From an uncultured Flavobacteriales bacterium (lineage in GTDB: Bacteria; Bacteroidota; Bacteroidia; Flavobacteriales_E; Vicingaceae): a DNA stretch of 64,000 bases. Below the pieces are notes generated by a model. The model did not search any database. It was not told where the DNA came from and saw only the letters and a list, made by a program, of their open reading frames with translations. A program made the position numbers and the translations under genes. The stretch lies in assembly GCA_905479915.1 (NCBI GenBank), contig CAJQOH010000035.1, positions 1-64,000 of the forward strand, given 5' to 3'. This document shows positions 1 to 64,000 of this stretch, one piece after another; the stretch's first letter is position 1, and every line of letters starts with the position of its first letter.

Positions 1-89
1 AGCTTTTTCTTTTGACTTTTTTCTCTTTTTCGTTGCAATTTCAACGCTGATAAACTCTCTTTAATCGTGATTTCAAATACTTTTCCCAT
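1..89 (-). CDS. Partial ORF at the left edge, possibly the N-terminus of an IS630-type transposase
   Basis: An ATG at base 89 on the minus strand opens a frame that stays open to base 1, giving 29 complete codons starting MGKVFEITIKESLSALKLQ and then turning very lysine-rich. The opening resembles the start of Bacteroidota IS630-family proteins, where an 'ITIKES' strand precedes a helix-turn-helix, but that resemblance is from memory and short. The rest of the gene lies outside the window, so neither function nor integrity can be judged. It could equally be a chance ORF. Confidence 0.3.
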   Translation of the reverse strand, partial: MGKVFEITIKESLSALKLQRKREKSQKKK

Positions 90-212
90 ACCTTAAAAAT
101 ACACAAAATATAACGTTTTATGAAATTAATTTGGTATAACACTATAATTTAATTATTTGATCGGCAAAATTATCCAATTAATCGGAATGGTTTTTAATTT
201 AATAGAGCAAAA

Positions 213-242
213 AAAAGGCGATTGAATTTTCAATCGCCTTTT
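213..242 (-). terminator. Strong stem-loop terminator, usable in both directions
   Basis: A perfect 14-bp inverted repeat (AAAAGGCGATTGAA paired with TTCAATCGCCTTTT) has a two-base centre. It sits 17 bases beyond the stop of the large T9SS adhesin read on the minus strand. The A-run on one side and the T-run on the other give a U-tract in either direction, as expected for a bidirectional intrinsic terminator. Confidence 0.8.
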
Positions 243-259
243 CATTTTTAACTTAAATC

Positions 260-3200
260 CTACCTTATTAAATTAAGGTGGCCAGAATTATCGTGGAATA
301 TAGTAGTGTATTTTTCTTTTGCTCTTGTTTTCCAGATATACGTACCATTAGGCACTTGTTTACCTTTGAAATTCCCATCCCAACCATTTTCCATATTGTT
401 GGTTTCAAAAATTAATTCTCCCCATCTATCAAATATTTGCATGTTGAAATTGTTTTTATCAATAGCATCTCCATAAGCTCTAAACTCTTCATTTAACCCA
501 TCTCCATCAGGACTAAAACTGTTAGGTACATAAAAGAAGTATACTCCATCAATCTTAACAAATTGACCAAATGTAGTATCTCTACAACCTGCTGCGTTTG
601 CAACGATTAATTGTACGGGGTAAGTTCCTGCTGTATCAGTTGGGAAAATTACAATTGGATTAAGATTGTTAGATGTTAAAGGATCTCCGTTTGTAAAACT
701 CCAGTAGTTGGTATCATTGTCAACACTTAAGTTGGTAAAAGTAATTTCTGTATTGTTCGTATTAGGATTTACAGGTGAATAGCTAAAGTTAGCTATAGGG
801 AATCCATGAGTAGTTATCATATTGGTTATGGTGCTATCCTTTATACATCCTTCTGGAGAAGTAATGGTAAGCGAAACGTCATAACTTCCAGCAGCTGAAT
901 AAGTATGTTGTGTAGTAGGGGTTTGGTTTGAGGTATTTCCATCTCCAAAATCCCAAAGAACATTTTGTACAGAAGCTACATTGGTAGAGTTTGTAAAGTC
1001 AACCTCTACAGGTATACAAACATCACCCGTTAAATTTGCGCTAAATACATGTTGTATTTCAGTATGCCAATAAATGTCAACAGTCATTGTATCTTCTGGT
1101 GTTGAACAGTCATCTCCAACATATACTGTGAACGTTTCTGGACTAGTACTTGGTGATATCGTAACACTTTGTGTATTTCCAATAGGGTTGTTAGCTCCAT
1201 CAAACCATGCGTATGTGAAACCATTACCATGACCACCAATGGCATTGGCCGTAAGTGTTGTAGTGTTTCCCGGTGCAATAGAACAGACAGTGTCCGAGGC
1301 AATAGGATCGATTACAATAGCAGGAAATAGGGTAACATTTATTGTTTCAGTTGCCGAAGTACAACCTAAAGTATCTTGAGCAAAAACTTGATAAGTTGTA
1401 CCAACCGTAGGTGTTTCATTGTGAGGTCCATTACCAACAAGAGCATTGTCCCAGGTTAAACTTAAAGTACCTGTTCCTCCTGTTGCATTAGCATATAGAA
1501 ATGCGGTTCCGCCAATACATATTGTTGTATCTGAGGTGTGGTTTGCGATAAGTACAGAATCAGGGTTAAGTACAGTTACATATGCCGTATCAGCACAAGT
1601 TCCTGTTCCTACAAAGTAAGCATAAGTATTACTTACATTGATAGCAGGATCAAACATGTTTGAAACACCGTTACCTAAATTATCTACCCATGTACCACCT
1701 ACATCTGGTGTTCCATTTAAAACATTAAACATATCGAAAGCAGCATAAGTTCTACACAATGTAGTATCTCCATCTAATCCTGGGTTAAGAACTAAAGGGT
1801 TTGCTATAACAACTATGGTATCAAAAGTTGAACAAGCTTGATGTCCAGTTTCCCACATTTCTACAATGTAAGTGCCGGTTGCTATTGCAGAAAAAGTTGG
1901 GTTGGCAATAGTACTATCACTTAACCCAGCTCCAGGAGTCCATAAATAGTTGTATACTATTTGAGGGCTCACTCCAACAGAGTTAAATACGTTGTTACCA
2001 ATAATTGGGGCAACTCCTGTAATGTTAAATCCATCAGTAAATATTACGTTACCTGCACAATCAACAATTTCAAAGGTAACTTCATCATCCCAAAATCCAC
2101 TAATGGTATTGATAACAATATTATCACCATTAAAAACTGAGAACGTTTGACTGGCAGTACTTCCATTTGGCATACCAAAGGTCCCTAATGAGACACCGTT
2201 GATGACAATTTCCACTTCAAAACCATTCCATCCATCTCCAAGATCATCGAACATATTAATGGTGTAATCACATGGTAGATTTCCAGGTGTAGTAGGTTGT
2301 GCATTGAGTTGGACTATTGATCCGCTACACACAGTGGTATCATTACCAGCATTAACTCCTGCTCCAGGAACTACTGATATACTTACAGTTGTATCGTAAG
2401 AACATCCAAAATCATCTATAGCATTAAAAGTGTAGCTAAATGTTCCTGTATCTGTAGGAGTTACACATATAAGGTTACTATCATTTGAAGTAGAAGTGAT
2501 AAATGTACTAGCAATTCCTGTAGACGACCAGAATGTTGAATCTCCTTGAGATCCAATACTCGGTGTAAACGTTGTTAATGAAGGGTATAATGCAGAATCG
2601 ATGTCTAACCAGAAGTCAAAGATAAAACCATCATCACCTCCAAATAAATCACAATATTCAATTTCCCACACACCATTTAAAGGACATCCAACTAAAGGTG
2701 TTAAAGGATTCACACTTTCATAAGCTCCTGAAATTAGTGATTCATCACCAGGAGAACTGTTAGGAACAGTATTTTGAGTAGGACCACCAATTGCATTTTG
2801 TTCCCACGTTCCATTTACTGCAGTTGGAGACCAACCGTAATCCCATCCAACACCTACAAGAAGCGGGTCATCTGCTTGATCAGGATCACCTAAATTCGTA
2901 ACACCTCCATTATTAGGGTTTTGGTTGTGCATAACAACACTTGTTCCATTTGGACATTTAATAGAAATAACTAAATCTCCCATGTATGAATGTTCCATGT
3001 TTACCCAAATCCCCTTTAAATCGTTTATGTTAGTTAGTGTTTGACCAGGGGTAAAAAAGCCATAGTTTAATGAGGCAGTAAAACATTGGCCTACATTATC
3101 AGGAAGGTAAGTTGTACCTGTAAGGGATGATCCTGGTGAAGGAGTATACATTACAGGAGTAAAATCAGTTCCTCCGTCTAAGCAAGAGGATTCCCCTAAA

Positions 3201-4000
3201 CAAATTATAGGATCAGGGATGTCAGTATTAAAGTGGGGTGTTGTACTTACCCATACTTTTATAATCTCTGAATTCATATTGATACATCCGTTATCATCAA
3301 TTACATACAATTGTGTTAAATACTCTCCAGGTTGTGTAGGGTATGTGTGCGTAGTGAATGGAGTTTGTAGTGTGTCAATAACTCCATCTCCATAATCAAA
3401 AATATAATCTACAAGATTAAAAGTTGGCATTGCTGTAGAACCAGAAGCATCAAATGTTACAGAGCCTCCTTGACATATTTTTTGTGGATTTTGTGGTACG
3501 GTTGGAGAAGTAAAAAGAGCAGTTGGTGGTTGACATGGAGTGCTACATGTTATAGTTGCAGAAAATACTCCAGTTCCAACACTATTGGAATTAAAAACGA
3601 GTGTTATACATCCTGTAGCATTACCTGTAGTTGTGGCTACAATTACACCTTGAAGTTGTGTTCCAGTATATGTTCCAAGTGAAGCTGCAGCTACTGAATT
3701 TCCATCATAAATGGTAATGTTATCTTGATTGTTTGCTGGTGGAGTTGCTGTGTTTGTGTTACTTAAGTTGAAAGAGTTGAATACTAATGTAATTACATCT
3801 CCAGGAACATTAGGACAAATTGTTAGTGTATGACTTTCATTGTTTCCATAACCTGTTGCTCCTTGTCCTCCAGTATCAAAGAGAACACCGTCACAAGTGC
3901 TTGCATTTACATCTGTTATTGAAATGATATCAGGTTGACAAAAACCAAAGAATGGTAAAAGTATAAGACCTAAAAAAATTATTGCATTTATTTTATTCAT
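260..4000 (-). CDS. Large secreted multidomain adhesin with T9SS type B sorting domain
   Basis: This 1246-residue protein starts with a signal peptide (ending near FFGFCQ). A CUB-like segment follows (about 30-150), then a PKD domain (about 155-245), then a region resembling a proprotein-convertase P domain (about 320-470, with 'HSYMGDLVISIKCPNG' and a GDDG motif). Long Ig-like and PKD-like stretches come next, including a clear late PKD with 'WDFGDG' (about 1035-1110). The last 90 residues are the gliding-motility-associated type B sorting domain ('PNSFSPDGDGLNEEF', 'IFDRWGELIFET', 'NGTYIW'). Proteins of this build are exported by the type IX system and held at the cell surface. The specific ligand cannot be read from sequence. 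It is followed by a strong terminator and has its own upstream gap, so it is probably monocistronic. Confidence 0.9.
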   Translation of the reverse strand: MNKINAIIFLGLILLPFFGFCQPDIISITDVNASTCDGVLFDTGGQGATGYGNNESHTLTICPNVPGDVITLVFNSFNLSNTNTATPPANNQDNITIYDGNSVAAASLGTYTGTQLQGVIVATTTGNATGCITLVFNSNSVGTGVFSATITCSTPCQPPTALFTSPTVPQNPQKICQGGSVTFDASGSTAMPTFNLVDYIFDYGDGVIDTLQTPFTTHTYPTQPGEYLTQLYVIDDNGCINMNSEIIKVWVSTTPHFNTDIPDPIICLGESSCLDGGTDFTPVMYTPSPGSSLTGTTYLPDNVGQCFTASLNYGFFTPGQTLTNINDLKGIWVNMEHSYMGDLVISIKCPNGTSVVMHNQNPNNGGVTNLGDPDQADDPLLVGVGWDYGWSPTAVNGTWEQNAIGGPTQNTVPNSSPGDESLISGAYESVNPLTPLVGCPLNGVWEIEYCDLFGGDDGFIFDFWLDIDSALYPSLTTFTPSIGSQGDSTFWSSTGIASTFITSTSNDSNLICVTPTDTGTFSYTFNAIDDFGCSYDTTVSISVVPGAGVNAGNDTTVCSGSIVQLNAQPTTPGNLPCDYTINMFDDLGDGWNGFEVEIVINGVSLGTFGMPNGSTASQTFSVFNGDNIVINTISGFWDDEVTFEIVDCAGNVIFTDGFNITGVAPIIGNNVFNSVGVSPQIVYNYLWTPGAGLSDSTIANPTFSAIATGTYIVEMWETGHQACSTFDTIVVIANPLVLNPGLDGDTTLCRTYAAFDMFNVLNGTPDVGGTWVDNLGNGVSNMFDPAINVSNTYAYFVGTGTCADTAYVTVLNPDSVLIANHTSDTTICIGGTAFLYANATGGTGTLSLTWDNALVGNGPHNETPTVGTTYQVFAQDTLGCTSATETINVTLFPAIVIDPIASDTVCSIAPGNTTTLTANAIGGHGNGFTYAWFDGANNPIGNTQSVTISPSTSPETFTVYVGDDCSTPEDTMTVDIYWHTEIQHVFSANLTGDVCIPVEVDFTNSTNVASVQNVLWDFGDGNTSNQTPTTQHTYSAAGSYDVSLTITSPEGCIKDSTITNMITTHGFPIANFSYSPVNPNTNNTEITFTNLSVDNDTNYWSFTNGDPLTSNNLNPIVIFPTDTAGTYPVQLIVANAAGCRDTTFGQFVKIDGVYFFYVPNSFSPDGDGLNEEFRAYGDAIDKNNFNMQIFDRWGELIFETNNMENGWDGNFKGKQVPNGTYIWKTRAKEKYTTIFHDNSGHLNLIR

Positions 4001-4211
4001 GTGTTCAGTTTATTGACTCTGTTACTTACTTAACTTAAAAAGTAAGACGTAGCAAACCATAATTGGTTGCCATAATTTTAACAAAAATAGCGCATAGTGT
4101 TAAAATATAACACCATAAAGAGAGGGATTATTGAACTCTAAGTAGCTGTAGTTTTGTTGTAACTGACTGCTCTCTAGATAAATGAGATGTATTTGGCTAT
4201 GACTGCTAAAT

Positions 4212-5477
4212 TTAAGGTGAAACTATTTCCATAAGTGTTGCACAAAGGATTGCCCCGTAAGTACCTAAAGCATAACCTAGTACAGCTAATAATACCCCTA
4301 CTGGAGCTAAGCTTGGATGGAAAGCAGATGCTACTACTGGAGCTGAAGCAGCCCCACCAACATTGGCTTTACTACCTACAGCTAAAAAGAAGAAAGGAGC
4401 TTTTATAATTTTAGCTACCAAAAATAGTAGACCCACATGGAAAATCATCCATATTAATCCAATTATAATAAAGTCCCAATATTCTACTAATTCTGATAAA
4501 TCAATTTTCATACCTATAATAGCCACTAAAATATAAATGAAAACACTTCCCATCTTAGATGCGCCAGCACCTTCCAGGCTTCTCATTTTTGTAAATGATA
4601 AAGATAAACCTACTGTTGTAGCAACTACAACTACCCAAAAGAAGTGACTTGATAAAACCGTATCTGCTAATGATGAGGCTTCTGCCCATCCGCTAAAGGT
4701 TGTTGCTAAAAGATGCGATAAACCAACACCTCCAAAAGCAATAGCAAATATTTTAATTAAGTCAGTTAATGTTGCTTCTCTTTGAACACTAGCCGTATAA
4801 TTGGCCATATTATTTTTTAATGTTTCTATAGAAGAAGAATCTGCTTTTAACCATTTGTCAATTTTATCAGATTTTCCTGCACCAAACAATATAAATGCCA
4901 TCCAAATGTTAGCAACAACAACATCTACTGCTAGCATTGCCCCGTATTTATCTACATTAAATTGGTACAATTCAAGCATAGCAGTTTGGTTGGCTCCACC
5001 ACCAATCCAGCTTCCAGCCAGTGTTGCTAAACCTCTCCATACAGCATCAAAATCTGCTCCATTTAATGTTTCTGGAGAAATTACAGAAGTAGCCAATATG
5101 GCAATAGGACCTCCTAAAATAATACCAATAGTGGCTGTAAAAAACATGATTAATGCTTTTGGTCCAAGTTTTACTATTCCTTTCAAATCTGTACTTAAGG
5201 TCATTAATATTAAAGACCCCGGTAAAAAATAGTTTTTAGCGATAGGCCAAAGTCCAGAGAATTTTGGAGAAATTATATTGAATGTACTCAATAGGGCAGG
5301 AAGTAGGTAGCACATCAAAAGTGCTGGAATTATCTTGTAAAACCATTTTAGGTTTTTTAATTGTGAAGTGTAAAATACAATTCCCAAACAGCACATTAAA
5401 AGACCAAATACAACTGCATCATCAGTTACAAATGGTTTGTTTAGAATTTCCGTAATATTTTCAGTTGTTGCTGCCAT
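4212..5477 (-). CDS. DUF819 family inner-membrane protein
   Basis: A 421-residue hydrophobic protein with about ten to twelve membrane helices matches the DUF819 (YjcL-like) build. This includes a Gly-rich segment 'GSWIGGGANQTAML' (about 155-170) and a late 'GSKANVGGAASAPVVASAF' segment, both reminiscent of ion-coupled carriers. The substrate is unknown. Its start lies 4 bases after the stop of the amidohydrolase gene, so the two, and probably the membrane protein before them, form one minus-strand operon. A role in taking up a compound hydrolysed by the neighbouring amidohydrolase is inference only. Confidence 0.85.
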   Translation of the reverse strand: MAATTENITEILNKPFVTDDAVVFGLLMCCLGIVFYTSQLKNLKWFYKIIPALLMCYLLPALLSTFNIISPKFSGLWPIAKNYFLPGSLILMTLSTDLKGIVKLGPKALIMFFTATIGIILGGPIAILATSVISPETLNGADFDAVWRGLATLAGSWIGGGANQTAMLELYQFNVDKYGAMLAVDVVVANIWMAFILFGAGKSDKIDKWLKADSSSIETLKNNMANYTASVQREATLTDLIKIFAIAFGGVGLSHLLATTFSGWAEASSLADTVLSSHFFWVVVVATTVGLSLSFTKMRSLEGAGASKMGSVFIYILVAIIGMKIDLSELVEYWDFIIIGLIWMIFHVGLLFLVAKIIKAPFFFLAVGSKANVGGAASAPVVASAFHPSLAPVGVLLAVLGYALGTYGAILCATLMEIVSP

Positions 5478-5481
5478 AGTG

Positions 5482-7206
5482 TTACTTTTTTAGCGAATAT
5501 ACATTTTCTCCATTAATAAAGGTTTCTACAACCTTTACTTTTAATATGTTTTCTTCATTTGTTAGCATAATGTCGTTATTCAGAATCACAAAATCAGCAG
5601 ATTTTCCAATTTCCAAGCTACCTTTTTCATTTTCTTCAAAGTTGGATATGGCTGGCCAAATAGTCATGCCTTTTAAAGCTTCTTCTCTAGTAAGTGCATT
5701 TTCCATTTGAAATCCGTCATTAGGATACCCTTTGTTATCTTTTCGAACAACTGCAGCATAAAATGTTTTAATAGGATCAATATCCTCTACAGGAAAATCT
5801 GTTCCGAGCGCTACGATTCCATTCTGCTTTAATAATTCTTTGTAAGCGTAAGCTCCTTTTATACGTTTTGGGCCTAGTCTTTCTTCAGCCCAATACATAT
5901 CTGATGTTGCATGGGTAGATTGTATAGAAGGAATAATGGTATAATCTTTAAAGTATTTAAAATCTGTAGGATCAATAACTTGAGCATGTTCGATTCTCCA
6001 TCTTTTGTCGTTAACACCTTTTAATGTTTTAGCATATACTTCTAAAATCATTCTATTTGCAGAATCGCCAATACAATGTGTATTCATTTGGAATCCTTTT
6101 TCGTAAAGTAGTGGAGCATATTTTTCAAAATATTCTTTTTCATTTAACATTAATCCATGGTGGTGACCAACTACATCAGCGTATGGTTTGATAAGACATG
6201 CTCCTCGAGAACCTAAAGCTCCATCAGCATAAAATTTAAACGAACAAACATTAAGCTTATCTGTTTTGTAAGGACCGGTTTTGAGATAATGGTTTAACAG
6301 TTCTTCATCTGAAGAAATCATTGCATACATTTTTATTTTAAGCACCTCGTTTTGTTGCAAACTATCTATTAAATCAATAATGCTTTTATCAAGACCAGCA
6401 TCATCAACAGTTGTAACACCTACACTAAATAAATCTTTTTGGGCAGCTAACAGGGCTTCTTCAAGATCTTTTGTCGTGTTTTTTTGCAGTGTTTCATAAG
6501 CGATTAAATCCATAGCTTTATCAATAAGAATGCCTGTTAAAGGTTCAATATCTCTAGTGTTGTTTAACTCTTGTTCCGGATTTTGATGGTTATTAAAGTT
6601 AGGTTTGTTCTTTTTTTCAAGGCCAAATTGTAAAATGGCTCCTCCTTCAACTTGTGTTGTGTAGTTAATTTTAGATCTTCTTAGAACTTCACTATTTACC
6701 AAAATTGCATGGCCATCTATTCGACTAAGGGCTATGGGTCTATTAGGAAATAAACTATCTAATTTTTCTTTGGTGGGAAACTCTTTAATTTTCCAATCGT
6801 TTTGATCCCATCCTCTTCCTAATATCCATTCATCTTCACTTGATTCAGCAAATTTTTGTACCCTTTCAACAACTTCTTCAAATGAGTTTGTACCAACAAG
6901 GTCCACACTTTTTTTATTCAATCCATATCCTACAAAATGACAATGAGCATCTATAAATCCGGGATAAACCGGGTATTTTTTAGCGTCAATTATTTTTTTA
7001 GCAGTGTATTTGTTTAAGATTTCATGCTCTGGACCAATGTCAATGATTTTACCTTTACTTATAGCCATTGCTTCTGCAATATCAAAAGCACCATTAACAG
7101 TGTATATTTTTGCATTGTGTACAACTAAATCAGCTTGCTCCATATCTGAACAACTCAGCAGTAAACAAATTGTAATTAAACTAAATAGTCTATAAAATTT
7201 ACTCAT
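5482..7206 (-). CDS. Lipoprotein amidohydrolase (YtcJ-like)
   Basis: This is a 574-residue metal-dependent hydrolase of the amidohydrolase superfamily. The N-terminus is a lipoprotein signal with lipobox ending LLLSC near residue 19, which places the enzyme in the periplasm or outer membrane. The first beta-strand motif 'DAHCHF' supplies the HxH metal ligands. Later His residues fall in 'NTHCIGD' and 'RIEHAQV', and the closing Asp is in 'LGTDFPVEDI'. These match the YtcJ branch, usually acting on N-substituted amides or imines; the substrate is not predictable. The gene overlaps the upstream membrane-protein gene by 4 bases and is followed after 4 bases by the DUF819 gene. Confidence 0.88.
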   Translation of the reverse strand: MSKFYRLFSLITICLLLSCSDMEQADLVVHNAKIYTVNGAFDIAEAMAISKGKIIDIGPEHEILNKYTAKKIIDAKKYPVYPGFIDAHCHFVGYGLNKKSVDLVGTNSFEEVVERVQKFAESSEDEWILGRGWDQNDWKIKEFPTKEKLDSLFPNRPIALSRIDGHAILVNSEVLRRSKINYTTQVEGGAILQFGLEKKNKPNFNNHQNPEQELNNTRDIEPLTGILIDKAMDLIAYETLQKNTTKDLEEALLAAQKDLFSVGVTTVDDAGLDKSIIDLIDSLQQNEVLKIKMYAMISSDEELLNHYLKTGPYKTDKLNVCSFKFYADGALGSRGACLIKPYADVVGHHHGLMLNEKEYFEKYAPLLYEKGFQMNTHCIGDSANRMILEVYAKTLKGVNDKRWRIEHAQVIDPTDFKYFKDYTIIPSIQSTHATSDMYWAEERLGPKRIKGAYAYKELLKQNGIVALGTDFPVEDIDPIKTFYAAVVRKDNKGYPNDGFQMENALTREEALKGMTIWPAISNFEENEKGSLEIGKSADFVILNNDIMLTNEENILKVKVVETFINGENVYSLKK

Positions 7207-8513
7207 AATATCCGTTTAAGAAAAGCATGTTTTGCTTTGATTTTTTCTAAATCAACTAATAATAACAAGGCAATTAGTAAAAGTAGCATTCCTGGGATTT
7301 TATAGCGCATAATAGCGCCAAAAACAGGAGTGGTTAATCCAATTATAGAAAACAATATGAAAACAAAAAAGAGGTTGAAGAAGAAAATATTTTGTTGCTT
7401 GAAAGTCATTTTTTTTCTAAAACTAAAAGCTAAAACAATCAAGCAAAGTATTCCAATGTTTTCAATAGCACTGAGATAAACAAATAGTGAATTGCATTCC
7501 CATAAAAATGGTCTTATTATAGTATTAAGCAATGAATTAGGAATGGCTAGTAGAATAGAAACTCCATCTGTCAATTCAGGGATTGTAAAACCACTATTTG
7601 TTTCAACGGTTTTTATGTATTTCGAAAATGCTTGCTGTTTATTTGAAATCTGACTGACAAAATTTAATTTAGGAATAATAAGGGGAACTATATTTATCGA
7701 TAATAGAAATAGACTTATTGATGTTAGGTATCCATAAATAGCTTTTTTAAATGATAAAACTTGATTCATTAAGTATCCTAAGATGGGTACAGATAGTGCT
7801 ACCAATAAATACATTTTTGTATAGATCAATAAGATAATAGCTACAGTAATACATATCAAGTTGATGACCTTAAACTGTTTGGTAATTTTTAGGAAGTTTG
7901 AAATAAGGATGCCCAATGCAAAAAATATGATACTTTCTTTGAGTAATCCAGAACCCCAAAAAAGGATCGATGGCACCAAAAAGATGGAGTAAAAAAGTAC
8001 TTTTTCTTTGTTGGGAAGAAAAGCCTTGAAGGCTTTGTAAAATAAGGTTAAACCCATAAGGGAAACAAAGTTTATGAATACGTTATGGACTTGAAAATAT
8101 CCAAAAGAAAATAGCCGTACAAAAGCATTAAATCTAATAATTATGTGACTATCACTAATCAAATCACTAGAGTATGGTCTGGTCCAATGATACATGTATT
8201 GGTAGTAATTAACCGTAAAGTATTTGTAATCGAAATCTAACCCTAGTACCATTTTAACATAATCTAAGGGATTTGTTTCTAAAGCTTCAAATATGGCAAG
8301 GCTATCATCAAAGTATTTAAAGATATCTGATTTGTCTCTATTGTTGTAGTATTCAGAATATATGACGGTTAACAAAATGCTTACTATCACTTTAATTCCA
8401 AAAATGATCATAAACCAACGATTAGGAATTTTATCATCTTTAAAAAAAGTTATTTTACTAATAATAAAACAAAAAATAGTAAAGTAAAATATGCTTAATA
8501 AAAACTCTATCAT
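7203..8513 (-). CDS. Polytopic membrane protein of unknown function
   Basis: A 436-residue protein has roughly ten membrane helices and a large soluble loop after helix two (about 60-130, Tyr-rich). The segment 'PSILFWGSGLLKESIIFF' (about 180-197) is of the kind seen in Wzy/EpsG-type or GT-C-like polysaccharide proteins, but no diagnostic motif was found, so function is left open. It is the first gene of the minus-strand run leading into the amidohydrolase (4-base overlap). It is divergent from endonuclease III, with a 64-base shared promoter gap. Confidence 0.7.
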   Translation of the reverse strand: MIEFLLSIFYFTIFCFIISKITFFKDDKIPNRWFMIIFGIKVIVSILLTVIYSEYYNNRDKSDIFKYFDDSLAIFEALETNPLDYVKMVLGLDFDYKYFTVNYYQYMYHWTRPYSSDLISDSHIIIRFNAFVRLFSFGYFQVHNVFINFVSLMGLTLFYKAFKAFLPNKEKVLFYSIFLVPSILFWGSGLLKESIIFFALGILISNFLKITKQFKVINLICITVAIILLIYTKMYLLVALSVPILGYLMNQVLSFKKAIYGYLTSISLFLLSINIVPLIIPKLNFVSQISNKQQAFSKYIKTVETNSGFTIPELTDGVSILLAIPNSLLNTIIRPFLWECNSLFVYLSAIENIGILCLIVLAFSFRKKMTFKQQNIFFFNLFFVFILFSIIGLTTPVFGAIMRYKIPGMLLLLIALLLLVDLEKIKAKHAFLKRIL

Positions 8514-8564
8514 AGTAATTTTGATGAGAAATAAAAGTAGTTAAAATTGCTATCTTAAAAGATG

Positions 8565-8572
8565 TATTTTTG
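8565..8572 (+). promoter_or_regulatory. Candidate Bacteroidota -7 box for endonuclease III
   Basis: TATTTTTG fits the TAnnTTTG -7 consensus of Bacteroidota primary sigma promoters. It ends only 5 bases before the ATG, which would give an almost leaderless mRNA. No convincing -33 TTG at the usual spacing is visible, so this is tentative. Confidence 0.35.
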
Positions 8573-8577
8573 TTATT

Positions 8578-9219
8578 ATGAATAAGAAAGAGCGATACCA
8601 ATCATTTGTTGATCATTTTAGTGAGCATCAACCTGTAGCTGAAACAGAGTTGGAGTATTCCAACCCTTATGAACTATTAGTTGCTGTAATATTATCTGCA
8701 CAGTGTACAGATAAAAGGGTAAACATCGTAACTAAAGATTTGTTTAGAAGATTTCCTGAAGCAAATTCTTTAGCTGAAGCAGATGCAGCAGAAGTTTTTG
8801 AGTACATTAAAAGTATTAGTTATCCGAATAATAAGTCGAAGCACTTAGTAGGAATGGCTAAAATTTTGGTGAATGACTTTAACAATGTAGTGCCTTCTGA
8901 TGTTGATGATTTACAAAAGATGCCTGGTGTTGGTAGGAAAACAGCAAATGTAATAGCTAGTGTTATATATAATGTTCCAGTAATGGCAGTAGATACTCAC
9001 GTTTTTAGGGTGTCTGAAAGATTGGGTCTAACCACCAATGCTAAAACACCTTTGGAAGCAGAGAAACAGTTGGTAAAATATATCCCCGATGAAGTTATGC
9101 ACCTTTCTCATCACTGGCTAATTCTTCATGGAAGGTATGTTTGTCAAGCTAGAAAGCCTAAATGTGATGAGTGCCAGATCACTCATTTTTGTAAAAGCTT
9201 TGGTAAGTTTAGTGTTTAA
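8578..9219 (+). CDS. nth: Endonuclease III (DNA N-glycosylase / AP lyase)
   Basis: The 213-residue length is normal for the family. The helix-hairpin-helix 'MPGVGRKTAN' carries the catalytic Lys (K121), and 'VDTHVFR' the catalytic Asp (D139). The C-terminal 4Fe-4S ligands have the canonical Cx6Cx2Cx5C spacing (C189, C196, C199, C205). The enzyme excises oxidised pyrimidines in base excision repair. It converges on the subtilisin gene with an 11-base overlap at the 3' ends. Confidence 0.97.
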   Translation: MNKKERYQSFVDHFSEHQPVAETELEYSNPYELLVAVILSAQCTDKRVNIVTKDLFRRFPEANSLAEADAAEVFEYIKSISYPNNKSKHLVGMAKILVNDFNNVVPSDVDDLQKMPGVGRKTANVIASVIYNVPVMAVDTHVFRVSERLGLTTNAKTPLEAEKQLVKYIPDEVMHLSHHWLILHGRYVCQARKPKCDECQITHFCKSFGKFSV

Positions 9220-11809
9220 TTATTTTGTGCGTAACGGCACCTTTCTCATTAGTGATTTTCACAAAATAAACTCCGTTAGTTAGGCTACTTAAATCTATTT
9301 TAGTTTGTTTATTTCTAACAGTTTTATTGAGGATACTTTTACCCAATAAATCTAAGATTTCAATTGTAGTATTTTCAGTTGAATTGTTTCCTAAATTTAT
9401 CGTTATGCTATTTTTAGTAGGGTTGGGGTAAATAGATGTGTTGTTCAGGTTATTTTCTTTTATACTTACTGCCGGTTCTTCTCCTTCATAAACCCAAATA
9501 TTGTCTAGGTATAAATTGTTACCGCTTCTACTAAACGTTTCAAACTTTATAATTACATCATTATTGGCATAAGCTGTTACATCTATGTATTCAGTTCTCC
9601 AATGGTCAGGGTGTTGAGGAATCCAATTGGCTGTAACGGTATCATTTGTTTCTAGATTCGCGCCTCCTTTTTTATAAATTTCTGTAAAACTATCTCCACA
9701 ATCTGTAGAAATTGAAACGCTCATTGTATCAGCAATAACTGCAACAATCATTTGGTAAGCGATATCAAATCTTATATACAAAGAATCTTGAGCTGGTAAT
9801 GAAATTTGAGTAGTAATTAACTCGTCTATTTGAGAAGATCCAGCATAATTAAACATTTGCATTGTTGCAGAATAACTACTGTTTGTTAATCCTTGGGTTG
9901 CGGTAGTATCCCATGTAATATCTCCATCAGAATTAGAGATTAACCATTCAGAACTATCGATTCTCATGTTCTCAAAATCTTCGGAATAAGGGAGTGTTGC
10001 ACTATTTTCTCTGATGTTAAATCGTTGTATTCTTTGATTGTTTATATAATCACATTCAATATCATTAGTGTCAATAATAGCTTTAGCTTTAAGTTCGTAA
10101 TCACCATAATTTAAGGCTGTTATGCTTGGCAGACTAATTAAAGTTGTATCTCCAGGTATGAGTGTTCCTGCCCAATTAAAATTGTTTACAGTTTCATTGT
10201 TTAATTGATATTCTATTAAAGCACTAGTAATTGTACTATCGCCTTTATTTTCAATAATGATTTTTGGAGTAATTGTTTGAGAGCATTTAAAATCAGTTGT
10301 AGGACTGATAATTTCACTAACAGTAATATCATATTTAAATTGGTTTGGAGGAGTGGGAGTATAAGTTAAAGCTAAATGATTGAATGCAGCCAATACATCT
10401 ATCATACCTCTACCATAAGTATTATCTTCTCCAGCAACACCAAGATCTACGGCAGTGTTATATAGGGCCAATAAAATTTCTTCGCCACTCACATTCGGAA
10501 AGGCTTCTTTTAATAAAAGAACAGCTCCTGTTGCATGCGGTCCTGCCATAGAGGTTCCGTTGTATGCTGCATAGTTGTTTTGATCTACAGCAGATCTAAC
10601 ATTTAACCCTGGAGCCACAACTTCTGGCTTAATTTTTAACGGACCTGCTGGTAAGTTGCATATTGTAGGACCATGACTAGAAAAACCAGTTATTGGAAAT
10701 GTAGGGTCTGCACCATTAACTGCTCCAACTGTAAAAGTATTTACTAATCCAGTACTTACATATTGAGGTTGACCTATTGTGGTATCAGCTGGACCTTCAT
10801 TTCCTGCAGAAAAAACATTCGCTATTCCGGCAGTTTCTAAGGCATCAAATATTTGGGTAACATAACCAGCACAAATAGAAGTGTCTTTATGTATATCTAT
10901 TCCCCAAGAATTATTAATTGCATCCGGAATATCATCTGTAGTAGTTGTATCTCCATCAGGGTTCAGCGCAAATTCAAATACATTTATATAAACAGGTAAT
11001 GGTTTAATGTCGGCTATATTTGTTACGATTGGGTCTGTAGCTAGTACATAGGCATTAAATGCAACACCAATGGTGTCACTTGTTAATGGGTCTAAACCTA
11101 AAACTGTACCAATGGTATGTGTTCCGTGTGATCCGTTTTTATCTACAGGAGTAGAAGAGTCAACTGCGTACCAGGCTTGATTGATAGTTTGGTAGTTTCC
11201 CAACCAATTATCAGAAATAGCCGGGTGATTAGTCCAAATACCTGTGTCATAACTGAAGTACTTTCTTCCTTTTCCGGTATATCCCATAGCCCATAATGCA
11301 GGGGCATTTATAGCAGCTAAGCCTGGTTCAATTCCTCCAACAGCTTTTGAAGAAGAGCTAATTCCTTCTTGGAATTCTGCAGGTTTTATTTTGAAATGAT
11401 CATATTCTTCTATGTAATCTATTTCGGCAATGTAACTTAATTCTTCTATTATACTTTTTGTAGCAGAAATACTCATCATATTAATGAGCCAGTATCGCTC
11501 GTATGATTCAACTTTGTTTGGTTTACTGTTTAAGAGTTTAACAATTGGGTCTTGAGAAGCATCTGCCAATTGCATTGATTTACGAATAACAATTTTCGCT
11601 CTTTCACCTATAGGGGTATTATTTGTTTTAAATTTTAAATTCAATAAACCATGATGAACTTGATCTGTAAATACGATGTTAACTTTTATAAATTCTGACG
11701 GATTTAAAGCATTTAATTTTTGATTTAAACTATTTTCAATTACAGCTGACTGACTAAAAGAGCTTAGTTGTAGTAGTGTAAATCCAATGATCAATAAAAG
11801 TTTTTTCAT
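9209..11809 (-). CDS. Subtilisin-family (S8) serine protease with T9SS type A tail
   Basis: An 866-residue secreted protease begins with a signal peptide ending in SSFSQ (about residue 20). A pro-region follows to about residue 160, then the S8 domain with its triad: Asp188 ('SYDTG'), His228 ('GSHGTHT') and Ser420 ('NGTSMAGPHA'). A CARDB-like/jelly-roll region comes next (about 490-770). The last 80 residues form the type A sorting domain ('IYPNPTKNSITINL' through 'NGVYFVKITNEKG'). This predicts export by the type IX system and cleavage of the tail by the sortase-like PorU. It is a typical extracellular nutrient protease of the phylum. Confidence 0.95.
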   Translation of the reverse strand: MKKLLLIIGFTLLQLSSFSQSAVIENSLNQKLNALNPSEFIKVNIVFTDQVHHGLLNLKFKTNNTPIGERAKIVIRKSMQLADASQDPIVKLLNSKPNKVESYERYWLINMMSISATKSIIEELSYIAEIDYIEEYDHFKIKPAEFQEGISSSSKAVGGIEPGLAAINAPALWAMGYTGKGRKYFSYDTGIWTNHPAISDNWLGNYQTINQAWYAVDSSTPVDKNGSHGTHTIGTVLGLDPLTSDTIGVAFNAYVLATDPIVTNIADIKPLPVYINVFEFALNPDGDTTTTDDIPDAINNSWGIDIHKDTSICAGYVTQIFDALETAGIANVFSAGNEGPADTTIGQPQYVSTGLVNTFTVGAVNGADPTFPITGFSSHGPTICNLPAGPLKIKPEVVAPGLNVRSAVDQNNYAAYNGTSMAGPHATGAVLLLKEAFPNVSGEEILLALYNTAVDLGVAGEDNTYGRGMIDVLAAFNHLALTYTPTPPNQFKYDITVSEIISPTTDFKCSQTITPKIIIENKGDSTITSALIEYQLNNETVNNFNWAGTLIPGDTTLISLPSITALNYGDYELKAKAIIDTNDIECDYINNQRIQRFNIRENSATLPYSEDFENMRIDSSEWLISNSDGDITWDTTATQGLTNSSYSATMQMFNYAGSSQIDELITTQISLPAQDSLYIRFDIAYQMIVAVIADTMSVSISTDCGDSFTEIYKKGGANLETNDTVTANWIPQHPDHWRTEYIDVTAYANNDVIIKFETFSRSGNNLYLDNIWVYEGEEPAVSIKENNLNNTSIYPNPTKNSITINLGNNSTENTTIEILDLLGKSILNKTVRNKQTKIDLSSLTNGVYFVKITNEKGAVTHKIIKH

Positions 11810-11945
11810 AGCTAAAATTTATTCATCAAAAGTACCAAATTAAAAGAGGGCTAAGGGTTTATTTAACTACTGATTATCAACAATCTAAAACAAAAGTTCC
11901 TTTTTTGGCATAGCTTTTGAAAGTTGATTGTTAAAATTAAAAGTT

Positions 11946-12461
11946 ATGAGACGTATTAAATTAATGTTAGCAATTATTGCCCCTTTGTTTTTTACAAGCT
12001 GTATTGTTGTGGATAACAGTCCAGGGCCAAATGGGAGAGATGGAAATGCTTATTTTGGAGTAGATTATGAACGTAGAGCTCCTTATAGTTATTGGGACAA
12101 TAATAGTTCAATTCCTTTTAACCCAATATTAGGAGAGTATTATTTAACACGTCCGGGAATTTATGACTTTGAGTATTTCATAAATCCTTATGACTATTAT
12201 TATGGTACTTATGAAGTTTATATTAATAGAGGAGGTTTGGGAGGGGCTCATGGAGAACCTGGATTTGACGGACTCGATACTTATTTGATGTTTATTGCAG
12301 ATCCTGATGGGTACCATTTACATGGGGATAGTTTTAAAACTGGAGGAAGTGAACCAATAGTTATAGAGCAAAAAACGGATAAATACAATTATAAGATTAC
12401 GATACAAAAAGGCAATGTGAATACAAGAGATGCAAAGCCACCAAAGTACTCAAGTAATTAA
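11946..12461 (+). CDS. Putative lipoprotein, function unknown
   Basis: A 171-residue protein starts MRRIKLMLAII and has a Bacteroidota lipobox ending FFTSC, predicting a lipid-anchored envelope protein. I prefer the ATG at 11946 over an upstream in-frame TTG at 11928, because it directly precedes the signal peptide. The mature part is rich in Gly, Tyr and Asp (for example 'GPNGRDGNAYFGVDYE'), with no recognised domain. The gene is single and ends just before a clear terminator hairpin. Confidence 0.75.
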   Translation: MRRIKLMLAIIAPLFFTSCIVVDNSPGPNGRDGNAYFGVDYERRAPYSYWDNNSSIPFNPILGEYYLTRPGIYDFEYFINPYDYYYGTYEVYINRGGLGGAHGEPGFDGLDTYLMFIADPDGYHLHGDSFKTGGSEPIVIEQKTDKYNYKITIQKGNVNTRDAKPPKYSSN

Positions 12462-12491
12462 GATAGTTTTTAGTGTAAGTTAAGTGTGATT

Positions 12492-12514
12492 AGGGGTGCG
12501 AAAGCATCCCTTTT
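12492..12514 (+). terminator. Intrinsic terminator with GAAA tetraloop
   Basis: AGGGGTGC-GAAA-GCATCCCTTTT forms a seven- to eight-pair stem (one G-T pair) capped by a GNRA loop and followed by a T run. It lies 30 bases after the lipoprotein stop and just beyond the stop of the convergent DUF493 gene. Confidence 0.7.
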
Positions 12515-12517
12515 CTA

Positions 12518-12790
12518 TTATAATGAAATAATTCCTTCAATACCTTCTGCTCTTTTGTAAGTAGCAATTACTTCTTCTGGAGACATCATAACTTCTTTGG
12601 CAGAAATACTAATGAACTTATTGCTTTTTGATTGGCGTGTAGTGATTTGAGCTTCATTCCCGAATATGGCTTCTACCAATGCTAATTTTTGATTGTCAGA
12701 AGGAATGATGAACTTGAATAAATAAGGTTGTGGCCATCCACCTTGTTCTTCTAGTTTCTCTCTAAGGTTAGCGTAAATATCTTCTGCCAT
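12518..12790 (-). CDS. DUF493 family (YbeD-like) small protein
   Basis: This 90-residue protein has the compact alpha/beta DUF493 pattern: 'YLFKFIIPSDNQKLALVEAIF' spread over 23-44, a central basic 'SKSNKFISISAKEVM' strand, and 'SPEEVIATYKRAEGIEGIISL' at the end. The family resembles ACT-like regulatory folds; the cellular role is not firmly known. It marks the right end of the ordinary chromosomal block before the lanthipeptide island. Confidence 0.88.
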   Translation of the reverse strand: MAEDIYANLREKLEEQGGWPQPYLFKFIIPSDNQKLALVEAIFGNEAQITTRQSKSNKFISISAKEVMMSPEEVIATYKRAEGIEGIISL

Positions 12791-13251
12791 TGTATAATTT
12801 TAAGTACCCTCGATGGGACAGTTGTCGAACCAATTTGATAAAGATTTGAAGAAGTTATCAGAGCTTTATCATTGTTTAAAGGTTGCTAGTTAATTTTTTA
12901 TAGATTCAAACTATTTTTAAATATAGTTAAAGTTATTTTAAGAATTAATCCTAATTGTGAATAGATAAATTGATGAAATAAAATATATGTAGAAAAGAAC
13001 AGATAGTTACTACAGAGAAGTGCTCGTCAATTAGGTTTATAACTAAACTTGATAAATAAAATATCTAAAGTAAAAGGAAAATAGCAGAAGTATAAAACAA
13101 CGACTATTGTATGCAATATTATAAAATCCCTGGAAACAATTTCGTTTTTATTCAAGAAAATAAAATCCTTTAACAGGGGAAAGTATTTCTTCTAGAAATA
13201 CTGATAACAAACATGTCTTTTATAAATTAAACCTTTTGAAATTATAATATA
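12791..13251. other. 461-base gap with no supported gene
   Basis: AT-rich sequence between the DUF493 gene and the first lanthipeptide precursor. The only ORFs are tiny (for example a 20-codon one near 13110). A perfect stem-loop at 13182-13202 is listed separately. This is a plausible island boundary, but no direct repeat or attachment site could be identified. Confidence 0.6.
13182..13202 (-). terminator. Stem-loop downstream of lanA1, possible terminator
   Basis: AGTATTTC-TTCTA-GAAATACT is a perfect 8-bp stem with a 5-base loop. It lies about 50 bases beyond the precursor stop on the minus strand. Only a weak T-rich run follows, so termination or transcript protection are both possible. 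Confidence 0.4.
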
Positions 13252-13533
13252 TTAATTAGACGAGCTAAAACTATAAGAACTATAAGAAACAGCACCTCCA
13301 GAATAACTTCCACCATTATATACTTGTATAGTATCACCAGGGTTTGGAGGAGGACATAAGAAGTCAGTACTACTTACTGTTGCACATCCACCACCAGCAC
13401 AACAAGTACTACAACTTGTACAAGTTGTAGTTGGAGCAGCTCCAGCAACTACATTCATTTGTTCTCCTTCATTTAATTCTTCTAATCTTTCTTTATTGAT
13501 TGAAAGTTTTTTGTTCAATTTAAATTTTTTCAT
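13252..13533 (-). CDS. Class I lanthipeptide precursor 1 (Cys-rich core)
   Basis: A 93-residue peptide. Residues 1-31 look like a Bacteroidota class I leader: basic start 'MKKFKLNKKLSINKERLEEL', then 'GEQMNVVAGA', a double-glycine-type (AG/GA) end suited to a C39 peptidase. The core holds six Cys (38, 41, 44, 45, 50, 60) packed behind Thr/Ser ('TTTCTSCSTCC', 'GGGC'), ideal for short lanthionine rings. After Cys60 comes a Pro/Gly linker and then a Cys-free tail of Ser, Tyr and Gly ending SFSSSN. Altogether 21 Ser/Thr face six Cys, so many would remain dehydrated, untouched or otherwise processed. It is the last gene of the lanB1-lanC1-lanA1 run, 77 bases after lanC1. Confidence 0.85.
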   Translation of the reverse strand: MKKFKLNKKLSINKERLEELNEGEQMNVVAGAAPTTTCTSCSTCCAGGGCATVSSTDFLCPPPNPGDTIQVYNGGSYSGGAVSYSSYSFSSSN

Positions 13534-13610
13534 GAAATTTTTTTTAGTTAATAAATTAAATTAATTGTAGCAATGATATGAAAAAATATCGAGATAAAAA
13601 AAACAATTAC

Positions 13611-14804
13611 TTAACTTAGCAACAAACATTCGTCCCAAGAAGTAAGCTCTGTATTTAACATTGTTAAATACAATAATCCAATGCCAGAAGCCCCTTCCAG
13701 CAAGCCTGGAACAGCGACATATCCATCCCCTTCTTCTCCAGTAAAATGTTTAAACCCAGCGATTCCTTCAGGATATGATCTAATGTTTAAAGTATGATTA
13801 TACCAATAATTAGACGTTTCCATAAAAACGTTTTTATTGGTATAATCATACATCTTTTTATAGATATAAGCCGCCCCCATAGACCCATGACAAAAGTCGC
13901 TATCTATAATACTATTTTCTGTCGGATCAAGATTTTTAGTCGTATTTATTAAAATTTGAATTCCATAATCTTTATATGATGTATTTCCTATCATACTACC
14001 AACAAGAAATATACTATAACCAATTCCTAGATCACCATAACACCAAGCCAACCTCGAATTTATTGGCGTTTCAAATTCAGACACTCTATAAGGGAAAGTT
14101 GATCGAGAAAGAGTTCCTTTTGAATCGATATAGCGATAATAATTTATCATTCCATCTATAAGTTTTTTACAATCTTCCTTTAAAATTCCCAATGCAAATA
14201 ACTTAGCTAAAAAGGTTAATGTAGAGCCCATCCCATGAGCTAAACCAATATTTGTGGATTCTTTTAGATCTTTATTAAAATAAACATCAATCCAATAAAT
14301 CCTGTCTTCTTCAACGATTGAATACCTTTTCAACCCACTAACATAATAATTAAAAAACTCAATAGATTCTTTTTTAGTCGGATTATTAATAAAGTGCAAA
14401 CCAATTCCTGTTGCTCCACTCAACAATTCCAAACAATTCTCATCAACTTTTTTCTTTCCCTCTTTTAATAAAATAGTATCATAGCTATCAATAAACGAGA
14501 TATCTTCTTGATCCAATAATTGTAACTTATTTAAATGATTAAAAAGCCAAAATATTCCACTAATTCCATTTGAGAAAGAAGGCTCTAGATATCCATAATC
14601 TAACGCTTCGATTATTTTCTCTAGATTTTCTCCAACTATATTATAATATTTATCACTTTTTGTATTAAGATATAAATAAGCATAAAATAAAGTAATCCCA
14701 CTCAACCCCGTATATAGACTAACGTTTTTCTTATCTAAATAATTTTTCTCAATTAAATCGTCTCCTATCTCAATTATTATTTTTTCTATTTTTTCCTTAT
14801 TCAT
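13611..14804 (-). CDS. lanC: LanC-type lanthionine cyclase 1 (intact)
   Basis: This 397-residue protein has the LanC alpha-toroid repeats ('GLSGITLFYAY', 'NGISGIFWLF', 'GATGIGLHF', 'GASGIGLLYL'). The active-site residues are all present: His190 in 'GLAHG', zinc ligand Cys255 in 'AWCYG', and Cys305-His306 in 'FCHG'. LanC catalyses Michael addition of Cys thiols to dehydrated Ser/Thr, closing the lanthionine rings. It overlaps the end of lanB1 by 8 bases (translational coupling) and precedes precursor 1, so its natural substrate is probably that Cys-rich peptide. It ends with WDECLLLS, a tail motif shared with the LanC2 paralogue. Confidence 0.93.
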   Translation of the reverse strand: MNKEKIEKIIIEIGDDLIEKNYLDKKNVSLYTGLSGITLFYAYLYLNTKSDKYYNIVGENLEKIIEALDYGYLEPSFSNGISGIFWLFNHLNKLQLLDQEDISFIDSYDTILLKEGKKKVDENCLELLSGATGIGLHFINNPTKKESIEFFNYYVSGLKRYSIVEEDRIYWIDVYFNKDLKESTNIGLAHGMGSTLTFLAKLFALGILKEDCKKLIDGMINYYRYIDSKGTLSRSTFPYRVSEFETPINSRLAWCYGDLGIGYSIFLVGSMIGNTSYKDYGIQILINTTKNLDPTENSIIDSDFCHGSMGAAYIYKKMYDYTNKNVFMETSNYWYNHTLNIRSYPEGIAGFKHFTGEEGDGYVAVPGLLEGASGIGLLYLTMLNTELTSWDECLLLS

Positions 14805-17800
14805 GTTTGTTATATTTTAATCGTGCTACTTGAGATTTATAGTATTTACTTAAATAATAATAAATAACTAATTCTGTCTTTCTTTGATTTAATAGAAATA
14901 TTCTATTAATAGACATATGAATCAAACTTATAACTAACTCATTTAAATAGTTTATACTATAATTTTTAGATTTAATTCCGCTAATATTTTCAATCAACCA
15001 AGGGTGAGAAAAATATTCTTCTAAAATATTATCAATATCCAAAGAATCATTATTCTCTTGAAACACTTTATTAATAGTATCTGTGTAATATCTGTACTTT
15101 TTATCTAATGCGAGAGTATCAGGTTTATACAGATTAAATTCATTAACATAAGCATTAGACATTAATTCTAGAAGGGAAGATTTCCCTTCAATAGAATATC
15201 TAAATACTTCAAGTGTCTTATCTATTAGTTTAATTGCGTATTTCCATCTCATATGCCCATCATTTAGAGTCAAATTTTTCTCCAATAATTTTATTGTAAA
15301 AATACTATCGATATAAAATAGATTTTCAAATAAACCAATATCACCACCACCATATCTATAATATTCTTTTTTATAAGTATCAAAAATTACATCATAAATG
15401 GTTCGATTCTCTATTAAGGGATTAATTAATTGATATAAATCATCAATCACTTTTCCTCTCTCTGATAAATCATTAAGTTTTATTCTAAACCTAAGATGAT
15501 TATCTGAATCATAATACCTAATAAAAAACCAACTGTTAATTAGACTCTTTTTTTTGAAGTAATCCATTAATTTATTGAAATCTGATATAAGAAATTTTTC
15601 TAAAAATTTTGTTCCTCCATACAACCTGAAATAAATCCATTCAGATCCTAACATCTTTATTGAATTCTTATCATCAAGCAAAGATATCTTATCCAAATAA
15701 TTAATATTCGGAGTCACAATCGGATCATTTTTATGTAAAAAAGCTACAAAAGAATTCACATAAGAGTTTGACTTTTTTGATACAATATTTCCACCTTTAT
15801 CATAAATAAATTCCTTTATTATTATGGATTTGTTTTTCTTAAATTCATCTATAAAAATTTCTTGAGACAATTTATTTTCTAGATCTATTAGAAGTTCATT
15901 ATCTCCATCAACGATTAATATATGCCTTGGAATATTATACTTAGAACGTATTTTACTAATACCTCTATCATTTTTAATGACATCTAAATCATCACTATTT
16001 AAATTCCATGTAGCTTTTGATAAAATTAAATTACCATATCTAACTTCTGGTAAAACTTTAAAATATTGAGATAAATTTCCCCAATTAAAAGACAATGATT
16101 TTCTAATTCCCTGGGATTGAAGTTCTCCAAGAAATTTATATAGAGGGAATGATTTGTAATAATAATTATGGGCAGAGGAAACTCGTGGCAATATAAATTT
16201 ATTCAATCTTTTAGAACGAAGAAAAACTCTATTATCTATAACACTCACGTAAAGATCATTCAATGGTATTTGTTTTACACTTAGCTCATCATTATTTGAA
16301 TTTATGTTAATAATATAGTCATAATTCACCGTCCTACCCATCACGTTACCACCTCTTTTATCAGATAAGGCTACTACCTCTGCAACTATAAAATCAGGAT
16401 TTAAATACTTTTCTTTATCTTGTATTTTAGTAACAAATTCTTCACAATTACTGACTGTATTATGATACCTGGTAACTAAATTAGAAGCTGACTCACCTCC
16501 AACTCCAATAATTTCAATTTTTTCTTTCTTTTTATCTAACACATTAAACATACAGTAGAACGTGCTTGACAAGTCATCCCAGACTTCCTGTAAACTGCTT
16601 ATTAATTCATCTTTCAATTCTATGCTGTAGAGATTATTTCTATTCGCTTCAGTTAGTAATTGAAGTTTTATCTCTGTAATTTTATCTAAAGAGACTTTTA
16701 TATCATTTTTATGATTAGAGTTAACACCCTGAATCAAAGGGTTATTGTCTAATGTTGCTGCAGTATTTATTGCATAAGAGATACCAACATCTCCATCTAT
16801 TAGTTCTAATAGAGGTATTTCACTATCCTGATAGGATGATATAAACTTTGTTTTAAACTCTTCTAAGTCTGGATTTATCGGAGGGTATGATGAAAATTTA
16901 TTTAAAATAGTAATACCTTTTAATAGTTTCTTTTGTATAGATGCATCTAATTTGAAATTCGAAATTTCAAGAGTTAATTCTATATGGAAAAAATTATTGC
17001 CATCTATATTATTATCAAATAGTTTAAATCTATCAATAATATTTTGGTAATCAGAAACATTATTTATTACATTCTTATCAAACCGATCTAATTCATTAAA
17101 AGTAAAATCAAGATTATTCTTTAGTAAATCTATGTCATCATCTTTTTTATATTTTTTTAATTCTATTTTTAATTTATCTTGGTAATGTGTATTTAATAGT
17201 GATGCTTTAATACTTGTAGTAAGAAAGTCATTTTTAATTAAGTCTTTGAGATATGAATCTGCCTCTTCCTGATCTATTCCATTTTCTATTAAATTATTTA
17301 ATAGATTCTCAAATTTTATACCTTGACCTGCACATTTTAACAATATGTGTTCTAAAACTTCATCCACTTGAATTTTACTAGTAGCAAAATTCAAATCATT
17401 TTTTTTCTCATATGTCTCTATATACCTGTAATAATTATCTTTAACATAAATTGTGTTGTTTGGGAAAACTATTACCTCATTTATGAAGGATGAATTTAGA
17501 AGGAAATCACTAATTTTATACAAAAAATGATAATCTAAGAAAGTTCTTCTACCATGTTTTTCATTAAATTGGAAATTATCTGAGGCATCTTCATTCCAAG
17601 AGCCTATTGTACATCCGCTGAATAATCCAAACGGGATATTTCTCGAATATGACCGTAAATAGTATTTGTACAGTATAGATTTAATTTTATAATACTCCTT
17701 TTTATCTTTTCTTTTTATAACAGATAAATCTAGATATTTCCTATAAAGACTTGGAGAGGCATTATATAGTGCCTCCTTAAAATAAGGAGAATCCATTGTC

Positions 17801-17907
17801 TCTTCAAACTTATCTTCATATAACCTATCATTAAATGAAAAAAAAGGAACCCTTAAAAGCACTTCATTAAAGAAAGAGTAATTCATCTTTGGCATTTTAC
17901 TTTTCAT
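14797..17907 (-). CDS. lanB: LanB lantibiotic dehydratase 1
   Basis: A 1036-residue full-length LanB contains both the N-terminal glutamylation domain and the C-terminal elimination (SpaB-C/thiopeptide-type) domain. The N-terminus 'RVPFFSFN' followed by 'ASPSLYRKY' and 'RNIPFGLFSGCTIG' (about 80-105) is the classic opening of Lant_dehydr_N. The C-terminal domain starts near 745 with 'GSEWIYFRLYGGTKFLEKFL' and continues 'WFFIRYYDSDNHLRFRIKL'. LanB uses glutamyl-tRNA to glutamylate Ser/Thr and then eliminates glutamate to give Dha/Dhb. It is the first gene of the minus-strand unit, 90 bases from the divergent S41 gene. Base composition is very AT-rich. Confidence 0.93.
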   Translation of the reverse strand: MKSKMPKMNYSFFNEVLLRVPFFSFNDRLYEDKFEETMDSPYFKEALYNASPSLYRKYLDLSVIKRKDKKEYYKIKSILYKYYLRSYSRNIPFGLFSGCTIGSWNEDASDNFQFNEKHGRRTFLDYHFLYKISDFLLNSSFINEVIVFPNNTIYVKDNYYRYIETYEKKNDLNFATSKIQVDEVLEHILLKCAGQGIKFENLLNNLIENGIDQEEADSYLKDLIKNDFLTTSIKASLLNTHYQDKLKIELKKYKKDDDIDLLKNNLDFTFNELDRFDKNVINNVSDYQNIIDRFKLFDNNIDGNNFFHIELTLEISNFKLDASIQKKLLKGITILNKFSSYPPINPDLEEFKTKFISSYQDSEIPLLELIDGDVGISYAINTAATLDNNPLIQGVNSNHKNDIKVSLDKITEIKLQLLTEANRNNLYSIELKDELISSLQEVWDDLSSTFYCMFNVLDKKKEKIEIIGVGGESASNLVTRYHNTVSNCEEFVTKIQDKEKYLNPDFIVAEVVALSDKRGGNVMGRTVNYDYIININSNNDELSVKQIPLNDLYVSVIDNRVFLRSKRLNKFILPRVSSAHNYYYKSFPLYKFLGELQSQGIRKSLSFNWGNLSQYFKVLPEVRYGNLILSKATWNLNSDDLDVIKNDRGISKIRSKYNIPRHILIVDGDNELLIDLENKLSQEIFIDEFKKNKSIIIKEFIYDKGGNIVSKKSNSYVNSFVAFLHKNDPIVTPNINYLDKISLLDDKNSIKMLGSEWIYFRLYGGTKFLEKFLISDFNKLMDYFKKKSLINSWFFIRYYDSDNHLRFRIKLNDLSERGKVIDDLYQLINPLIENRTIYDVIFDTYKKEYYRYGGGDIGLFENLFYIDSIFTIKLLEKNLTLNDGHMRWKYAIKLIDKTLEVFRYSIEGKSSLLELMSNAYVNEFNLYKPDTLALDKKYRYYTDTINKVFQENNDSLDIDNILEEYFSHPWLIENISGIKSKNYSINYLNELVISLIHMSINRIFLLNQRKTELVIYYYLSKYYKSQVARLKYNKHE

Positions 17908-17997
17908 ATATTCTGTTGAAATTTATTTTTTTCTTAGATTGCAAAATAATTAAATATATTGAACAATATAGCACCTTTATTCACATTATATTAAGCC

Positions 17998-19629
17998 ATG
18001 AAATTTATTATTCTATTTGTTTTTTCTTGTTTATTATTCAATAATATAAAAAGTCAAAACAAAGAAATCAATAATGAACAGTTAGAAGCTTTGTGTAAGG
18101 TTTGGGGATACATGAAATATTATGACCCTAACATTTCACAAGGTGTCACAAATTGGGATAGTCTATTAATTAATTGTTTACCCACATTTTATAACAAGGT
18201 TGATGAGAATACATTTAATCTAGCATTAAACAATTATATCCTTCCAAAAGAAAAATATTCCTCATGTAATAAAAACAACAGAGAATTAAATGAATTGAGA
18301 TGGATAAAAGAGTCTCAGTTAATTAATTCGAAAAATAAAAAAATATTATGGAGCAAATTATCAAAAAAAATAGCTTCAAAGCATTTTGTCAAAGTAAATG
18401 AAGTCTCTAAAAATTGTTTATTTCCTAATGAAGAAAGATTTAAGAATATATCTTTTCCTAATAAGGAATATCAATTACTTACATTATTTAGATATTGGAA
18501 TGCTATTAAATATTTCTATCCTTACAAACATTTAATGGATAAAAATTGGGACAAAGCGTTAAACACATACTTACCACTGTTTTATTCATGCTCTAATGAG
18601 GCTGAGTTTCACAAATTAACCTTTAGATTAACCACAGAACTTAGAGATACTCATGTGCAAACAGGCAGTAATGTTTTATCCCGAGAAATTGGTTATTACT
18701 TTGTCCCATTCAATTTAAGTTATATTGATAGTAGTTATATAATCACTTCATTTATTAGTGACTCTTTGAAAGAAAAATCTTCTTTTCAAATTGGAGATAT
18801 TATTCTTAGAAAAGATGAGATCTCAATTAGTGTTTTGGATTCAAATCTCAGGTCATTTTATAGGGCATCTAATAATCCTACAACAAATAAGTACATCTCA
18901 GACTGGATATTAAACGGGACAACAGAAAGTGTAAACCTGACAATTCAAAGAAATAAAGATACTTTGAGTTACAATACTCTAAGAATCTCTAGAACAAAAC
19001 ATCAAGCCATAACTAATAAAAAAAGAAAAGAGCCCCCTTTTAAGTTGATTGAAGAAAGTATCGGGTATATAAATATTGGTTCTCTTTATAATTACCAAAT
19101 AGATTCCATTTTTGAAGTTATTAATAAAACAAAGGCATTAATCATAGATTTACGAGAGTACCCTAATGAAACATATTATAAGTTATGCTCTAAGATCATA
19201 AAGGAAGATAGTCTGATTTTTGTAAAAATAAATAGTCCTAACATAGCTAAACCTGGAGTCTTTAATAATGAATTTACGTTACAAATAAATGGTAATCCTG
19301 ATAATTATTATAAAGGGGTTGTTGTCTTGCTTATAGATGAAAACACACAAAGTCAAGGCGAGTTTTCCGCTATGGCTTTGGAATTAGCACCAAACGTTGT
19401 TAAAATTGGAAGTCAAACTGCAGGAGCAGATGGTAATGTGAGTATAATAAATCTCCCTTTTGGAATAAGCACTTCTTTTTCAGGCTTATCAATTAGATAT
19501 CCAAATGGAGAAGAGACACAGCGTATTGGAATAGTTCCAGATATAGTTGTTGAGAAAAAGATTGAAGATATTCTAAAGAAAAAGGACACTGTTCTTCAAT
19601 ATGCAATTTCCTATATTAAAAATATATAA
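17998..19629 (+). CDS. Secreted S41 family serine peptidase
   Basis: A 543-residue protein with a signal peptide (1-19, 'LLFNNIKSQ'), tail-specific-protease build and family S41 active-site regions. 'DENTQSQGEFSAMALE' carries the nucleophilic Ser, and 'VKIGSQTAGADGN' is the region of the catalytic Lys/Gly turn. A PDZ-like stretch lies around 230-320. Two 'W-x-Y-MKYYDPN / YWNAIKYFYPY' segments near 35 and 165 are typical of Bacteroidota S41 proteins. The LanC2 ORF starts at the very next base after its stop, so the two are co-translated. A role in processing or degrading the lanthipeptide, or in immunity, is inference from position. Confidence 0.85.
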   Translation: MKFIILFVFSCLLFNNIKSQNKEINNEQLEALCKVWGYMKYYDPNISQGVTNWDSLLINCLPTFYNKVDENTFNLALNNYILPKEKYSSCNKNNRELNELRWIKESQLINSKNKKILWSKLSKKIASKHFVKVNEVSKNCLFPNEERFKNISFPNKEYQLLTLFRYWNAIKYFYPYKHLMDKNWDKALNTYLPLFYSCSNEAEFHKLTFRLTTELRDTHVQTGSNVLSREIGYYFVPFNLSYIDSSYIITSFISDSLKEKSSFQIGDIILRKDEISISVLDSNLRSFYRASNNPTTNKYISDWILNGTTESVNLTIQRNKDTLSYNTLRISRTKHQAITNKKRKEPPFKLIEESIGYINIGSLYNYQIDSIFEVINKTKALIIDLREYPNETYYKLCSKIIKEDSLIFVKINSPNIAKPGVFNNEFTLQINGNPDNYYKGVVVLLIDENTQSQGEFSAMALELAPNVVKIGSQTAGADGNVSIINLPFGISTSFSGLSIRYPNGEETQRIGIVPDIVVEKKIEDILKKKDTVLQYAISYIKNI

Positions 19630-20799
19630 ATGAACTTTGTTGAAGATGTTGATTACCTTGAAAGTTTATTTCATTCAGTAGACAGTCATATTACTCTGAA
19701 ATACAAAAATAAAGATGATGCTTCTTTGGGGTATGGACAAAGTGGTCTCGCTATATATTCAGCATACAACTACTTATATTCAAAGGATGATTTAAATTTA
19801 TCAAATCTATTTTATTCATTAAACAGTATTATAGATGATTTAGAAAAAAAGAGTTCTCACCATACCTTCATGCTTGGTCAGTATGGTCTTATTTGGGCAC
19901 TCTTAAAAATAAAAAACTTAGGATTAATTGATTCAACAGAAAATCAAAATTTATTTAATACCGAAACCTTAAAAATTAATATTGAACACTCTATTAATTC
20001 AAATAGAGATAAAAAAAACAATGATTTTTTTAATGGATTAACAGGGTTACTTTTTTTCCTTAATTCACTTATAAAGGAAGATGATGAATTCATTCCTTTA
20101 CACGAATTATGTATCAAATATATGATGAAAATTAGTATTAATGATGAAAAAGGAATAAGGTGGGGGTTTCCTACGGAAGAACATTACGCTAAGCCTTTGA
20201 TGGACTTATACAATAAGAAAAATATCGTTTTTTTTGGTTTGTCGCATGGAATAACAGCAACTTCATCAGTATTGTCAAGAGCCTTAGGAACTAATAATAT
20301 TCACATCATACTTAAAACGTTTAAATATTTAGATTCGTATAAAAACATTAATTCTAAAATAGAAATTCTTCCACAATGTAATTTAATTAATTATAAAAAA
20401 ACAGAAATCTCTAACACATGGGCTCATGGTAACTTAGCAATTGCTTTTGCTTACATTAGCATAGGGAAAAAACTTAATAATAGAAAATTATTTAATAGTG
20501 GTATCGAAATTGCTAAAGAAAGTATTACTCGTGGATATTTGTTTAAGTCATTAGATATTTGTAGCGGTATCTTTGGTTATTTATATGTCCTATATAAACT
20601 TTACAAAATTACTCATCTCGAAATATTTAAAATTCATGCCAACGATGTAATAAAGGATATGAAAAAGAAATCAACACCTAGAAGCCAGCTAACAAATGAA
20701 ATAGGAATATTATATGGAGCTTCAGGGATAGGTTTATCTATTTCAACAATGTTGGGAAAAACTGACGATGATTGGGATGAGTTTTTATTATTGTCTTAA
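19630..20799 (+). CDS. LanC-like protein 2 with lost zinc ligands (probable pseudo-cyclase)
   Basis: A 389-residue LanC homologue has clear toroid repeats ('YGQSGLAIYSAY', 'GLTGLLFFLNSL', 'GASGIGLSIST') and the shared C-terminus 'WDEFLLLS'. Two of the three zinc-site positions are changed: Ala265 in 'TWAHGN' where LanC1 and LanC3 have Cys, and Ser312 in 'DICSGI' where they have His after Cys311. The His of the first motif (His206, 'GLSHG') is kept. Without Cys265 and His312 the zinc-thiolate mechanism should not work, so it may be a scaffold, a sequestering partner or a decaying copy. The reading frame itself is intact. It abuts the S41 gene and overlaps the convergent flavoenzyme by 4 bases. 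Confidence 0.88.
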   Translation: MNFVEDVDYLESLFHSVDSHITLKYKNKDDASLGYGQSGLAIYSAYNYLYSKDDLNLSNLFYSLNSIIDDLEKKSSHHTFMLGQYGLIWALLKIKNLGLIDSTENQNLFNTETLKINIEHSINSNRDKKNNDFFNGLTGLLFFLNSLIKEDDEFIPLHELCIKYMMKISINDEKGIRWGFPTEEHYAKPLMDLYNKKNIVFFGLSHGITATSSVLSRALGTNNIHIILKTFKYLDSYKNINSKIEILPQCNLINYKKTEISNTWAHGNLAIAFAYISIGKKLNNRKLFNSGIEIAKESITRGYLFKSLDICSGIFGYLYVLYKLYKITHLEIFKIHANDVIKDMKKKSTPRSQLTNEIGILYGASGIGLSISTMLGKTDDDWDEFLLLS

Positions 20800-21692
20800 A
20801 TGTCATTTACGATCTCTTTAAACAGCTTACAACTCTCTTTTTTCTCCTCTATCTCTAAGCTTAAATCACAAATTACTAACTCTTTAACTCCTTTGTATTT
20901 TTGTAATAAATTGTTTATCTGATCAGAGCATTCCTCTTTAGATCCAACAATAGTAGGGTGTAAATTATCTTTAAATAATTTCTTAATAGATTCTGCTCTA
21001 CTTTTATCTTCCAAACATATTCCAGATATAGCTAAAGCAGTCTCAGGTAATTTATTATTTGCCTTATAATATAATTCTTCAAAGATTAAAACAGAATCTC
21101 CGTTAGGCCAAGTACTTTTTGGAGTATGAAAAAGTGACCAAGCATAATTGGCTTCATTATTTATAGCTAATTCAAATTTTGAATTACTTGTTGACAAAAA
21201 CCACATATCTGGCTTTAACCCTTTTATATAAGGAGGTGTTTGTATTGTATGAAACTCATTATCTTTATTGAAAGATGTTTCAAAAAAGCCAAATAAATCA
21301 TTTACTTTCTCACTAAATGAGTCTTGGTTGTTATGTTTTAATAAGGCTTTCATATTAATTTCAGTAGTTGTCCCTGCTGCAATTCCCATATCCACTCTTC
21401 CAGGAAACATACTCTCCATTAATGAGTAATCATGAACCAACCTTAACGGATTATGCAGTCGTAATAAATTACCCGCAGAGCCAATTTTAATTTTATCAGA
21501 TGATGCTAATAGAAGAGAAATAAGAATTTCAGGGCTTCTCCAAGCACAATCATGATCGTGGTGTTCACCTAACCATAATCTCTTATATCCTAATTCTTCT
21601 ATAACAGGAATTATTTCAAACAAATGATTTATTTTATCAATGCTTTTTCCTTGTGATTTATAAATACCTATATCTAATAATGTTAGATCCAT
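20796..21692 (-). CDS. Luciferase-like (LLM) flavin-dependent oxidoreductase, MsnO8 type
   Basis: A 298-residue TIM-barrel flavoenzyme has the LLM landmarks: 'LTLLDIGIYKSQG' at the start, 'LGYKRLWLGEHH' (about 35-46), 'IKIGSAGNLLRLHNPLRL' (about 68-85) and 'FPGRVDMGIAAG'. This matches the MsnO8 group common in natural-product clusters. LLM-family enzymes of the LanJC class are known to reduce dehydroamino acids in lanthipeptides to D-Ala/D-Abu. That is the most attractive role here, given the Ser/Thr-rich, Cys-poor precursor tails, but it is inference. Monooxygenation is the alternative. It is transcribed alone, convergent with lanC2. Confidence 0.85.
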   Translation of the reverse strand: MDLTLLDIGIYKSQGKSIDKINHLFEIIPVIEELGYKRLWLGEHHDHDCAWRSPEILISLLLASSDKIKIGSAGNLLRLHNPLRLVHDYSLMESMFPGRVDMGIAAGTTTEINMKALLKHNNQDSFSEKVNDLFGFFETSFNKDNEFHTIQTPPYIKGLKPDMWFLSTSNSKFELAINNEANYAWSLFHTPKSTWPNGDSVLIFEELYYKANNKLPETALAISGICLEDKSRAESIKKLFKDNLHPTIVGSKEECSDQINNLLQKYKGVKELVICDLSLEIEEKKESCKLFKEIVNDI

Positions 21693-21800
21693 ATATTAAC
21701 TTTTTCATATATTACAATCGCTTACAATATTTTTCATTACTTAAAAATATAGTTTAGTAATAAAAAACTAAATTCGCAATTTGTTAAACACATATTTTAT

Positions 21801-22625
21801 ATGGCGAAGATACTATTACTTCTAACACGATACTTATATGTTATTATAATTTGTTTTATTCAACAATATGTAGTAGCTCAAGAAACAGATACATTACAGT
21901 TCTTTTACCCTGTTAATAGTTCCTCAATTAATTTAAACCAAAGTAAACATTTAGATTCTTTAGCGAAGAAATTAAAAGTAACTCCTTCTAGCAGCTTGTC
22001 TATTTATGGTTTTACAGATTATGTAGGAGATTCTATATCTAATTATAATCTTTCAACAAGAAGAGCTAATTCTATCAAAAACTATCTAATTAATAAAGCA
22101 AAAATATCTTTGGATCAAATTAATGAAAGTCTCGGGAAAGGAGAAATTAATAATAACACATTAATTAATCCAAAAGGAAATTCAAGTGATAGAAAAGTTC
22201 AAATTATCGTATATAATGATAAGGTTACAATAGATACTTCTTTTTTTTATAATGGGCAGATAGGAGATAAGATCAATATTAAACAAATACAATTTAAACC
22301 AGGGACACCTATTTTAAGAGAGGAGGCTATTCCTGTTTTAATAGGTTTGATTAATATTTTAAAAGACCTTCCAAATCTAAGGGTAGAAATAAGAGGTCAC
22401 ATCTGTTGTATAAGCAAGGAAAGTTATAATATAAAATATAAGTACTATAATCTTTCAGAACAAAGAGCTAAAACTGTTTACGATTTTCTTGTAAACAATA
22501 ATATTGATTTTTCACGACTGAAATACAAAGGTGTAGGAATAAGTGACCCTCTAGTTGTTCCTGAAGTTACTGAGAAAGACCGAATTAGTAATAGAAGGGT
22601 TTCTATTGTTATTCTGGACAAATAA
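21801..22625 (+). CDS. Secreted protein with two tandem OmpA-like domains
   Basis: A 274-residue protein has a signal peptide (ending QYVVAQ) and two OmpA/MotB-type peptidoglycan-binding repeats, about 32-135 and 160-274. Each has the pattern of a beta-strand, a conserved 'G-x-T/H' strand end ('IYGFTDYVGD', 'IRGHICC'), then 'NLSxxRAxxxxxxL' and a final 'RKVQIIV / RRVSIVI'. It lacks an obvious beta-barrel, so it is likely periplasmic and bound to the cell wall. It sits between the two halves of the lanthipeptide island, directly before a decayed exporter fragment. It could help envelope stability or self-protection, but nothing in the sequence proves this. Confidence 0.8.
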   Translation: MAKILLLLTRYLYVIIICFIQQYVVAQETDTLQFFYPVNSSSINLNQSKHLDSLAKKLKVTPSSSLSIYGFTDYVGDSISNYNLSTRRANSIKNYLINKAKISLDQINESLGKGEINNNTLINPKGNSSDRKVQIIVYNDKVTIDTSFFYNGQIGDKINIKQIQFKPGTPILREEAIPVLIGLINILKDLPNLRVEIRGHICCISKESYNIKYKYYNLSEQRAKTVYDFLVNNNIDFSRLKYKGVGISDPLVVPEVTEKDRISNRRVSIVILDK

Positions 22626-22636
22626 GTATGAAAAAG

Positions 22637-22711
22637 ATGAAACTTCCATTCTACAAATAAACGGATCAAATGGCATATGGCTCTACATATTTAAGAACGA
22701 TAGCTGAGTAG
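22637..22711 (+). pseudogene. Remnant of a C39-peptidase ABC exporter N-terminus
   Basis: Read from the ATG at 22637, the codons give MKLPFYK-stop-TDQMAYGSTYLRTIAE-stop. These align without gaps to the start of the intact exporter at 31890 (MKFPFYKQPDEMDCGATC and onward). Gln8 has become a stop. The catalytic Cys14 is Tyr, and Cys18 is also Tyr. A second stop follows at codon 25, and homology fades after about 22711. This is a decayed second transporter gene, showing that the locus once had another export gene here, probably serving the S41-lanC2 arm. Confidence 0.75.
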
Positions 22712-22882
22712 CAAAACAATATGGTAAAAGTATTAATGACTATGTATAATAATCGACTTTTATAAAAAAATCGATTATCGAACTTAAGTTATCATCTTTT
22801 TGAAAAAATAAAACCTTCTTACCTAGAACTTCAATAAAATATTTATTTTTAACCTTACTTCCTGCTCTTTTTTTATCATTCT

Positions 22883-23629
22883 ATGAAATATATAACAATA
22901 TTCTTTTTAACTTTCGTTAGTCAACTGATTTATTCTCAGGGAAGTATTGAAAATCTAGTAATCAATGGAGACTTTAAAGACTTTAAGAAAATTTCATATA
23001 ACAAAGATGAGGCAATAGTTATCGATTCAATGCTTATTTCTAAGTCTTCTAGAGATAGCGATAATTACCTATTCTTTATTAAAAATTGGCATATTCCTGA
23101 TTATTCTTCTCCTGACTTCTATGATGATAGCGAAAATTATTGTAATGATAATTCTTGTATCGGTATAATAACTTCTTATAATGGGAATGATTATAGAGAA
23201 TTCATTGAGGGTCGATTAAAAGAAAAGCTTATAAAAGATTCTTTATACCTAATAAGTTTTAATATTAGACCATTCTATAGAATTTACAAGGAAAAAGGGA
23301 GTGTTATACCTCCTGAAATGGGAGTATTGTTTTCTGATACTTTAATTCCAAATGGAGGCATAAACTTTAAGGATACGAAAACTAAATCTTTATATTTTAA
23401 ACTACCTACTAAAGGTTGTAAATTTGGTAATTGGTGTAGAATTGAAGAGCTTTACAAAGCTAAAGGAGGAGAGCTATTTATTACAATAGGTAATTTTATG
23501 AAGGATAAACATTTTATAAAGAAGAAGGTTCGTAATCGTATAGGTTATTTATTAATAGACGATGTATCCGTTAAACCTGCTCTTATTATCGAAAAAGAGA
23601 ATACTACCCACTTTATGCAAAATAAATGA
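22883..23629 (+). CDS. Secreted jelly-roll-like protein
   Basis: A 248-residue protein has a signal peptide (ending LIYSQG). It shows the pattern 'NLVINGDF' at the mature start, 'NYREFIEGRLKEKLIKDSLYLISF' in the middle (spread over about 110-140) and 'YLLIDDVSVKP' near the end. This is the pattern of the carbohydrate-binding-like jelly-roll often found at the N-terminus of Bacteroidota OmpA proteins. Here it stands alone, while a separate OmpA protein lies just upstream beyond the decayed exporter fragment. Function is unknown. It precedes lanA2 by 107 bases and probably has its own transcript. Confidence 0.65.
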   Translation: MKYITIFFLTFVSQLIYSQGSIENLVINGDFKDFKKISYNKDEAIVIDSMLISKSSRDSDNYLFFIKNWHIPDYSSPDFYDDSENYCNDNSCIGIITSYNGNDYREFIEGRLKEKLIKDSLYLISFNIRPFYRIYKEKGSVIPPEMGVLFSDTLIPNGGINFKDTKTKSLYFKLPTKGCKFGNWCRIEELYKAKGGELFITIGNFMKDKHFIKKKVRNRIGYLLIDDVSVKPALIIEKENTTHFMQNK

Positions 23630-23702
23630 TGATATATTTGCAGCTTGCAAGCTAAAAAAAAATAGGGTTATCAAATAAGCCTTATTTTCTCAAATAAATT
23701 AA

Positions 23703-23710
23703 TATATTTG
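23703..23710 (+). promoter_or_regulatory. Candidate -7 promoter box for lanA2
   Basis: TATATTTG matches the TAnnTTTG consensus 27 bases before the lanA2 ATG, a sensible distance for a short leader. The -33 region is only T-rich rather than a clear TTTG. Confidence 0.4.
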
Positions 23711-23736
23711 TTTTGTAATTTATAAAATTTAATGTT

Positions 23737-24033
23737 ATGAAATTAAAATTAGAAAAACAAAAAGTAACTACTCTTTCATCTGATGATATGAGTTCTGTAA
23801 ATGGTGGTGGAGAAGCAAGATCTGACCGTAAACTTGGGGATTGTAGATATTCAAGAAGGAATTCATACTCACTTGATGAGAATAAAAAGATTGATGGTTG
23901 TGCTGTTGGTGATTCAGGTTACCCTTATCACTTAGAAGCAGGTTCTGGTCAAGTGTTTGCAGGTGGAGGGCAGACTCCTACCGATACCGTTAGTAGCTCT
24001 AACTCTTTTTCTACGAGTTTCGCTATTTCTTAA
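23737..24033 (+). CDS. Lanthipeptide precursor 2 (Cys-poor, Ser/Thr-rich tail)
   Basis: A 98-residue peptide. The leader 'MKLKLEKQKVTTLSSDDM' runs into 'SSVNGGG' at 19-25, a classic double-glycine site for the C39 exporter of the same operon. The core has only two Cys (36 and 55) but 17 Ser/Thr, with a C-terminal stretch 'TDTVSSSNSFSTSF' free of Cys and a Gly-rich middle ('AGGGQ'). So at most two thioether rings can form and most dehydrated residues would stay open or be reduced. The tail shares its 'SSSN/SFS' flavour with precursor 1. It is the first gene of the plus-strand operon and is followed by hairpins that may limit read-through into lanC3. Confidence 0.82.
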   Translation: MKLKLEKQKVTTLSSDDMSSVNGGGEARSDRKLGDCRYSRRNSYSLDENKKIDGCAVGDSGYPYHLEAGSGQVFAGGGQTPTDTVSSSNSFSTSFAIS

Positions 24034-24092
24034 TTTCTTCTTTTAAGAAGAAAGGAATATTATAGAGGTGTTTTTAAGCACCTCTTATTTTT
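24034..24092 (+). terminator. Two hairpins between lanA2 and lanC3, probable attenuator
   Basis: The first is TTTCTTCTT/AAGAAGAAA at 24034-24053. The second is AGAGGTG-TTTTTAAG-CACCTCT at 24064-24085, followed by TATTTTTT. The second has a good U-tract. Because lanC3 and the rest of the operon follow 25 bases later with no separate promoter that I can see, this is likely a partial terminator that raises precursor mRNA over enzyme mRNA, as in many RiPP operons. Confidence 0.65.
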
Positions 24093-24116
24093 TGCTGCAA
24101 AACAAGAAATATCTTA

Positions 24117-25256
24117 ATGGTACATGACTTAAAAATACATTTAGAAATTATAACAAAAAAAATACTAAGCACATCATATATCAATGCTAAAAATATATCT
24201 GCACTTACGGGTTGTGCATCTCGACTAATTTTTTTATCTAATTTAATAGAATATCAATCAAAAAATAAAGAACAATACAAAAGTATTATCAAAAATGATG
24301 TAATCACAATGCTCGATTATGTCAAAAATAAAAAAACATCTCAAACCAATATTGACGGGTTGGCAGGGTTTGGCTGGACGCTATCGTACTTATGTAGTAG
24401 AAATCATTTAGATGAAGATGAAAATAAATTGTTATTTGAATTAGATGAACATTTATTTCAATTAGCAAGAGAAGATATCGAGAATAATAATTTTGATTTT
24501 TTTTACGGAGCTATCGGTTATGGAAATTATTTTATCAATAGATCAGAAGCAAATAAAGATTGTAGGGTATATTTAAAAAAAATAGGGAATAGCCTGTTAA
24601 CTCCAAAAACTGATCTTACTTCTACTTTAAAAAAAGAAACCTCTGACTTTAGTCTTTCTCATGGTTTATCTTCTCAAATAACCTTCTTATCACAATTAAT
24701 TAGCATGAACATAAATGTAAATGAGTTTCGTGATCGAATTAAGATTGGCTGTGAACAAATACTAAGTTATGAGAGAAGTAATCGATTACCAGATGCAATA
24801 GAGGAAGGGAAATCTATATATAGCCCACTCAGATGGTGTCATGGAGAACTTGGTATAGTTTCCGCTCTAGCTTTTGCTGCAAAAATATTAGACGATAATG
24901 ATATTAACAAAAAAGCCTTCAAGGTCGCAAATGAAATTGCTCTATATAGATTAGATACTAATCAGAAGTTAAACTCCGCTACCATTTGCCACGGAACATT
25001 AGGTATTGCTCATATTTTTCAAAAATGGCACAATAATTACTGGAAATCAGAAGAAATTAAACAGGCATCAAACTATTGGTACATAAAAAGTAATGAAATT
25101 ATGAATTCCAAAACGAAATATAATTTTTTAAATAATGAAGGCATTTATAGAGAACAACAGGGTATTTTATATGGGATAGAAGGTATAGGATTAGCATTAA
25201 TTTCTGCATTAGATAGCAACGTTAAAGAGTGGGAATCTTCAATATTATTATATTAA
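24117..25256 (+). CDS. lanC: LanC-type lanthionine cyclase 3 (intact)
   Basis: A 379-residue LanC has complete active-site motifs: His182 in 'SLSHG', Cys241 in 'RWCHG', and Cys291-His292 in 'TICHG'. Toroid repeats are visible ('GLAGFGWTLSYL', 'GAIGYGNYF', 'GIEGIGLALIS'). It is the second gene of the plus-strand operon and should cyclise precursor 2. The S9 peptidase gene starts 5 bases after its stop. A longer reading of the S9 ORF would overlap this gene's end, but that start is not needed. Confidence 0.92.
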   Translation: MVHDLKIHLEIITKKILSTSYINAKNISALTGCASRLIFLSNLIEYQSKNKEQYKSIIKNDVITMLDYVKNKKTSQTNIDGLAGFGWTLSYLCSRNHLDEDENKLLFELDEHLFQLAREDIENNNFDFFYGAIGYGNYFINRSEANKDCRVYLKKIGNSLLTPKTDLTSTLKKETSDFSLSHGLSSQITFLSQLISMNINVNEFRDRIKIGCEQILSYERSNRLPDAIEEGKSIYSPLRWCHGELGIVSALAFAAKILDDNDINKKAFKVANEIALYRLDTNQKLNSATICHGTLGIAHIFQKWHNNYWKSEEIKQASNYWYIKSNEIMNSKTKYNFLNNEGIYREQQGILYGIEGIGLALISALDSNVKEWESSILLY

Positions 25257-25261
25257 TAAAA

Positions 25262-28200
25262 ATGAGATTCTTAATAACATTAATTTTAATACTGATAAAT
25301 ATATCAGTTATTTTTTCTCAGATAACAGGTAAAGTACAGAACCTTAAGGGGGAAGACTTACCTTACGCCTCCATCTTTTTAAAAAAATCTGGTATAGGAA
25401 CTACTTCTAATGAGACTGGGGAATATCAATTAAAATTTCCTAAACAATTTAATTTTCCTTTTATAGATACATTAATTACCTCCTATATTGGCTACAAAGA
25501 TTATAAAAAACCTATTTATATAAAGAAAGGGACAAGGATTATTAACATAACATTGTCAGGTGTTGTTAATGAACTAAACGAGTTTGTGGTTAAAGGACTA
25601 ACTTATTATCCTCCAGAAAAATTGATTAAACTAGCGATTAAGAATACAAAAAAGAACTATAATAATGATTACTCTTTATCCAAAGGATTTTATAGAGAGT
25701 TGGTAAAAGAAAAAGATCAATGGATAGTATTAAATGAGGCAGTTATTCAATTAAAATATGCTCCTTACCCTCAGAAAGGTTTTTTGTCAAAAGCATTTAG
25801 AGCTTATTATAATTATGATAATCTTCCGTATAATATGGGGTTTTCTTCCTTATTTCGACATATGCACCGCTTTCCTAGTTTTATACCTATTAATAAAGAT
25901 CAAATAAATATGGTTAATTCTCGATTCTCCTTTAATTTTAGTAAATATGGGAAGGAAGTTTCTCCTGTAGGGGGAGCTGGAGACCTCGTTGCTTTAGACA
26001 AAATAAAGTATAGGTATGATTTCTTTGATCCTAAATTAATTGAACAATACAATTATAAATTAGTTAATGAAGAATATTTTAATGGTGAAAAATGTTATGT
26101 AATTGATTTTTATCCAAAAAAAAACTATCAGAGAAGGATATTTCAACCAATTAATAAAAAAATGAAATACCCTATTTATTTAGGCAGAATTCTCATTGCA
26201 GAGAAGACATTTGCAGTTGTTAAATTTCAATATCAGTATGCGCATCATGTAGATTTTAGCATTTACAGGGGTGGGTATGGAATTCCTAATTTTTTAAAAG
26301 TAAGTGTTAGTTATAAAAAAAGTAATAATCAATGGATGCTTAATGAAGTAAAAACTGAACAGCGAAAAGAAGAAAAAATCGGAAAGTTAAAGACAACATA
26401 TACCTGTTTAAGAAGTTTGAAACTGGATGAACCTAAAAAAAAGAAAGTTATTTTTACTAGAGATAGTATAGCTTTTATTACTAAGTCAATTAAGAGCCGT
26501 AACTTCTACAATAAATATGATAAGCTTTTTTGGAATACTTATGAAGATTCATTTGCTTACCCTAAATTAACAAAAGAAGTTATAAAGGATTTGGAATCAA
26601 CCACTCCTTTAGAAAAGCAGTTTTTAAGTTTAAATATACCTATTGATTCTATAGTACACCCTATAGCTCAAGAAATATACTGTCAATATGAATATCATTC
26701 AGATACCATACAAGATAATTATAATTGGTTAAGACAAAAGAGTAATGAAGGTGTCATGAATTATTTAAAAAAAGAAAACACTTATTATAATGACGTGGTA
26801 TTTAAACTAAATGATAGTATTAAAGGATTTTATTTTCGATATAATAGAACGTTTAAGTTACTTGAAGAAAACCATAAAATTACAAAACCAAACTATTTTA
26901 TTGTAAACAATTTAAAATATAGGTATAAGCAAGCAAAAAATGGAAATATTGGTTTATATAAATTTGTGAATGATACTGTAGACGAATTAATATTTGATAA
27001 AACGAAAGCAGGAGAAGGAAAAGTTAATTTTTGGATAGAGAGTATTCAACTTAATAATAAAGGACAGTTAGCCTTCACCTATACTGAAAAAGGAGACATT
27101 ACTAAAACATTGATAATTAGAAATTTTGGATTAGAAAATTCAATACACGAAATCCAAGATGTATATCGATTTTTATGGTTAAACGATTCAACTATTTTAT
27201 ACACTAAAACCGATGCTACAAAAAGAAGTTATCAATTAAGAGTTTCGTGTTTAAATACAAAAACAGATAGTTTAATTTACGAAGAAAAAGACAAAACATT
27301 TGATATTTCCATAAAAAAATCAACTTCTGGGGATTATATTTTTGTTTTTGCGGAAAGTATGAATGAACGAGAATATTATTACATTGATTATAATAAAAAT
27401 AATATAATATTAAATACCATTACAAAACGATTAAGCAGTCATAACTATACAATAGACCATAAATCGGGCAGTTTATTCTATGCAATATCCAATAAAACAA
27501 AAGAAAAATATGAAATAGTTCAATTCCCTATAGACAACCCCATATTAAATAATTGGAAAACAATTTATACAACACCTAACCCCATTGAAGACTTTTATAT
27601 TACAAAAGATTATATTGCTGTACAAGAATACAATAAAAACACCTTAGAACTTAAATATATTAATAAGGTTACTAAAAAAGCAAACCCTATTGCATTTGAA
27701 GACAAAATATTTTCCTTTTATTTCAATAAGAGAAATTTAGACACATCAAATATTATCCAAATAGATTATGATTCACCAAAAACAGCTTATATCACTTATG
27801 ATATTGATTTAGAAACCGAAAATAAAAAAATTGTAGAGCAAGAGGTTTTCACTTTTGATAAAAAAACTTATAAAGTAGAATCAATTTCTTCACCATCAAG
27901 TGATAGTATTCAAATCCCTATTACCCTTTTTTATGATGAAGATGTTATAAATGATTCTATTGTAGGAATTATTTTAAAATCTTATGGAGCATACGGGGCT
28001 AAATATTATCCCGAATTTAGTGCTGAAGATAAAGTATATGTTGACAAAGGATTTATAATCGCTTATGCTCATGTAAGAGGAGGTGGAGAATTAGGGGAGA
28101 CTTGGTATAAAGCAGGAAAATTGTTAAATAAGATTAACACGTTTGAAGATTATGTCTCATGTGCCAAATTCTTAACCAAAAAATATAACATTGATTCCCA

Positions 28201-28675
28201 ACAACTAACAGGTTATGGATTAAGTGCAGGAGGACTAATAATGGGATATGTTGCAAATAATTATCCTGAGCTATTTGGCACATTAATCTTCGACAGACCA
28301 TATTTAGATGTTATAAATACCATGATGGATAGTTCTCTTGCGTTAACAACAGTAGAATACGATGAATGGGGAAATCCTAATGATGCAACCTATTATCGAT
28401 ATATTAAATCCTATTCTCCCTATCAAAATATAAAAAAACAGAATTATCCAAATATGTTGTTTTTAGCTGCTTATAATGATGAACAAACACCCTATTGGCA
28501 GATAGCTAAGAGCGTTTCAAAATACCGAGCTAACAATACTTCCAATTCTATCATATTATTAAATACTGATTTAACTGCTGGACATAGAGGATCAACAAGT
28601 TTTAATAAGAATACTAACAAACTAGCAGACAAATATGCTTTCATACTTTATACACTTAAAAAAAATAAAAGGTAA
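25262..28675 (+). CDS. Secreted S9 (prolyl-oligopeptidase/oligopeptidase B type) peptidase with N-terminal carboxypeptidase-regulatory-like domain
   Basis: With the ATG at 25262 the protein has 1137 residues and a good signal peptide ('LILINISVIFSQ'). An earlier start at 25229 would hide the signal. Residues about 21-100 are a CarboxypepD_reg-like beta domain, followed by a Tyr-rich region of the DUF5686-like type (about 105-400). From about 470 comes the S9A opening ('NYNWLRQKSNEGVMNYLKKEN'), a propeller, and the alpha/beta hydrolase. The triad is Ser988 ('GYGLSAGG'), Asp1073 ('AYNDEQTPYW') and His1108 ('AGHRGSTS'). S9 peptidases remove leaders in some class III lanthipeptide pathways. Here, in the periplasm, it could trim the exported peptide. 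Fusion to a TonB-receptor-like regulatory region is unusual. Confidence 0.85.
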   Translation: MRFLITLILILINISVIFSQITGKVQNLKGEDLPYASIFLKKSGIGTTSNETGEYQLKFPKQFNFPFIDTLITSYIGYKDYKKPIYIKKGTRIINITLSGVVNELNEFVVKGLTYYPPEKLIKLAIKNTKKNYNNDYSLSKGFYRELVKEKDQWIVLNEAVIQLKYAPYPQKGFLSKAFRAYYNYDNLPYNMGFSSLFRHMHRFPSFIPINKDQINMVNSRFSFNFSKYGKEVSPVGGAGDLVALDKIKYRYDFFDPKLIEQYNYKLVNEEYFNGEKCYVIDFYPKKNYQRRIFQPINKKMKYPIYLGRILIAEKTFAVVKFQYQYAHHVDFSIYRGGYGIPNFLKVSVSYKKSNNQWMLNEVKTEQRKEEKIGKLKTTYTCLRSLKLDEPKKKKVIFTRDSIAFITKSIKSRNFYNKYDKLFWNTYEDSFAYPKLTKEVIKDLESTTPLEKQFLSLNIPIDSIVHPIAQEIYCQYEYHSDTIQDNYNWLRQKSNEGVMNYLKKENTYYNDVVFKLNDSIKGFYFRYNRTFKLLEENHKITKPNYFIVNNLKYRYKQAKNGNIGLYKFVNDTVDELIFDKTKAGEGKVNFWIESIQLNNKGQLAFTYTEKGDITKTLIIRNFGLENSIHEIQDVYRFLWLNDSTILYTKTDATKRSYQLRVSCLNTKTDSLIYEEKDKTFDISIKKSTSGDYIFVFAESMNEREYYYIDYNKNNIILNTITKRLSSHNYTIDHKSGSLFYAISNKTKEKYEIVQFPIDNPILNNWKTIYTTPNPIEDFYITKDYIAVQEYNKNTLELKYINKVTKKANPIAFEDKIFSFYFNKRNLDTSNIIQIDYDSPKTAYITYDIDLETENKKIVEQEVFTFDKKTYKVESISSPSSDSIQIPITLFYDEDVINDSIVGIILKSYGAYGAKYYPEFSAEDKVYVDKGFIIAYAHVRGGGELGETWYKAGKLLNKINTFEDYVSCAKFLTKKYNIDSQQLTGYGLSAGGLIMGYVANNYPELFGTLIFDRPYLDVINTMMDSSLALTTVEYDEWGNPNDATYYRYIKSYSPYQNIKKQNYPNMLFLAAYNDEQTPYWQIAKSVSKYRANNTSNSIILLNTDLTAGHRGSTSFNKNTNKLADKYAFILYTLKKNKR

Positions 28676-28689
28676 CTGTTAATTTGGAT

Positions 28690-31600
28690 ATGTTTAATGA
28701 ATCTAATATACAAAAGCAAGAGTTTATCTTAGGTAAAGGAATTTGTCGATTACCATTATTCCCATTCAATAAAATAAAAAAAATAGATTCAAAAAATATC
28801 CGAGAGTTTGCACAAATCCCTATTATTCAGGAATCAATGCTGTTAGCAAGTCCCTCTCTTCATGAAGAGGTTAACAAGTGGTTAAATGGAGAAATTACAA
28901 ACCCTAAAAGAATAATACATATTGAGCAAACACTTTACAAGTATATTTCCAGAACTTCAACCCGATGCACTCCTTTTGGTATTTTTAGTACCGTTAGCTA
29001 TATAGAAACCTCCTGTAATGAAGAAATTGATTATGAAGTTCTTATCAAAAACAGTATCACTAAAAATACAAGATTAGATACTTATTATCTTCAACTATTA
29101 ATTGACCACTTCCAGAATAAAAAGGAATGGAAACCTCATTTAAAATACGGCATCAATAACTCTATATATGAATTAGGAGATTATCTTCGATATTTTGAAG
29201 TTCAGAAAGGAAACAGAGATATTTATTTTGAACTTTCAAAAGTGTCAAGAACCCCATACTTAGAAACAGTATTATCATTTTGTTCATCTCCTCAAACTTT
29301 TATAGAAATTAAAAATTCTTGTTTTAAGAACGAATTTAGTGATGATGAAATAACATCATTTTTATATGAATTGATTGATGCAAGAATTTTACTAAGTGAA
29401 TTAGAATTTACACTAACAAACACCAATCCTTTAGAAAAATTAATAATTCTTCTTGAAAAAAGAGTAGAAAACATTCCCCTAGATGAAGGGTCAAAAAAAC
29501 AAATTTCCATAGTCAAAGGAATATCTGAAATATTGAATAACAGGACAAAATCAATTAATACAAAATATAACCAAATTGCTAACAGTTTTAAATTACTTGG
29601 AATAAACCTTACTGAAAAGAACCTTATCCATATTGATTCATATAGATCAATAAAAATGCCTCTACACATCAATCAACCTTTGTTGGATGAATTAATAGAA
29701 AGTAAAGAGCTACTTTTGAAATTAACTCCTCCAAAAATTGATATTTTCAAACAATTTAAAGCTGATTTTTATAGAAGGTATGGGGAAAGAACTATTCCAT
29801 TACTTTATGCTCTTGATCCTGAAACAGGGATTGGATATAATCAAAGGAATGAGCAAGGCGATTACTCATCATTGTTAGATAATCTTGAAATACCAACAGA
29901 TAGACTCAACACCCAAAATCTTTCATTAACACATATTGATATTTTTTTAATGAATAAGATTCTTGAAAGCAAAAAAAAGGATAGTAAAGAAATCTATATC
30001 ACTCAATCAGATCTTGATAACTACCCTATCTATAGCGATCAGCCAGACACAATGAGTGTATTATTTACATCCCTATATAAAAGGAATAAAATTTTATTAC
30101 ATGATTTCTCAGGATCAACGTCAATAAATCTTCTAAATCGATTTTCTCACCTAGATAAAAAAGTTAATACCTTATGTTTACAAATAGCTAATTATGAGAG
30201 TAATTGTAATAGAGATTCTATTATAGCCGAAATAGTCCATTTACCCGAATTAAAATCAGGTAATTTATTACTCAGTAATCCTTTAAGAGATTATGAAATA
30301 CCATGCGTGACTACATCTGAAAAATCTATTGAGAAAACCATTTTATTATCAGACATTCAGATTAGATTAGTTAATGGGAATAAAATAGAATTGATTTCTA
30401 CAAAACATAAGAAACCTATTCTCCCTAAATTATCTAATACATTAAATTATGATAGAAATTCTATAAATGTTTTTAGATTTTTATCAGATTTTCAATTTCA
30501 AGATAAAATACCATACATTTCCTTTAGTTGGAATAATATTAGTAATCTTTTTGATTTCTTTCCACGAGTTAATTATAAAAATATTATTCTTTCTCCTGCT
30601 TACTGGGTTGTTAATAAAATAGAATTAATAGGCAACAAATCTTCAAATAATTTTGACAATAACTTAGTTAATTGGAAAAATACACGAAAGATACCAGATA
30701 CATTTTATTTATCAATCGATATAAATAATGATAACAAATTGTATATTGATATAACTAACGATATAGGAAAAGAAGCCTTCAGAAAAGAATTAATAAAATC
30801 TGAGAAAGTTATACTTTCAGAAATATTGATAAATAATGACTCCCCTTTTACTGATAAATCAAAAAATTGCTTTAATAATGAAATTACTTTACCAGTAATA
30901 AGAAAGCCAAGAGAAATAAATAAACTTTCGAAGAGCGACAATTCTGCTATTGAATATAAAGAAGAAATTCAGAGTGTTTTTTATCCTGGTTCAGAATGGC
31001 TAAGTTGCAAAATATATTTAGGACATAAAACAGCAGATGAATTATTAGGTAATGAAATCCCTAATTTGGTATCTATACTAATACAAAAAAAAATTATTTC
31101 TAAATGGTTTTTTCTACGTTATTTTGATGAGGACTTTCATCTACGTTTACGTTTCCGTATATCTAAACCTGAATATTTTTCAATAGTCTTAAGAGAGTTT
31201 AATATGGTGTTAAAACATTATACTGAAAACAATATTATCCATAACATAGTTGTTGATACTTATAAAAGAGAGGTAGAACGATACTATTCTAAATGTATTG
31301 TATTCTGTGAAAATTTATTTTGTCATGATAGTTTTAATGTTACTAATTTTTTAACTCATAATTTTGATGAAGATCAAAGGTGGCTTTTTGGAGTCTTAAG
31401 TATCAACGAATACTTAAACAATTTTCGTTTTTCATTAAGTGATAAGGTGAAAATATTAGAGCTTATTTCAAGTCAATTTTTTTTAGAATTTAGAGGCGAC
31501 AAAAAGTTGAAAGTTGAATTAGATAAAAAATATAGAAAGTACAGAGAAAAGTTGCAGAACTATCTAAAGGAAAAAGAAATCTCTGAAAAAGATATTAATT

Positions 31601-31842
31601 TAATGCAATTAGTAAAGCAGGGAGCTGAAAATAATAAAGAACAGATTAAAGATATTTTGGAATATATGGATAAAAACAAATCAAAAAATGATTTAGTTGA
31701 TATTTCCCTTAGTATTGTGCATATGTTCTTAAATAGATTGTTAATTTCCAACCATAGAAAACATGAAATGGTAATATATTATTTAATGTGGAAACATTAC
31801 AAATCAGAATATGCAATGCAATTAAAATCCATAAAGAAGTAA
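28690..31842 (+). CDS. lanB: LanB lantibiotic dehydratase 2
   Basis: The ATG at 28690 is chosen over TTG at 28684, giving 1050 residues. N-terminal motifs parallel LanB1: 'ICRLPLFPFN', 'ASPSLHEEV', 'STRCTPFGIFSTVSY' (about 95-110). The C-terminal elimination domain begins near 765 ('PGSEWLSCKIYLGHKTADELL'), with 'WFFLRYFDEDFHLRLRFRI' after it. Both halves are present, so it should perform glutamylation and elimination by itself. The sequence is clearly diverged from LanB1, arguing for two peptide-specific dehydratases rather than a recent duplication. Position in the operon suggests precursor 2 as substrate. Confidence 0.92.
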   Translation: MFNESNIQKQEFILGKGICRLPLFPFNKIKKIDSKNIREFAQIPIIQESMLLASPSLHEEVNKWLNGEITNPKRIIHIEQTLYKYISRTSTRCTPFGIFSTVSYIETSCNEEIDYEVLIKNSITKNTRLDTYYLQLLIDHFQNKKEWKPHLKYGINNSIYELGDYLRYFEVQKGNRDIYFELSKVSRTPYLETVLSFCSSPQTFIEIKNSCFKNEFSDDEITSFLYELIDARILLSELEFTLTNTNPLEKLIILLEKRVENIPLDEGSKKQISIVKGISEILNNRTKSINTKYNQIANSFKLLGINLTEKNLIHIDSYRSIKMPLHINQPLLDELIESKELLLKLTPPKIDIFKQFKADFYRRYGERTIPLLYALDPETGIGYNQRNEQGDYSSLLDNLEIPTDRLNTQNLSLTHIDIFLMNKILESKKKDSKEIYITQSDLDNYPIYSDQPDTMSVLFTSLYKRNKILLHDFSGSTSINLLNRFSHLDKKVNTLCLQIANYESNCNRDSIIAEIVHLPELKSGNLLLSNPLRDYEIPCVTTSEKSIEKTILLSDIQIRLVNGNKIELISTKHKKPILPKLSNTLNYDRNSINVFRFLSDFQFQDKIPYISFSWNNISNLFDFFPRVNYKNIILSPAYWVVNKIELIGNKSSNNFDNNLVNWKNTRKIPDTFYLSIDINNDNKLYIDITNDIGKEAFRKELIKSEKVILSEILINNDSPFTDKSKNCFNNEITLPVIRKPREINKLSKSDNSAIEYKEEIQSVFYPGSEWLSCKIYLGHKTADELLGNEIPNLVSILIQKKIISKWFFLRYFDEDFHLRLRFRISKPEYFSIVLREFNMVLKHYTENNIIHNIVVDTYKREVERYYSKCIVFCENLFCHDSFNVTNFLTHNFDEDQRWLFGVLSINEYLNNFRFSLSDKVKILELISSQFFLEFRGDKKLKVELDKKYRKYREKLQNYLKEKEISEKDINLMQLVKQGAENNKEQIKDILEYMDKNKSKNDLVDISLSIVHMFLNRLLISNHRKHEMVIYYLMWKHYKSEYAMQLKSIKK

Positions 31843-31889
31843 GTCTCTTTTTTGACTATAAATATGTTTAAAATACAAGATTGATTACG

Positions 31890-34091
31890 ATGAAATTTCC
31901 TTTTTATAAGCAACCTGATGAAATGGACTGTGGAGCAACCTGCTTACGCATCATCTCGAAGCATTATAAACGTAATATTTCTTTAACCAAACTTCGTGAT
32001 TTATCAGAAACTACACGAGAAGGAGCTTCATTGAAAAATATTGCTACTGCTGCTGAGAAAATTGGTTTTAGAACTTTAGGTGCTAAATTGTCATTCAAAA
32101 AATTAGAAAAAGAGGTTCCTTTACCTTGTATTGTTTTTTGGGAACAGAAACATTTTGTAGTTGTTTATAAAATTAAAAAAAGTAAAGTATTTGTTTCTGA
32201 TCCTGCATATGGGTTGATAGAATATACCAAACAAGCCTTTATAAAAAGTTGGATAGGGAATAATACAAGTGAATATGTTGAGGAAGGTATAACTTTGTTA
32301 CTAGAACCAACCCCTAAGTTTAATCAAACAGAAGCAGACGATAACACAGAGGCTCAACAAGGATTTTCATTTTTGTTTCAATACTTATTCCGATATAAGA
32401 AATTTTTAGTCCAATTAGTTATTGGTTTATTAGCAGGAAGTTTGTTGCAATTAATCTTTCCTTTCTTAACTCAAAGTGTAGTTGATATTGGAATACAAAA
32501 TCGAGACATCAACTTCATTTACCTTATTCTATTAGCACAACTCTTTTTATTCATTGGCAGAATAAGTGTTGAAATAATTAGAAGTTGGATCTTACTTCAT
32601 CTAAGTACACGAATTAACATCTCCTTAATTTCGGATTTCTTCATCAAACTAATGAACCTTCCTATTGCCTTCTTTGATAGTAAAATGACAGGAGATATTA
32701 TGCAACGGATAAGTGACCACCAACGTATAGAGAACCTCTTAACTTCAACCAGTTTAAGTGTTTTATTTTCTTTATTTAACTTAATCATTTTTGGAGCAGT
32801 CCTCGCTTGGTATAGTGTTCAAATCTTTATTATTTTCTTAGTTGGAAGTATTATTTATCTCATTTGGGTAATGTTATTTTTGAAAAAACGAAAAGACATA
32901 GATTATAGACGATTTTCTATAATGGGTGATGAGCAAAGTAAGGTTATGGAACTCATTAATGGAATGCAAGAAATTAAACTTTTTAATGCTGAAAAACAAA
33001 AACGCTGGAATTGGGAATACGTACAAGCAAAATTATTTAAACTAGAAGTTAAGAATTTACGATTAGAGCAAACACAAGTAATAGGTTCTAACTTTATTAA
33101 TGAACTTAAGAATATACTCATTGCTATTTTCTCTGCAAAATTAGTTATAGATGGAGAAATCACTTTAGGGATGATGTTATCTATTTCTTACATTATTGGT
33201 CAACTTAATAACCCAATTCTGCAATTGATAAATTTCATTCATTCAGTACAAGATGCTAAAATAGCATTAGAACGATTGTCAGAAATACATAACAGAGAAG
33301 ATGAAGAAAGCATCGATGAACAAAAAACACAAGATGTTTCTATAAATAAAGATTTATCGATTAGAAACCTTCATTTTAGATACAAGGGAAATCAAGAAGA
33401 AGTATTGAAAAATATCAATTTAACCATACCAGCGAATAAAACAACAGCAATTGTTGGTGCAAGTGGAAGCGGTAAAACTACTTTAATGAAAATGCTTCTA
33501 AAGTTTTATGAACCTCATAAAGGAGAAATAAATTTAGGAAACGATCATTTGTCTAATATCTCTCATTCAGCTTGGCGAGAGCAATGCGGGGTGGTTATGC
33601 AAGATGGCTATATTTTTAATGACACCATTGCTAATAATATTGCTATTGGTCAAGATATAATTGATAAAGAACGATTAAAAAAAGCAGTTGAAATAGCTAA
33701 TATCAAAGATTACATAGATGCTTTACCACTTAGCTATAATACCAAAATAGGAATGGAAGGCGTTGGCATGAGTGGAGGACAACAACAACGTCTATTTATA
33801 GCAAGAGCAGTCTATAAAAATCCAAACTTTATTTTCTTTGATGAAGCAACAAGTTCGCTAGATGCGAATAATGAAAAAATGATAATGGATAACTTGAATC
33901 AGTTTTTCAAAGAACGAACAGCAGTTGTAATTGCTCATCGATTAAGTACCGTTAAAAACGCAGACCAAATAGTAGTATTAGATAAAGGAAAGATAATAGA
34001 AAAAGGTACACACACTGAGTTAATAAAACAAAAAGGGAATTATTATAACTTAGTAAAGAATCAATTAGAATTAGAAAAGTTAAACGGATAG
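31890..34091 (+). CDS. lanT: Peptidase-containing ABC exporter (C39 domain, LanT type)
   Basis: The ATG at 31890 is preferred to TTG at 31881, giving 733 residues. The C39 peptidase has Cys14 ('DEMDCGATC'), His88 ('QKHFVVVY') and Asp104 ('SDPAYG'). Six membrane helices span about 165-450. The ABC domain has Walker A 'GASGSGKTT' from 523, signature 'MSGGQQQR' from 627 and Walker B 'FIFFDEATSSLD' near 650. Such transporters cleave double-glycine leaders on the cytoplasmic side and export the core. It is the only intact exporter in the window, so it likely serves both precursors. A decayed relative lies at 22637. Confidence 0.95.
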   Translation: MKFPFYKQPDEMDCGATCLRIISKHYKRNISLTKLRDLSETTREGASLKNIATAAEKIGFRTLGAKLSFKKLEKEVPLPCIVFWEQKHFVVVYKIKKSKVFVSDPAYGLIEYTKQAFIKSWIGNNTSEYVEEGITLLLEPTPKFNQTEADDNTEAQQGFSFLFQYLFRYKKFLVQLVIGLLAGSLLQLIFPFLTQSVVDIGIQNRDINFIYLILLAQLFLFIGRISVEIIRSWILLHLSTRINISLISDFFIKLMNLPIAFFDSKMTGDIMQRISDHQRIENLLTSTSLSVLFSLFNLIIFGAVLAWYSVQIFIIFLVGSIIYLIWVMLFLKKRKDIDYRRFSIMGDEQSKVMELINGMQEIKLFNAEKQKRWNWEYVQAKLFKLEVKNLRLEQTQVIGSNFINELKNILIAIFSAKLVIDGEITLGMMLSISYIIGQLNNPILQLINFIHSVQDAKIALERLSEIHNREDEESIDEQKTQDVSINKDLSIRNLHFRYKGNQEEVLKNINLTIPANKTTAIVGASGSGKTTLMKMLLKFYEPHKGEINLGNDHLSNISHSAWREQCGVVMQDGYIFNDTIANNIAIGQDIIDKERLKKAVEIANIKDYIDALPLSYNTKIGMEGVGMSGGQQQRLFIARAVYKNPNFIFFDEATSSLDANNEKMIMDNLNQFFKERTAVVIAHRLSTVKNADQIVVLDKGKIIEKGTHTELIKQKGNYYNLVKNQLELEKLNG

Positions 34092-34094
34092 TAA

Positions 34095-35375
34095 GTGCCA
34101 GAAAACAAAGAAATAGAAATACGTTCAGACGAAGTACAAGAAATACTTTCCCATGTGCCAACATGGATGATTCGTTGGGGGATTACTTTGATTTTCGGAT
34201 TAATTATAATGTTGGTATTTATCTCATGGTTTATCAAGTATCCTGACGTTATACAAGGACAAGTAATTTTAACTACAGAACAACCACCTGTAAAATTAGT
34301 GAGTAAGACAGCTGGCTATATTGAACAGCTTTATTTTAAAGACAATACTACCATTAAAAAAGGACAGACAATTGCTCAAATAACCAATCCAACCAAAAAG
34401 GAAGTTATTGATAACTTAAATCAGTTGCTACATAATTTTGAATTAAATAATATTGGCGAAATAATTCCTTTATTAGAAGATATAGGCACATTAGGAGAAA
34501 TGCAATCGGAGTTTAATAATCTCTATAATAACCTAAAAGAATACCATCAAGTTACCAAAAATAACTATTACAAAGAGTCATTAAAGAATATCAATTTACA
34601 AATAGAATACAATGATAGGTTAGCATGGATAACCAAAGGAGAGTTAGACCTTCTTAATCAAGAAATAAGTAACGCCAAAGAAAAATTTAAATCAGATAGT
34701 TTGTTATATCATAAACAAGTTATCTCAAAAAATGAGTTTTTCACTAATCAAAGTGAATACATTTCAAAAAAGCAACGAATAATTAATACAAAGAAAATCT
34801 ATGTAAACAATAAGATTACTGTAGCTAATTATTTAAAGCAAAAAAATGACTTGAAACAAACCAATGAGAATAAAATTAGAAGCTTAGAAACCAACATAAA
34901 ATCAGCTATTAATTCAATAAAGAGTTATACTGAAACTTGGCAACAGAATTATACCATAATTGCACCAACTGAGGGCAAGTTATCTTATTTAAGTTCGATA
35001 ACAACGAACCAATATATTATACCACAAACTCCACTATTTGCCGTTACACCGAATAATCAAGCATACATTGGAAATGTTCAAATTCCTTCCCAAGGATATG
35101 GTAAGATAGCTAAAGGACAACAAGTAAGAATTAAACTGGATAATTACCCTTATCAAGAATATGGTCAGTTAACTGGAGAGATAAAAAACATTTCACAAAT
35201 AGCAGGGAAAGAAGGCTACTTTGTTCAATTAAGATTAACGGAAGGATTAACAAGTACTTATAAGAAAGAGCTGACGTATAAACCTGATATGATGGGAACT
35301 GCTGAAATTGTAACAGAAGATTTAAGGTTAATTGAACGTATCTTTAATAAGTTTAGAAAGGTGTTAGATAAGTAA
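34095..35375 (+). CDS. HlyD-family periplasmic adaptor
   Basis: A 426-residue membrane-fusion protein has a cytoplasmic start, one membrane helix (about 28-47), a biotinyl-lipoyl-like half ('AGYIEQLYFKDNTTIKKGQ'), long coiled-coil hairpins (about 95-290), the second lipoyl half and a C-terminal beta-barrel. The start is GTG at 34095, three bases after the exporter stop; no ATG lies upstream in frame. It links the ABC exporter to the TolC-like outer-membrane channel. Confidence 0.92.
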   Translation: MPENKEIEIRSDEVQEILSHVPTWMIRWGITLIFGLIIMLVFISWFIKYPDVIQGQVILTTEQPPVKLVSKTAGYIEQLYFKDNTTIKKGQTIAQITNPTKKEVIDNLNQLLHNFELNNIGEIIPLLEDIGTLGEMQSEFNNLYNNLKEYHQVTKNNYYKESLKNINLQIEYNDRLAWITKGELDLLNQEISNAKEKFKSDSLLYHKQVISKNEFFTNQSEYISKKQRIINTKKIYVNNKITVANYLKQKNDLKQTNENKIRSLETNIKSAINSIKSYTETWQQNYTIIAPTEGKLSYLSSITTNQYIIPQTPLFAVTPNNQAYIGNVQIPSQGYGKIAKGQQVRIKLDNYPYQEYGQLTGEIKNISQIAGKEGYFVQLRLTEGLTSTYKKELTYKPDMMGTAEIVTEDLRLIERIFNKFRKVLDK

Positions 35376-35386
35376 AGATTACTGTT

Positions 35387-35614
35387 ATGGACATTCAAAA
35401 AATATTACTTGATTTCGAAAAAGATAAAGAAACCAAAGAGTTTAAAATAGCACTAGATAGTACGGTTAATGAGATAAATAAACTATTTGAAGAAAGAATA
35501 AAAAAATTAAACGGAAAAATTACGTTGCTAGAAAATAACCTAAAAGCTTATCGTAATGTTAATTCTCAGATAGAGTTTATGCTTAAAGAAAAACTTCATG
35601 AAAATAATAGATAA
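35387..35614 (+). CDS. Small coiled-coil protein in export operon
   Basis: A 75-residue, highly charged, helical protein (heptad-like Leu spacing around 'NEINKLFEERIKKLNGKITLLENNL') has no signal peptide or membrane segment. It starts 11 bases after the adaptor gene and clearly belongs to the operon. No family is recognised. It could be a cytoplasmic regulator or assembly factor of the exporter. Confidence 0.65.
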   Translation: MDIQKILLDFEKDKETKEFKIALDSTVNEINKLFEERIKKLNGKITLLENNLKAYRNVNSQIEFMLKEKLHENNR

Positions 35615-35623
35615 ACAGAAACG

Positions 35624-35836
35624 ATGAATTACAAAACAAAATCAACAACCATCTATATTTTAGGAGCAATTATAATTATTACTGGGGTAGCGTTAAAGAT
35701 CATGCACATTGAGTATGGTTTAGCTGTTTTAATGATTGGAATAGGCATTGGCTCATTCGGCTCTTTTTTTGAAATAAAATACCTCAAAACAAAAGTTAAA
35801 GAACTAGAACAACAATTAGAAGGAAATACTAAATGA
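35624..35836 (+). CDS. Small two-helix membrane protein, GldL-like
   Basis: A 70-residue protein has two membrane helices (about 9-24 and 31-48) and a short charged C-terminal helix ('KTKVKELEQQLE'). The spacing and the 'GVALKIMHIE' turn recall the membrane part of GldL-type proteins, but the match is weak. Its stop overlaps the TolC start in an ATGA junction, indicating coupled translation. Confidence 0.65.
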   Translation: MNYKTKSTTIYILGAIIIITGVALKIMHIEYGLAVLMIGIGIGSFGSFFEIKYLKTKVKELEQQLEGNTK

Positions 35837-37137
35837 GAAGAATCTTATTACTCATATTATTTGTATTTACTACTTGTATAAGCTATTCTCAAGAGCATTG
35901 GACATTAAGCAACTGTATCGAACAAGCTTTAAGTAATAATTTAACCATTAAAGAAAACCACTTAGATGCTGATTTATCAAAAGCCAATTTAAATAAAACT
36001 ATTTTTAATTATTTGCCCACTTTAAACGGAAACGCATCTCACGGTTATAACTGGGGGCAACGAATAGATCCGTTTACCAACACTTTTGCTACCGAAAGGG
36101 TACGTTCTAATAACTTCTATTTAAGTAGCAGTATGACATTGTTTTCGGGCTTACAGAATTATCATACCAAACAGCAAGCAAAATCGGATTATAAGATTCA
36201 GCAATATAATATTGAAATACAGCAGCGAAATTTAAAGATTGATGTAACAGCAGCTTATTTACAAGTTATTTTAAATCAAGAGATATTATCAACTTACCAG
36301 GAGCAATTAAAACTAACTGAACAACAAAAGGTAAGAACAAAACTTTTAATTGAAGCCAATAGAAAAACGAAATCAGAATTGTTGGAAATAGAAGCTCAGC
36401 TCTCGTTAGATGAATTAAATGTTACTAAAGCGACCAACGACATTAAAACAGCAACATTATTATTGAAACAAATTATTAATTTACCAAAAGATACAGAATT
36501 CAAAATAGAGCAAACAGAAATCAATCAACCAACAGAACAAGTAACTAAGGCTGATTACACTTCTTTGGTTGAAATAGAACAAGCTAAAGAAAGGTTAAAT
36601 AGTAGATTTAAATCACTTCAAATAGCAAAGGGAGGTATTTCCCCTTCCCTATCCTTAAATGCATCACTAGGTAGTGGTTTTTCAGGAAGTAACGTAGAAC
36701 TTTCTCCTAATGGAGAGTTCATCCCTAAGCGATTTAATACTCAGTTAGATGAAAACCTATACCAGTCTGTTACTTTAACATTAAGTATCCCTATTTTAAA
36801 TAGACATCAGACGACTTATAACATTCAATCCGCAAAAATAGCAGTAGAAAAAGCCAAAATCAATCAAGAAAGAACCAACCAAGAGTTGGAATACAAAATA
36901 GAGCAATTGGAAATTGACATTGAAAATGCAAAGTTAGAATTAGTATCATCAGAAAAAGCGTTGAAATCTGCCCAAATCTTAGCTGAAAATGCCAAATTGA
37001 AATATGAAAATGGAGTAATTAATTTTACAGTATTCAATGAAATTAATACAAAGCTATTTATTGCTCAATCCAATACTATTCAGGCTAAATATCAGTATTT
37101 TTTTAAATCTAAACTGAATAACATTTATAGTAAATAA
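35833..37137 (+). CDS. TolC-family outer-membrane channel protein
   Basis: A 434-residue OEP/TolC protein has a signal peptide (ending CISYSQ), the opening 'WTLSNCIEQALSNNLTIKENH', two long helical repeats and beta-barrel strands ('SPSLSLNASLGSGFSGS', 'SVTLTLSIPILNR'). It completes the tripartite exporter with the ABC and HlyD proteins. It is the last gene of the lanthipeptide operon. Confidence 0.92.
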   Translation: MRRILLLILFVFTTCISYSQEHWTLSNCIEQALSNNLTIKENHLDADLSKANLNKTIFNYLPTLNGNASHGYNWGQRIDPFTNTFATERVRSNNFYLSSSMTLFSGLQNYHTKQQAKSDYKIQQYNIEIQQRNLKIDVTAAYLQVILNQEILSTYQEQLKLTEQQKVRTKLLIEANRKTKSELLEIEAQLSLDELNVTKATNDIKTATLLLKQIINLPKDTEFKIEQTEINQPTEQVTKADYTSLVEIEQAKERLNSRFKSLQIAKGGISPSLSLNASLGSGFSGSNVELSPNGEFIPKRFNTQLDENLYQSVTLTLSIPILNRHQTTYNIQSAKIAVEKAKINQERTNQELEYKIEQLEIDIENAKLELVSSEKALKSAQILAENAKLKYENGVINFTVFNEINTKLFIAQSNTIQAKYQYFFKSKLNNIYSK

Positions 37138-37203
37138 GCATTAATCTAAAGTTGTGTAAGTAAGGACTAAGCTTTTTTAATACAAAAGAGTTAAATTAGC
37201 TCC

Positions 37204-37623
37204 ATGAAAGTAAGAATCAATGAAAATGATAAAATCCAAGTCCTTAATTCAACCGATTTATATCCAATCATGCAAAAGATTTTGTTACGTCAGGATAAGA
37301 TAAGAAGAAGAAAGGAATACAGTTGGATTATTGGATTAGAGACAGATAATACGATCAATTTCATAGAATTAGTTGGACTTGGGGATTTAAGTTCTGTTAT
37401 TATGCCTCCCAGAGAAATATTTAGAATAGCCGTAATCAAAAATGTTGAAAAAGTGATACTTTGTCATAACCACCCGTCTGGAAATTTGACACCATCCTTA
37501 CAAGACAGAATTATGACAGATAAACTCCAAGAAGGTGGTAAATTATTAGGCATAACTATTGAGGATCATTTAATCATCTCAGAAGAAAAATATTTTAGCT
37601 TTGCGAATAAAGGCTACATTTAA
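37204..37623 (+). CDS. Stand-alone RadC/JAB domain protein
   Basis: A 139-residue protein consists of the MPN+/JAMM domain only, with the zinc motif 'CHNHPSGNLTPSLQD' (about 89-103) and no N-terminal helix-hairpin-helix of full-length RadC. Such short forms are common on mobile elements and in genomic islands; their biochemical role remains unproven. It converges with the zinc-ribbon gene (4-base overlap) and marks the join between the lanthipeptide island and the phage-like module. Confidence 0.88.
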   Translation: MKVRINENDKIQVLNSTDLYPIMQKILLRQDKIRRRKEYSWIIGLETDNTINFIELVGLGDLSSVIMPPREIFRIAVIKNVEKVILCHNHPSGNLTPSLQDRIMTDKLQEGGKLLGITIEDHLIISEEKYFSFANKGYI

Positions 37624-37976
37624 TTCTTGTGGTTCTTAATAAAACGAATAACATCAGCTACTTTATCAAATTTAGGTCTATCCATCCAAGAAATATCAGT
37701 TGAAGCAACATAAGGTACATTCTCTGAATCAACTTTGATTTTAAAGTTAATGTAATAAGGCGTATTTCTATTTCGTAGATGATAACTCAAACTGTATTCG
37801 TCAATGGGTTCAAAGGATTCTTTAAAACCTAAATTTAGCAACTCGTTATGTTCTTCTGAGATCATCAAGGTATCATTACAAGTAAAACAATCCTTAATGA
37901 TTTTATTGGCTTTATCTTTTTCACTGATAAATCCTGATTTATTAGCACATTTCGGACAGGGAATTGAATTACTCAT
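37620..37976 (-). CDS. Zinc-ribbon protein of unknown function
   Basis: A 118-residue protein opens with two CxxC pairs ('IPCPKCANKSG' at 6-9 and 'DCFTCNDT' near 29-33), likely one zinc ribbon. An alpha/beta part without known motifs follows. There is no signal peptide, so it is cytoplasmic. It is the only minus-strand gene between RadC and the phage-like module. Whether it belongs to the module is uncertain, since an 80-base gap separates them. Confidence 0.65.
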   Translation of the reverse strand: MSNSIPCPKCANKSGFISEKDKANKIIKDCFTCNDTLMISEEHNELLNLGFKESFEPIDEYSLSYHLRNRNTPYYINFKIKVDSENVPYVASTDISWMDRPKFDKVADVIRFIKNHKN

Positions 37977-38056
37977 TGTATTTGTTTTTTCAAAAAAGGC
38001 AAAAATAGTAATCTATTGTTGAGTGATTGTAAATAAATATGGAAGATTAAACCCTT

Positions 38057-38230
38057 TTAACTCAAATAATCCAATACAGCTTCTTTCAGTGCTACATCTC
38101 CTAAACCATCATTCAATTCGTTATAAGGGATAACAATAAAAGGTTGAGAAACACCATCTTTAGTGTGTTTTACACCAACCATTTTTACGCTCTCTTTTTC
38201 TTGAATAGCTACTTTTTGTATTTCAATCAT
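38057..38230 (-). CDS. Small 57-residue protein, last gene of the phage-like module
   Basis: Short ORF starting MIEIQKVAIQEKESVKMVGV and ending VLDYLS, with no membrane segment or Cys. It begins 9 bases after the stop of the upstream gene in a tightly packed minus-strand run, which argues that it is real. No family recognised. Confidence 0.55.
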   Translation of the reverse strand: MIEIQKVAIQEKESVKMVGVKHTKDGVSQPFIVIPYNELNDGLGDVALKEAVLDYLS

Positions 38231-38239
38231 AATTATCGT

Positions 38240-38692
38240 TTAATAAACTTCAGGTAATCCTCCGGACAATAGAACTTTAATCATTCCGGTTACTCCGCTT
38301 GCTTTTGATGTGAGGGCTTTTGCAAATGTACCTGGCCATCCATAAGAAGAAGCATAAGCACGTCCATTTATGTTGCTCGTATAAATGTTATCTCCTATAT
38401 TGACAATATCTACTGTCATTTTTACATCAATTATTCCGGCATATTGAATGGTTAATAATTGATCCTTTTCTCCTCCAACTTTTACGACACCTATAACATC
38501 TTCACTATAATAGGAATTAGTTGTTGTAACAGATAAAGGGTTGGTTTTATCAATAACTACAACATCTCCATATTCCAATAGCCCACCAGACCTATTGGTT
38601 AATTGGATTGTTCCAATTTCTTCAGGAGATGTTCCGCCACCATCAGTAGAAGTCCCTCCTTTAGTAATTCTATTTCGAGTTAAATATCTCAT
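38240..38692 (-). CDS. Beta-rich protein, possibly capsid/fibre decoration type
   Basis: A 150-residue protein has a Gly-rich linker (10-24) and then a beta domain: 'LLEYGDVVVIDK', 'EDVIGVVKVGG', 'LLTIQYAGIIDVKM' and 'GDNIYTSNINGRAYASS'. The strand order and the 'GDxxYTSxxxGRA' turn resemble DUF2190-type decoration proteins of phages, but the match is by eye. It lies with fibre-like genes at the distal end of the module. Confidence 0.6.
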   Translation of the reverse strand: MRYLTRNRITKGGTSTDGGGTSPEEIGTIQLTNRSGGLLEYGDVVVIDKTNPLSVTTTNSYYSEDVIGVVKVGGEKDQLLTIQYAGIIDVKMTVDIVNIGDNIYTSNINGRAYASSYGWPGTFAKALTSKASGVTGMIKVLLSGGLPEVY

Positions 38693-38697
38693 TCTAA

Positions 38698-39111
38698 TTA
38701 AGCCTGTGCTGTTTTGTAATATTGGATTCTAAGGACATGACTTTTACCTGTTTCAATACCAATTACCTGAAAATTATCAAGGCTTGTTTTACCAAACAGT
38801 TCCAATACATCTCCATCTCCAAAAGGAAGTCCTGAATCAGCAGTTGGAGCAGTTCCATTCTCTTTGTATCGGATTGCTCGTGCTTTGTTGGTCGCAGTAG
38901 CATTGATCTCAAAAAATACAGTAGCAGAAACTGCATTGTCGGGAACGGTAAGACTTTTTGCTTTAGTATCATCTACCGTTAAATCTTCATACCCATCATT
39001 AGTTTCCTCAATAGGTATCCGACCACGTTCTCCCGAAGTCCATAACATTAACTCCTCCAAATAATCTTCGGTGGTAGCAAAGTTTTGATGCGGATATGGA
39101 TTCTTTTTCAT
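38698..39111 (-). CDS. Phage-type beta-sandwich protein, fibre or receptor-binding like
   Basis: A 137-residue protein. After a helical start (1-50), residues about 55-135 show 'LTVPDNAVSATVFFEI', 'ARAIRYKENGTAPTA', 'GLPFGDGDVLEL' and 'HVLRIQYYK'. This is a pattern I know from the C-terminal domains of phage neck or fibre proteins. Its start is preceded by a copy of the CAGGCA-TGCCTG leader hairpin (39125-39148). Confidence 0.6.
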   Translation of the reverse strand: MKKNPYPHQNFATTEDYLEELMLWTSGERGRIPIEETNDGYEDLTVDDTKAKSLTVPDNAVSATVFFEINATATNKARAIRYKENGTAPTADSGLPFGDGDVLELFGKTSLDNFQVIGIETGKSHVLRIQYYKTAQA

Positions 39112-39124
39112 GTTATTTCTTTAA

Positions 39125-39148
39125 AATTATCTCAGGCATTGCCTGTTA
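39125..39148 (-). repeat. Leader hairpin repeat, copy A
   Basis: On the minus strand this reads TAACAGGCAATGCCTGAGATAATT; the palindrome CAGGCA/TGCCTG could form a stem. It lies 14 bases before the ATG of the 137-residue gene. It is identical over its 24 bases to copy B at 43051-43074. Confidence 0.75.
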
Positions 39149-39679
39149 TGCTGCTAATTTTCCTGTACGTTGATATTCCCGATAAAGGCTTGCTATGGTT
39201 TTCCCTCTTAAATTCTGAAAGTGGGGTTTATCTTTAATGGATTTCCATCTGCCTCCCCATTCCAATCCTAGAGCTTCTCCCATTAGCCCGATCTTATCCC
39301 AATTGGAATTTTTCCATAATGGTTTACCGTTTTTAAATTCTACTACATCTACAGCTCGTTTGTAATTGTGAGAGCTTTTACCACATCGGGCATTGGTTAC
39401 AATTTTACCAGGAGCTGTTCTTCCTTTGGCGTATAATTTATTTTGTTCAGCACAATCTCTGTGTGCTGAAATAACCCTTAATTCAATGCCTTTATCCCTT
39501 GCTCTGGAAAGCAGTTGCTTTATTTTCTTTCTGAATTTAGGTTCTAAAGAAAGTAGGAGTAAATCCGTTTTATAATCGAAATGCTCATATATTTTCCTGC
39601 GAGAAAAGTAAATACCAACACCTATTGCTACAACTGATGCAGCTACACCTATATACACGTATTTCTTTTTAATTTCCAT
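39146..39679 (-). CDS. Membrane-anchored M15 peptidase (endolysin type)
   Basis: A 177-residue protein has an N-terminal membrane helix (about 7-26) and an M15-type D-Ala-D-Ala/L-Ala-D-Glu peptidase domain. The zinc ligands fall in the 'SSHNYKRAVDVV' motif (SxHxxxxAxD) and the late 'DKPHFQ' His. 'VISAHRDCAEQNKLYAKGRT' matches phage CwlK-like enzymes. Most endolysins are soluble; the anchor here fits the membrane theme of the neighbouring genes, and it could act as a signal-anchor-release lysin or a particle-borne wall-cutting enzyme. Confidence 0.88.
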   Translation of the reverse strand: MEIKKKYVYIGVAASVVAIGVGIYFSRRKIYEHFDYKTDLLLLSLEPKFRKKIKQLLSRARDKGIELRVISAHRDCAEQNKLYAKGRTAPGKIVTNARCGKSSHNYKRAVDVVEFKNGKPLWKNSNWDKIGLMGEALGLEWGGRWKSIKDKPHFQNLRGKTIASLYREYQRTGKLAA

Positions 39680-39694
39680 CTTACTTTTTTCCTG

Positions 39695-39829
39695 TTATTT
39701 CTCTTTTTCTTTACAATTGCAATCTTTCTTTTTTGCTTTTCGAATAAGGTTAATACTTATCGAAATAATACTCAAGGTCAAAAATGTTCCTGAAAGCAAT
39801 AAGACGAGTTTGTTATCATTTTCATTCAT
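39695..39829 (-). CDS. 44-residue single-span membrane protein
   Basis: An ORF starting MNENDNKLVLLLSG has one membrane helix (about 8-28) and a strongly basic tail with 'DCNCKEK'. Its ATG overlaps the end of the preceding coiled-coil gene by 8 bases, and its stop lies 15 bases before the M15 gene, so it fits the operon exactly. It could be a lysis-related peptide or a small structural membrane protein. Confidence 0.6.
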   Translation of the reverse strand: MNENDNKLVLLLSGTFLTLSIISISINLIRKAKKKDCNCKEKEK

Positions 39830-40178
39830 TGTTTTGGGTTGTTGATTTGAGTTCATTTAATTTTCTTAACAGTTCTTTATTTTTCTTTTCCATCTGCTCT
39901 ACTTTTTTCTCCAAACATCGAATTTGCTTGCGTTGTTTTTCAAAAATTTCTTCCATTGCAGCGGTGTGTTCTTCGCTTTCTTTTACTCTTTTTTCCAATG
40001 TTTGCGACCATTGAACCCAATTACCAACGATACTATTTTGAGCAGTAGCATAAAGGTTGTTCGCTTCTGCAGACTTCAATTTCTTATCGCTTCGGTACTT
40101 GATTATAAGATCTAATATTTTCCAAAAACCTCCTGCACTGACAATAATTGTGATGAGTTTCCAAATTTCTATTTCCAT
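39822..40178 (-). CDS. Membrane-anchored coiled-coil protein
   Basis: A 118-residue protein has an N-terminal hydrophobic helix (about 5-25) followed by an uninterrupted charged coiled coil (about 55-112, rich in Glu, Lys and Gln). The topology resembles phage i-spanins or holin-associated proteins. It overlaps the next small membrane gene by 8 bases and starts 10 bases after the fibre gene. Confidence 0.65.
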   Translation of the reverse strand: MEIEIWKLITIIVSAGGFWKILDLIIKYRSDKKLKSAEANNLYATAQNSIVGNWVQWSQTLEKRVKESEEHTAAMEEIFEKQRKQIRCLEKKVEQMEKKNKELLRKLNELKSTTQNNE

Positions 40179-40188
40179 TTTTTAAAGA

Positions 40189-41535
40189 TTAAGATGGTGA
40201 AGCTTCGTTATAAGTGATGGGAAACTGAGCTACATACGGTTTGATATTAAAAAGCAATTCATCATTAGCATCAATGAACGTCCCGTAAAGGCTTACTTTA
40301 CCATTACTATCTAATGAATATTGAAATACTTCTCCTTTATTACTCACCAATGTTCCCGAAGCTAGACCAGTTGGATTATTTAATGGTTTAGGAAAATTTA
40401 ATACCCAAGCACTTACTAATCCAGCCCCTCCAGTTCGTTTTAATCGGATATCACTCACTAAAACCATATTGCCATTAACCACTGAATAACGGTTTCTCCC
40501 AGGGGTATGATACATAGTTGTTCCAATATGAGCTGCAGCAATGCTTAGTAGATTTTCTCTATTGATATAATTATCTAATCGGACTTTTAATTTTAAAGGG
40601 CTTACTGCTTTTTGGTCATCTGTTCCTACATCCACAATAGCTTGTGTAGCAATTTGTATTAATCCTGTTGCCAGTTCAGTAGCTATTTTGTTACTCAGTA
40701 ATGTGGCTAATTTTAACGGAGTAACTACCGTAGTATCATCTGTTCCAGTATTGACTAAAGTTTGTGTAGCAAGCTTAACAATCCCTGCTAAAGCTTCAGT
40801 AGCTTGTACTAAATTCGCTTGCATCACATTCCAATCTGCACCAACTGTAGCTTGTGTACCTCCTGCGTTATCATTTAAACAATGAATTACATCATTGGCT
40901 TGAACTTCAACTCCTGCAGCCCCTCCAATTTTACCTGCTACACTTACCGTATAAGCATCTCCTGAAAGTCCTACTGGGTAATTGGGATTGCTTGAACAAT
41001 CAATAAACCCTTTATTATCCCATAAACCTGTTACCTTATCGGCAACATAAGCAATCATTTTTTGAGGAGTAATTCCTGTTGTATTATTTGCGGGATCATT
41101 ACTTTCTGCAGTAGTAGAAAACTTAACTATTCCTGCTTGAGCTTCTGTAGCCGGATTAACAGAACTACTTGTTATTCCTGATGCAACTTGAAAGCAAGTT
41201 CCATCATAAATTAATAAATAATGAACCGTTGTATTGATTTCTCCTGCTTCAACGTCAACTAGTGCTCCTGCTCCTGTAATTTTTTGAATGGGAACAGCTC
41301 CTTTTCCATTTACATTCAAAGTAGCATTTCCGGTATTTAAATGATTAAATTTTACTTGAAGTAACAACCCTAATCGGTAAGCTTGTTTTAAAGGTGGGGT
41401 TAGAATCAATTCATAATCATCTGTTCCTCCTGTTGTACTTCCTACACCTCCTAAATTATTCTCTACGGGAAAATCGCCAACATAATTTATGTTGTTTAAA
41501 TTCACATCGCTTGTATAACCTCCTGTTGCTGTCAT
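40189..41535 (-). CDS. Phage tail-fibre-repeat protein
   Basis: This 448-residue protein contains tandem phage tail-fibre repeats: 'ATEAQAGIVKFSTTAES' (about 130), 'ATEALAGIVKLATQTLVNTG' (about 245) and 'ATGLIQIATQAIVDVGTDD' (about 290). Each is followed by a 'TPLKLA / SPLKLK' segment, as in the Phage_fiber_2 family. The C-terminal 120 residues look like a distal beta domain, probably the receptor-binding tip. No chaperone gene follows directly. It is the clearest virus-derived adhesin in the module. Confidence 0.85.
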   Translation of the reverse strand: MTATGGYTSDVNLNNINYVGDFPVENNLGGVGSTTGGTDDYELILTPPLKQAYRLGLLLQVKFNHLNTGNATLNVNGKGAVPIQKITGAGALVDVEAGEINTTVHYLLIYDGTCFQVASGITSSSVNPATEAQAGIVKFSTTAESNDPANNTTGITPQKMIAYVADKVTGLWDNKGFIDCSSNPNYPVGLSGDAYTVSVAGKIGGAAGVEVQANDVIHCLNDNAGGTQATVGADWNVMQANLVQATEALAGIVKLATQTLVNTGTDDTTVVTPLKLATLLSNKIATELATGLIQIATQAIVDVGTDDQKAVSPLKLKVRLDNYINRENLLSIAAAHIGTTMYHTPGRNRYSVVNGNMVLVSDIRLKRTGGAGLVSAWVLNFPKPLNNPTGLASGTLVSNKGEVFQYSLDSNGKVSLYGTFIDANDELLFNIKPYVAQFPITYNEASPS

Positions 41536-41539
41536 ATTT

Positions 41540-41959
41540 CTAATTCTTAATTACTAATACTGTCATTATTCCTAATCCAACTCCCATTAGTAGTTTATGG
41601 GTTTTACTTCTTTTTAATTTTCGTTCCTGAACATTGATGGTCTTATTCAACAAGACCATACTCATCTCTTGATTGTGAGAGATTTGTTCCATATGCCGCA
41701 TTTTTTGTTCTAAACTACCAACTACACTATCATTCACTTCAATCGTTTGGTCAAAAAGCATGATTAACTCATCTTGTGCTATTGTTATCGAATCACACCA
41801 TTCATTTGCTTCAATTCTCTGAGCAATTACTTTGCTTTGAGAAATGGTAAAACAAAAAATAGTATCATCATTCAGCTCTTGTACTATCGGTGTCAACCCC
41901 TGCGAAAAACTGGAACAACTTATCGTTAGTATAATGCCCAATAGCTTTAATTTTTTCAT
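41540..41959 (-). CDS. o-spanin-like secreted protein with coiled coil
   Basis: A 139-residue protein starts 'MKKLKLLGIILTISCSSFSQ', which can be read as a lipobox (TISC) or as a signal peptide cut after FSQ. A coiled-coil region follows (about 60-115), and a short hydrophobic C-terminal helix. It begins 92 bases inside the upstream gene in another frame, the layout of Rz/Rz1 spanin pairs. Lipidation is uncertain, and the C-terminal helix is unusual for an o-spanin. Confidence 0.6.
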   Translation of the reverse strand: MKKLKLLGIILTISCSSFSQGLTPIVQELNDDTIFCFTISQSKVIAQRIEANEWCDSITIAQDELIMLFDQTIEVNDSVVGSLEQKMRHMEQISHNQEMSMVLLNKTINVQERKLKRSKTHKLLMGVGLGIMTVLVIKN

Positions 41960-42227
41960 ATTTTATTTGATTTAAATTCTTAATCTTTTCTCCTTTTATT
42001 TCGACTAAATGTTTTAAACTATCCTGCTGAATTTTCAATAATTCGATATTGATATCTAATCTTTTATTTTTGGATAAGAGCGTATCGTTTTGAACTTTTA
42101 GTCCTTCAATTTCTTTAGAATAAATCGAAACATGTTGTTCTATTCCATTTTCATAGAAGAAGTAAAAACCGATTAGCATCAATCCAATCACTACAATTAA
42201 TATGGTATTACAGTTACTCACTTTCAT
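41868..42227 (-). CDS. i-spanin-like membrane-anchored coiled-coil protein
   Basis: A 119-residue protein has one N-terminal membrane helix (about 8-26) and a periplasmic coiled coil (about 35-95). It overlaps the holin-like gene by 4 bases upstream and the o-spanin-like gene by 92 bases downstream. Topology and order match the Rz protein of lambdoid lysis cassettes; sequence similarity is not claimed. Confidence 0.6.
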   Translation of the reverse strand: MKVSNCNTILIVVIGLMLIGFYFFYENGIEQHVSIYSKEIEGLKVQNDTLLSKNKRLDINIELLKIQQDSLKHLVEIKGEKIKNLNQIKYEKIKAIGHYTNDKLFQFFAGVDTDSTRAE

Positions 42228-42622
42228 TGAGGAGTATTATTAAATCGATCATAATAACCGTTTGCTGATGATTCCTGATTTACTGTTTTTGCTTGTAGCT
42301 TTTTTCCAATGTATTTGGTCAAACCTTCGAGAATAAGCTTATGGAATACTAAAGCAAATACAAAAGATTGAAAAAGACATTCTATTTTTTCAATGGTGTA
42401 ACCTCTAATAAAATATAATGCTACACCATAAAGCAATCCAATTATTGCAACCCTGTATTTTGTTTTTGATGTGATTTTGGTCAGCTTCTTTAAACCTCCT
42501 TTGATTGTTGTATGGTTAAAACCATAAGCAATAACTATAAAAGTGATGATGTACGCCCAATCTAAACCCGACACATAAGCTGTTAATTGATTCCAAATCT
42601 CTGTTGTTATTGTACTATCCAT
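42224..42622 (-). CDS. Holin-like three-helix membrane protein
   Basis: A 132-residue protein has three predicted membrane helices (about 17-34, 56-70, 82-100), a basic loop 'KKLTKITSKTKYR' and a polar C-terminus. Size, topology and position just before the spanin-like pair suggest a holin. No specific holin family is recognised. Confidence 0.55.
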   Translation of the reverse strand: MDSTITTEIWNQLTAYVSGLDWAYIITFIVIAYGFNHTTIKGGLKKLTKITSKTKYRVAIIGLLYGVALYFIRGYTIEKIECLFQSFVFALVFHKLILEGLTKYIGKKLQAKTVNQESSANGYYDRFNNTPQ

Positions 42623-42654
42623 CGTTGTTTGTTTTAATTAATAATTCGTTTTAG

Positions 42655-43032
42655 TTACCCAGGGAAAACAATGTTTTCAAATGGAGCTAATCCAGCCCGT
42701 TCTGTTATCTTCTTTTCTTTCATTTTAAGAGCCATCTTTCTTGTTCGTTTAGCTCGTTTTTGGCTTGTGATATTTCCTTGAGTATCTAATAAACCAAGCT
42801 TTAACCAGGTATAAGCCACTACTAATTCTAAATCGTTGTATTCCAATTTTTGAAATGCGACTTTCAAATCCTCTTTGTTCAATTCCTTTTTTTGTTTTTT
42901 TGCAGCTTCACTCCATTTCTTCAACAACCATTTAATCAATGTATTCTTACCAATAGGAGTGTTTGCAAAAGCAACATATCCCAAGCCTGCGAAAACAGAA
43001 ATACCGAATAACGTGATGGCTAACTTTTTCAT
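42655..43032 (-). CDS. Single-span membrane protein with helical domain
   Basis: A 125-residue protein has an N-terminal membrane segment (about 4-24) and a helical, Lys-rich body ('LNKEDLKVAFQKLEYNDLELVVAYTWLKLG'). It has no known domain. Its ATG lies 19 bases after copy B of the leader hairpin. It is part of the uninterrupted run of small anchored proteins. Confidence 0.65.
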   Translation of the reverse strand: MKKLAITLFGISVFAGLGYVAFANTPIGKNTLIKWLLKKWSEAAKKQKKELNKEDLKVAFQKLEYNDLELVVAYTWLKLGLLDTQGNITSQKRAKRTRKMALKMKEKKITERAGLAPFENIVFPG

Positions 43033-43050
43033 TTTTTACTGTTATCATTT

Positions 43051-43074
43051 AATTATCTCAGGCATTGCCTGTTA
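43051..43074 (-). repeat. Leader hairpin repeat, copy B
   Basis: This is the same 24 bases as copy A (39125-39148). Here the palindrome also encodes the last residues of the 69-residue gene (GNA-stop) and precedes the next ATG by 19 bases, so it could couple termination of one frame to initiation of the next. Confidence 0.75.
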
Positions 43075-43267
43075 GTTGATCCATCTTTTCCATATTCTTA
43101 ACTACTCCACGTATTCCGAAAACCATCACGGTAATAACAAAGGCTGATCCTACCAAGTACATCGAAGTTTTTCGTAAAGTTTGGTCAGACATGGTTATTT
43201 TGATGTCTGTTTTTAAACCTTCATCACTGAACACATTATCCAAATAGTCTTTTAATGTCTTTGCCAT
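43058..43267 (-). CDS. 69-residue tail-anchored membrane protein
   Basis: A small protein with a polar N-terminal half and one membrane helix (about 35-54) near the C-terminus. No family recognised. It starts one base after the peptidoglycan-binding gene's stop. Confidence 0.6.
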   Translation of the reverse strand: MAKTLKDYLDNVFSDEGLKTDIKITMSDQTLRKTSMYLVGSAFVITVMVFGIRGVVKNMEKMDQLTGNA

Positions 43268-43268
43268 A

Positions 43269-43658
43269 TCAAGCCCTTTTTAATTGTTCAATATCACTTG
43301 AAGAAGCTGTTGTTTTTCCTAAGTGCTTTTTAACTCCTGCTTGTGTTTTATCTCCATATTTTCCATCTACACCATCTTTATTACTTCCACTAGTTCCTAA
43401 ATCTGCCCCTAATACATGAAGTATCTTTTGTAATGCAATGACATTCTTACCACAACTACCATGTTTTAAAGGGTAATCATCTCCGTATTTACAGAACCCT
43501 GAACTTGATGGAGCTGAACTACCACTTTCGGTGATGTCCTCATTTTCTTTTTTCTTCTTGAAATAAAAATATGCTCCTGTCCCTAAGCCTGCTAGAAGCA
43601 AAATTCCTCCACCTATCCAAAGTGCATTGTTCTCTATTTTGAATGTATCTTTTTCCAT
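43269..43658 (-). CDS. Membrane-anchored peptidoglycan-binding protein
   Basis: A 129-residue protein has one membrane helix (about 12-32), a Ser/Gly linker and a PG_binding_1-like domain (about 62-125, 'GKNVIALQKILHVLGADLG' and 'DGVDGKYGDKTQAGVKKHL'). It probably tethers the particle or complex to the cell wall. Preceded by a diverged copy of the leader hairpin. Confidence 0.75.
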   Translation of the reverse strand: MEKDTFKIENNALWIGGGILLLAGLGTGAYFYFKKKKENEDITESGSSAPSSSGFCKYGDDYPLKHGSCGKNVIALQKILHVLGADLGTSGSNKDGVDGKYGDKTQAGVKKHLGKTTASSSDIEQLKRA

Positions 43659-43684
43659 TTTTTAGTATTTAGTCTTCAACTATT

Positions 43685-43708
43685 AATTATCTCATTCATT
43701 ACCTGTCA
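43685..43708 (-). repeat. Leader hairpin repeat, diverged copy C
   Basis: Plus-strand AATTATCTCATTCATTACCT aligns to copies A and B with a few substitutions that break the palindrome but keep the AATTATCTCA half. It is 27 bases before the ATG at 43658. Confidence 0.5.
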
Positions 43709-44113
43709 TTATTCGACTACAACCGCATCCTCTCTAACATAGCCCTCTGATTTTCCATTAACAGGTTGGTCTAAACTGATTTTGTACCAGAAATAACCAT
43801 CTTCGCCTTTTACTCGGCTTAATATGTTTCCTACCGGATTCGATTTCACTTGCTTAATCAGGTTGTGGGAAAAATCAAAACGTCCCCAATTCTCATTATC
43901 TACTTTTGGAGAACTACGAACATTGACATAGCCTTCAGAACCATAATTAACTTGTTTGCTCATTAATTTTTGTTCTTCTTTCTTTTTCTGTTTGTTGCTA
44001 CTCGTAGTATATGATTTCTTCTTAAGCAGTTTGAAAACACCAAAACCTGCTCCTGAAAGAACTACTGTAGCAATCCCTGCTATCATCAAATATTTTTTTG
44101 TTTTTTCCTCCAT
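43709..44113 (-). CDS. Membrane-anchored bacterial SH3-like protein
   Basis: A 134-residue protein has one membrane helix (about 9-29), a basic linker and an SH3_3-like domain starting 'YGSEGYVNVRSSPKVDN' and ending 'GKSEGYVREDAVVVE'. Such SH3 domains bind cell-wall peptides. It starts one base after the stop of the upstream gene. Confidence 0.75.
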   Translation of the reverse strand: MEEKTKKYLMIAGIATVVLSGAGFGVFKLLKKKSYTTSSNKQKKKEEQKLMSKQVNYGSEGYVNVRSSPKVDNENWGRFDFSHNLIKQVKSNPVGNILSRVKGEDGYFWYKISLDQPVNGKSEGYVREDAVVVE

Positions 44114-44114
44114 A

Positions 44115-44588
44115 TTAGTAGCTGTTAATGATGTCTTTTATTCGTTCCATTTCGCCTTTATCATCCAAGTAATAAGTTATGTATTCAGCTAAACTTTTCT
44201 TGTATTTAGCCGTAAACATTCGAGCAATTAAGGAGAGATTATCAGCACTTCCTGCTTCTTCCAAAACAGAGTAGAAGCCTCCTTCATCATCGTTGAATAC
44301 TCCTCCTGCATCCTTTATCTGTTTGGCTAACTTTTTTGCTCTATCATGAGAAATACTCACTTTACTTGAGCGGGAATAATTAGGATCAAAACCTTTGTAA
44401 TTCATAATATCTCGCATCTTTTTTCCTTTTTTACAATCTGCGATACCTGTGGCACAAAGAACTGGGCGTACAACACCAAAGTAGGTTAGTCCTAAACCAA
44501 GAAGAACCACACCACCAATAACATAAGGAGTGGCTTTGTTTTTTGCCAATCCTTCTGCTGCTTTTGCTCCTGCTATTGCACCTACCAT
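44115..44588 (-). CDS. Membrane-anchored helical protein, faintly annexin-repeat-like
   Basis: A 157-residue protein has an N-terminal Ala-rich segment and one membrane helix (about 20-40). A helical C-terminus (about 80-155) reads like an annexin-type repeat ('NDDEGGFYSVLEEAGSADNL' then 'FTAKYKKSLAEYITYYL'). The resemblance is by pattern only and calcium ligands are not assured. Position suggests a structural or envelope role. Confidence 0.55.
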   Translation of the reverse strand: MVGAIAGAKAAEGLAKNKATPYVIGGVVLLGLGLTYFGVVRPVLCATGIADCKKGKKMRDIMNYKGFDPNYSRSSKVSISHDRAKKLAKQIKDAGGVFNDDEGGFYSVLEEAGSADNLSLIARMFTAKYKKSLAEYITYYLDDKGEMERIKDIINSY

Positions 44589-44600
44589 TTCTTTTAACTA

Positions 44601-44783
44601 TTAATTGATAATTTCATCCATTGTTTCTTTAACCTCTGTTTTGGTTAAACCATTTTCCTTTAAAAAGGCTTCCAATCGACTTTTTACTTGATCCTCTTTC
44701 TTTTTCATTTTTCCCTTGTCGTATTTGATATAAATCTGACGACTTAACCAAAACCCAACTGCTAGTGTGATAACTGTTCTCAT
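44601..44783 (-). CDS. 60-residue membrane protein
   Basis: A short protein with an N-terminal membrane segment (about 2-17) and a charged helical tail ('KKEDQVKSRLEAFLKENG'). No family recognised. It is 12 bases from the next gene in the run. Confidence 0.55.
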   Translation of the reverse strand: MRTVITLAVGFWLSRQIYIKYDKGKMKKKEDQVKSRLEAFLKENGLTKTEVKETMDEIIN

Positions 44784-44807
44784 CGTTGAGATTTTAAATT
44801 GTTAATT

Positions 44808-45293
44808 TCAAAAAATGTTCTTTTCTGCTACTCCGATACCTTCTAGCCATCTAGGAACATTGAAATGGGGCATTTCAACTCCATCAAGTGCCGGAACTTG
44901 ATTCAATCCAATGACAATTAAATCGGGATTTCTTAATAGGTGGTATTGTACATACACCTCCAAAGTCTCTTTTTGTTCTTTGGTTCGGGTGTCCCATTCT
45001 TTCTCATCATCTTTAGTTCTACCACCAACAAAGGCTACATATTTGGCTTGCCCGGACAACCCATCAATGCCTTGTGAGATTCCCCATAAATCCACTTCAT
45101 TCGGGCTGCTTTCAGGTATGATATTGATTAATTCGCCATCCAATGAAATGAGATCATCAATTCTCGGACGGTTTAATCCCAATCCATCTAAATGAATGGG
45201 ATTTGTATGATGCTCAATAACATCTGCTTTTGTAATTTCTATCCCTCCTGGGGTATTGGTGTTGACTATAATCAGGTAACTTAATTTTTTCAT
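44808..45293 (-). CDS. Degenerate N-acetylmuramoyl-L-alanine amidase (probable pseudoenzyme)
   Basis: This 161-residue protein aligns by eye along its length to phage type-2 amidases of Bacteroidota: 'YLIIVNTNTPGGIEIT' for the zinc His strand, 'LISLDGELINIIPE', 'AKYVAFVGGRTKDD', 'DTRTKEQKETLEVYV' and 'MPHFNVPRWL'. At the catalytic positions the usual residues are gone: no His in the first strand, no 'GYHY', 'GLNQVP' in place of 'GHRDFP', and Met-Pro-His in place of Cys-Pro-x. It therefore probably binds peptidoglycan or plays a structural role without cutting. Confidence 0.65.
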   Translation of the reverse strand: MKKLSYLIIVNTNTPGGIEITKADVIEHHTNPIHLDGLGLNRPRIDDLISLDGELINIIPESSPNEVDLWGISQGIDGLSGQAKYVAFVGGRTKDDEKEWDTRTKEQKETLEVYVQYHLLRNPDLIVIGLNQVPALDGVEMPHFNVPRWLEGIGVAEKNIF

Positions 45294-45352
45294 GGTTTTA
45301 TTTTTTTGTTTCTATTTATATGGTGCTATCAATGTTCATTTCTCAATAATCA

Positions 45353-45784
45353 TTATTCGTTTTCTAGTCTTCTAAAACCTAATAGTTGTGAAGCTTTATA
45401 GGCTCGAATACATACTTGATTGCTTTGATTTCCTCCTAAACAATAGATGTATTGTTCATCTTCTGAATGATTGATGTATATGGCTACGTGTCCTTTCCAA
45501 CTTGTAGGTTTGTCTCTCCAAAAAATGACCACATCTCCAGTTTCAGGAGTTTCAATTTCTTCTCCAACTTTAAGCCATGATCTTGCATTTAATTTCCCTG
45601 AACGAACAAGGGATGCTTTTTTAGCACACCAATTCAAGAAAATGGAACACCAAGCTGTTTCATCAGCTACAATTCCTCCATATCCTATATCTTTCGAGTA
45701 AGCAACAATAGTTGGATTGTGTTGTTTCCCTTGTATTTCTTTTACTCCATATTGGGAGAGTGCTATGCTTAATAGTTTATTCAT
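45353..45784 (-). CDS. TIGR02594-type peptidoglycan hydrolase (CHAP/NlpC-like)
   Basis: A 143-residue protein matches the phage TIGR02594 pattern: 'SQYGVKEIQGKQHNPTIVAY', 'DETAWCSIFLNWCAKKA' with the likely catalytic Cys, 'ARSWLKVGEEI', 'GDVVIFWR', 'GHVAIYI' with the His, and 'LGGNQSNQV'. No signal peptide is seen. It should cleave the stem peptide or amide bond of the wall. It lies one base after the propeller gene. Confidence 0.85.
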   Translation of the reverse strand: MNKLLSIALSQYGVKEIQGKQHNPTIVAYSKDIGYGGIVADETAWCSIFLNWCAKKASLVRSGKLNARSWLKVGEEIETPETGDVVIFWRDKPTSWKGHVAIYINHSEDEQYIYCLGGNQSNQVCIRAYKASQLLGFRRLENE

Positions 45785-45785
45785 G

Positions 45786-47699
45786 TTAATTGGTTTTTAT
45801 AATTGTTTTATTGTTCTTCTGTATTGATTTTGAAGAAACTTGATGATTATCACCGGACATTGCCCGATAAGATTCAAACTGTTTGAAATACACCAATAGG
45901 GTAATGGTTTGTAGTCCTGCTATTTTAAAGCCCCAACTTGTTTTACCATCTATTACTGTTCCCTCTAAGTCTGTTAATTCAGAAACATTCAAGAAATTTT
46001 GAGGGCTTTTATAATTTTCGTGGGAAATAGGAGTTGTTGTTCTTGTTCCTGTAGGAGTTTCTTCCATAAAATGAAGCACCTTAAATCTTTCTTCTCCTGA
46101 CATTACCCATTTTGTATGTTTGACAATAGCAGGGTTGTATAAGAAATTTTGAGATTTGTGAGCATAATCTTCGCTAATAGTGATACTGTTACTTTGAGTA
46201 GCATAACCAATGAGGTTAACCTGATCTGCTGATGTATCTGAAATGAAGAGTTGATTATTCGCTTGATTAATCGCAAAACCAATGTTCACATTCCCTTTGC
46301 TAATTGTATTTCGAATAGACTTATCAGGAGCAATTACTGTAAAAGTTTCATCTGCTCGATTGCCTACATATAAATAATTGTTGTTGGTATTGAAAACACT
46401 TTTATATGGGCTATTTCCTGTTGCAATGGGAGGGAGTAAGTTATGTGTATTGGCTTCAATTGGATATATTTCATTGCTTCCAGTTGTAACCACATACATT
46501 TCTTCGTTAACAGGATGGTAAGTAATGGAAACAGGAGTAGTGCCTACGCCTGCTATTGTTGTTGTTAAGTTATCTGTAGCATCAAATACACTAACGGTAT
46601 CATCACTTGAATTGGCAACATAAATTTCTCCAGTAATGGGATTGATACCTACACCTAAAGGATCTGTTCCTACGGCTAAAGTTGTGCTAACACTTTCTGT
46701 GTTGGTATTGATTACTGTTACATCATCTGAAAATAAGTTAGCAACATACAGTTTATCGTTAATAGTATTAAAAGCAATGTCTATTGGACGAACCCCAACA
46801 GCAATAGAATTAGTTACGTTATGAGAAAGGTCAATAACACTCACTGTATTAGAAACTGAACCCACTACATAAACTTTCCCATAATTGGGACTTGCCGTAT
46901 TTGAGTTGACTGCTATGGCTACGGGAGAATTAAAGCCAGGCATTAATGATGGTTGTAGCTCAATCAAAGTAACCAATTGCCCTGTAGAATCTATTACAGA
47001 AACATTGTTGCTCAATTGGTTAGCTACATAAGCTAATCCATTAGCAGGATTAATAGCTATTCCTTGAGGATGAGCCGGAGAACCTCCGGTGGTAAATATT
47101 GGATCTGAATAATCAACGGTATAACTAATTTCATGATCTTCTACATCTGTTGGCAATGGAGGGCTTACAGAAAGTCCTTTGTTCATTCCCCAAAGACTAA
47201 TTACTCTTTCTTCAGTAGAAGTGTTAGTAATGGTAATTTGTGTTTTATTAAACTCCTTGAGTAACCACTTGTAAAAGGCACTATACCTTGTGGGTTGTTC
47301 TTTGTGTATTTTTTGAATAATTTTTGGGAAAGCTGAACGGGTAATATTTTTTCCGGTAGCTAACATATTTTTAGCAGTCCTTTTTTTCTGTTTTTTCGCT
47401 AATTCATCATTAGAAACATCTATCACTCCTTGTTTTGTTCCATAGCGTTTTAAGTCTTTTAAGAACTGTACTTTTTTACGTTCATTTAAAGGGGTGAGAG
47501 CTGCTTGAATCCGCCCGTTACTAACGGATATAAAATCATCTTCGAGTTGTTCTCCATGATTTTGTTCTGTTTTATCGTTTTGATTTTCTTCTTTTTTTTC
47601 TGAATCCTCTTTAGAATTTTTTGAACCAATAGCCCACGCTACTCCTACACCAATGGCGGTAAAAGTTGCTAATAGTCCTATTTTAGTTCCGTTATTCAT
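45786..47699 (-). CDS. Membrane-anchored YVTN beta-propeller protein
   Basis: A 637-residue protein has an N-terminal membrane helix (about 7-24), a charged linker, a helical part (about 60-150) and then about seven 40-residue YVTN-type blades (about 205-500, for example 'KLYVANLFSDDVTVIN', 'EIYVANSSDDTVSVFD'). A final beta domain follows (about 510-610). YVTN propellers occur in archaeal surface-layer proteins and in adhesins. In this module it is the largest protein and a candidate spike or receptor-binding component. Confidence 0.78.
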   Translation of the reverse strand: MNNGTKIGLLATFTAIGVGVAWAIGSKNSKEDSEKKEENQNDKTEQNHGEQLEDDFISVSNGRIQAALTPLNERKKVQFLKDLKRYGTKQGVIDVSNDELAKKQKKRTAKNMLATGKNITRSAFPKIIQKIHKEQPTRYSAFYKWLLKEFNKTQITITNTSTEERVISLWGMNKGLSVSPPLPTDVEDHEISYTVDYSDPIFTTGGSPAHPQGIAINPANGLAYVANQLSNNVSVIDSTGQLVTLIELQPSLMPGFNSPVAIAVNSNTASPNYGKVYVVGSVSNTVSVIDLSHNVTNSIAVGVRPIDIAFNTINDKLYVANLFSDDVTVINTNTESVSTTLAVGTDPLGVGINPITGEIYVANSSDDTVSVFDATDNLTTTIAGVGTTPVSITYHPVNEEMYVVTTGSNEIYPIEANTHNLLPPIATGNSPYKSVFNTNNNYLYVGNRADETFTVIAPDKSIRNTISKGNVNIGFAINQANNQLFISDTSADQVNLIGYATQSNSITISEDYAHKSQNFLYNPAIVKHTKWVMSGEERFKVLHFMEETPTGTRTTTPISHENYKSPQNFLNVSELTDLEGTVIDGKTSWGFKIAGLQTITLLVYFKQFESYRAMSGDNHQVSSKSIQKNNKTIIKTN

Positions 47700-47700
47700 T

Positions 47701-48519
47701 TTAATATGATGTTGCTTTAGCGTTTGAATGTTCTTTATTCATTTGCCTCATTGAGGCCTTGTATCGATCAATGAAATCAATAATATCCTTGGTACGAACC
47801 ACTTGCCCTTTACCAATAGTCTCAGGATGCAATCGGAACACTTTTGTTGCTGCATATACCGCTTCAATAGTTGGATAACCCAAATCCAAGTACAGTTTTA
47901 ATGCAGCTAAATCTGCAGGCTTTTCCTGACGAGTAGGTAGGGTAAAGTGTTGGCGTTCATGTAATAGAATGAATAACCTTACTGGAACAGTAAAGCGTTT
48001 GAATAAATCTTGTGCTACTTGATGTCTGCCTGTAACTCTGTGCGTTCGAGCCGGTGTAACCATCACTTCCCCTAACTGTCCTTTTATTTGGGGTAGGTAA
48101 TGAACGAGAAATTGATAATCTGGACTGTGATAAAAACCTGTTTTTACATAGCCTGCTTTTTGACTAAAATTTTCCGCAAATTTGATAAAGTCGTGCATAT
48201 GCTGTTCTGCCCAAATTTTAGCAGGAGGCATTTCCTCTACTTTAAATTTTTCTACTTGAAAAGCATTATCACTTTTGCTGTATTTGTCAATGAGTTCAAC
48301 GGATAATGTTTCAGGAGAAATGGGCATCGGAATAATAATTTCCCGATAAGCTTCTCCCTCTTGAAAATCACTAGAACGAAAAGGTACTTTTCTTCGAAAG
48401 TAATGAGTATTGTATCTTGTAGCATCATAAGCTTTTATTCCTAAATGAAAAGGAGTAAATGCCCGTATGCCAATACGGATTCTAAATCGTTTTTTATTTG
48501 AAGGTACAGGTATGACCAC
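47701..48519 (-). CDS. Putative HExxH metalloprotease-like protein
   Basis: A 272-residue protein starts with GTG at 48519, as no ATG is available. The N-terminal 95 residues are beta-rich and the rest helical. His187-Glu188-x-x-His191 ('LLHERQHF') is a zincin motif, followed by 'RQEKPADLAALKLY', where Glu199 or Asp203 could be a third ligand. A maturation protease for the coat proteins is an attractive idea, but the motif alone is not proof. It lies two bases from the propeller gene. Confidence 0.6.
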   Translation of the reverse strand: MVIPVPSNKKRFRIRIGIRAFTPFHLGIKAYDATRYNTHYFRRKVPFRSSDFQEGEAYREIIIPMPISPETLSVELIDKYSKSDNAFQVEKFKVEEMPPAKIWAEQHMHDFIKFAENFSQKAGYVKTGFYHSPDYQFLVHYLPQIKGQLGEVMVTPARTHRVTGRHQVAQDLFKRFTVPVRLFILLHERQHFTLPTRQEKPADLAALKLYLDLGYPTIEAVYAATKVFRLHPETIGKGQVVRTKDIIDFIDRYKASMRQMNKEHSNAKATSY

Positions 48520-48576
48520 TTTTTAAATTGATTATTGACTAATGATTATTTTCTATTTATTACTTTTTACTGACTC

Positions 48577-49008
48577 CTATTTACTGTTAACTGACAACTT
48601 TTTTATCGCCTGATTCTTTCGATAACGACTATATCCCCACGCTCCAATTGCAAGGACTGCTATTCCACCAATGATGATGACTTCGGTTGGAATTCCTTTA
48701 TCTTCTTTGGCTGTTTTTTTGGCTTCTTCTTCCTCTTTAGAGTGTCCCATTCCTACCTTAAAATCGCTAGGTTCATCACTTGGTTTGATGAAGTCTTTGA
48801 CTGTTCCTACTGTTCCAACAATTCCCGCAGCACCTCCAATATCTTGATAACTTTGACCTATACTTGCCCAAAAAGCTCTCCGTTTCTTTTTCCTTGCTTC
48901 TTTTTCTGCTGCTGTTTTCTTTCCAAACAACTTTTTAAAAAAGTAGTCATACTCGTAATCCTGTTCTTCCCTTTTACCGTTTAAGTATTCTATTTCGCCT
49001 GTAATCAT
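48577..49008 (-). CDS. Tail-anchored protein with amphipathic Gly-rich segment
   Basis: A 143-residue protein has an acidic start, a basic cluster (about 30-45), a Gly/Val amphipathic stretch ('GGAAGIVGTVGTVKDF') and a C-terminal membrane helix (about 107-125) with a basic tail. No family recognised. Preceded by a copy of the GGAG leader hairpin. Confidence 0.6.
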   Translation of the reverse strand: MITGEIEYLNGKREEQDYEYDYFFKKLFGKKTAAEKEARKKKRRAFWASIGQSYQDIGGAAGIVGTVGTVKDFIKPSDEPSDFKVGMGHSKEEEEAKKTAKEDKGIPTEVIIIGGIAVLAIGAWGYSRYRKNQAIKKLSVNSK

Positions 49009-49044
49009 TTCTTTAGTAATTAGTAGTCAGTATTTAGTAATAAG

Positions 49045-49068
49045 GAGTTAATAGAATTCTTAACTTCT
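49045..49068 (-). repeat. GGAG-type leader hairpin, copy 1
   Basis: Plus-strand GGAGTTAATAGAATTCTTAACTTC can fold (GGAGTTAA with TTAACTTC). It is followed by TTCATTCTGTATT, which is also shared with copy 2 (49353-49376). It lies 37-60 bases before the ATG at 49008. Confidence 0.55.
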
Positions 49069-49085
49069 TCATTCTGTATTCCTTT

Positions 49086-49313
49086 TTAAACAATCATCAT
49101 TACTCGTAATGTTGAACCATTGACAGTAAAAGGAACTTGTGGATAGCCTTTCCCCACAAATGGATATGATTTTGCTTCTCCAGGGGGTAAATCCACTCCA
49201 TTTACATTGGCAATTTGATTGCCTACATTTTTGATAGCCCCGAATAAAAATCCTTGTGGTAAATTTCCATCTGCAGCATAATCTTGTTCGGTAACTTCTG
49301 CTAGTATGTTCAT
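49086..49313 (-). CDS. Small beta-rich protein
   Basis: A 75-residue protein ('LPQGFLFGAIKNVGNQIANV', 'VDLPPGEAKSYPF', 'GSTLRVMMIV') has no membrane segment or signal, looks like a compact beta domain, and belongs to the packed run. Could be a minor coat or tip protein; no family recognised. Confidence 0.6.
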   Translation of the reverse strand: MNILAEVTEQDYAADGNLPQGFLFGAIKNVGNQIANVNGVDLPPGEAKSYPFVGKGYPQVPFTVNGSTLRVMMIV

Positions 49314-49352
49314 CTTTTTAGTTTAAAGTTGAAAAGTTCAATGTTTAAAATC

Positions 49353-49376
49353 AGGAGCTAATCTTATTCTTAACTC
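49353..49376 (-). repeat. GGAG-type leader hairpin, copy 2
   Basis: GGAGCTAATCTTATTCTTAACTCC, a close relative of copy 1, again with TTCATTATGTAT following. It precedes the ATG at 49313 by 39 bases. The two copies conserve the stem more than the loop. Confidence 0.55.
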
Positions 49377-49398
49377 CTTCATTATGTATGCTCAATTA

Positions 49399-50169
49399 CT
49401 AAGCTGCTTTAGTAACTACTACAGGCTTTTTGTTAGCACTCAAAAGAACAACTCCACCAATAATGACTACTGCAGCAATTCCTCCAATAATCATCATGTT
49501 ATTGTTTCCTGATTTTTCATCTCCTTTACTAGCAACTGATTTATTCATTTCAGCTCTACGTCTTCGATCTTCTTCCTCTCTACGTCTTCTATCAGCTTCT
49601 TCACGCTCCCTTCTTCGTCTGTCCTCGGCTTCTCTTCTTCTGCGGTCAGCTTCTTGTTGTTGTCTTCGTCTGTCAGCTTCCATTTGTCGCATTCTCGCAT
49701 CCATTTCTGCTTTTGCACGAGCTGCATTGGCTGCTGCTGCCGCTGCTGCGGCATTTCCACCACCACCGCCACCACTACTAACGGATTTTTTTCCTCCTCC
49801 TCCAAACAGTCCTCCCAATGCTCCTAATGCTCCTTTAGCTACACCGCCTATCAACCCACCTAAGAACTCATCCTCATCTGCTTGATTGAACAAAGCTCTA
49901 TGGCTTTCTAAAGCCATTATTTCAAGTCCTTTATTTTCTAAATGAATAGCAAGCAATCGCTCTAAATCTTTATTGAATAAAGCGTTACGTTCTCCTAACA
50001 ATTCAATAATTTCATTGATTAGGTCTTTCCTTTTAGGTTTAAAAGAAAAAACAACCCCATGCTTGGCTAACAATTTTTTAACGGCAACAGGTTTAGTTAA
50101 AATTAGATGTGTAATCAATTCCAACACATCGTTTTCTTTTTTGGTGTATTTATCGTTATAGTTTTTCAT
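49399..50169 (-). CDS. Tail-anchored protein with Arg-rich coiled coil (paralogue set member 1)
   Basis: A 256-residue protein has four parts. An N-terminal helical domain (about 14-80, 'KKLLAKHGVVFSFKP...LFNKDLERLLA') resembles the next two proteins. A Gly-rich amphipathic stretch follows ('FLGGLIGGVAKGALGALGG'), then an Ala-rich then Arg/Glu-rich single helix (about 140-215), then a C-terminal membrane helix (about 226-245). Gly-rich membrane-active stretches and tail anchors are typical of proteins that line a membrane. No enzymatic motif. Confidence 0.65.
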   Translation of the reverse strand: MKNYNDKYTKKENDVLELITHLILTKPVAVKKLLAKHGVVFSFKPKRKDLINEIIELLGERNALFNKDLERLLAIHLENKGLEIMALESHRALFNQADEDEFLGGLIGGVAKGALGALGGLFGGGGKKSVSSGGGGGGNAAAAAAAANAARAKAEMDARMRQMEADRRRQQQEADRRRREAEDRRRREREEADRRRREEEDRRRRAEMNKSVASKGDEKSGNNNMMIIGGIAAVVIIGGVVLLSANKKPVVVTKAA

Positions 50170-50219
50170 ATCCTACTTTTTAGTTTCTAAGTTTTAATGA
50201 TTTGTGAATTACAATCCGC

Positions 50220-50852
50220 TTATGTTGCTATTGCTAATGGAACTGCTTTACTTTTTTTAATTTGATAAATTGCTATTCCTGTTAACAGAGCTGCAACTGC
50301 CATAACTCCCATAGTGCCAACGACTTTTAGCCCATTTGACTGCTTTCCATCAGCTTGACCTTCTTCTTTTTCTTCTATTTCTTTATGGGTTTGGTAGTTG
50401 CCCATACTTTGGAGGCTTTCCTGTTTCCCTTTTTGTTGTATCAATTTGATATTGTTTGTAGCAAGACCCTTTTGAAAGGTTTTCTTCATTGAAGCTGCAA
50501 TAATCTGTTCCGCACTAGGTTTTACTGCTAAGTTTCGAGGTCGGGAAAATTTTATTAATGCACTAGGAACAAATGAATCATTGTTATCAGGGATAACTTG
50601 TGCTGCAAATAACAGAGCCAAATCATAATTAAACTCATTGTTTTTCTTGCTCATTGCCAAAATAGTAGCATCTGCTAATGCAGAATGGTTGGGTTGATCA
50701 GAAAGTGGAACACCATATCTTCTTAATAAACCCGCTAATTCTTCGGGTTTATCCGATATTACGATACCAAGTAACCGAAACAATGCTTTGGATTCCTCAT
50801 CCAGTGTTACAGGAGTTTTTACTTTTTTATGTTCTTCTGTTATTCTTACCAT
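50220..50852 (-). CDS. Tail-anchored protein (paralogue set member 2)
   Basis: I start at the ATG at 50852, two bases after the upstream stop, instead of a TTG at 50882 inside that gene. This gives 210 residues. Residues about 20-87 ('LAGLLRRYGVPLSDQP...NNEFNYDLALLFAAQ') share the helical domain of the neighbouring 256-residue protein. The C-terminus has one membrane helix (about 178-197) and a short basic tail. Confidence 0.65.
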   Translation of the reverse strand: MVRITEEHKKVKTPVTLDEESKALFRLLGIVISDKPEELAGLLRRYGVPLSDQPNHSALADATILAMSKKNNEFNYDLALLFAAQVIPDNNDSFVPSALIKFSRPRNLAVKPSAEQIIAASMKKTFQKGLATNNIKLIQQKGKQESLQSMGNYQTHKEIEEKEEGQADGKQSNGLKVVGTMGVMAVAALLTGIAIYQIKKSKAVPLAIAT

Positions 50853-50853
50853 T

Positions 50854-51489
50854 TTAGTTACTGCTTTTAAATGCTGAACCAATTAATATTCCCGTAACCA
50901 AAATGACACCTGCTATAGCAAGTTCGCTTTTAGCAATGTGTTTACAGAATGAATTTTCTTCGGGCTTTTCTTCTTCTTTTTCAGCAATATTCATTCGTTG
51001 CCGGAGTTCATTCCATACAAGCTGAACTTCATCAGCTAGTTTACTGTCCTGTGGGTTTTGATTGGCTTTCTTGAATATATCCTGATAATATTTTTCTAAT
51101 TCAGTAGTATTCATTTCTATGAGTTGGTCTAAGAATTGACCAATATCAGTAGTTCCAGTAAAATTAACATGTCCACATCCTCCACAATAATTGTCTTCAG
51201 GGAGATAGCTATGATTGCCACATCCTCCACAAAAATTATCTTCACTAGGTTGTGCTAATTTTAAAATAGCTCTTTTATCGGGGTGTATTAGAATCAGGTC
51301 TTTAATAACTTTTCTGCCCTTTTTCTTAACCAACAGTTTTACCGTATCAACTAATCCATGAATATCTTTAGGTACTTCATAACCATAGTCATCAACCAAC
51401 TTTCTAGCTTCCTTTTGATTGCCATACACGATATAAGCTATCTTGTTTTGAGCAAATCGGGAACGTTTAATATGTTTATTTTTTCGCAT
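50854..51489 (-). CDS. Zinc-ribbon tail-anchored protein (paralogue set member 3)
   Basis: A 211-residue protein opens with a Lys/Arg-rich start and a weaker version of the same helical domain (about 20-75, 'ARKLVDDYGYEVPKD'). Two 'CGGCG' knuckles follow (about 88-110), forming one or two zinc ribbons, then a helical part and a C-terminal membrane helix (about 190-206). It is the first gene after the hairpins that follow the coat-like gene. Confidence 0.65.
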   Translation of the reverse strand: MRKNKHIKRSRFAQNKIAYIVYGNQKEARKLVDDYGYEVPKDIHGLVDTVKLLVKKKGRKVIKDLILIHPDKRAILKLAQPSEDNFCGGCGNHSYLPEDNYCGGCGHVNFTGTTDIGQFLDQLIEMNTTELEKYYQDIFKKANQNPQDSKLADEVQLVWNELRQRMNIAEKEEEKPEENSFCKHIAKSELAIAGVILVTGILIGSAFKSSN

Positions 51490-51511
51490 TAGATTTTACA
51501 GTTTTTTATCG

Positions 51512-51584
51512 GTGGGGATTCCCCACTACTTGTTGTTAACCCAAAACAGCCAAAGAGAGAGTGGATTACCCTTACTTTGGCTGT
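51512..51584 (-). terminator. Two hairpins after the coat-like gene
   Basis: A perfect 10-bp inverted repeat ACAGCCAAAG/CTTTGGCTGT (51546-51555 with 51575-51584) and GTGGGG-ATT-CCCCAC (51512-51526) lie between the coat-like gene and the next gene of the run. The first is followed by TTTT in the minus direction. Together they could end most transcripts after the coat-like gene and leave the rest at lower level. Confidence 0.55.
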
Positions 51585-51636
51585 CTTTATCTTTCTCAAA
51601 CAAAGCCTTTTGCTAAGGAAACTGCTTTGTGATTTT

Positions 51637-52503
51637 CTATCTTCTTCTAACCAATCTTCGAGGTCTTCCTACAGAGTATCTTCTAGGCATTGGTCTTGGT
51701 CTTCTTCTCCTTACTACTCTTCTTTTTCTTGGTTTAATTCCAAAAGCCATAGATTTTCTTTTTCTCAACAAATCAATCTGTGGTAATCCAGTAGTTCTAG
51801 GAACAGTAGATAATTCAGCGACATTGTTCCCTTTTAACAGGTTACCCATGTTCGCTCTAGCTTTTACTGTGAAGGTAAATACCAAGGTTACTCCATCTTT
51901 CACAGTTACCCTTAACGAATCTTGACCAGTAACATTCATTTCGAAGTTATCATCGTCAATTAAAGTTTGGGTAAAGTTTTGTGGGGATGTTGCATTTCTT
52001 GGTTGATACACTCTTTCAGTATTACTACCTGCTGCTGTTCTTTTTACTACTTTCAACACATGGTCAAATTGTAAAGGATCAGAAACAGATAATTTCATAC
52101 CCCCAATCTTAAATGGGTTGGCTTTGGATTCTTCACGAACCTCTTTATGTGAACTTTCCTCTACAATAACGGTTACTCCTGCAGGCTGAGCTGCTTCTTC
52201 ATTTGCCCCAAATAAAACTGCTTGGGCATCTGCTCCTGAAGTATTTTTTACAACAACAGTAAGTGTTCTGTCATTCGGGTCTATTCGACCAATTGACGAG
52301 GATTTGTAATTGTCATATACCGCATCCATTCCAGGAGCTGCTTCTACATATTCCATTTCCTCTTCATACTCTTCATCGTAACTATCTTCATTGCCATCAA
52401 GTCCTGTGTCGAAGTCATCTTCATCATAATCTCCATTGAAATCATCATACCTGTCTTCGGCATCGTCCTCATAGTCTAATATTTCGTCATCAAAATCTCT
52501 CAT
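51637..52503 (-). CDS. Putative major coat-like protein, acidic N-terminus and Arg-rich C-terminus
   Basis: A 288-residue protein has three zones. Residues 1-58 are strongly acidic ('DDEILDYEDDAEDRYDD'). Residues about 70-225 are beta-rich without a signal peptide ('DRTLTVVVKNTSGADAQAVL', 'SLRVTVKDGVTLVFTFTV'). The last 45 residues are packed with Arg ('PRKRRVVRRRRPRPMPRR'), like nucleic-acid-binding arms of small virus coat proteins. Position near the start of the operon, with hairpins behind it, suggests high expression. The coat assignment is inference; no fold search was done. Confidence 0.6.
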   Translation of the reverse strand: MRDFDDEILDYEDDAEDRYDDFNGDYDEDDFDTGLDGNEDSYDEEYEEEMEYVEAAPGMDAVYDNYKSSSIGRIDPNDRTLTVVVKNTSGADAQAVLFGANEEAAQPAGVTVIVEESSHKEVREESKANPFKIGGMKLSVSDPLQFDHVLKVVKRTAAGSNTERVYQPRNATSPQNFTQTLIDDDNFEMNVTGQDSLRVTVKDGVTLVFTFTVKARANMGNLLKGNNVAELSTVPRTTGLPQIDLLRKRKSMAFGIKPRKRRVVRRRRPRPMPRRYSVGRPRRLVRRR

Positions 52504-52530
52504 GATTCTAAATTTTAAGTGTTAGTAAAT

Positions 52531-52557
52531 AATTTTCTCAGGCTTATTTGCCTGTAA
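52531..52557 (-). repeat. Leader hairpin repeat, copy D
   Basis: AATTTTCTCAGGC-TTATTT-GCCTGTAA keeps the CAGGC/GCCTG stem of copies A and B with a longer loop. It lies 28 bases before the ATG of the coat-like gene. Confidence 0.6.
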
Positions 52558-52582
52558 TGGGTTCTTCAAATTCTGTAGAACC

Positions 52583-52741
52583 TTATTTTTTGGACGTAGT
52601 TTTAGTGTCCTTTTTTTGAGCCAACTTTTTTGCTTTGGCTTTATCCAATTGTGGCTTTACTACAAATACTCCTAATGCTGTTCCTGCTGCTAATAATCCT
52701 AGTCCTACAGGTAGGCATATTTTCCAATCAATGTCTTTCAT
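52583..52741 (-). CDS. 52-residue membrane protein, first gene of the module
   Basis: The ORF begins MKDIDWKICLPVGLGLLAAG, has one membrane helix (about 9-28) and ends in a Lys-rich tail. It is the most upstream gene of the minus-strand run and matches the build of the other small anchored proteins there. Confidence 0.6.
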   Translation of the reverse strand: MKDIDWKICLPVGLGLLAAGTALGVFVVKPQLDKAKAKKLAQKKDTKTTSKK

Positions 52742-53240
52742 CTGTTTAAAGATTTGTGATGATGCCTATTTGAAATAATATTTTCAGTCAGACACCGTCT
52801 GTGTTAATTGTAATTGGTCAGCCTGAACTGACATTTTTTGATGTTGTTTTATCGAATTTTTAAATGCTTTAAAACAAGCTTTTTAAGGTGGTCTTTAAAC
52901 CAAATACTAGGCTAAATTCTATACTATTTGGACTACTTCCAAGGTTCTTTTTTGTACCTCGGTACAAGAAATAGGGAGGGTGTTATCGTAAAAATGAATG
53001 AAAAATCGGTACAAAAGTTTTTAGTTTCTAAACTAAGATTAGAGTACAAGAACAATGTTTGTTGTGTTAGAACATTAAATGAAGCTAAGAATAAGATATA
53101 TATCATAGTAGTTTGCACCCTCTTGATGGGTGGGTATTTTACTATAAAACATAACAAATAATAGTTGTTTTAAATAATTAACTGTAATTTTGGTACACTT
53201 TAAAGTAAGCAAACACCTAAAATAAGGGGAGTATATTACT
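52742..53240. promoter_or_regulatory. Divergent control region between the phage-like module and the AbiE pair
   Basis: 499 bases without a convincing gene. Contents: CAGAC-ACC-GTCTG (52789-52801) and GTCAG-CCTGAA-CTGAC (52817-52832), two inverted repeats close to the module's start, and TTGTACC-TC-GGTACAA (52952-52967). The half-site GGTACA(A) of the last recurs at 53008-53014 and 53192-53197 before abiEi. These look like operators for divergent transcription. A short ORF across 52928-53161 is not supported. Confidence 0.55.
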
Positions 53241-54059
53241 ATGAAATATAAAGTTACAACACCGTTAATATCAAAATTCATTCAACACCTTCATGAAGAA
53301 GGAAAACAGTTTTTCACGTTTGAAGATGCAAAAATATTTTTAAACTACTCATCAAAAGCAACCACAAAGTTTTTGAAAGATATTAAAGAACGAGAATTAG
53401 TTTTATGGATTAAATCCGGCTTATATAGCCTAGTACCATTTGAAGAATCAGCAAAAGATTTTCTTCCAAATTGGCATTTAATAGCTTCAAAAGTAGTTGG
53501 GAAAACAAATTATTATATAGGTTATTATAGTGCTTTAGAGATACATAGTTTAATTACTCAACCCGCTTTAGTTGAACGAGTTGTTGTTGAAAAGCAAATT
53601 AGACCGAGTAAACAAACATTTTTAGACATACGTTTTCAATTTATACAGCATAACCCAAAGCATTTTTTCGGAATGAAAAAGACATGGATTGATAAGCATA
53701 ATAGAATACTGTGTAGTGATTTAGAAAAAACAATTATTGACTGTTTGTTTAAACCTGCTTATGCTGGAGGGATTGTCGAGATAGGAAAGGCTTTGCATAA
53801 GGCTCAGGATAAATTGAAATATGATAAATTATTAGATTATTTGATAAAATTCGATAGTCAGGCAGTAATTAAACGGTTAGGGTTTCTTCTTGAATTGTAT
53901 AAGATAGAACATCCAATAGTTGAAGAATTACAAAATATAAAAAGCAATTCTGTTGTGCTACTTGACCCATCTTTGCCTAAAGAAGGAAAAATAATAAGTC
54001 GATGGAAAATTCAAATTAATGCCGATACTGAAACAATTAAAAACGCACCACATAGCTAA
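53241..54059 (+). CDS. abiEi: AbiEi-type antitoxin / transcriptional regulator
   Basis: A 272-residue protein has an N-terminal winged helix-turn-helix (about 8-65, 'FFTFEDAKIFLNYSSKATTKFLKDI'), then the AbiEi antitoxin domain ('YYIGYYSALEIHSL', 'LCSDLEKTIIDCLFKPAYAGG'). In the characterised system AbiEi represses its own operon by binding inverted repeats and antagonises the AbiEii toxin. The GGTACA repeats just upstream are candidate binding sites. Its stop and the next start overlap in TAATG. Confidence 0.88.
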   Translation: MKYKVTTPLISKFIQHLHEEGKQFFTFEDAKIFLNYSSKATTKFLKDIKERELVLWIKSGLYSLVPFEESAKDFLPNWHLIASKVVGKTNYYIGYYSALEIHSLITQPALVERVVVEKQIRPSKQTFLDIRFQFIQHNPKHFFGMKKTWIDKHNRILCSDLEKTIIDCLFKPAYAGGIVEIGKALHKAQDKLKYDKLLDYLIKFDSQAVIKRLGFLLELYKIEHPIVEELQNIKSNSVVLLDPSLPKEGKIISRWKIQINADTETIKNAPHS

Positions 54060-54883
54060 TGATACAAAAAGGAGAAATAAATAAAAAAGCACGAGAAAAT
54101 AGGGTGTCTGATAAGCAGATTGAGAAAGATTATGTATTAACATGGGTTTTATATGGCATTTCTGAAAATGAAGTACTAAAAAATGTACTGGCTTTTAAAG
54201 GAGGAACTGTATTAAAGAAAGCGTATTTTCATGACTACCGGTTTTCCGAAGATTTGGATTTTACATTATTGGATGAAAGCCTTACAAACGATCAAGTTTT
54301 AGATGAATTTAGAAAATTGCTAGAATTTGTTGAGGAAGAAACAGCTATGGTTTTCAGATTAAATGAAGATAAAGAAAAGGAACATAAGGAGAGCGGAAGC
54401 TTAAAGTTTTGGATTGAATATGTTGCACCGTTAGATGGAGGAATGGGAAGTAGAGATTTAAAAATGGATGTTACCAGGGGAGAGAAATTAGAATTTGATC
54501 TTGGGTTTAGACCTATTGATAATAGTTATAGTGATATATCGGATGTTGATTTTACGATGAATTGTTATTCATTATCAGAAGTGATTATTGAAAAAATGAC
54601 AGCAGTTATGGGTAGAACAATTCCAAGGGATTTGTATGACTTATGGTATTTATTTGGGAATGAACAAATGGATATTGAAGATCATTATTTTGAGTTTGAA
54701 AGGAAGGCTGAACATAAAGGGCATAATCCAAAAGAGTTTAGAGAAAAATTAGCTGCAAAAGAAGGGAAGTATCAAAGGGATTGGGAAACAAGTTTAGGTG
54801 ATCAAATTTATGACTTGCCAAAATTTAAGGATGTTATGCGAGAACTTAATAAGCATTTCAGGCTTTTAGGGAAGTACGAATAA
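54059..54883 (+). CDS. abiEii: AbiEii-type nucleotidyltransferase toxin
   Basis: A 274-residue DNA-polymerase-beta-like nucleotidyltransferase has motif 1 'FKGGTVLKKAYF' (about 47-58) and the metal site 'RFSEDLDFTL' (about 61-70), as expected for AbiEii/AbiGii. Late motif 'EVIIEKMTAVMGRTIPRDLYDLWYLF' (split over about 177-203) fits the family. Some family toxins nucleotidylate tRNA, blocking translation and causing abortive infection. The pair is a type IV-style toxin-antitoxin module at the edge of the defence island. Confidence 0.9.
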   Translation: MIQKGEINKKARENRVSDKQIEKDYVLTWVLYGISENEVLKNVLAFKGGTVLKKAYFHDYRFSEDLDFTLLDESLTNDQVLDEFRKLLEFVEEETAMVFRLNEDKEKEHKESGSLKFWIEYVAPLDGGMGSRDLKMDVTRGEKLEFDLGFRPIDNSYSDISDVDFTMNCYSLSEVIIEKMTAVMGRTIPRDLYDLWYLFGNEQMDIEDHYFEFERKAEHKGHNPKEFREKLAAKEGKYQRDWETSLGDQIYDLPKFKDVMRELNKHFRLLGKYE

Positions 54884-54897
54884 AAAAAAATGGTAAT

Positions 54898-56709
54898 ATG
54901 TCAGGAATTAATTACAAAAAAATACTCTCTAAATCTGATTTTAAAGTCGCTCAAAGTTGTGCGACCAAACTGTATTACCTAAAAAATAATTATCCCTCTG
55001 CTAATGATGGAAACGAATACATGGAGTATTTAGCCGAGGGAGGGTATGCCGTTGGAGAAATGGCAACGTTGTTTTATCCCGATGGTCAACGAATAGACAA
55101 TAATAAAGGTATTGAATCAGCTATTGCAGAAACGAAAGGATTACTGCAGCAAGAAAATATTACCCTTTTTGAAGCTGCCGTTTTATCCAACCATAAAGTA
55201 GCTGCTATTGACATTCTTGAAAAGAAAGGTGGTGTATTTAATCTGATTGAGGTTAAATCGAAAGGCTATGATAGTGAAAAAGCTTCTTTAAAAGGGTGGG
55301 AGGATCATTTGGAAGATATTGCTTTTCAAAAGTTTGTATTATCCGAAGCATATCCACAAGCAAAAGTTAATACCTTTTTGTTTGTTCCGGATAAAGCTGC
55401 AAGAACAACGATTGAAGGGTTAAATGCCTTGTTTGAACTTAAAGAATTTGAATTACATAACGGGTTTAAACTGCTCAACATTGAATTTACTGGAGATCCT
55501 GAAACAATTCGAAAAGATGAATTAATGACTTTGGTTGATGTTTCGGAATACATTAATGGTATCGAGCGAAAAATACAACACAATGCAAAGCTCTTTATCG
55601 AAAGTTTACTCGATGAAAGAAAGATGGTTGTTCCAATAGATAAGAATTGCTTTAAATGTGAATATAGCATAGAGCGTGATTCGGATTGCTCAGGCTATCA
55701 GGAGTGTTGGTCAAAGATAAAGGAGGTAGAACCTCATATCAGAGATTTATATCACGTAGGCACAATAGGGGGAAACAAAGAACCAGTTATTAATTCGCTT
55801 ATTGCCGATAAAAAAGTTTCTCTGTTCGATATGCCTTTGGATGCGTTAAAAGGTAAAAGAGGAGATAGGCAATTGATACAAATTGAGAATACCAAAACGG
55901 GTACAGAGTGGGCTGCATCAGAATTAAGAGCTGAAATTGATTCCTGGGAATATCCTTTACATTTTATTGACTTTGAAACCTGTACCACCGCATTGCCTTT
56001 TCATCGCGATATGCGACCTTATGAAATGAGTGCTTTTCAATGGAGCTGTCACACTATAAAACATCCAGGAGCAGAACCTGAGCATACCGAGTGGTTAAAT
56101 TTAGAACCCGCTTTTCCTAGTTTTGCTTTTGCTGAAAGTTTGATGGAACAAATTGGTTATTCAGGAACGGTATTAATGTGGAGTCCACATGAAAATACTA
56201 CTTTACGGAACATCTATTATCAAATGGAAGAATACAACCATTCCAATCCTGCTTTGGTAAAATGGTTAGAATACATTGTGAAATTTGATTCTAAAGGAAC
56301 AGGCACTTTGGTGGATATGAATAAAATGGCTCTCGATTATTATTTCCATCCGGTGATGAAAGGAAGAACATCCATTAAGGTTACTTTACCTGCCGTTTTA
56401 GCTGCTAATAAATCTAATCGTACTATCAACTGGTTAGAGAATTTTGAAAAGGAATTGAACATCCTATCAAAAGGTGAGCATGGAGTGATAGAGAACCCTT
56501 ACAAGAATTTACCTCCCGTTGAACTATTAGAATCTGCCGAATCTGTAAATGAAGGTACTGGAGCAATGCGAGCTTATGAAGATATGCTCTTTGGATTGAA
56601 TAAAAACAATAAAGAAATTAAACAAGCATATGCTCAGGCATTACTTCGTTATTGTAAACTCGATACCCTAGCAATGGTAATTATTTGGGAACATTGGAAA
56701 GGGTTATGA
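54898..56709 (+). CDS. DUF2779 protein: Cas4-like nuclease fused to DEDD exonuclease
   Basis: A 603-residue protein. The N-terminal half is PD-(D/E)xK-like, with Asp105 ('VAAIDILEK') and Glu118-x-Lys120 ('NLIEVKSKG'). Cys21 and Cys251/254/264/270 ('CFKCEY', 'DCSGYQEC') are placed like the Fe-S ligands of Cas4. The C-terminal half is the DUF2779 RNase-H-fold domain with Asp358-x-Glu360 ('HFIDFETCTT') and Tyr585/Asp589 ('RYCKLDTLAM'). It probably degrades DNA or RNA ends. It lies 14 bases after AbiEii on the same strand and may be co-transcribed. Confidence 0.8.
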   Translation: MSGINYKKILSKSDFKVAQSCATKLYYLKNNYPSANDGNEYMEYLAEGGYAVGEMATLFYPDGQRIDNNKGIESAIAETKGLLQQENITLFEAAVLSNHKVAAIDILEKKGGVFNLIEVKSKGYDSEKASLKGWEDHLEDIAFQKFVLSEAYPQAKVNTFLFVPDKAARTTIEGLNALFELKEFELHNGFKLLNIEFTGDPETIRKDELMTLVDVSEYINGIERKIQHNAKLFIESLLDERKMVVPIDKNCFKCEYSIERDSDCSGYQECWSKIKEVEPHIRDLYHVGTIGGNKEPVINSLIADKKVSLFDMPLDALKGKRGDRQLIQIENTKTGTEWAASELRAEIDSWEYPLHFIDFETCTTALPFHRDMRPYEMSAFQWSCHTIKHPGAEPEHTEWLNLEPAFPSFAFAESLMEQIGYSGTVLMWSPHENTTLRNIYYQMEEYNHSNPALVKWLEYIVKFDSKGTGTLVDMNKMALDYYFHPVMKGRTSIKVTLPAVLAANKSNRTINWLENFEKELNILSKGEHGVIENPYKNLPPVELLESAESVNEGTGAMRAYEDMLFGLNKNNKEIKQAYAQALLRYCKLDTLAMVIIWEHWKGL

Positions 56710-56722
56710 TATTTTTTCTAAA

Positions 56723-58639
56723 CTATTCAATTTCATTATCAAATTTCAATAATTCAATCGCTTTATTTATTAAAACTTCTCCTCTTGATGAGATGTGTTC
56801 TTTATCCCACTTAGGAGCATTGGATAAACTGTACTGCTTCCTATCAACTTCATATTCAATGTTGTTCAAGTACAATCCGTTTTGATAACCTACATTGATT
56901 TTCTGCCCGTGAACATTTACTGACTTCTTCTCTTGTTTAATATCAAATGATGAATTGGATAAACGGCTGTTATACCCTGAAAGCGATAAATTACCAATGG
57001 TATCGACCCATTCGTACCATATTTCTTCAGCATCTTCTTTATTTCCATCTGCAATCATATTTACCCAGGCCGGTTTAATATCTTCATCTTGAGGCAATAC
57101 ATGTTCAATTGTCCAAACATAAACTCCTTTAGCATTTCTTTCCCATAAATCGGGCTTATATTCTCTTGTGTGTTGAATTTCTTCAATTTTGATAAGTACA
57201 AACCTTGCACTATCTCTGCTGTTATCATAAATGTCACCTAATAAAGCTTCTTTTAAACTTTCTAATGTTGCCGGTTCTCCACGTCCTTTGAATAAATTGG
57301 TCTTTACCCATTCATAATCTATGGGTTCTTCCAAATCCATTTTTTCGAATATCTTCTTACAAAGGTCTATTTGTATGGTGTCTAAATCTCTTGTCGGAGG
57401 TTGATCGGTTAAGTTTCTTCTTACAAAATATCTAACGTATAAGTCAATTACCTTTTCAAAATCATCATCGTTCAACAACTTTGTTTCCCACAACAACATT
57501 AAACTAGCATAAGCAGGAGCAGCTCCCACTTGACCTAAATCTTTTAGTTTTATTTTTAATTCTTCTGAAACCTCCTTTAAATTTTCGGGGTTCAATAACT
57601 CCCAGTAAATCTTTGCTCTTTTTATCAAATTCTCTAATAATAAATTAGCATCTACCGAAATAGCATTTTTAAATGCCAGTGTTAAATTACTTTGTGTTGC
57701 TTTTGATAGCCCTTGTGTTTGTAATACAGACTTTTTCTTCTCTTCCTTATCAAGAATTTGCTCAAATTGATAAACATTATAATACTGCCTAAAAAAACGT
57801 ATTTGAATATCTTCAGGTAAGTAGGCTATTAATTTCTTCCATTGTCTAAAGGCATAATCATCGTTAAGTTTACCTTGTTGTGGTGTTGCTAATTGAGAAA
57901 GAATCTGATTTTTAATAATATCAACTGGAGTAAGCGGTACACCTCTATTGTTAAGTGTTTCAAACATACGATACGCCATTGATGGATCGTCTGCAGTTAT
58001 TAGTATAAAGTGTAGATTTTGAATTCTATTTAAAATAGTTTCTAATTTTTTTCTGTCGTCAGGAAGGTTTTTATGAAAAAATCTGTAGGCTTTTACAAAT
58101 CTTCTATTCCCCCAATTACTTGGATAAGTAGGTTGGTCTTTTAACAAACCAATTTCGTACAATAGATAAATATAATCTTCGAGGTTATGGTTCTGTGATG
58201 TTGGCTTTACTCTTAAAAACTTGGCTTTTCCTTCATCCCATAAGTTACTATTCTCTCCCGATTGTGGATTATCTTTTATACGTATTAGGTATTTTTTTAA
58301 TGAATTTCTATTGAGAATCAGATTATCATCTTCATCACTATCAGGTTTAAAACTCTTATACTTCTCATAGATTGCCATTAACAACAATGATAGTGTAGTT
58401 AATCTTTGCTGTCCATCTACCAAATCATATACTTGATCAAACCCGTGTGCAGTATCTTGTTTTAGACTAATTAATGAACCCATAAAATGACCAACAGGAT
58501 TTTCCTGAATATCCTCCAATAGGGCTTCCCAGTTTACTTTCCGCCAAGCGTATTCTCTTTGATAGTTTGGTATGTGATAATGATATACCTGACTTGTGGT
58601 ATCTAATATACTGTGTAATGTTAAATCTGAGATATTCAT
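56723..58639 (-). CDS. DUF262-DUF1524 protein (GmrSD-like restriction type)
   Basis: A 638-residue protein. The N-terminal DUF262 domain has 'IPNYQREYAWR' (about 23-33) and the nucleotide-binding signature 'LVDGQQRLTTL' (73-83). The C-terminal DUF1524 HNH-like nuclease has His513 in 'IEHVLPQ' and later 'NLSLSGYNSRLSNSSF'. Together they match single-chain GmrSD-type enzymes that restrict modified phage DNA in an NTP-dependent way. It converges with the DUF2779 gene (13 bases between stops) and lies 12 bases after the GHKL gene, so it is probably in one operon with it. Confidence 0.88.
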   Translation of the reverse strand: MNISDLTLHSILDTTSQVYHYHIPNYQREYAWRKVNWEALLEDIQENPVGHFMGSLISLKQDTAHGFDQVYDLVDGQQRLTTLSLLLMAIYEKYKSFKPDSDEDDNLILNRNSLKKYLIRIKDNPQSGENSNLWDEGKAKFLRVKPTSQNHNLEDYIYLLYEIGLLKDQPTYPSNWGNRRFVKAYRFFHKNLPDDRKKLETILNRIQNLHFILITADDPSMAYRMFETLNNRGVPLTPVDIIKNQILSQLATPQQGKLNDDYAFRQWKKLIAYLPEDIQIRFFRQYYNVYQFEQILDKEEKKKSVLQTQGLSKATQSNLTLAFKNAISVDANLLLENLIKRAKIYWELLNPENLKEVSEELKIKLKDLGQVGAAPAYASLMLLWETKLLNDDDFEKVIDLYVRYFVRRNLTDQPPTRDLDTIQIDLCKKIFEKMDLEEPIDYEWVKTNLFKGRGEPATLESLKEALLGDIYDNSRDSARFVLIKIEEIQHTREYKPDLWERNAKGVYVWTIEHVLPQDEDIKPAWVNMIADGNKEDAEEIWYEWVDTIGNLSLSGYNSRLSNSSFDIKQEKKSVNVHGQKINVGYQNGLYLNNIEYEVDRKQYSLSNAPKWDKEHISSRGEVLINKAIELLKFDNEIE

Positions 58640-58651
58640 AGGGAGTGGATA

Positions 58652-60622
58652 TTAAACTTCTTCGGGTAAATATTCGTTATACTTCTTTTTCAATACCGAA
58701 ATCCCTTCTTCATCTTCTGTAATATTGTAGTTCAATTTTTCTTTAAGGTATTGGTGTCTTGCATCGGCTTCATTTAAGATGTCTCCCCATTTCTTAACAT
58801 AAACCTCGTAGTTATCCTTTGAATCTATATGTCCAAACTCTCTATCTTTTTGATTACATTCGCTAACGGCATCGTCATTCATTCCTGTTACTAGAAGAAT
58901 GAATATCCACTTGGTTTTTTCTTTGGGGAATCTATCATCCTTAGCAATAGCCCTAGCGTATTTTTTTATTTGCTCCAACTCATCCACACCAACAGTTTTG
59001 TTGGGTCTTTTTAGCTCAATCACTAAATTCTCATGGTGTCCAGCTCTACCTGAATTGTATTGCTTCCATAAGCATACATCTGGAATGTCATTTAACCCTT
59101 TGTTATCTTTATCTCCTACAATTTCTTCAAAATTTTCTCGCCCTAAGTGTTTTAAGTATGCTTTGAGGACACTCTTTAAGGTAACATCATCAGCTCCATA
59201 GGTATAATCATCTCCAAAAATCCATGTCTCATTTTTGACTATTTTATGTAGGTGTTTTCTTTCCAATACTTTGTCCTTAATTTCCTTATCAAAAATTAAA
59301 GTTCTAAGCTCATGGGTAATTCTAAGTCGGTCAGTTATCTCTTTCATGGCATCAATAACAGTAGCCAATGAAGTTTTGTCTAATATTTCTGTTAAATCAG
59401 CTCGTTTATCTTCGGGCAGCTTAATAACTTCTTCTAAAATTGTTTGCAAACCGCTAGTATCACTAATCAACACTTCCTTAATCAGTTTCAGAGTAAGTTG
59501 TTTGCTTTTTTTCTCCTGACCACTAAAATCAGGCATGTATTCATTTAGTTGTAATGCGACTATATCAAATACTTGTCTTTCTGCAGCTTCTACCTGATCT
59601 TCAGGTTTTGAAGCAGGAAACGGGTAGATTCCGTCATTTTTTAACTCTTGAATAAAGCCTTTAGCTTCTTCATGTTTTCTGTTTCTGATGTATTTTCTAC
59701 CAATATTACGACCTAGATTGATGGCATCATTAAGGGTTTCGTTTAATTCTACAACCTGCAAATCATTCTTTCGATGCAGTTCCTCAATATAATCAGATAA
59801 GATGTGAATAGTAATTTGATAACCACCAGTACGAATTTTCAAATCTGTTTCCTGAAAAGAAATACCTGCCTTACTACATAAATACATTTTCTTCTCACAA
59901 GTTCTTTCCCATTCTATTACTTTATACTTGAACGGAATTTTTAGGATTGTGCCATCTTTTTGTTCAACTTCAAAAGTGATTTCTTCTTCGTGCTTATTTT
60001 TGATGTATGATTCAAAGTCTAATTGCTTTTCATTTATGCTAACCTTAAAGGTAGGGTAGGACATGTAATAAACGGCAAACTTTTCTTCCAGTTGTTTTAT
60101 TCCATTCTTAAAAAGTGCATGAGCATTTTTATCATCTACGTTATTTATCTCAACAGTAACCCCAGGTTTTCCTGTTCCTTTTTTTAAGGTTTTTAAATCT
60201 CCAATTACCGGACTTTTAATTTTATTTCTATCCAGTTTAATTTCAAATAATTTAGCCGTTCCATTGGCTTGGTAAATGCTTTTATAAGTGATCAAATTCC
60301 CTAACGCATAGACTTTAAATCTACCTTTTCCTTCTTTACCATGAAGTACCCGACCGTCTTTACTTCTAGATCGTTGTTTTTTATCTGAACCACCAATGGT
60401 TTCAAAAGCATTTTCTGCAGTAGCGTAATCCATCCCATGACCATCATCGGCTATACTAATGTGTTCTACTTTCAGATCATTGGACTTGTAATTGATTTCA
60501 ATGTTATTCGCATCAGCATCTAAACTGTTCCAAATTAATTCTGCCATTGCAGTAACTCCGGATGCCTTTGTTAAAGATTCAATGTGATCTTTCTCAACTT
60601 TTATATCTAATTCTTTAGCCAT
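58652..60622 (-). CDS. GHKL ATPase fused to PD-(D/E)xK nuclease domain
   Basis: A 656-residue protein. The N-terminal Hsp90/MutL-type ATPase has the N box 'AELIWNSLDADAN' (27-39), G1 'IADDGHGMDY' (57-66) and G2 'HGKEGKGRFKV' (94-104). Middle transducer and helical regions follow. The C-terminus shows 'IPDVCLWKQY' and 'NLVIELKRP' with Glu536-x-Lys538, the metal site of PD-(D/E)xK nucleases. ATP-driven dimerisation could gate cleavage. The neighbouring DUF262 protein is probably in the same operon. I know no named system with exactly this pair, but such proteins are frequent in defence islands. Confidence 0.82.
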   Translation of the reverse strand: MAKELDIKVEKDHIESLTKASGVTAMAELIWNSLDADANNIEINYKSNDLKVEHISIADDGHGMDYATAENAFETIGGSDKKQRSRSKDGRVLHGKEGKGRFKVYALGNLITYKSIYQANGTAKLFEIKLDRNKIKSPVIGDLKTLKKGTGKPGVTVEINNVDDKNAHALFKNGIKQLEEKFAVYYMSYPTFKVSINEKQLDFESYIKNKHEEEITFEVEQKDGTILKIPFKYKVIEWERTCEKKMYLCSKAGISFQETDLKIRTGGYQITIHILSDYIEELHRKNDLQVVELNETLNDAINLGRNIGRKYIRNRKHEEAKGFIQELKNDGIYPFPASKPEDQVEAAERQVFDIVALQLNEYMPDFSGQEKKSKQLTLKLIKEVLISDTSGLQTILEEVIKLPEDKRADLTEILDKTSLATVIDAMKEITDRLRITHELRTLIFDKEIKDKVLERKHLHKIVKNETWIFGDDYTYGADDVTLKSVLKAYLKHLGRENFEEIVGDKDNKGLNDIPDVCLWKQYNSGRAGHHENLVIELKRPNKTVGVDELEQIKKYARAIAKDDRFPKEKTKWIFILLVTGMNDDAVSECNQKDREFGHIDSKDNYEVYVKKWGDILNEADARHQYLKEKLNYNITEDEEGISVLKKKYNEYLPEEV

Positions 60623-60744
60623 AGGGTAAAGGTCTTAATTTATTATTCAAATTTTAGTTTTGGTAATTCTATTACTAAATCAATAGATTGTACACTTACA
60701 TTTATCACGCTTAACACCAGTTATTTTTATAATTACTCTTCGAT

Positions 60745-61995
60745 TTAATCATCTTCTTCCGGTAACTCTAAAGCCTGTACGGACTGTATAGCATTTCCTG
60801 CTATTCCTTTAATAGAATTATACATAAAGTTAGTATTTAACACTACTTTCTCAATTTGTTTTTCACGTCTTTTCCAATGACCTTGCATTGATCTTTTTTC
60901 ACGATCAAGGTCTTCTTTCATTTGGGAGAACCCCTCAACAATAGCTTCTATTTGAAGTCTAAATTCATTGCTAGTAAGAAAGTCATAGAGCATTGACATT
61001 TTATCTCCTTTGTTTTCCTGTGTGGAGACAGCCATACTTAACTGAATAATTGATTCACGCAATACAGCACAAAGCCCTTTAAACTCCTCAAAAGAACATA
61101 TCCAAACACCATCTTTCATTCCGAAACGATCCATATCTCCAGGCATAGTGTTAGTAACCAATACACCAATATTTGCTCCTTTGTCTCGAATGTCATTCTT
61201 GAATTTTTCAATCCATGTTGGCTGAAAATCTTTAGTTCTTTTACTTTCGTAATAGATAGAACCGCAGTTCTGACGTGTTCTTGTATTAACGATTTGAAGA
61301 CAATCTCCACCTCTTGCTCCTTTCTTAACCTCTGTAATGGTATCCAATGGAAAGTTTGAAGCTAGAAATTCTTCAATAGCTAATTCTTGAACTTCTCCTT
61401 GCATTTGCATTGAACCTTGTTCTTGCTTACGCTTCATCTCCTCCGTTAGCTTCTTTTGGTCTTCCAACTGCTTTTGAAGTTCTTTAAACTTCAATTCATT
61501 TTTTTCTTCCTCTGCTTTTTTTATTTTTTCTTTTTCTTGAACCAAAGTTTCATTCAACTTTTTCTGAGCTTCTGCTTCTGCAGCTTCTTTTAGTTCAGCT
61601 TTTTCCCGTTTAAGTTTCTCAATTTCAGCTTTGGTACGATTAAGTTCTTTTATCTGTTCTGATTTCTCATTTAACTCTTTTTGAAGAGCATTAAATTGCT
61701 CCGAGTTTTCTTCGGAAAGCTTAGCTTTTAATTTTTCTTCAATTGATTTCTTTTCTTCTTTTAATTGCTTTTCTAATTTCTCTTGGAACAATTCATTTTC
61801 CTGTTTCTTTTTTTGTTCAAAAGCCTTTCGTTCACTTTCTAGTTTTTCTTGTTCTGACTCAAACTTCTTTTTCTCATCAGCCAGTTGAGCCTGATACTTT
61901 TGCTTAATTTCTTCCTCTAGTTGATGAGCAAGTATATCTTGAACATCAATTGAAGTTCCACAATTAGGACATTTTATTTGGGTTTGGTCTTTCAT
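60745..61995 (-). CDS. DUF2130 coiled-coil protein
   Basis: A 416-residue protein has a short Cys pair ('IKCPNCGTSI') at the start, a long charged coiled coil (about 25-200) and the DUF2130 domain (about 205-360). 'GARGGDCLQIV' and 'SIYYESKRTK' give an Asp...Glu-x-Lys pattern like that of restriction-type nucleases. A tail helical region follows. Enzymatic activity for DUF2130 is not established. It is 21 bases after the SMC-like gene and likely in one transcript with it. Confidence 0.82.
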   Translation of the reverse strand: MKDQTQIKCPNCGTSIDVQDILAHQLEEEIKQKYQAQLADEKKKFESEQEKLESERKAFEQKKKQENELFQEKLEKQLKEEKKSIEEKLKAKLSEENSEQFNALQKELNEKSEQIKELNRTKAEIEKLKREKAELKEAAEAEAQKKLNETLVQEKEKIKKAEEEKNELKFKELQKQLEDQKKLTEEMKRKQEQGSMQMQGEVQELAIEEFLASNFPLDTITEVKKGARGGDCLQIVNTRTRQNCGSIYYESKRTKDFQPTWIEKFKNDIRDKGANIGVLVTNTMPGDMDRFGMKDGVWICSFEEFKGLCAVLRESIIQLSMAVSTQENKGDKMSMLYDFLTSNEFRLQIEAIVEGFSQMKEDLDREKRSMQGHWKRREKQIEKVVLNTNFMYNSIKGIAGNAIQSVQALELPEEDD

Positions 61996-62016
61996 AAAAA
62001 TCAGTTTATTGTCACT

Positions 62017-64000
62017 TTAGGCAAGGATTACATTCCGACTAAGGTCTATTCTGGAAGACTCTAGATTAAACATTTTGTATTTATATCTAATAAAAGAAGA
62101 CAGCATCTCTTCATGTGTAGAAACAAAAACTTGTCTATCCTTAAAATCATTTCTTAAAACATCAATAAAGCCTGCCGTATTAATATCATCCATTGATTGT
62201 ACAGGGGCATCTATGAATAGCAATCTACTTATTGAGTATTTCTTATTTAATGCCAATGTAAATGATAGTATTAGAGAAGATAATTGACCTGTACTCATTG
62301 AGAAGACAGCATCGTAAGATTTGTTTGGAGAAGTGACAAACTTTATTTTATCTCCTTTATCAACCATGAACAATCCTAATCCCATGTGAAAATCTTGCAT
62401 CACTCTTCCAGAATAAATATGAAATAATAATTCCACATCTTTAACTAACTCTGCTTTATAGGCATCTAAAGATTGTTGTAATCTTTCCCCAATCTTACTT
62501 ATTTTGTTAATTGGTTCTTTTATCTTTATTAAATCTTCTTCAATTTCAGCAAGCTTTTTATTGTTATTGGTCACTTTTTCATTCAAAAACACAGAATGTT
62601 TCCAGTCAATGTATTTCCTTTTGTTCTGAATAGAGTTCAATTCAAATAAATCAAGTTTTTTTAAGCTAGAACTAAAGTATTCATTATAGAGGTCTTCATA
62701 TTCTTCGCCTTCGAATGATTCCAAATCAACTTTAACTCTTTCTATCCCCTCTTTGAAGAGTATAAATTCAGGAGCAGGAAAAGAAACAATTTCTTTTGGC
62801 AATAGGTCAACGTAGTTAAATGAAAGCTCCTCTAAAACTTTACGTATTTTACCAATTTTTCTTAGACTATTTGGCTTGAAGAATTCATCTTTGAAATAAT
62901 CAGGATTAAACAAAAAAGAGTTTATCATTTTCTCAAAATCTGGCACAAACTCGTTTTCAGTAAATTCGATAAATTCATTTACCTTTTTAGCTAAATTATT
63001 CTCCAGGTTTTTGTTAATATCGTCTAAAGCCTTCTTCTCTTCTTCAATTGATTTATCTAAGTTTTCGATTGTTTCCCAATCTCTTCCACAAAAGAAACAT
63101 TCAGAGTGTTCAACTTCATTTTCCCTTAATTGAAGTAGGTGTTTTTCTAGAGCCTCTCTGGATTCATTAACTCTTGAATATATCTTTTGAATTGTTGTAG
63201 AGTTATTAGCTGCTCGCTTGATTTCATCTAATTTCTCTTGGTAGGCATCAATTAACTCAACTTTGAAATATTCTGAATTAAAATTTTCAGGTAATGAATA
63301 TTCATCATCATTTATTAAATCAGCTTTAAATTCACCAAGGCTCTTCTTTAGGGATATAAAATCTTTACGAATCTCTCTTTGTTCAGAAATTTTATCATAT
63401 CGATCAAGGAAGTGGAAATAGTGAAAGAACATTTCTAAATCAGGATTATCAAGAATTCTTTCGATGTTTCCGTTTTTTAAATAATTGACAAATTTTTCCT
63501 TGTCTTTTCCCAATTTTTCTAGCCTAATTAAAATACCAATCTCCTCATTTGTTAGGTCAGAATAATTGGTGTTTCTAAAATCTATATCCTCTTGATCCCA
63601 AATAAATTCTTTATCCTCAAACAATGCTTTATATTCAACTTCATCACTAGTTTTTAACTGATCTCCTATTGCCTTATTCTCTTCTAAGGTTACCCTTTGT
63701 TTTTCTTTTAACTCACCTTCAATATCCTTGAATCGATTCAGCACAGTTTTAACTGAGTCAATTCTCTCTTGAAAATTTCCAGTATTAAACAAGTAGTCGA
63801 TACTTTTCTTCTTGTCTTTCTCCTTCTTTTGTTTTATAAAATGAAAAGTATCTTCTTGTTCCACATAATGAATAAATTCAAAATTACTTTTGATATTTTC
63901 TCCAAAATAAATTTGCAATTCTGAATCCTCTATTTCATTGTCTTCACTTAATTCTGATTCAAATGAATCCAGTCTATGCAATTTGTAATCATTAAAATTA
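62017..64000 (-). CDS. SMC/Rad50-like ATPase, 5' end outside the window
   Basis: A coding frame continues to the window edge. The TTG at 63981 is not needed as a start, because the frame stays open to 64000 (…NFNDYKLHRLDSF), so the N-terminal Walker A part lies beyond. Visible: two long coiled-coil arms around a zinc-hook-like 'SECFFCGRDW' (about 292-301), and the C-terminal ABC half with 'FSMSTGQLSSLILSFTLAL' (signature), 'RLLFIDAPVQSMDDIN' (Walker B) and 'QVFVSTHEEML' (H-loop). Such proteins act as DNA-sensing motors in repair and in defence. Its downstream neighbour is the DUF2130 gene. Confidence 0.85.
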   Translation of the reverse strand, partial: NFNDYKLHRLDSFESELSEDNEIEDSELQIYFGENIKSNFEFIHYVEQEDTFHFIKQKKEKDKKKSIDYLFNTGNFQERIDSVKTVLNRFKDIEGELKEKQRVTLEENKAIGDQLKTSDEVEYKALFEDKEFIWDQEDIDFRNTNYSDLTNEEIGILIRLEKLGKDKEKFVNYLKNGNIERILDNPDLEMFFHYFHFLDRYDKISEQREIRKDFISLKKSLGEFKADLINDDEYSLPENFNSEYFKVELIDAYQEKLDEIKRAANNSTTIQKIYSRVNESREALEKHLLQLRENEVEHSECFFCGRDWETIENLDKSIEEEKKALDDINKNLENNLAKKVNEFIEFTENEFVPDFEKMINSFLFNPDYFKDEFFKPNSLRKIGKIRKVLEELSFNYVDLLPKEIVSFPAPEFILFKEGIERVKVDLESFEGEEYEDLYNEYFSSSLKKLDLFELNSIQNKRKYIDWKHSVFLNEKVTNNNKKLAEIEEDLIKIKEPINKISKIGERLQQSLDAYKAELVKDVELLFHIYSGRVMQDFHMGLGLFMVDKGDKIKFVTSPNKSYDAVFSMSTGQLSSLILSFTLALNKKYSISRLLFIDAPVQSMDDINTAGFIDVLRNDFKDRQVFVSTHEEMLSSFIRYKYKMFNLESSRIDLSRNVILA

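Follow-up and report, generated by a model that had tools for sequence, protein, structure and literature searches.

The question raised by this locus is whether a dense run of small, largely membrane-anchored proteins interspersed with phage-like domains is a self-contained virus-derived module or part of something larger. It occupies positions 38057-52741 of the window, a 64,000-nucleotide stretch at the start of a contig (CAJQOH010000035.1) from an uncultured Flavobacteriales bacterium of the Vicingaceae. Our comparative analysis favors the interpretation, to which we assign a probability of about 0.68, that this block is the late operon, coding for virion and lysis proteins, of a temperate tailless virus that resides as a provirus in marine Bacteroidota and has a genome of 44 kb or more.

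The block is filled by 27 ORFs (52-637 aa), all on the minus strand and nearly gapless, which agrees with the roughly 24 tightly packed one-strand genes perceived in an earlier sequence-only reading of this DNA. Its GC content is 32-38%, as against 26-31% across about 13-37 kb. A Kyte-Doolittle scan detected a single hydrophobic anchor in at least 14 of the proteins, several of them C-terminal (those of 43269-43658 and 44601-44783 were called also by eye), bearing out the dozen or more such proteins previously proposed. From high to low coordinates, the components are as follows:

51637..52503, minus strand: coat-like protein of 288 aa, its conserved beta core preceded by an acidic tail and followed by an Arg-rich one (22 relatives, alignment, AlphaFold2 core model, VIA-align)
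50854..51489, minus strand: 211-aa protein with zinc-ribbon cysteines and a C-terminal anchor, paralogous to the next pair (HMM family, alignment, anchor scan)
49399..50882, minus strand: tail-anchored proteins of 220 and 256 aa, paralogous to the 211-aa protein (HMM family, anchor scan)
49086..49313, minus strand: soluble conserved protein of 75 aa, without an anchor (alignment)
48577..49008, minus strand: tail-anchored protein of 143 aa (HMM family, anchor scan)
47701..48519, minus strand: zincin-like protein of 272 aa with invariant HExxH and AD motifs and a homologue in the small proviruses L063 and L064 (alignment, profile comparison)
45786..47699, minus strand: coat paralogue of 637 aa, its core interrupted by a YncE-type beta-propeller, with an N-terminal anchor; likely the spike (profiles, HMM family, alignment, anchor scan)
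45353..45784, minus strand: CHAP-domain peptidoglycan hydrolase (profile searches, alignment)
44808..45293, minus strand: amidase-related protein with apparently degenerate zinc ligands (phrog_822, alignment)
43058..44783, minus strand: small N-anchored proteins, including SH3-like and PG-binding-like ones and a 69-aa protein in common with L063 (profiles, HMM family, anchor scan)
41540..43032, minus strand: anchored 125-aa protein, two-anchor holin-like protein of 132 aa and overlapping spanin-like pair (profiles, HMM family, anchor scan)
40189..41535, minus strand: tail-fibre-like repeat protein, putatively receptor-binding (profile search)
39146..40178, minus strand: two small anchored proteins and an N-anchored, endolysin-like M15 peptidase (profiles, anchor scan)
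38057..39111, minus strand: block end, with a 137-aa protein (relative in L064), a 150-aa protein and a 57-aa ORF in common with the genome UBA2669 (profiles, locus comparison)

Solid profile matches were obtained for the M15 peptidase (PF13539, 6.6e-12), CHAP (PF05257, 6.8e-7), YncE/NHL beta-propeller (about 1e-6) and tail-fibre (PHROGs, 1.4e-23) domains, placing the previously recognized lysin, propeller and fibre repeats on a firm footing. The other lytic functions read from the sequence fared unevenly: the PG-binding and SH3 matches fall under the Pfam cut-offs and the spanin-like profile match is weak (phrog_739, 0.004), but the ORFs 41868-42227 and 41540-41959 do form an overlapping pair of the Rz/Rz1 type, combining an inner-membrane anchor with a lipoprotein-like signal. 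The 150-aa protein at the block end scores slightly under the cut-off of a phage cement profile, and most of the other block proteins have no match in the Pfam/PHROG profile searches. As the earlier reading had it, the block lacks matches to a terminase, portal, tape measure or sheath in these searches, which did not recover an HK97 coat there either; markers of contractile injection systems and tailocins (sheath, tube, baseplate) are likewise unmatched there, and Walker A occurrences in the late genes are scattered and unconserved.

In the alignment of the coat-like protein, the acidic N-terminal tail and the Arg-rich arm, the latter already noted in the earlier reading, are present in all relatives, with a highly conserved beta core between them. 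AlphaFold2 models this core of about 170 residues as nine strands in one jelly roll at a mean pLDDT of 65, a low-confidence prediction that is better than the poor full-length model (pLDDT 57) and still modest. Its best structural matches in the PDB are viral jelly rolls, namely cowpea mosaic virus, PRD1 P3, CCMV, BMV and STIV (Z 6-7), with nucleoplasmins and TNF-like folds interspersed among them, and a Foldseek search of BFVD yielded low TM-scores only. The structural check suggested earlier for a jelly-roll coat thus returns viral folds at the top, and supports with low confidence a predicted core of the jelly-roll class, without assignment to any single family. The 637-aa protein belongs to the same HMM family, and the alignment indicates that coat-core strands flank its inserted YncE-type propeller; by sequence it is therefore a paralogue of the coat, and likely the spike. 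Here a capsid domain has clearly been converted into what is putatively a receptor-binding spike. A PDB sequence search with the coat/spike alignment recovered propellers only. One phage entry matching the propeller protein, MT836048, is a bacterial contig by its genes and lacks any block gene.

Relatives of the coat were found at 22 loci of other Bacteroidota (Aquimarina, Flavilitoribacter, Splendidivirga, Fulvivirga, Owenweeksia, Vicingaceae and MAGs). Wherever the contigs extend far enough for comparison, the same genes occur in the same order, and because this order recurs in up to 22 loci across the Flavobacteriales, Cytophagales and Saprospirales, the block is far beyond a chance assemblage. 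The flanks are mostly unlike between genera. With dN/dS values of about 0.01-0.2, a range that leaves out the 637-aa protein, the block genes are under strong purifying selection. The zincin-like gene is present in 6 of 46 genomes of the family and 6 of 395 of the class (the window's genome being counted, and one of the six class matches being a distant relative only), and the coat in 1 of 395 genomes of the phylum. The conserved order, along with the unmatched marker genes, upholds the proposal of an undescribed, virus-derived and membrane-rich module unlike a tailed prophage, tailocin or injection system.

The profile of the zincin-like protein also retrieved two short proviruses of roughly 14-15 kb, L063 (G629:C81) and L064 (G035:C227), whose HExxH proteins are homologous to that of the window (hhalign 2.8e-8 and 2.5e-7). 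They code for Rep or helicase-like proteins, a P-loop ATPase of 189 aa, lysins, tail-anchored proteins and a separate coat family; L063 additionally has an SSB and a tyrosine integrase by a tRNA-Leu, and its Rep is distant kin of that in ssDNA Cellulophaga phages. They thus resemble the window's element in the HExxH protein, a related Zot-type ATPase, small anchored proteins and a similar late layout, and differ from it in their size, Rep/helicase-like genes, the tyrosine integrase (L063) and a coat with no detected homology to that of the block.

Searching the block-bearing genomes with the ATPase of these proviruses uncovered an ATPase family of 310-345 aa; a PDB sequence search with the ATPase returned nothing. 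The profile of this family picks out 6 of the 46 family genomes, and these are precisely the ones with the block, a coincidence with a chance of 1 in 9.4 million (about 1e-7), a figure that is somewhat optimistic because the genomes are related to one another, and the ATPase is also found in 13 of 16 further carriers. In 19 of the 19 loci with both genes on one contig, it lies on the same strand as the coat gene and upstream of it, at a distance of 3.5-56 kb (median 11 kb). In the window's genome it is encoded at 72843-73769 of the contig, beyond the window end and 20.3 kb from the coat, and the protein exceeds the Pfam cut-off of Zot (PF05707). Hence, the block is not the free-standing module formerly envisaged. 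It makes up the late part of a bigger integrated element, whose ATPase shows perfect co-occurrence with it; the earlier statement that a packaging ATPase and an integrase are missing holds for the window and fails for the element, which also has a serine recombinase at its far end in some genomes. We consider the ATPase to be Zot-type and packaging-like, with a putative role in DNA packaging.

Many of the 16 genomes share further genes around the ATPase, constituting an early block: a DnaA-C-like protein of 152 aa, an N6-methylase, a SNF2 helicase of ~1400 aa, a MoxR-type AAA ATPase, a DUF7192 protein, a glycosyltransferase and a PAPS-reductase-like protein. The methylase/SNF2 pair presumably resembles DarB-like anti-restriction proteins. 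Neither a polymerase nor a clear replication initiator was identified in the element. In a comparison of ten elements, the identity matrices of the ATPase, an early protein, the coat and the zincin-like protein are correlated (Mantel r 0.41-0.73). Parts that largely move as a unit should behave in this way, although common host ancestry contributes.

Between the ATPase and the coat is a slot whose content differs in each element examined and includes defence genes in every one of them. Its portion within the window is:

53241..64000: cargo slot with AbiEi/AbiEii, DUF2779, GmrSD-type, GHKL ATPase/REase II-like, DUF2130 and Lamassu LmuB genes (profile and PADLOC searches, slot position)

The slot reaches about 72.3 kb of the contig, with LmuB crossing the window end. 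The cargo of the window's element comprises AbiEi/AbiEii, Lamassu LmuA/LmuB, a type III restriction-modification pair and an enzyme of GmrSD type, which Pfam calls GmrSD and PADLOC calls Orf5/HEC-06/SspE-like. In other elements the slot holds a GajB-type helicase, a HamB of Hachiman-like type and several candidate systems of PADLOC. Given that the content varies by element, the genes from 53241 onwards are most likely cargo of the same element as the block.

The ends of the element are best seen in relatives. UBA2669 has a large serine recombinase at the far end, and in two of its congeners the flanks are joined directly where UBA2669 holds 78 kb. The sequence at one junction of this insertion is interrupted by an N gap, and some 37 kb of the insertion have no counterpart in other elements, so the site may be a hotspot holding several islands. 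Copy 2 of Aquimarina algicola has an M15 gene at 16.05 kb as one end and, as the other, a serine recombinase whose end lies at a tRNA-Arg, a span of about 44.3 kb; A. latercula likewise has the recombinase at the far end adjoining tRNA-Arg, and in both species host similarity ends exactly at the tRNA-Arg 3' end. Features of an integrative element are thus observed as a terminal recombinase (UBA2669, A. algicola, A. latercula) and as empty sites (the UBA2669 congeners). No att repeats were detected; a 10-mer close to the right end in A. algicola is inverted and within chance. The window's contig breaks off at 88,740, inside the early block, and a search of its genome found no recombinase orthologue; a recombinase match is also absent from several carriers, including G065, G070 and G072. 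Some species have two copies of the element, and copy 1 of Aquimarina occupies a single site.

Taken together, these observations suggest an element in which a serine recombinase and switch genes at the tRNA end would be followed by the early block (glycosyltransferase, N6-methylase, SNF2 helicase, MoxR-type ATPase, DnaA-C-like protein and Zot-type ATPase), the defence cargo and the late block. The recombinase would excise the element and host enzymes would replicate it, after which the single-jelly-roll coat might assemble over a membrane vesicle bearing the single-anchor proteins and the Zot-type ATPase might package the DNA. Host binding could be the task of the coat paralogue with its propeller and of the fibre protein, with the hydrolases and the spanin-like pair opening the envelope both at entry and at lysis. 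We infer the particle, its membrane, packaging and infectivity from the genes; the virion is probably membrane-containing, as this fits the many anchors, the charged-tail coat, the spike paralogue, the lysins and the ATPase.

Certain observations weigh against a virus: the coat model has a pLDDT of 65 and Z-scores under 8, no polymerase or clear initiator was identified, the recombinase was unfound in several carriers and the ATPase could have another role. Moreover, a coat homologue is absent from IMG/VR, INPHARED and PLSDB, and scans of the 2.9 million IMG/VR contigs with the coat, the zincin-like protein, the 75-aa protein and both ATPase families found no relative, which is odd for an active virus. 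Since the element is missing from viromes, has no identified polymerase and lacks a recombinase in some carriers, we leave room for a domesticated or gene-transfer-agent-like state in some lineages, notably for Aquimarina copy 1, whose flanks are common to A. algiphila and A. algicola. That the elements as a whole are such particles, immobile and with their machinery kept by the host, would also accord with the strong purifying selection and the three carriers named above, but the patchy distribution (6 of 46 in the family), the double copies, the swapped cargo and the recombinase with tRNA-end insertion of other copies make this unlikely. It is a rival rather than the default reading because the block belongs, as its late half, to a larger element with a linked ATPase and recombinase.

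A satellite or defence-island element, with its own coat and a helper virus needed for replication or release, would account for the ubiquitous defence cargo and the polymerase not being identified; yet the coat is accompanied by a spike, lysins, a fibre and an ATPase, no helper is apparent and 44 kb is large for a satellite, so that we hold this to be quite improbable. Still less probable is a cell-envelope machine unrelated to virions: the many anchors, and the fact that jelly rolls are known from non-viral proteins too (nucleoplasmin, TNF-like folds), are offset by the linked ATPase, recombinase, lysins and fibre and by the genes in common with proviruses (the zincin-like protein, the 69-aa protein and the ATPase). 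We find it scarcely credible that the block is a remnant of a tailed prophage with head and packaging genes elsewhere: despite its tail-fibre repeat and endolysin matches, the Caudoviricetes markers (large terminase, portal, HK97-type coat) and the sheath have no Pfam/PHROG match in the late block or the early proteins scanned, the linked ATPase is Zot-type, and weak 'terminase' PHROG matches span the P-loop part only.

We lean, by a small degree, towards a new lineage of high rank, made up of temperate, tailless, membrane-containing Bacteroidota viruses that are large (44 kb or more) and unseen in virome collections. Their coat would be a single jelly roll and their beta-propeller spike would derive from it; a Zot-type ATPase would package the DNA, the early genes would include SNF2/methylase, and an exchangeable island of defence genes would separate the early from the late genes. 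If so, it would represent a kind of virus missed by current virus finding, and its size and defence island would widen the cargo range of such a virion lineage. Carrier isolates are A. algicola, A. latercula and A. algiphila.

No such elements in Bacteroidota were found in the open-access literature. With respect to the Bamfordvirae (PM2, PRD1, FLiP), defined by a double-jelly-roll coat and an FtsK/HerA-type packaging ATPase, the coat core here models, at low confidence, as one jelly roll, and the P-loop ATPase matches Zot. In the Helvetiavirae, with two single-jelly-roll major coat proteins and an internal lipid membrane, the counterparts would be two paralogous coat-domain proteins, their fold predicted with low confidence, and the single-anchor proteins, which are suggestive only. 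Finnlakeviridae (FLiP) and the Flavobacterium prophages of the PhiCjT23 type combine a membrane and a jelly-roll coat with temperate relatives (PMC9719478, PMC7654751) and share Bacteroidota hosts with the element; however, FLiP-like viruses have small ssDNA genomes without a packaging ATPase (PMC5894146, PMC9719478), no FLiP ORF rose above noise, the weak matches being typical of membrane segments, and the coat query matched no phage. The Vibrio tailless prophages of the Vinavirales/Autolykiviridae type are likewise integrated, with defence genes in a variable locus, but measure 12-15 kb (PMC11630473; Vinavirales 9-12 kb, PMC9502842), show no detected coat or ATPase relation and are unlike the element with its methylase/SNF2 early genes. 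The Simuloviridae, with internal membranes, two single-jelly-roll coats and temperate members (PMC12642351), resemble it in having two coat-type proteins with the same domain, one of which here has an inserted domain; they and their relatives infect halophilic archaea, have genomes of 16-19 kb and no detected sequence relation to the element, which has its Zot-type ATPase, its defence slot and a membrane predicted from the genes. The element would work like the known tailless viruses while being assigned to none of their groups, and whereas the tailless membrane viruses and prophages of prokaryotes compared are roughly 8-19 kb, it is about three times the size of the tailless prophages among them.

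To the right of the late-gene block of the inferred tailless provirus lie two further genes:

window 37204-37976, a RadC-like gene and a zinc-finger-like ORF

These may represent the edge of the element or its cargo, since RadC is also found near the related element of Splendidivirga. In UBA2669, another carrier, the tRNA-Leu insertion that holds the element also holds a set of very large proteins absent from the other elements:

UBA2669 contig (L032, L165), ~20.9-57.8 kb, secreted or RHS-like, 1500-2800 aa

The faecal virome record MT836048.1, matched by the 637-aa propeller protein and labelled 'Bacteriophage sp.', was rejected as a phage, its gene content being that of a bacterial chromosome fragment.

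The profile of the zincin-like 272-aa protein additionally recovered two compact proviruses, each carrying a Zot-type ATPase of 189 aa and a coat family alongside genes for Rep or helicase-like proteins:

L063 (G629:C81), 3719-19508
L064 (G035:C227), 4386-19800

Their coat family, with 26% identity between the two, is unrecognised and has no match among phages. The ATPase is present in six further genomes of the class sample. Together they probably constitute a second group of viruses from Bacteroidota, likewise not yet described.
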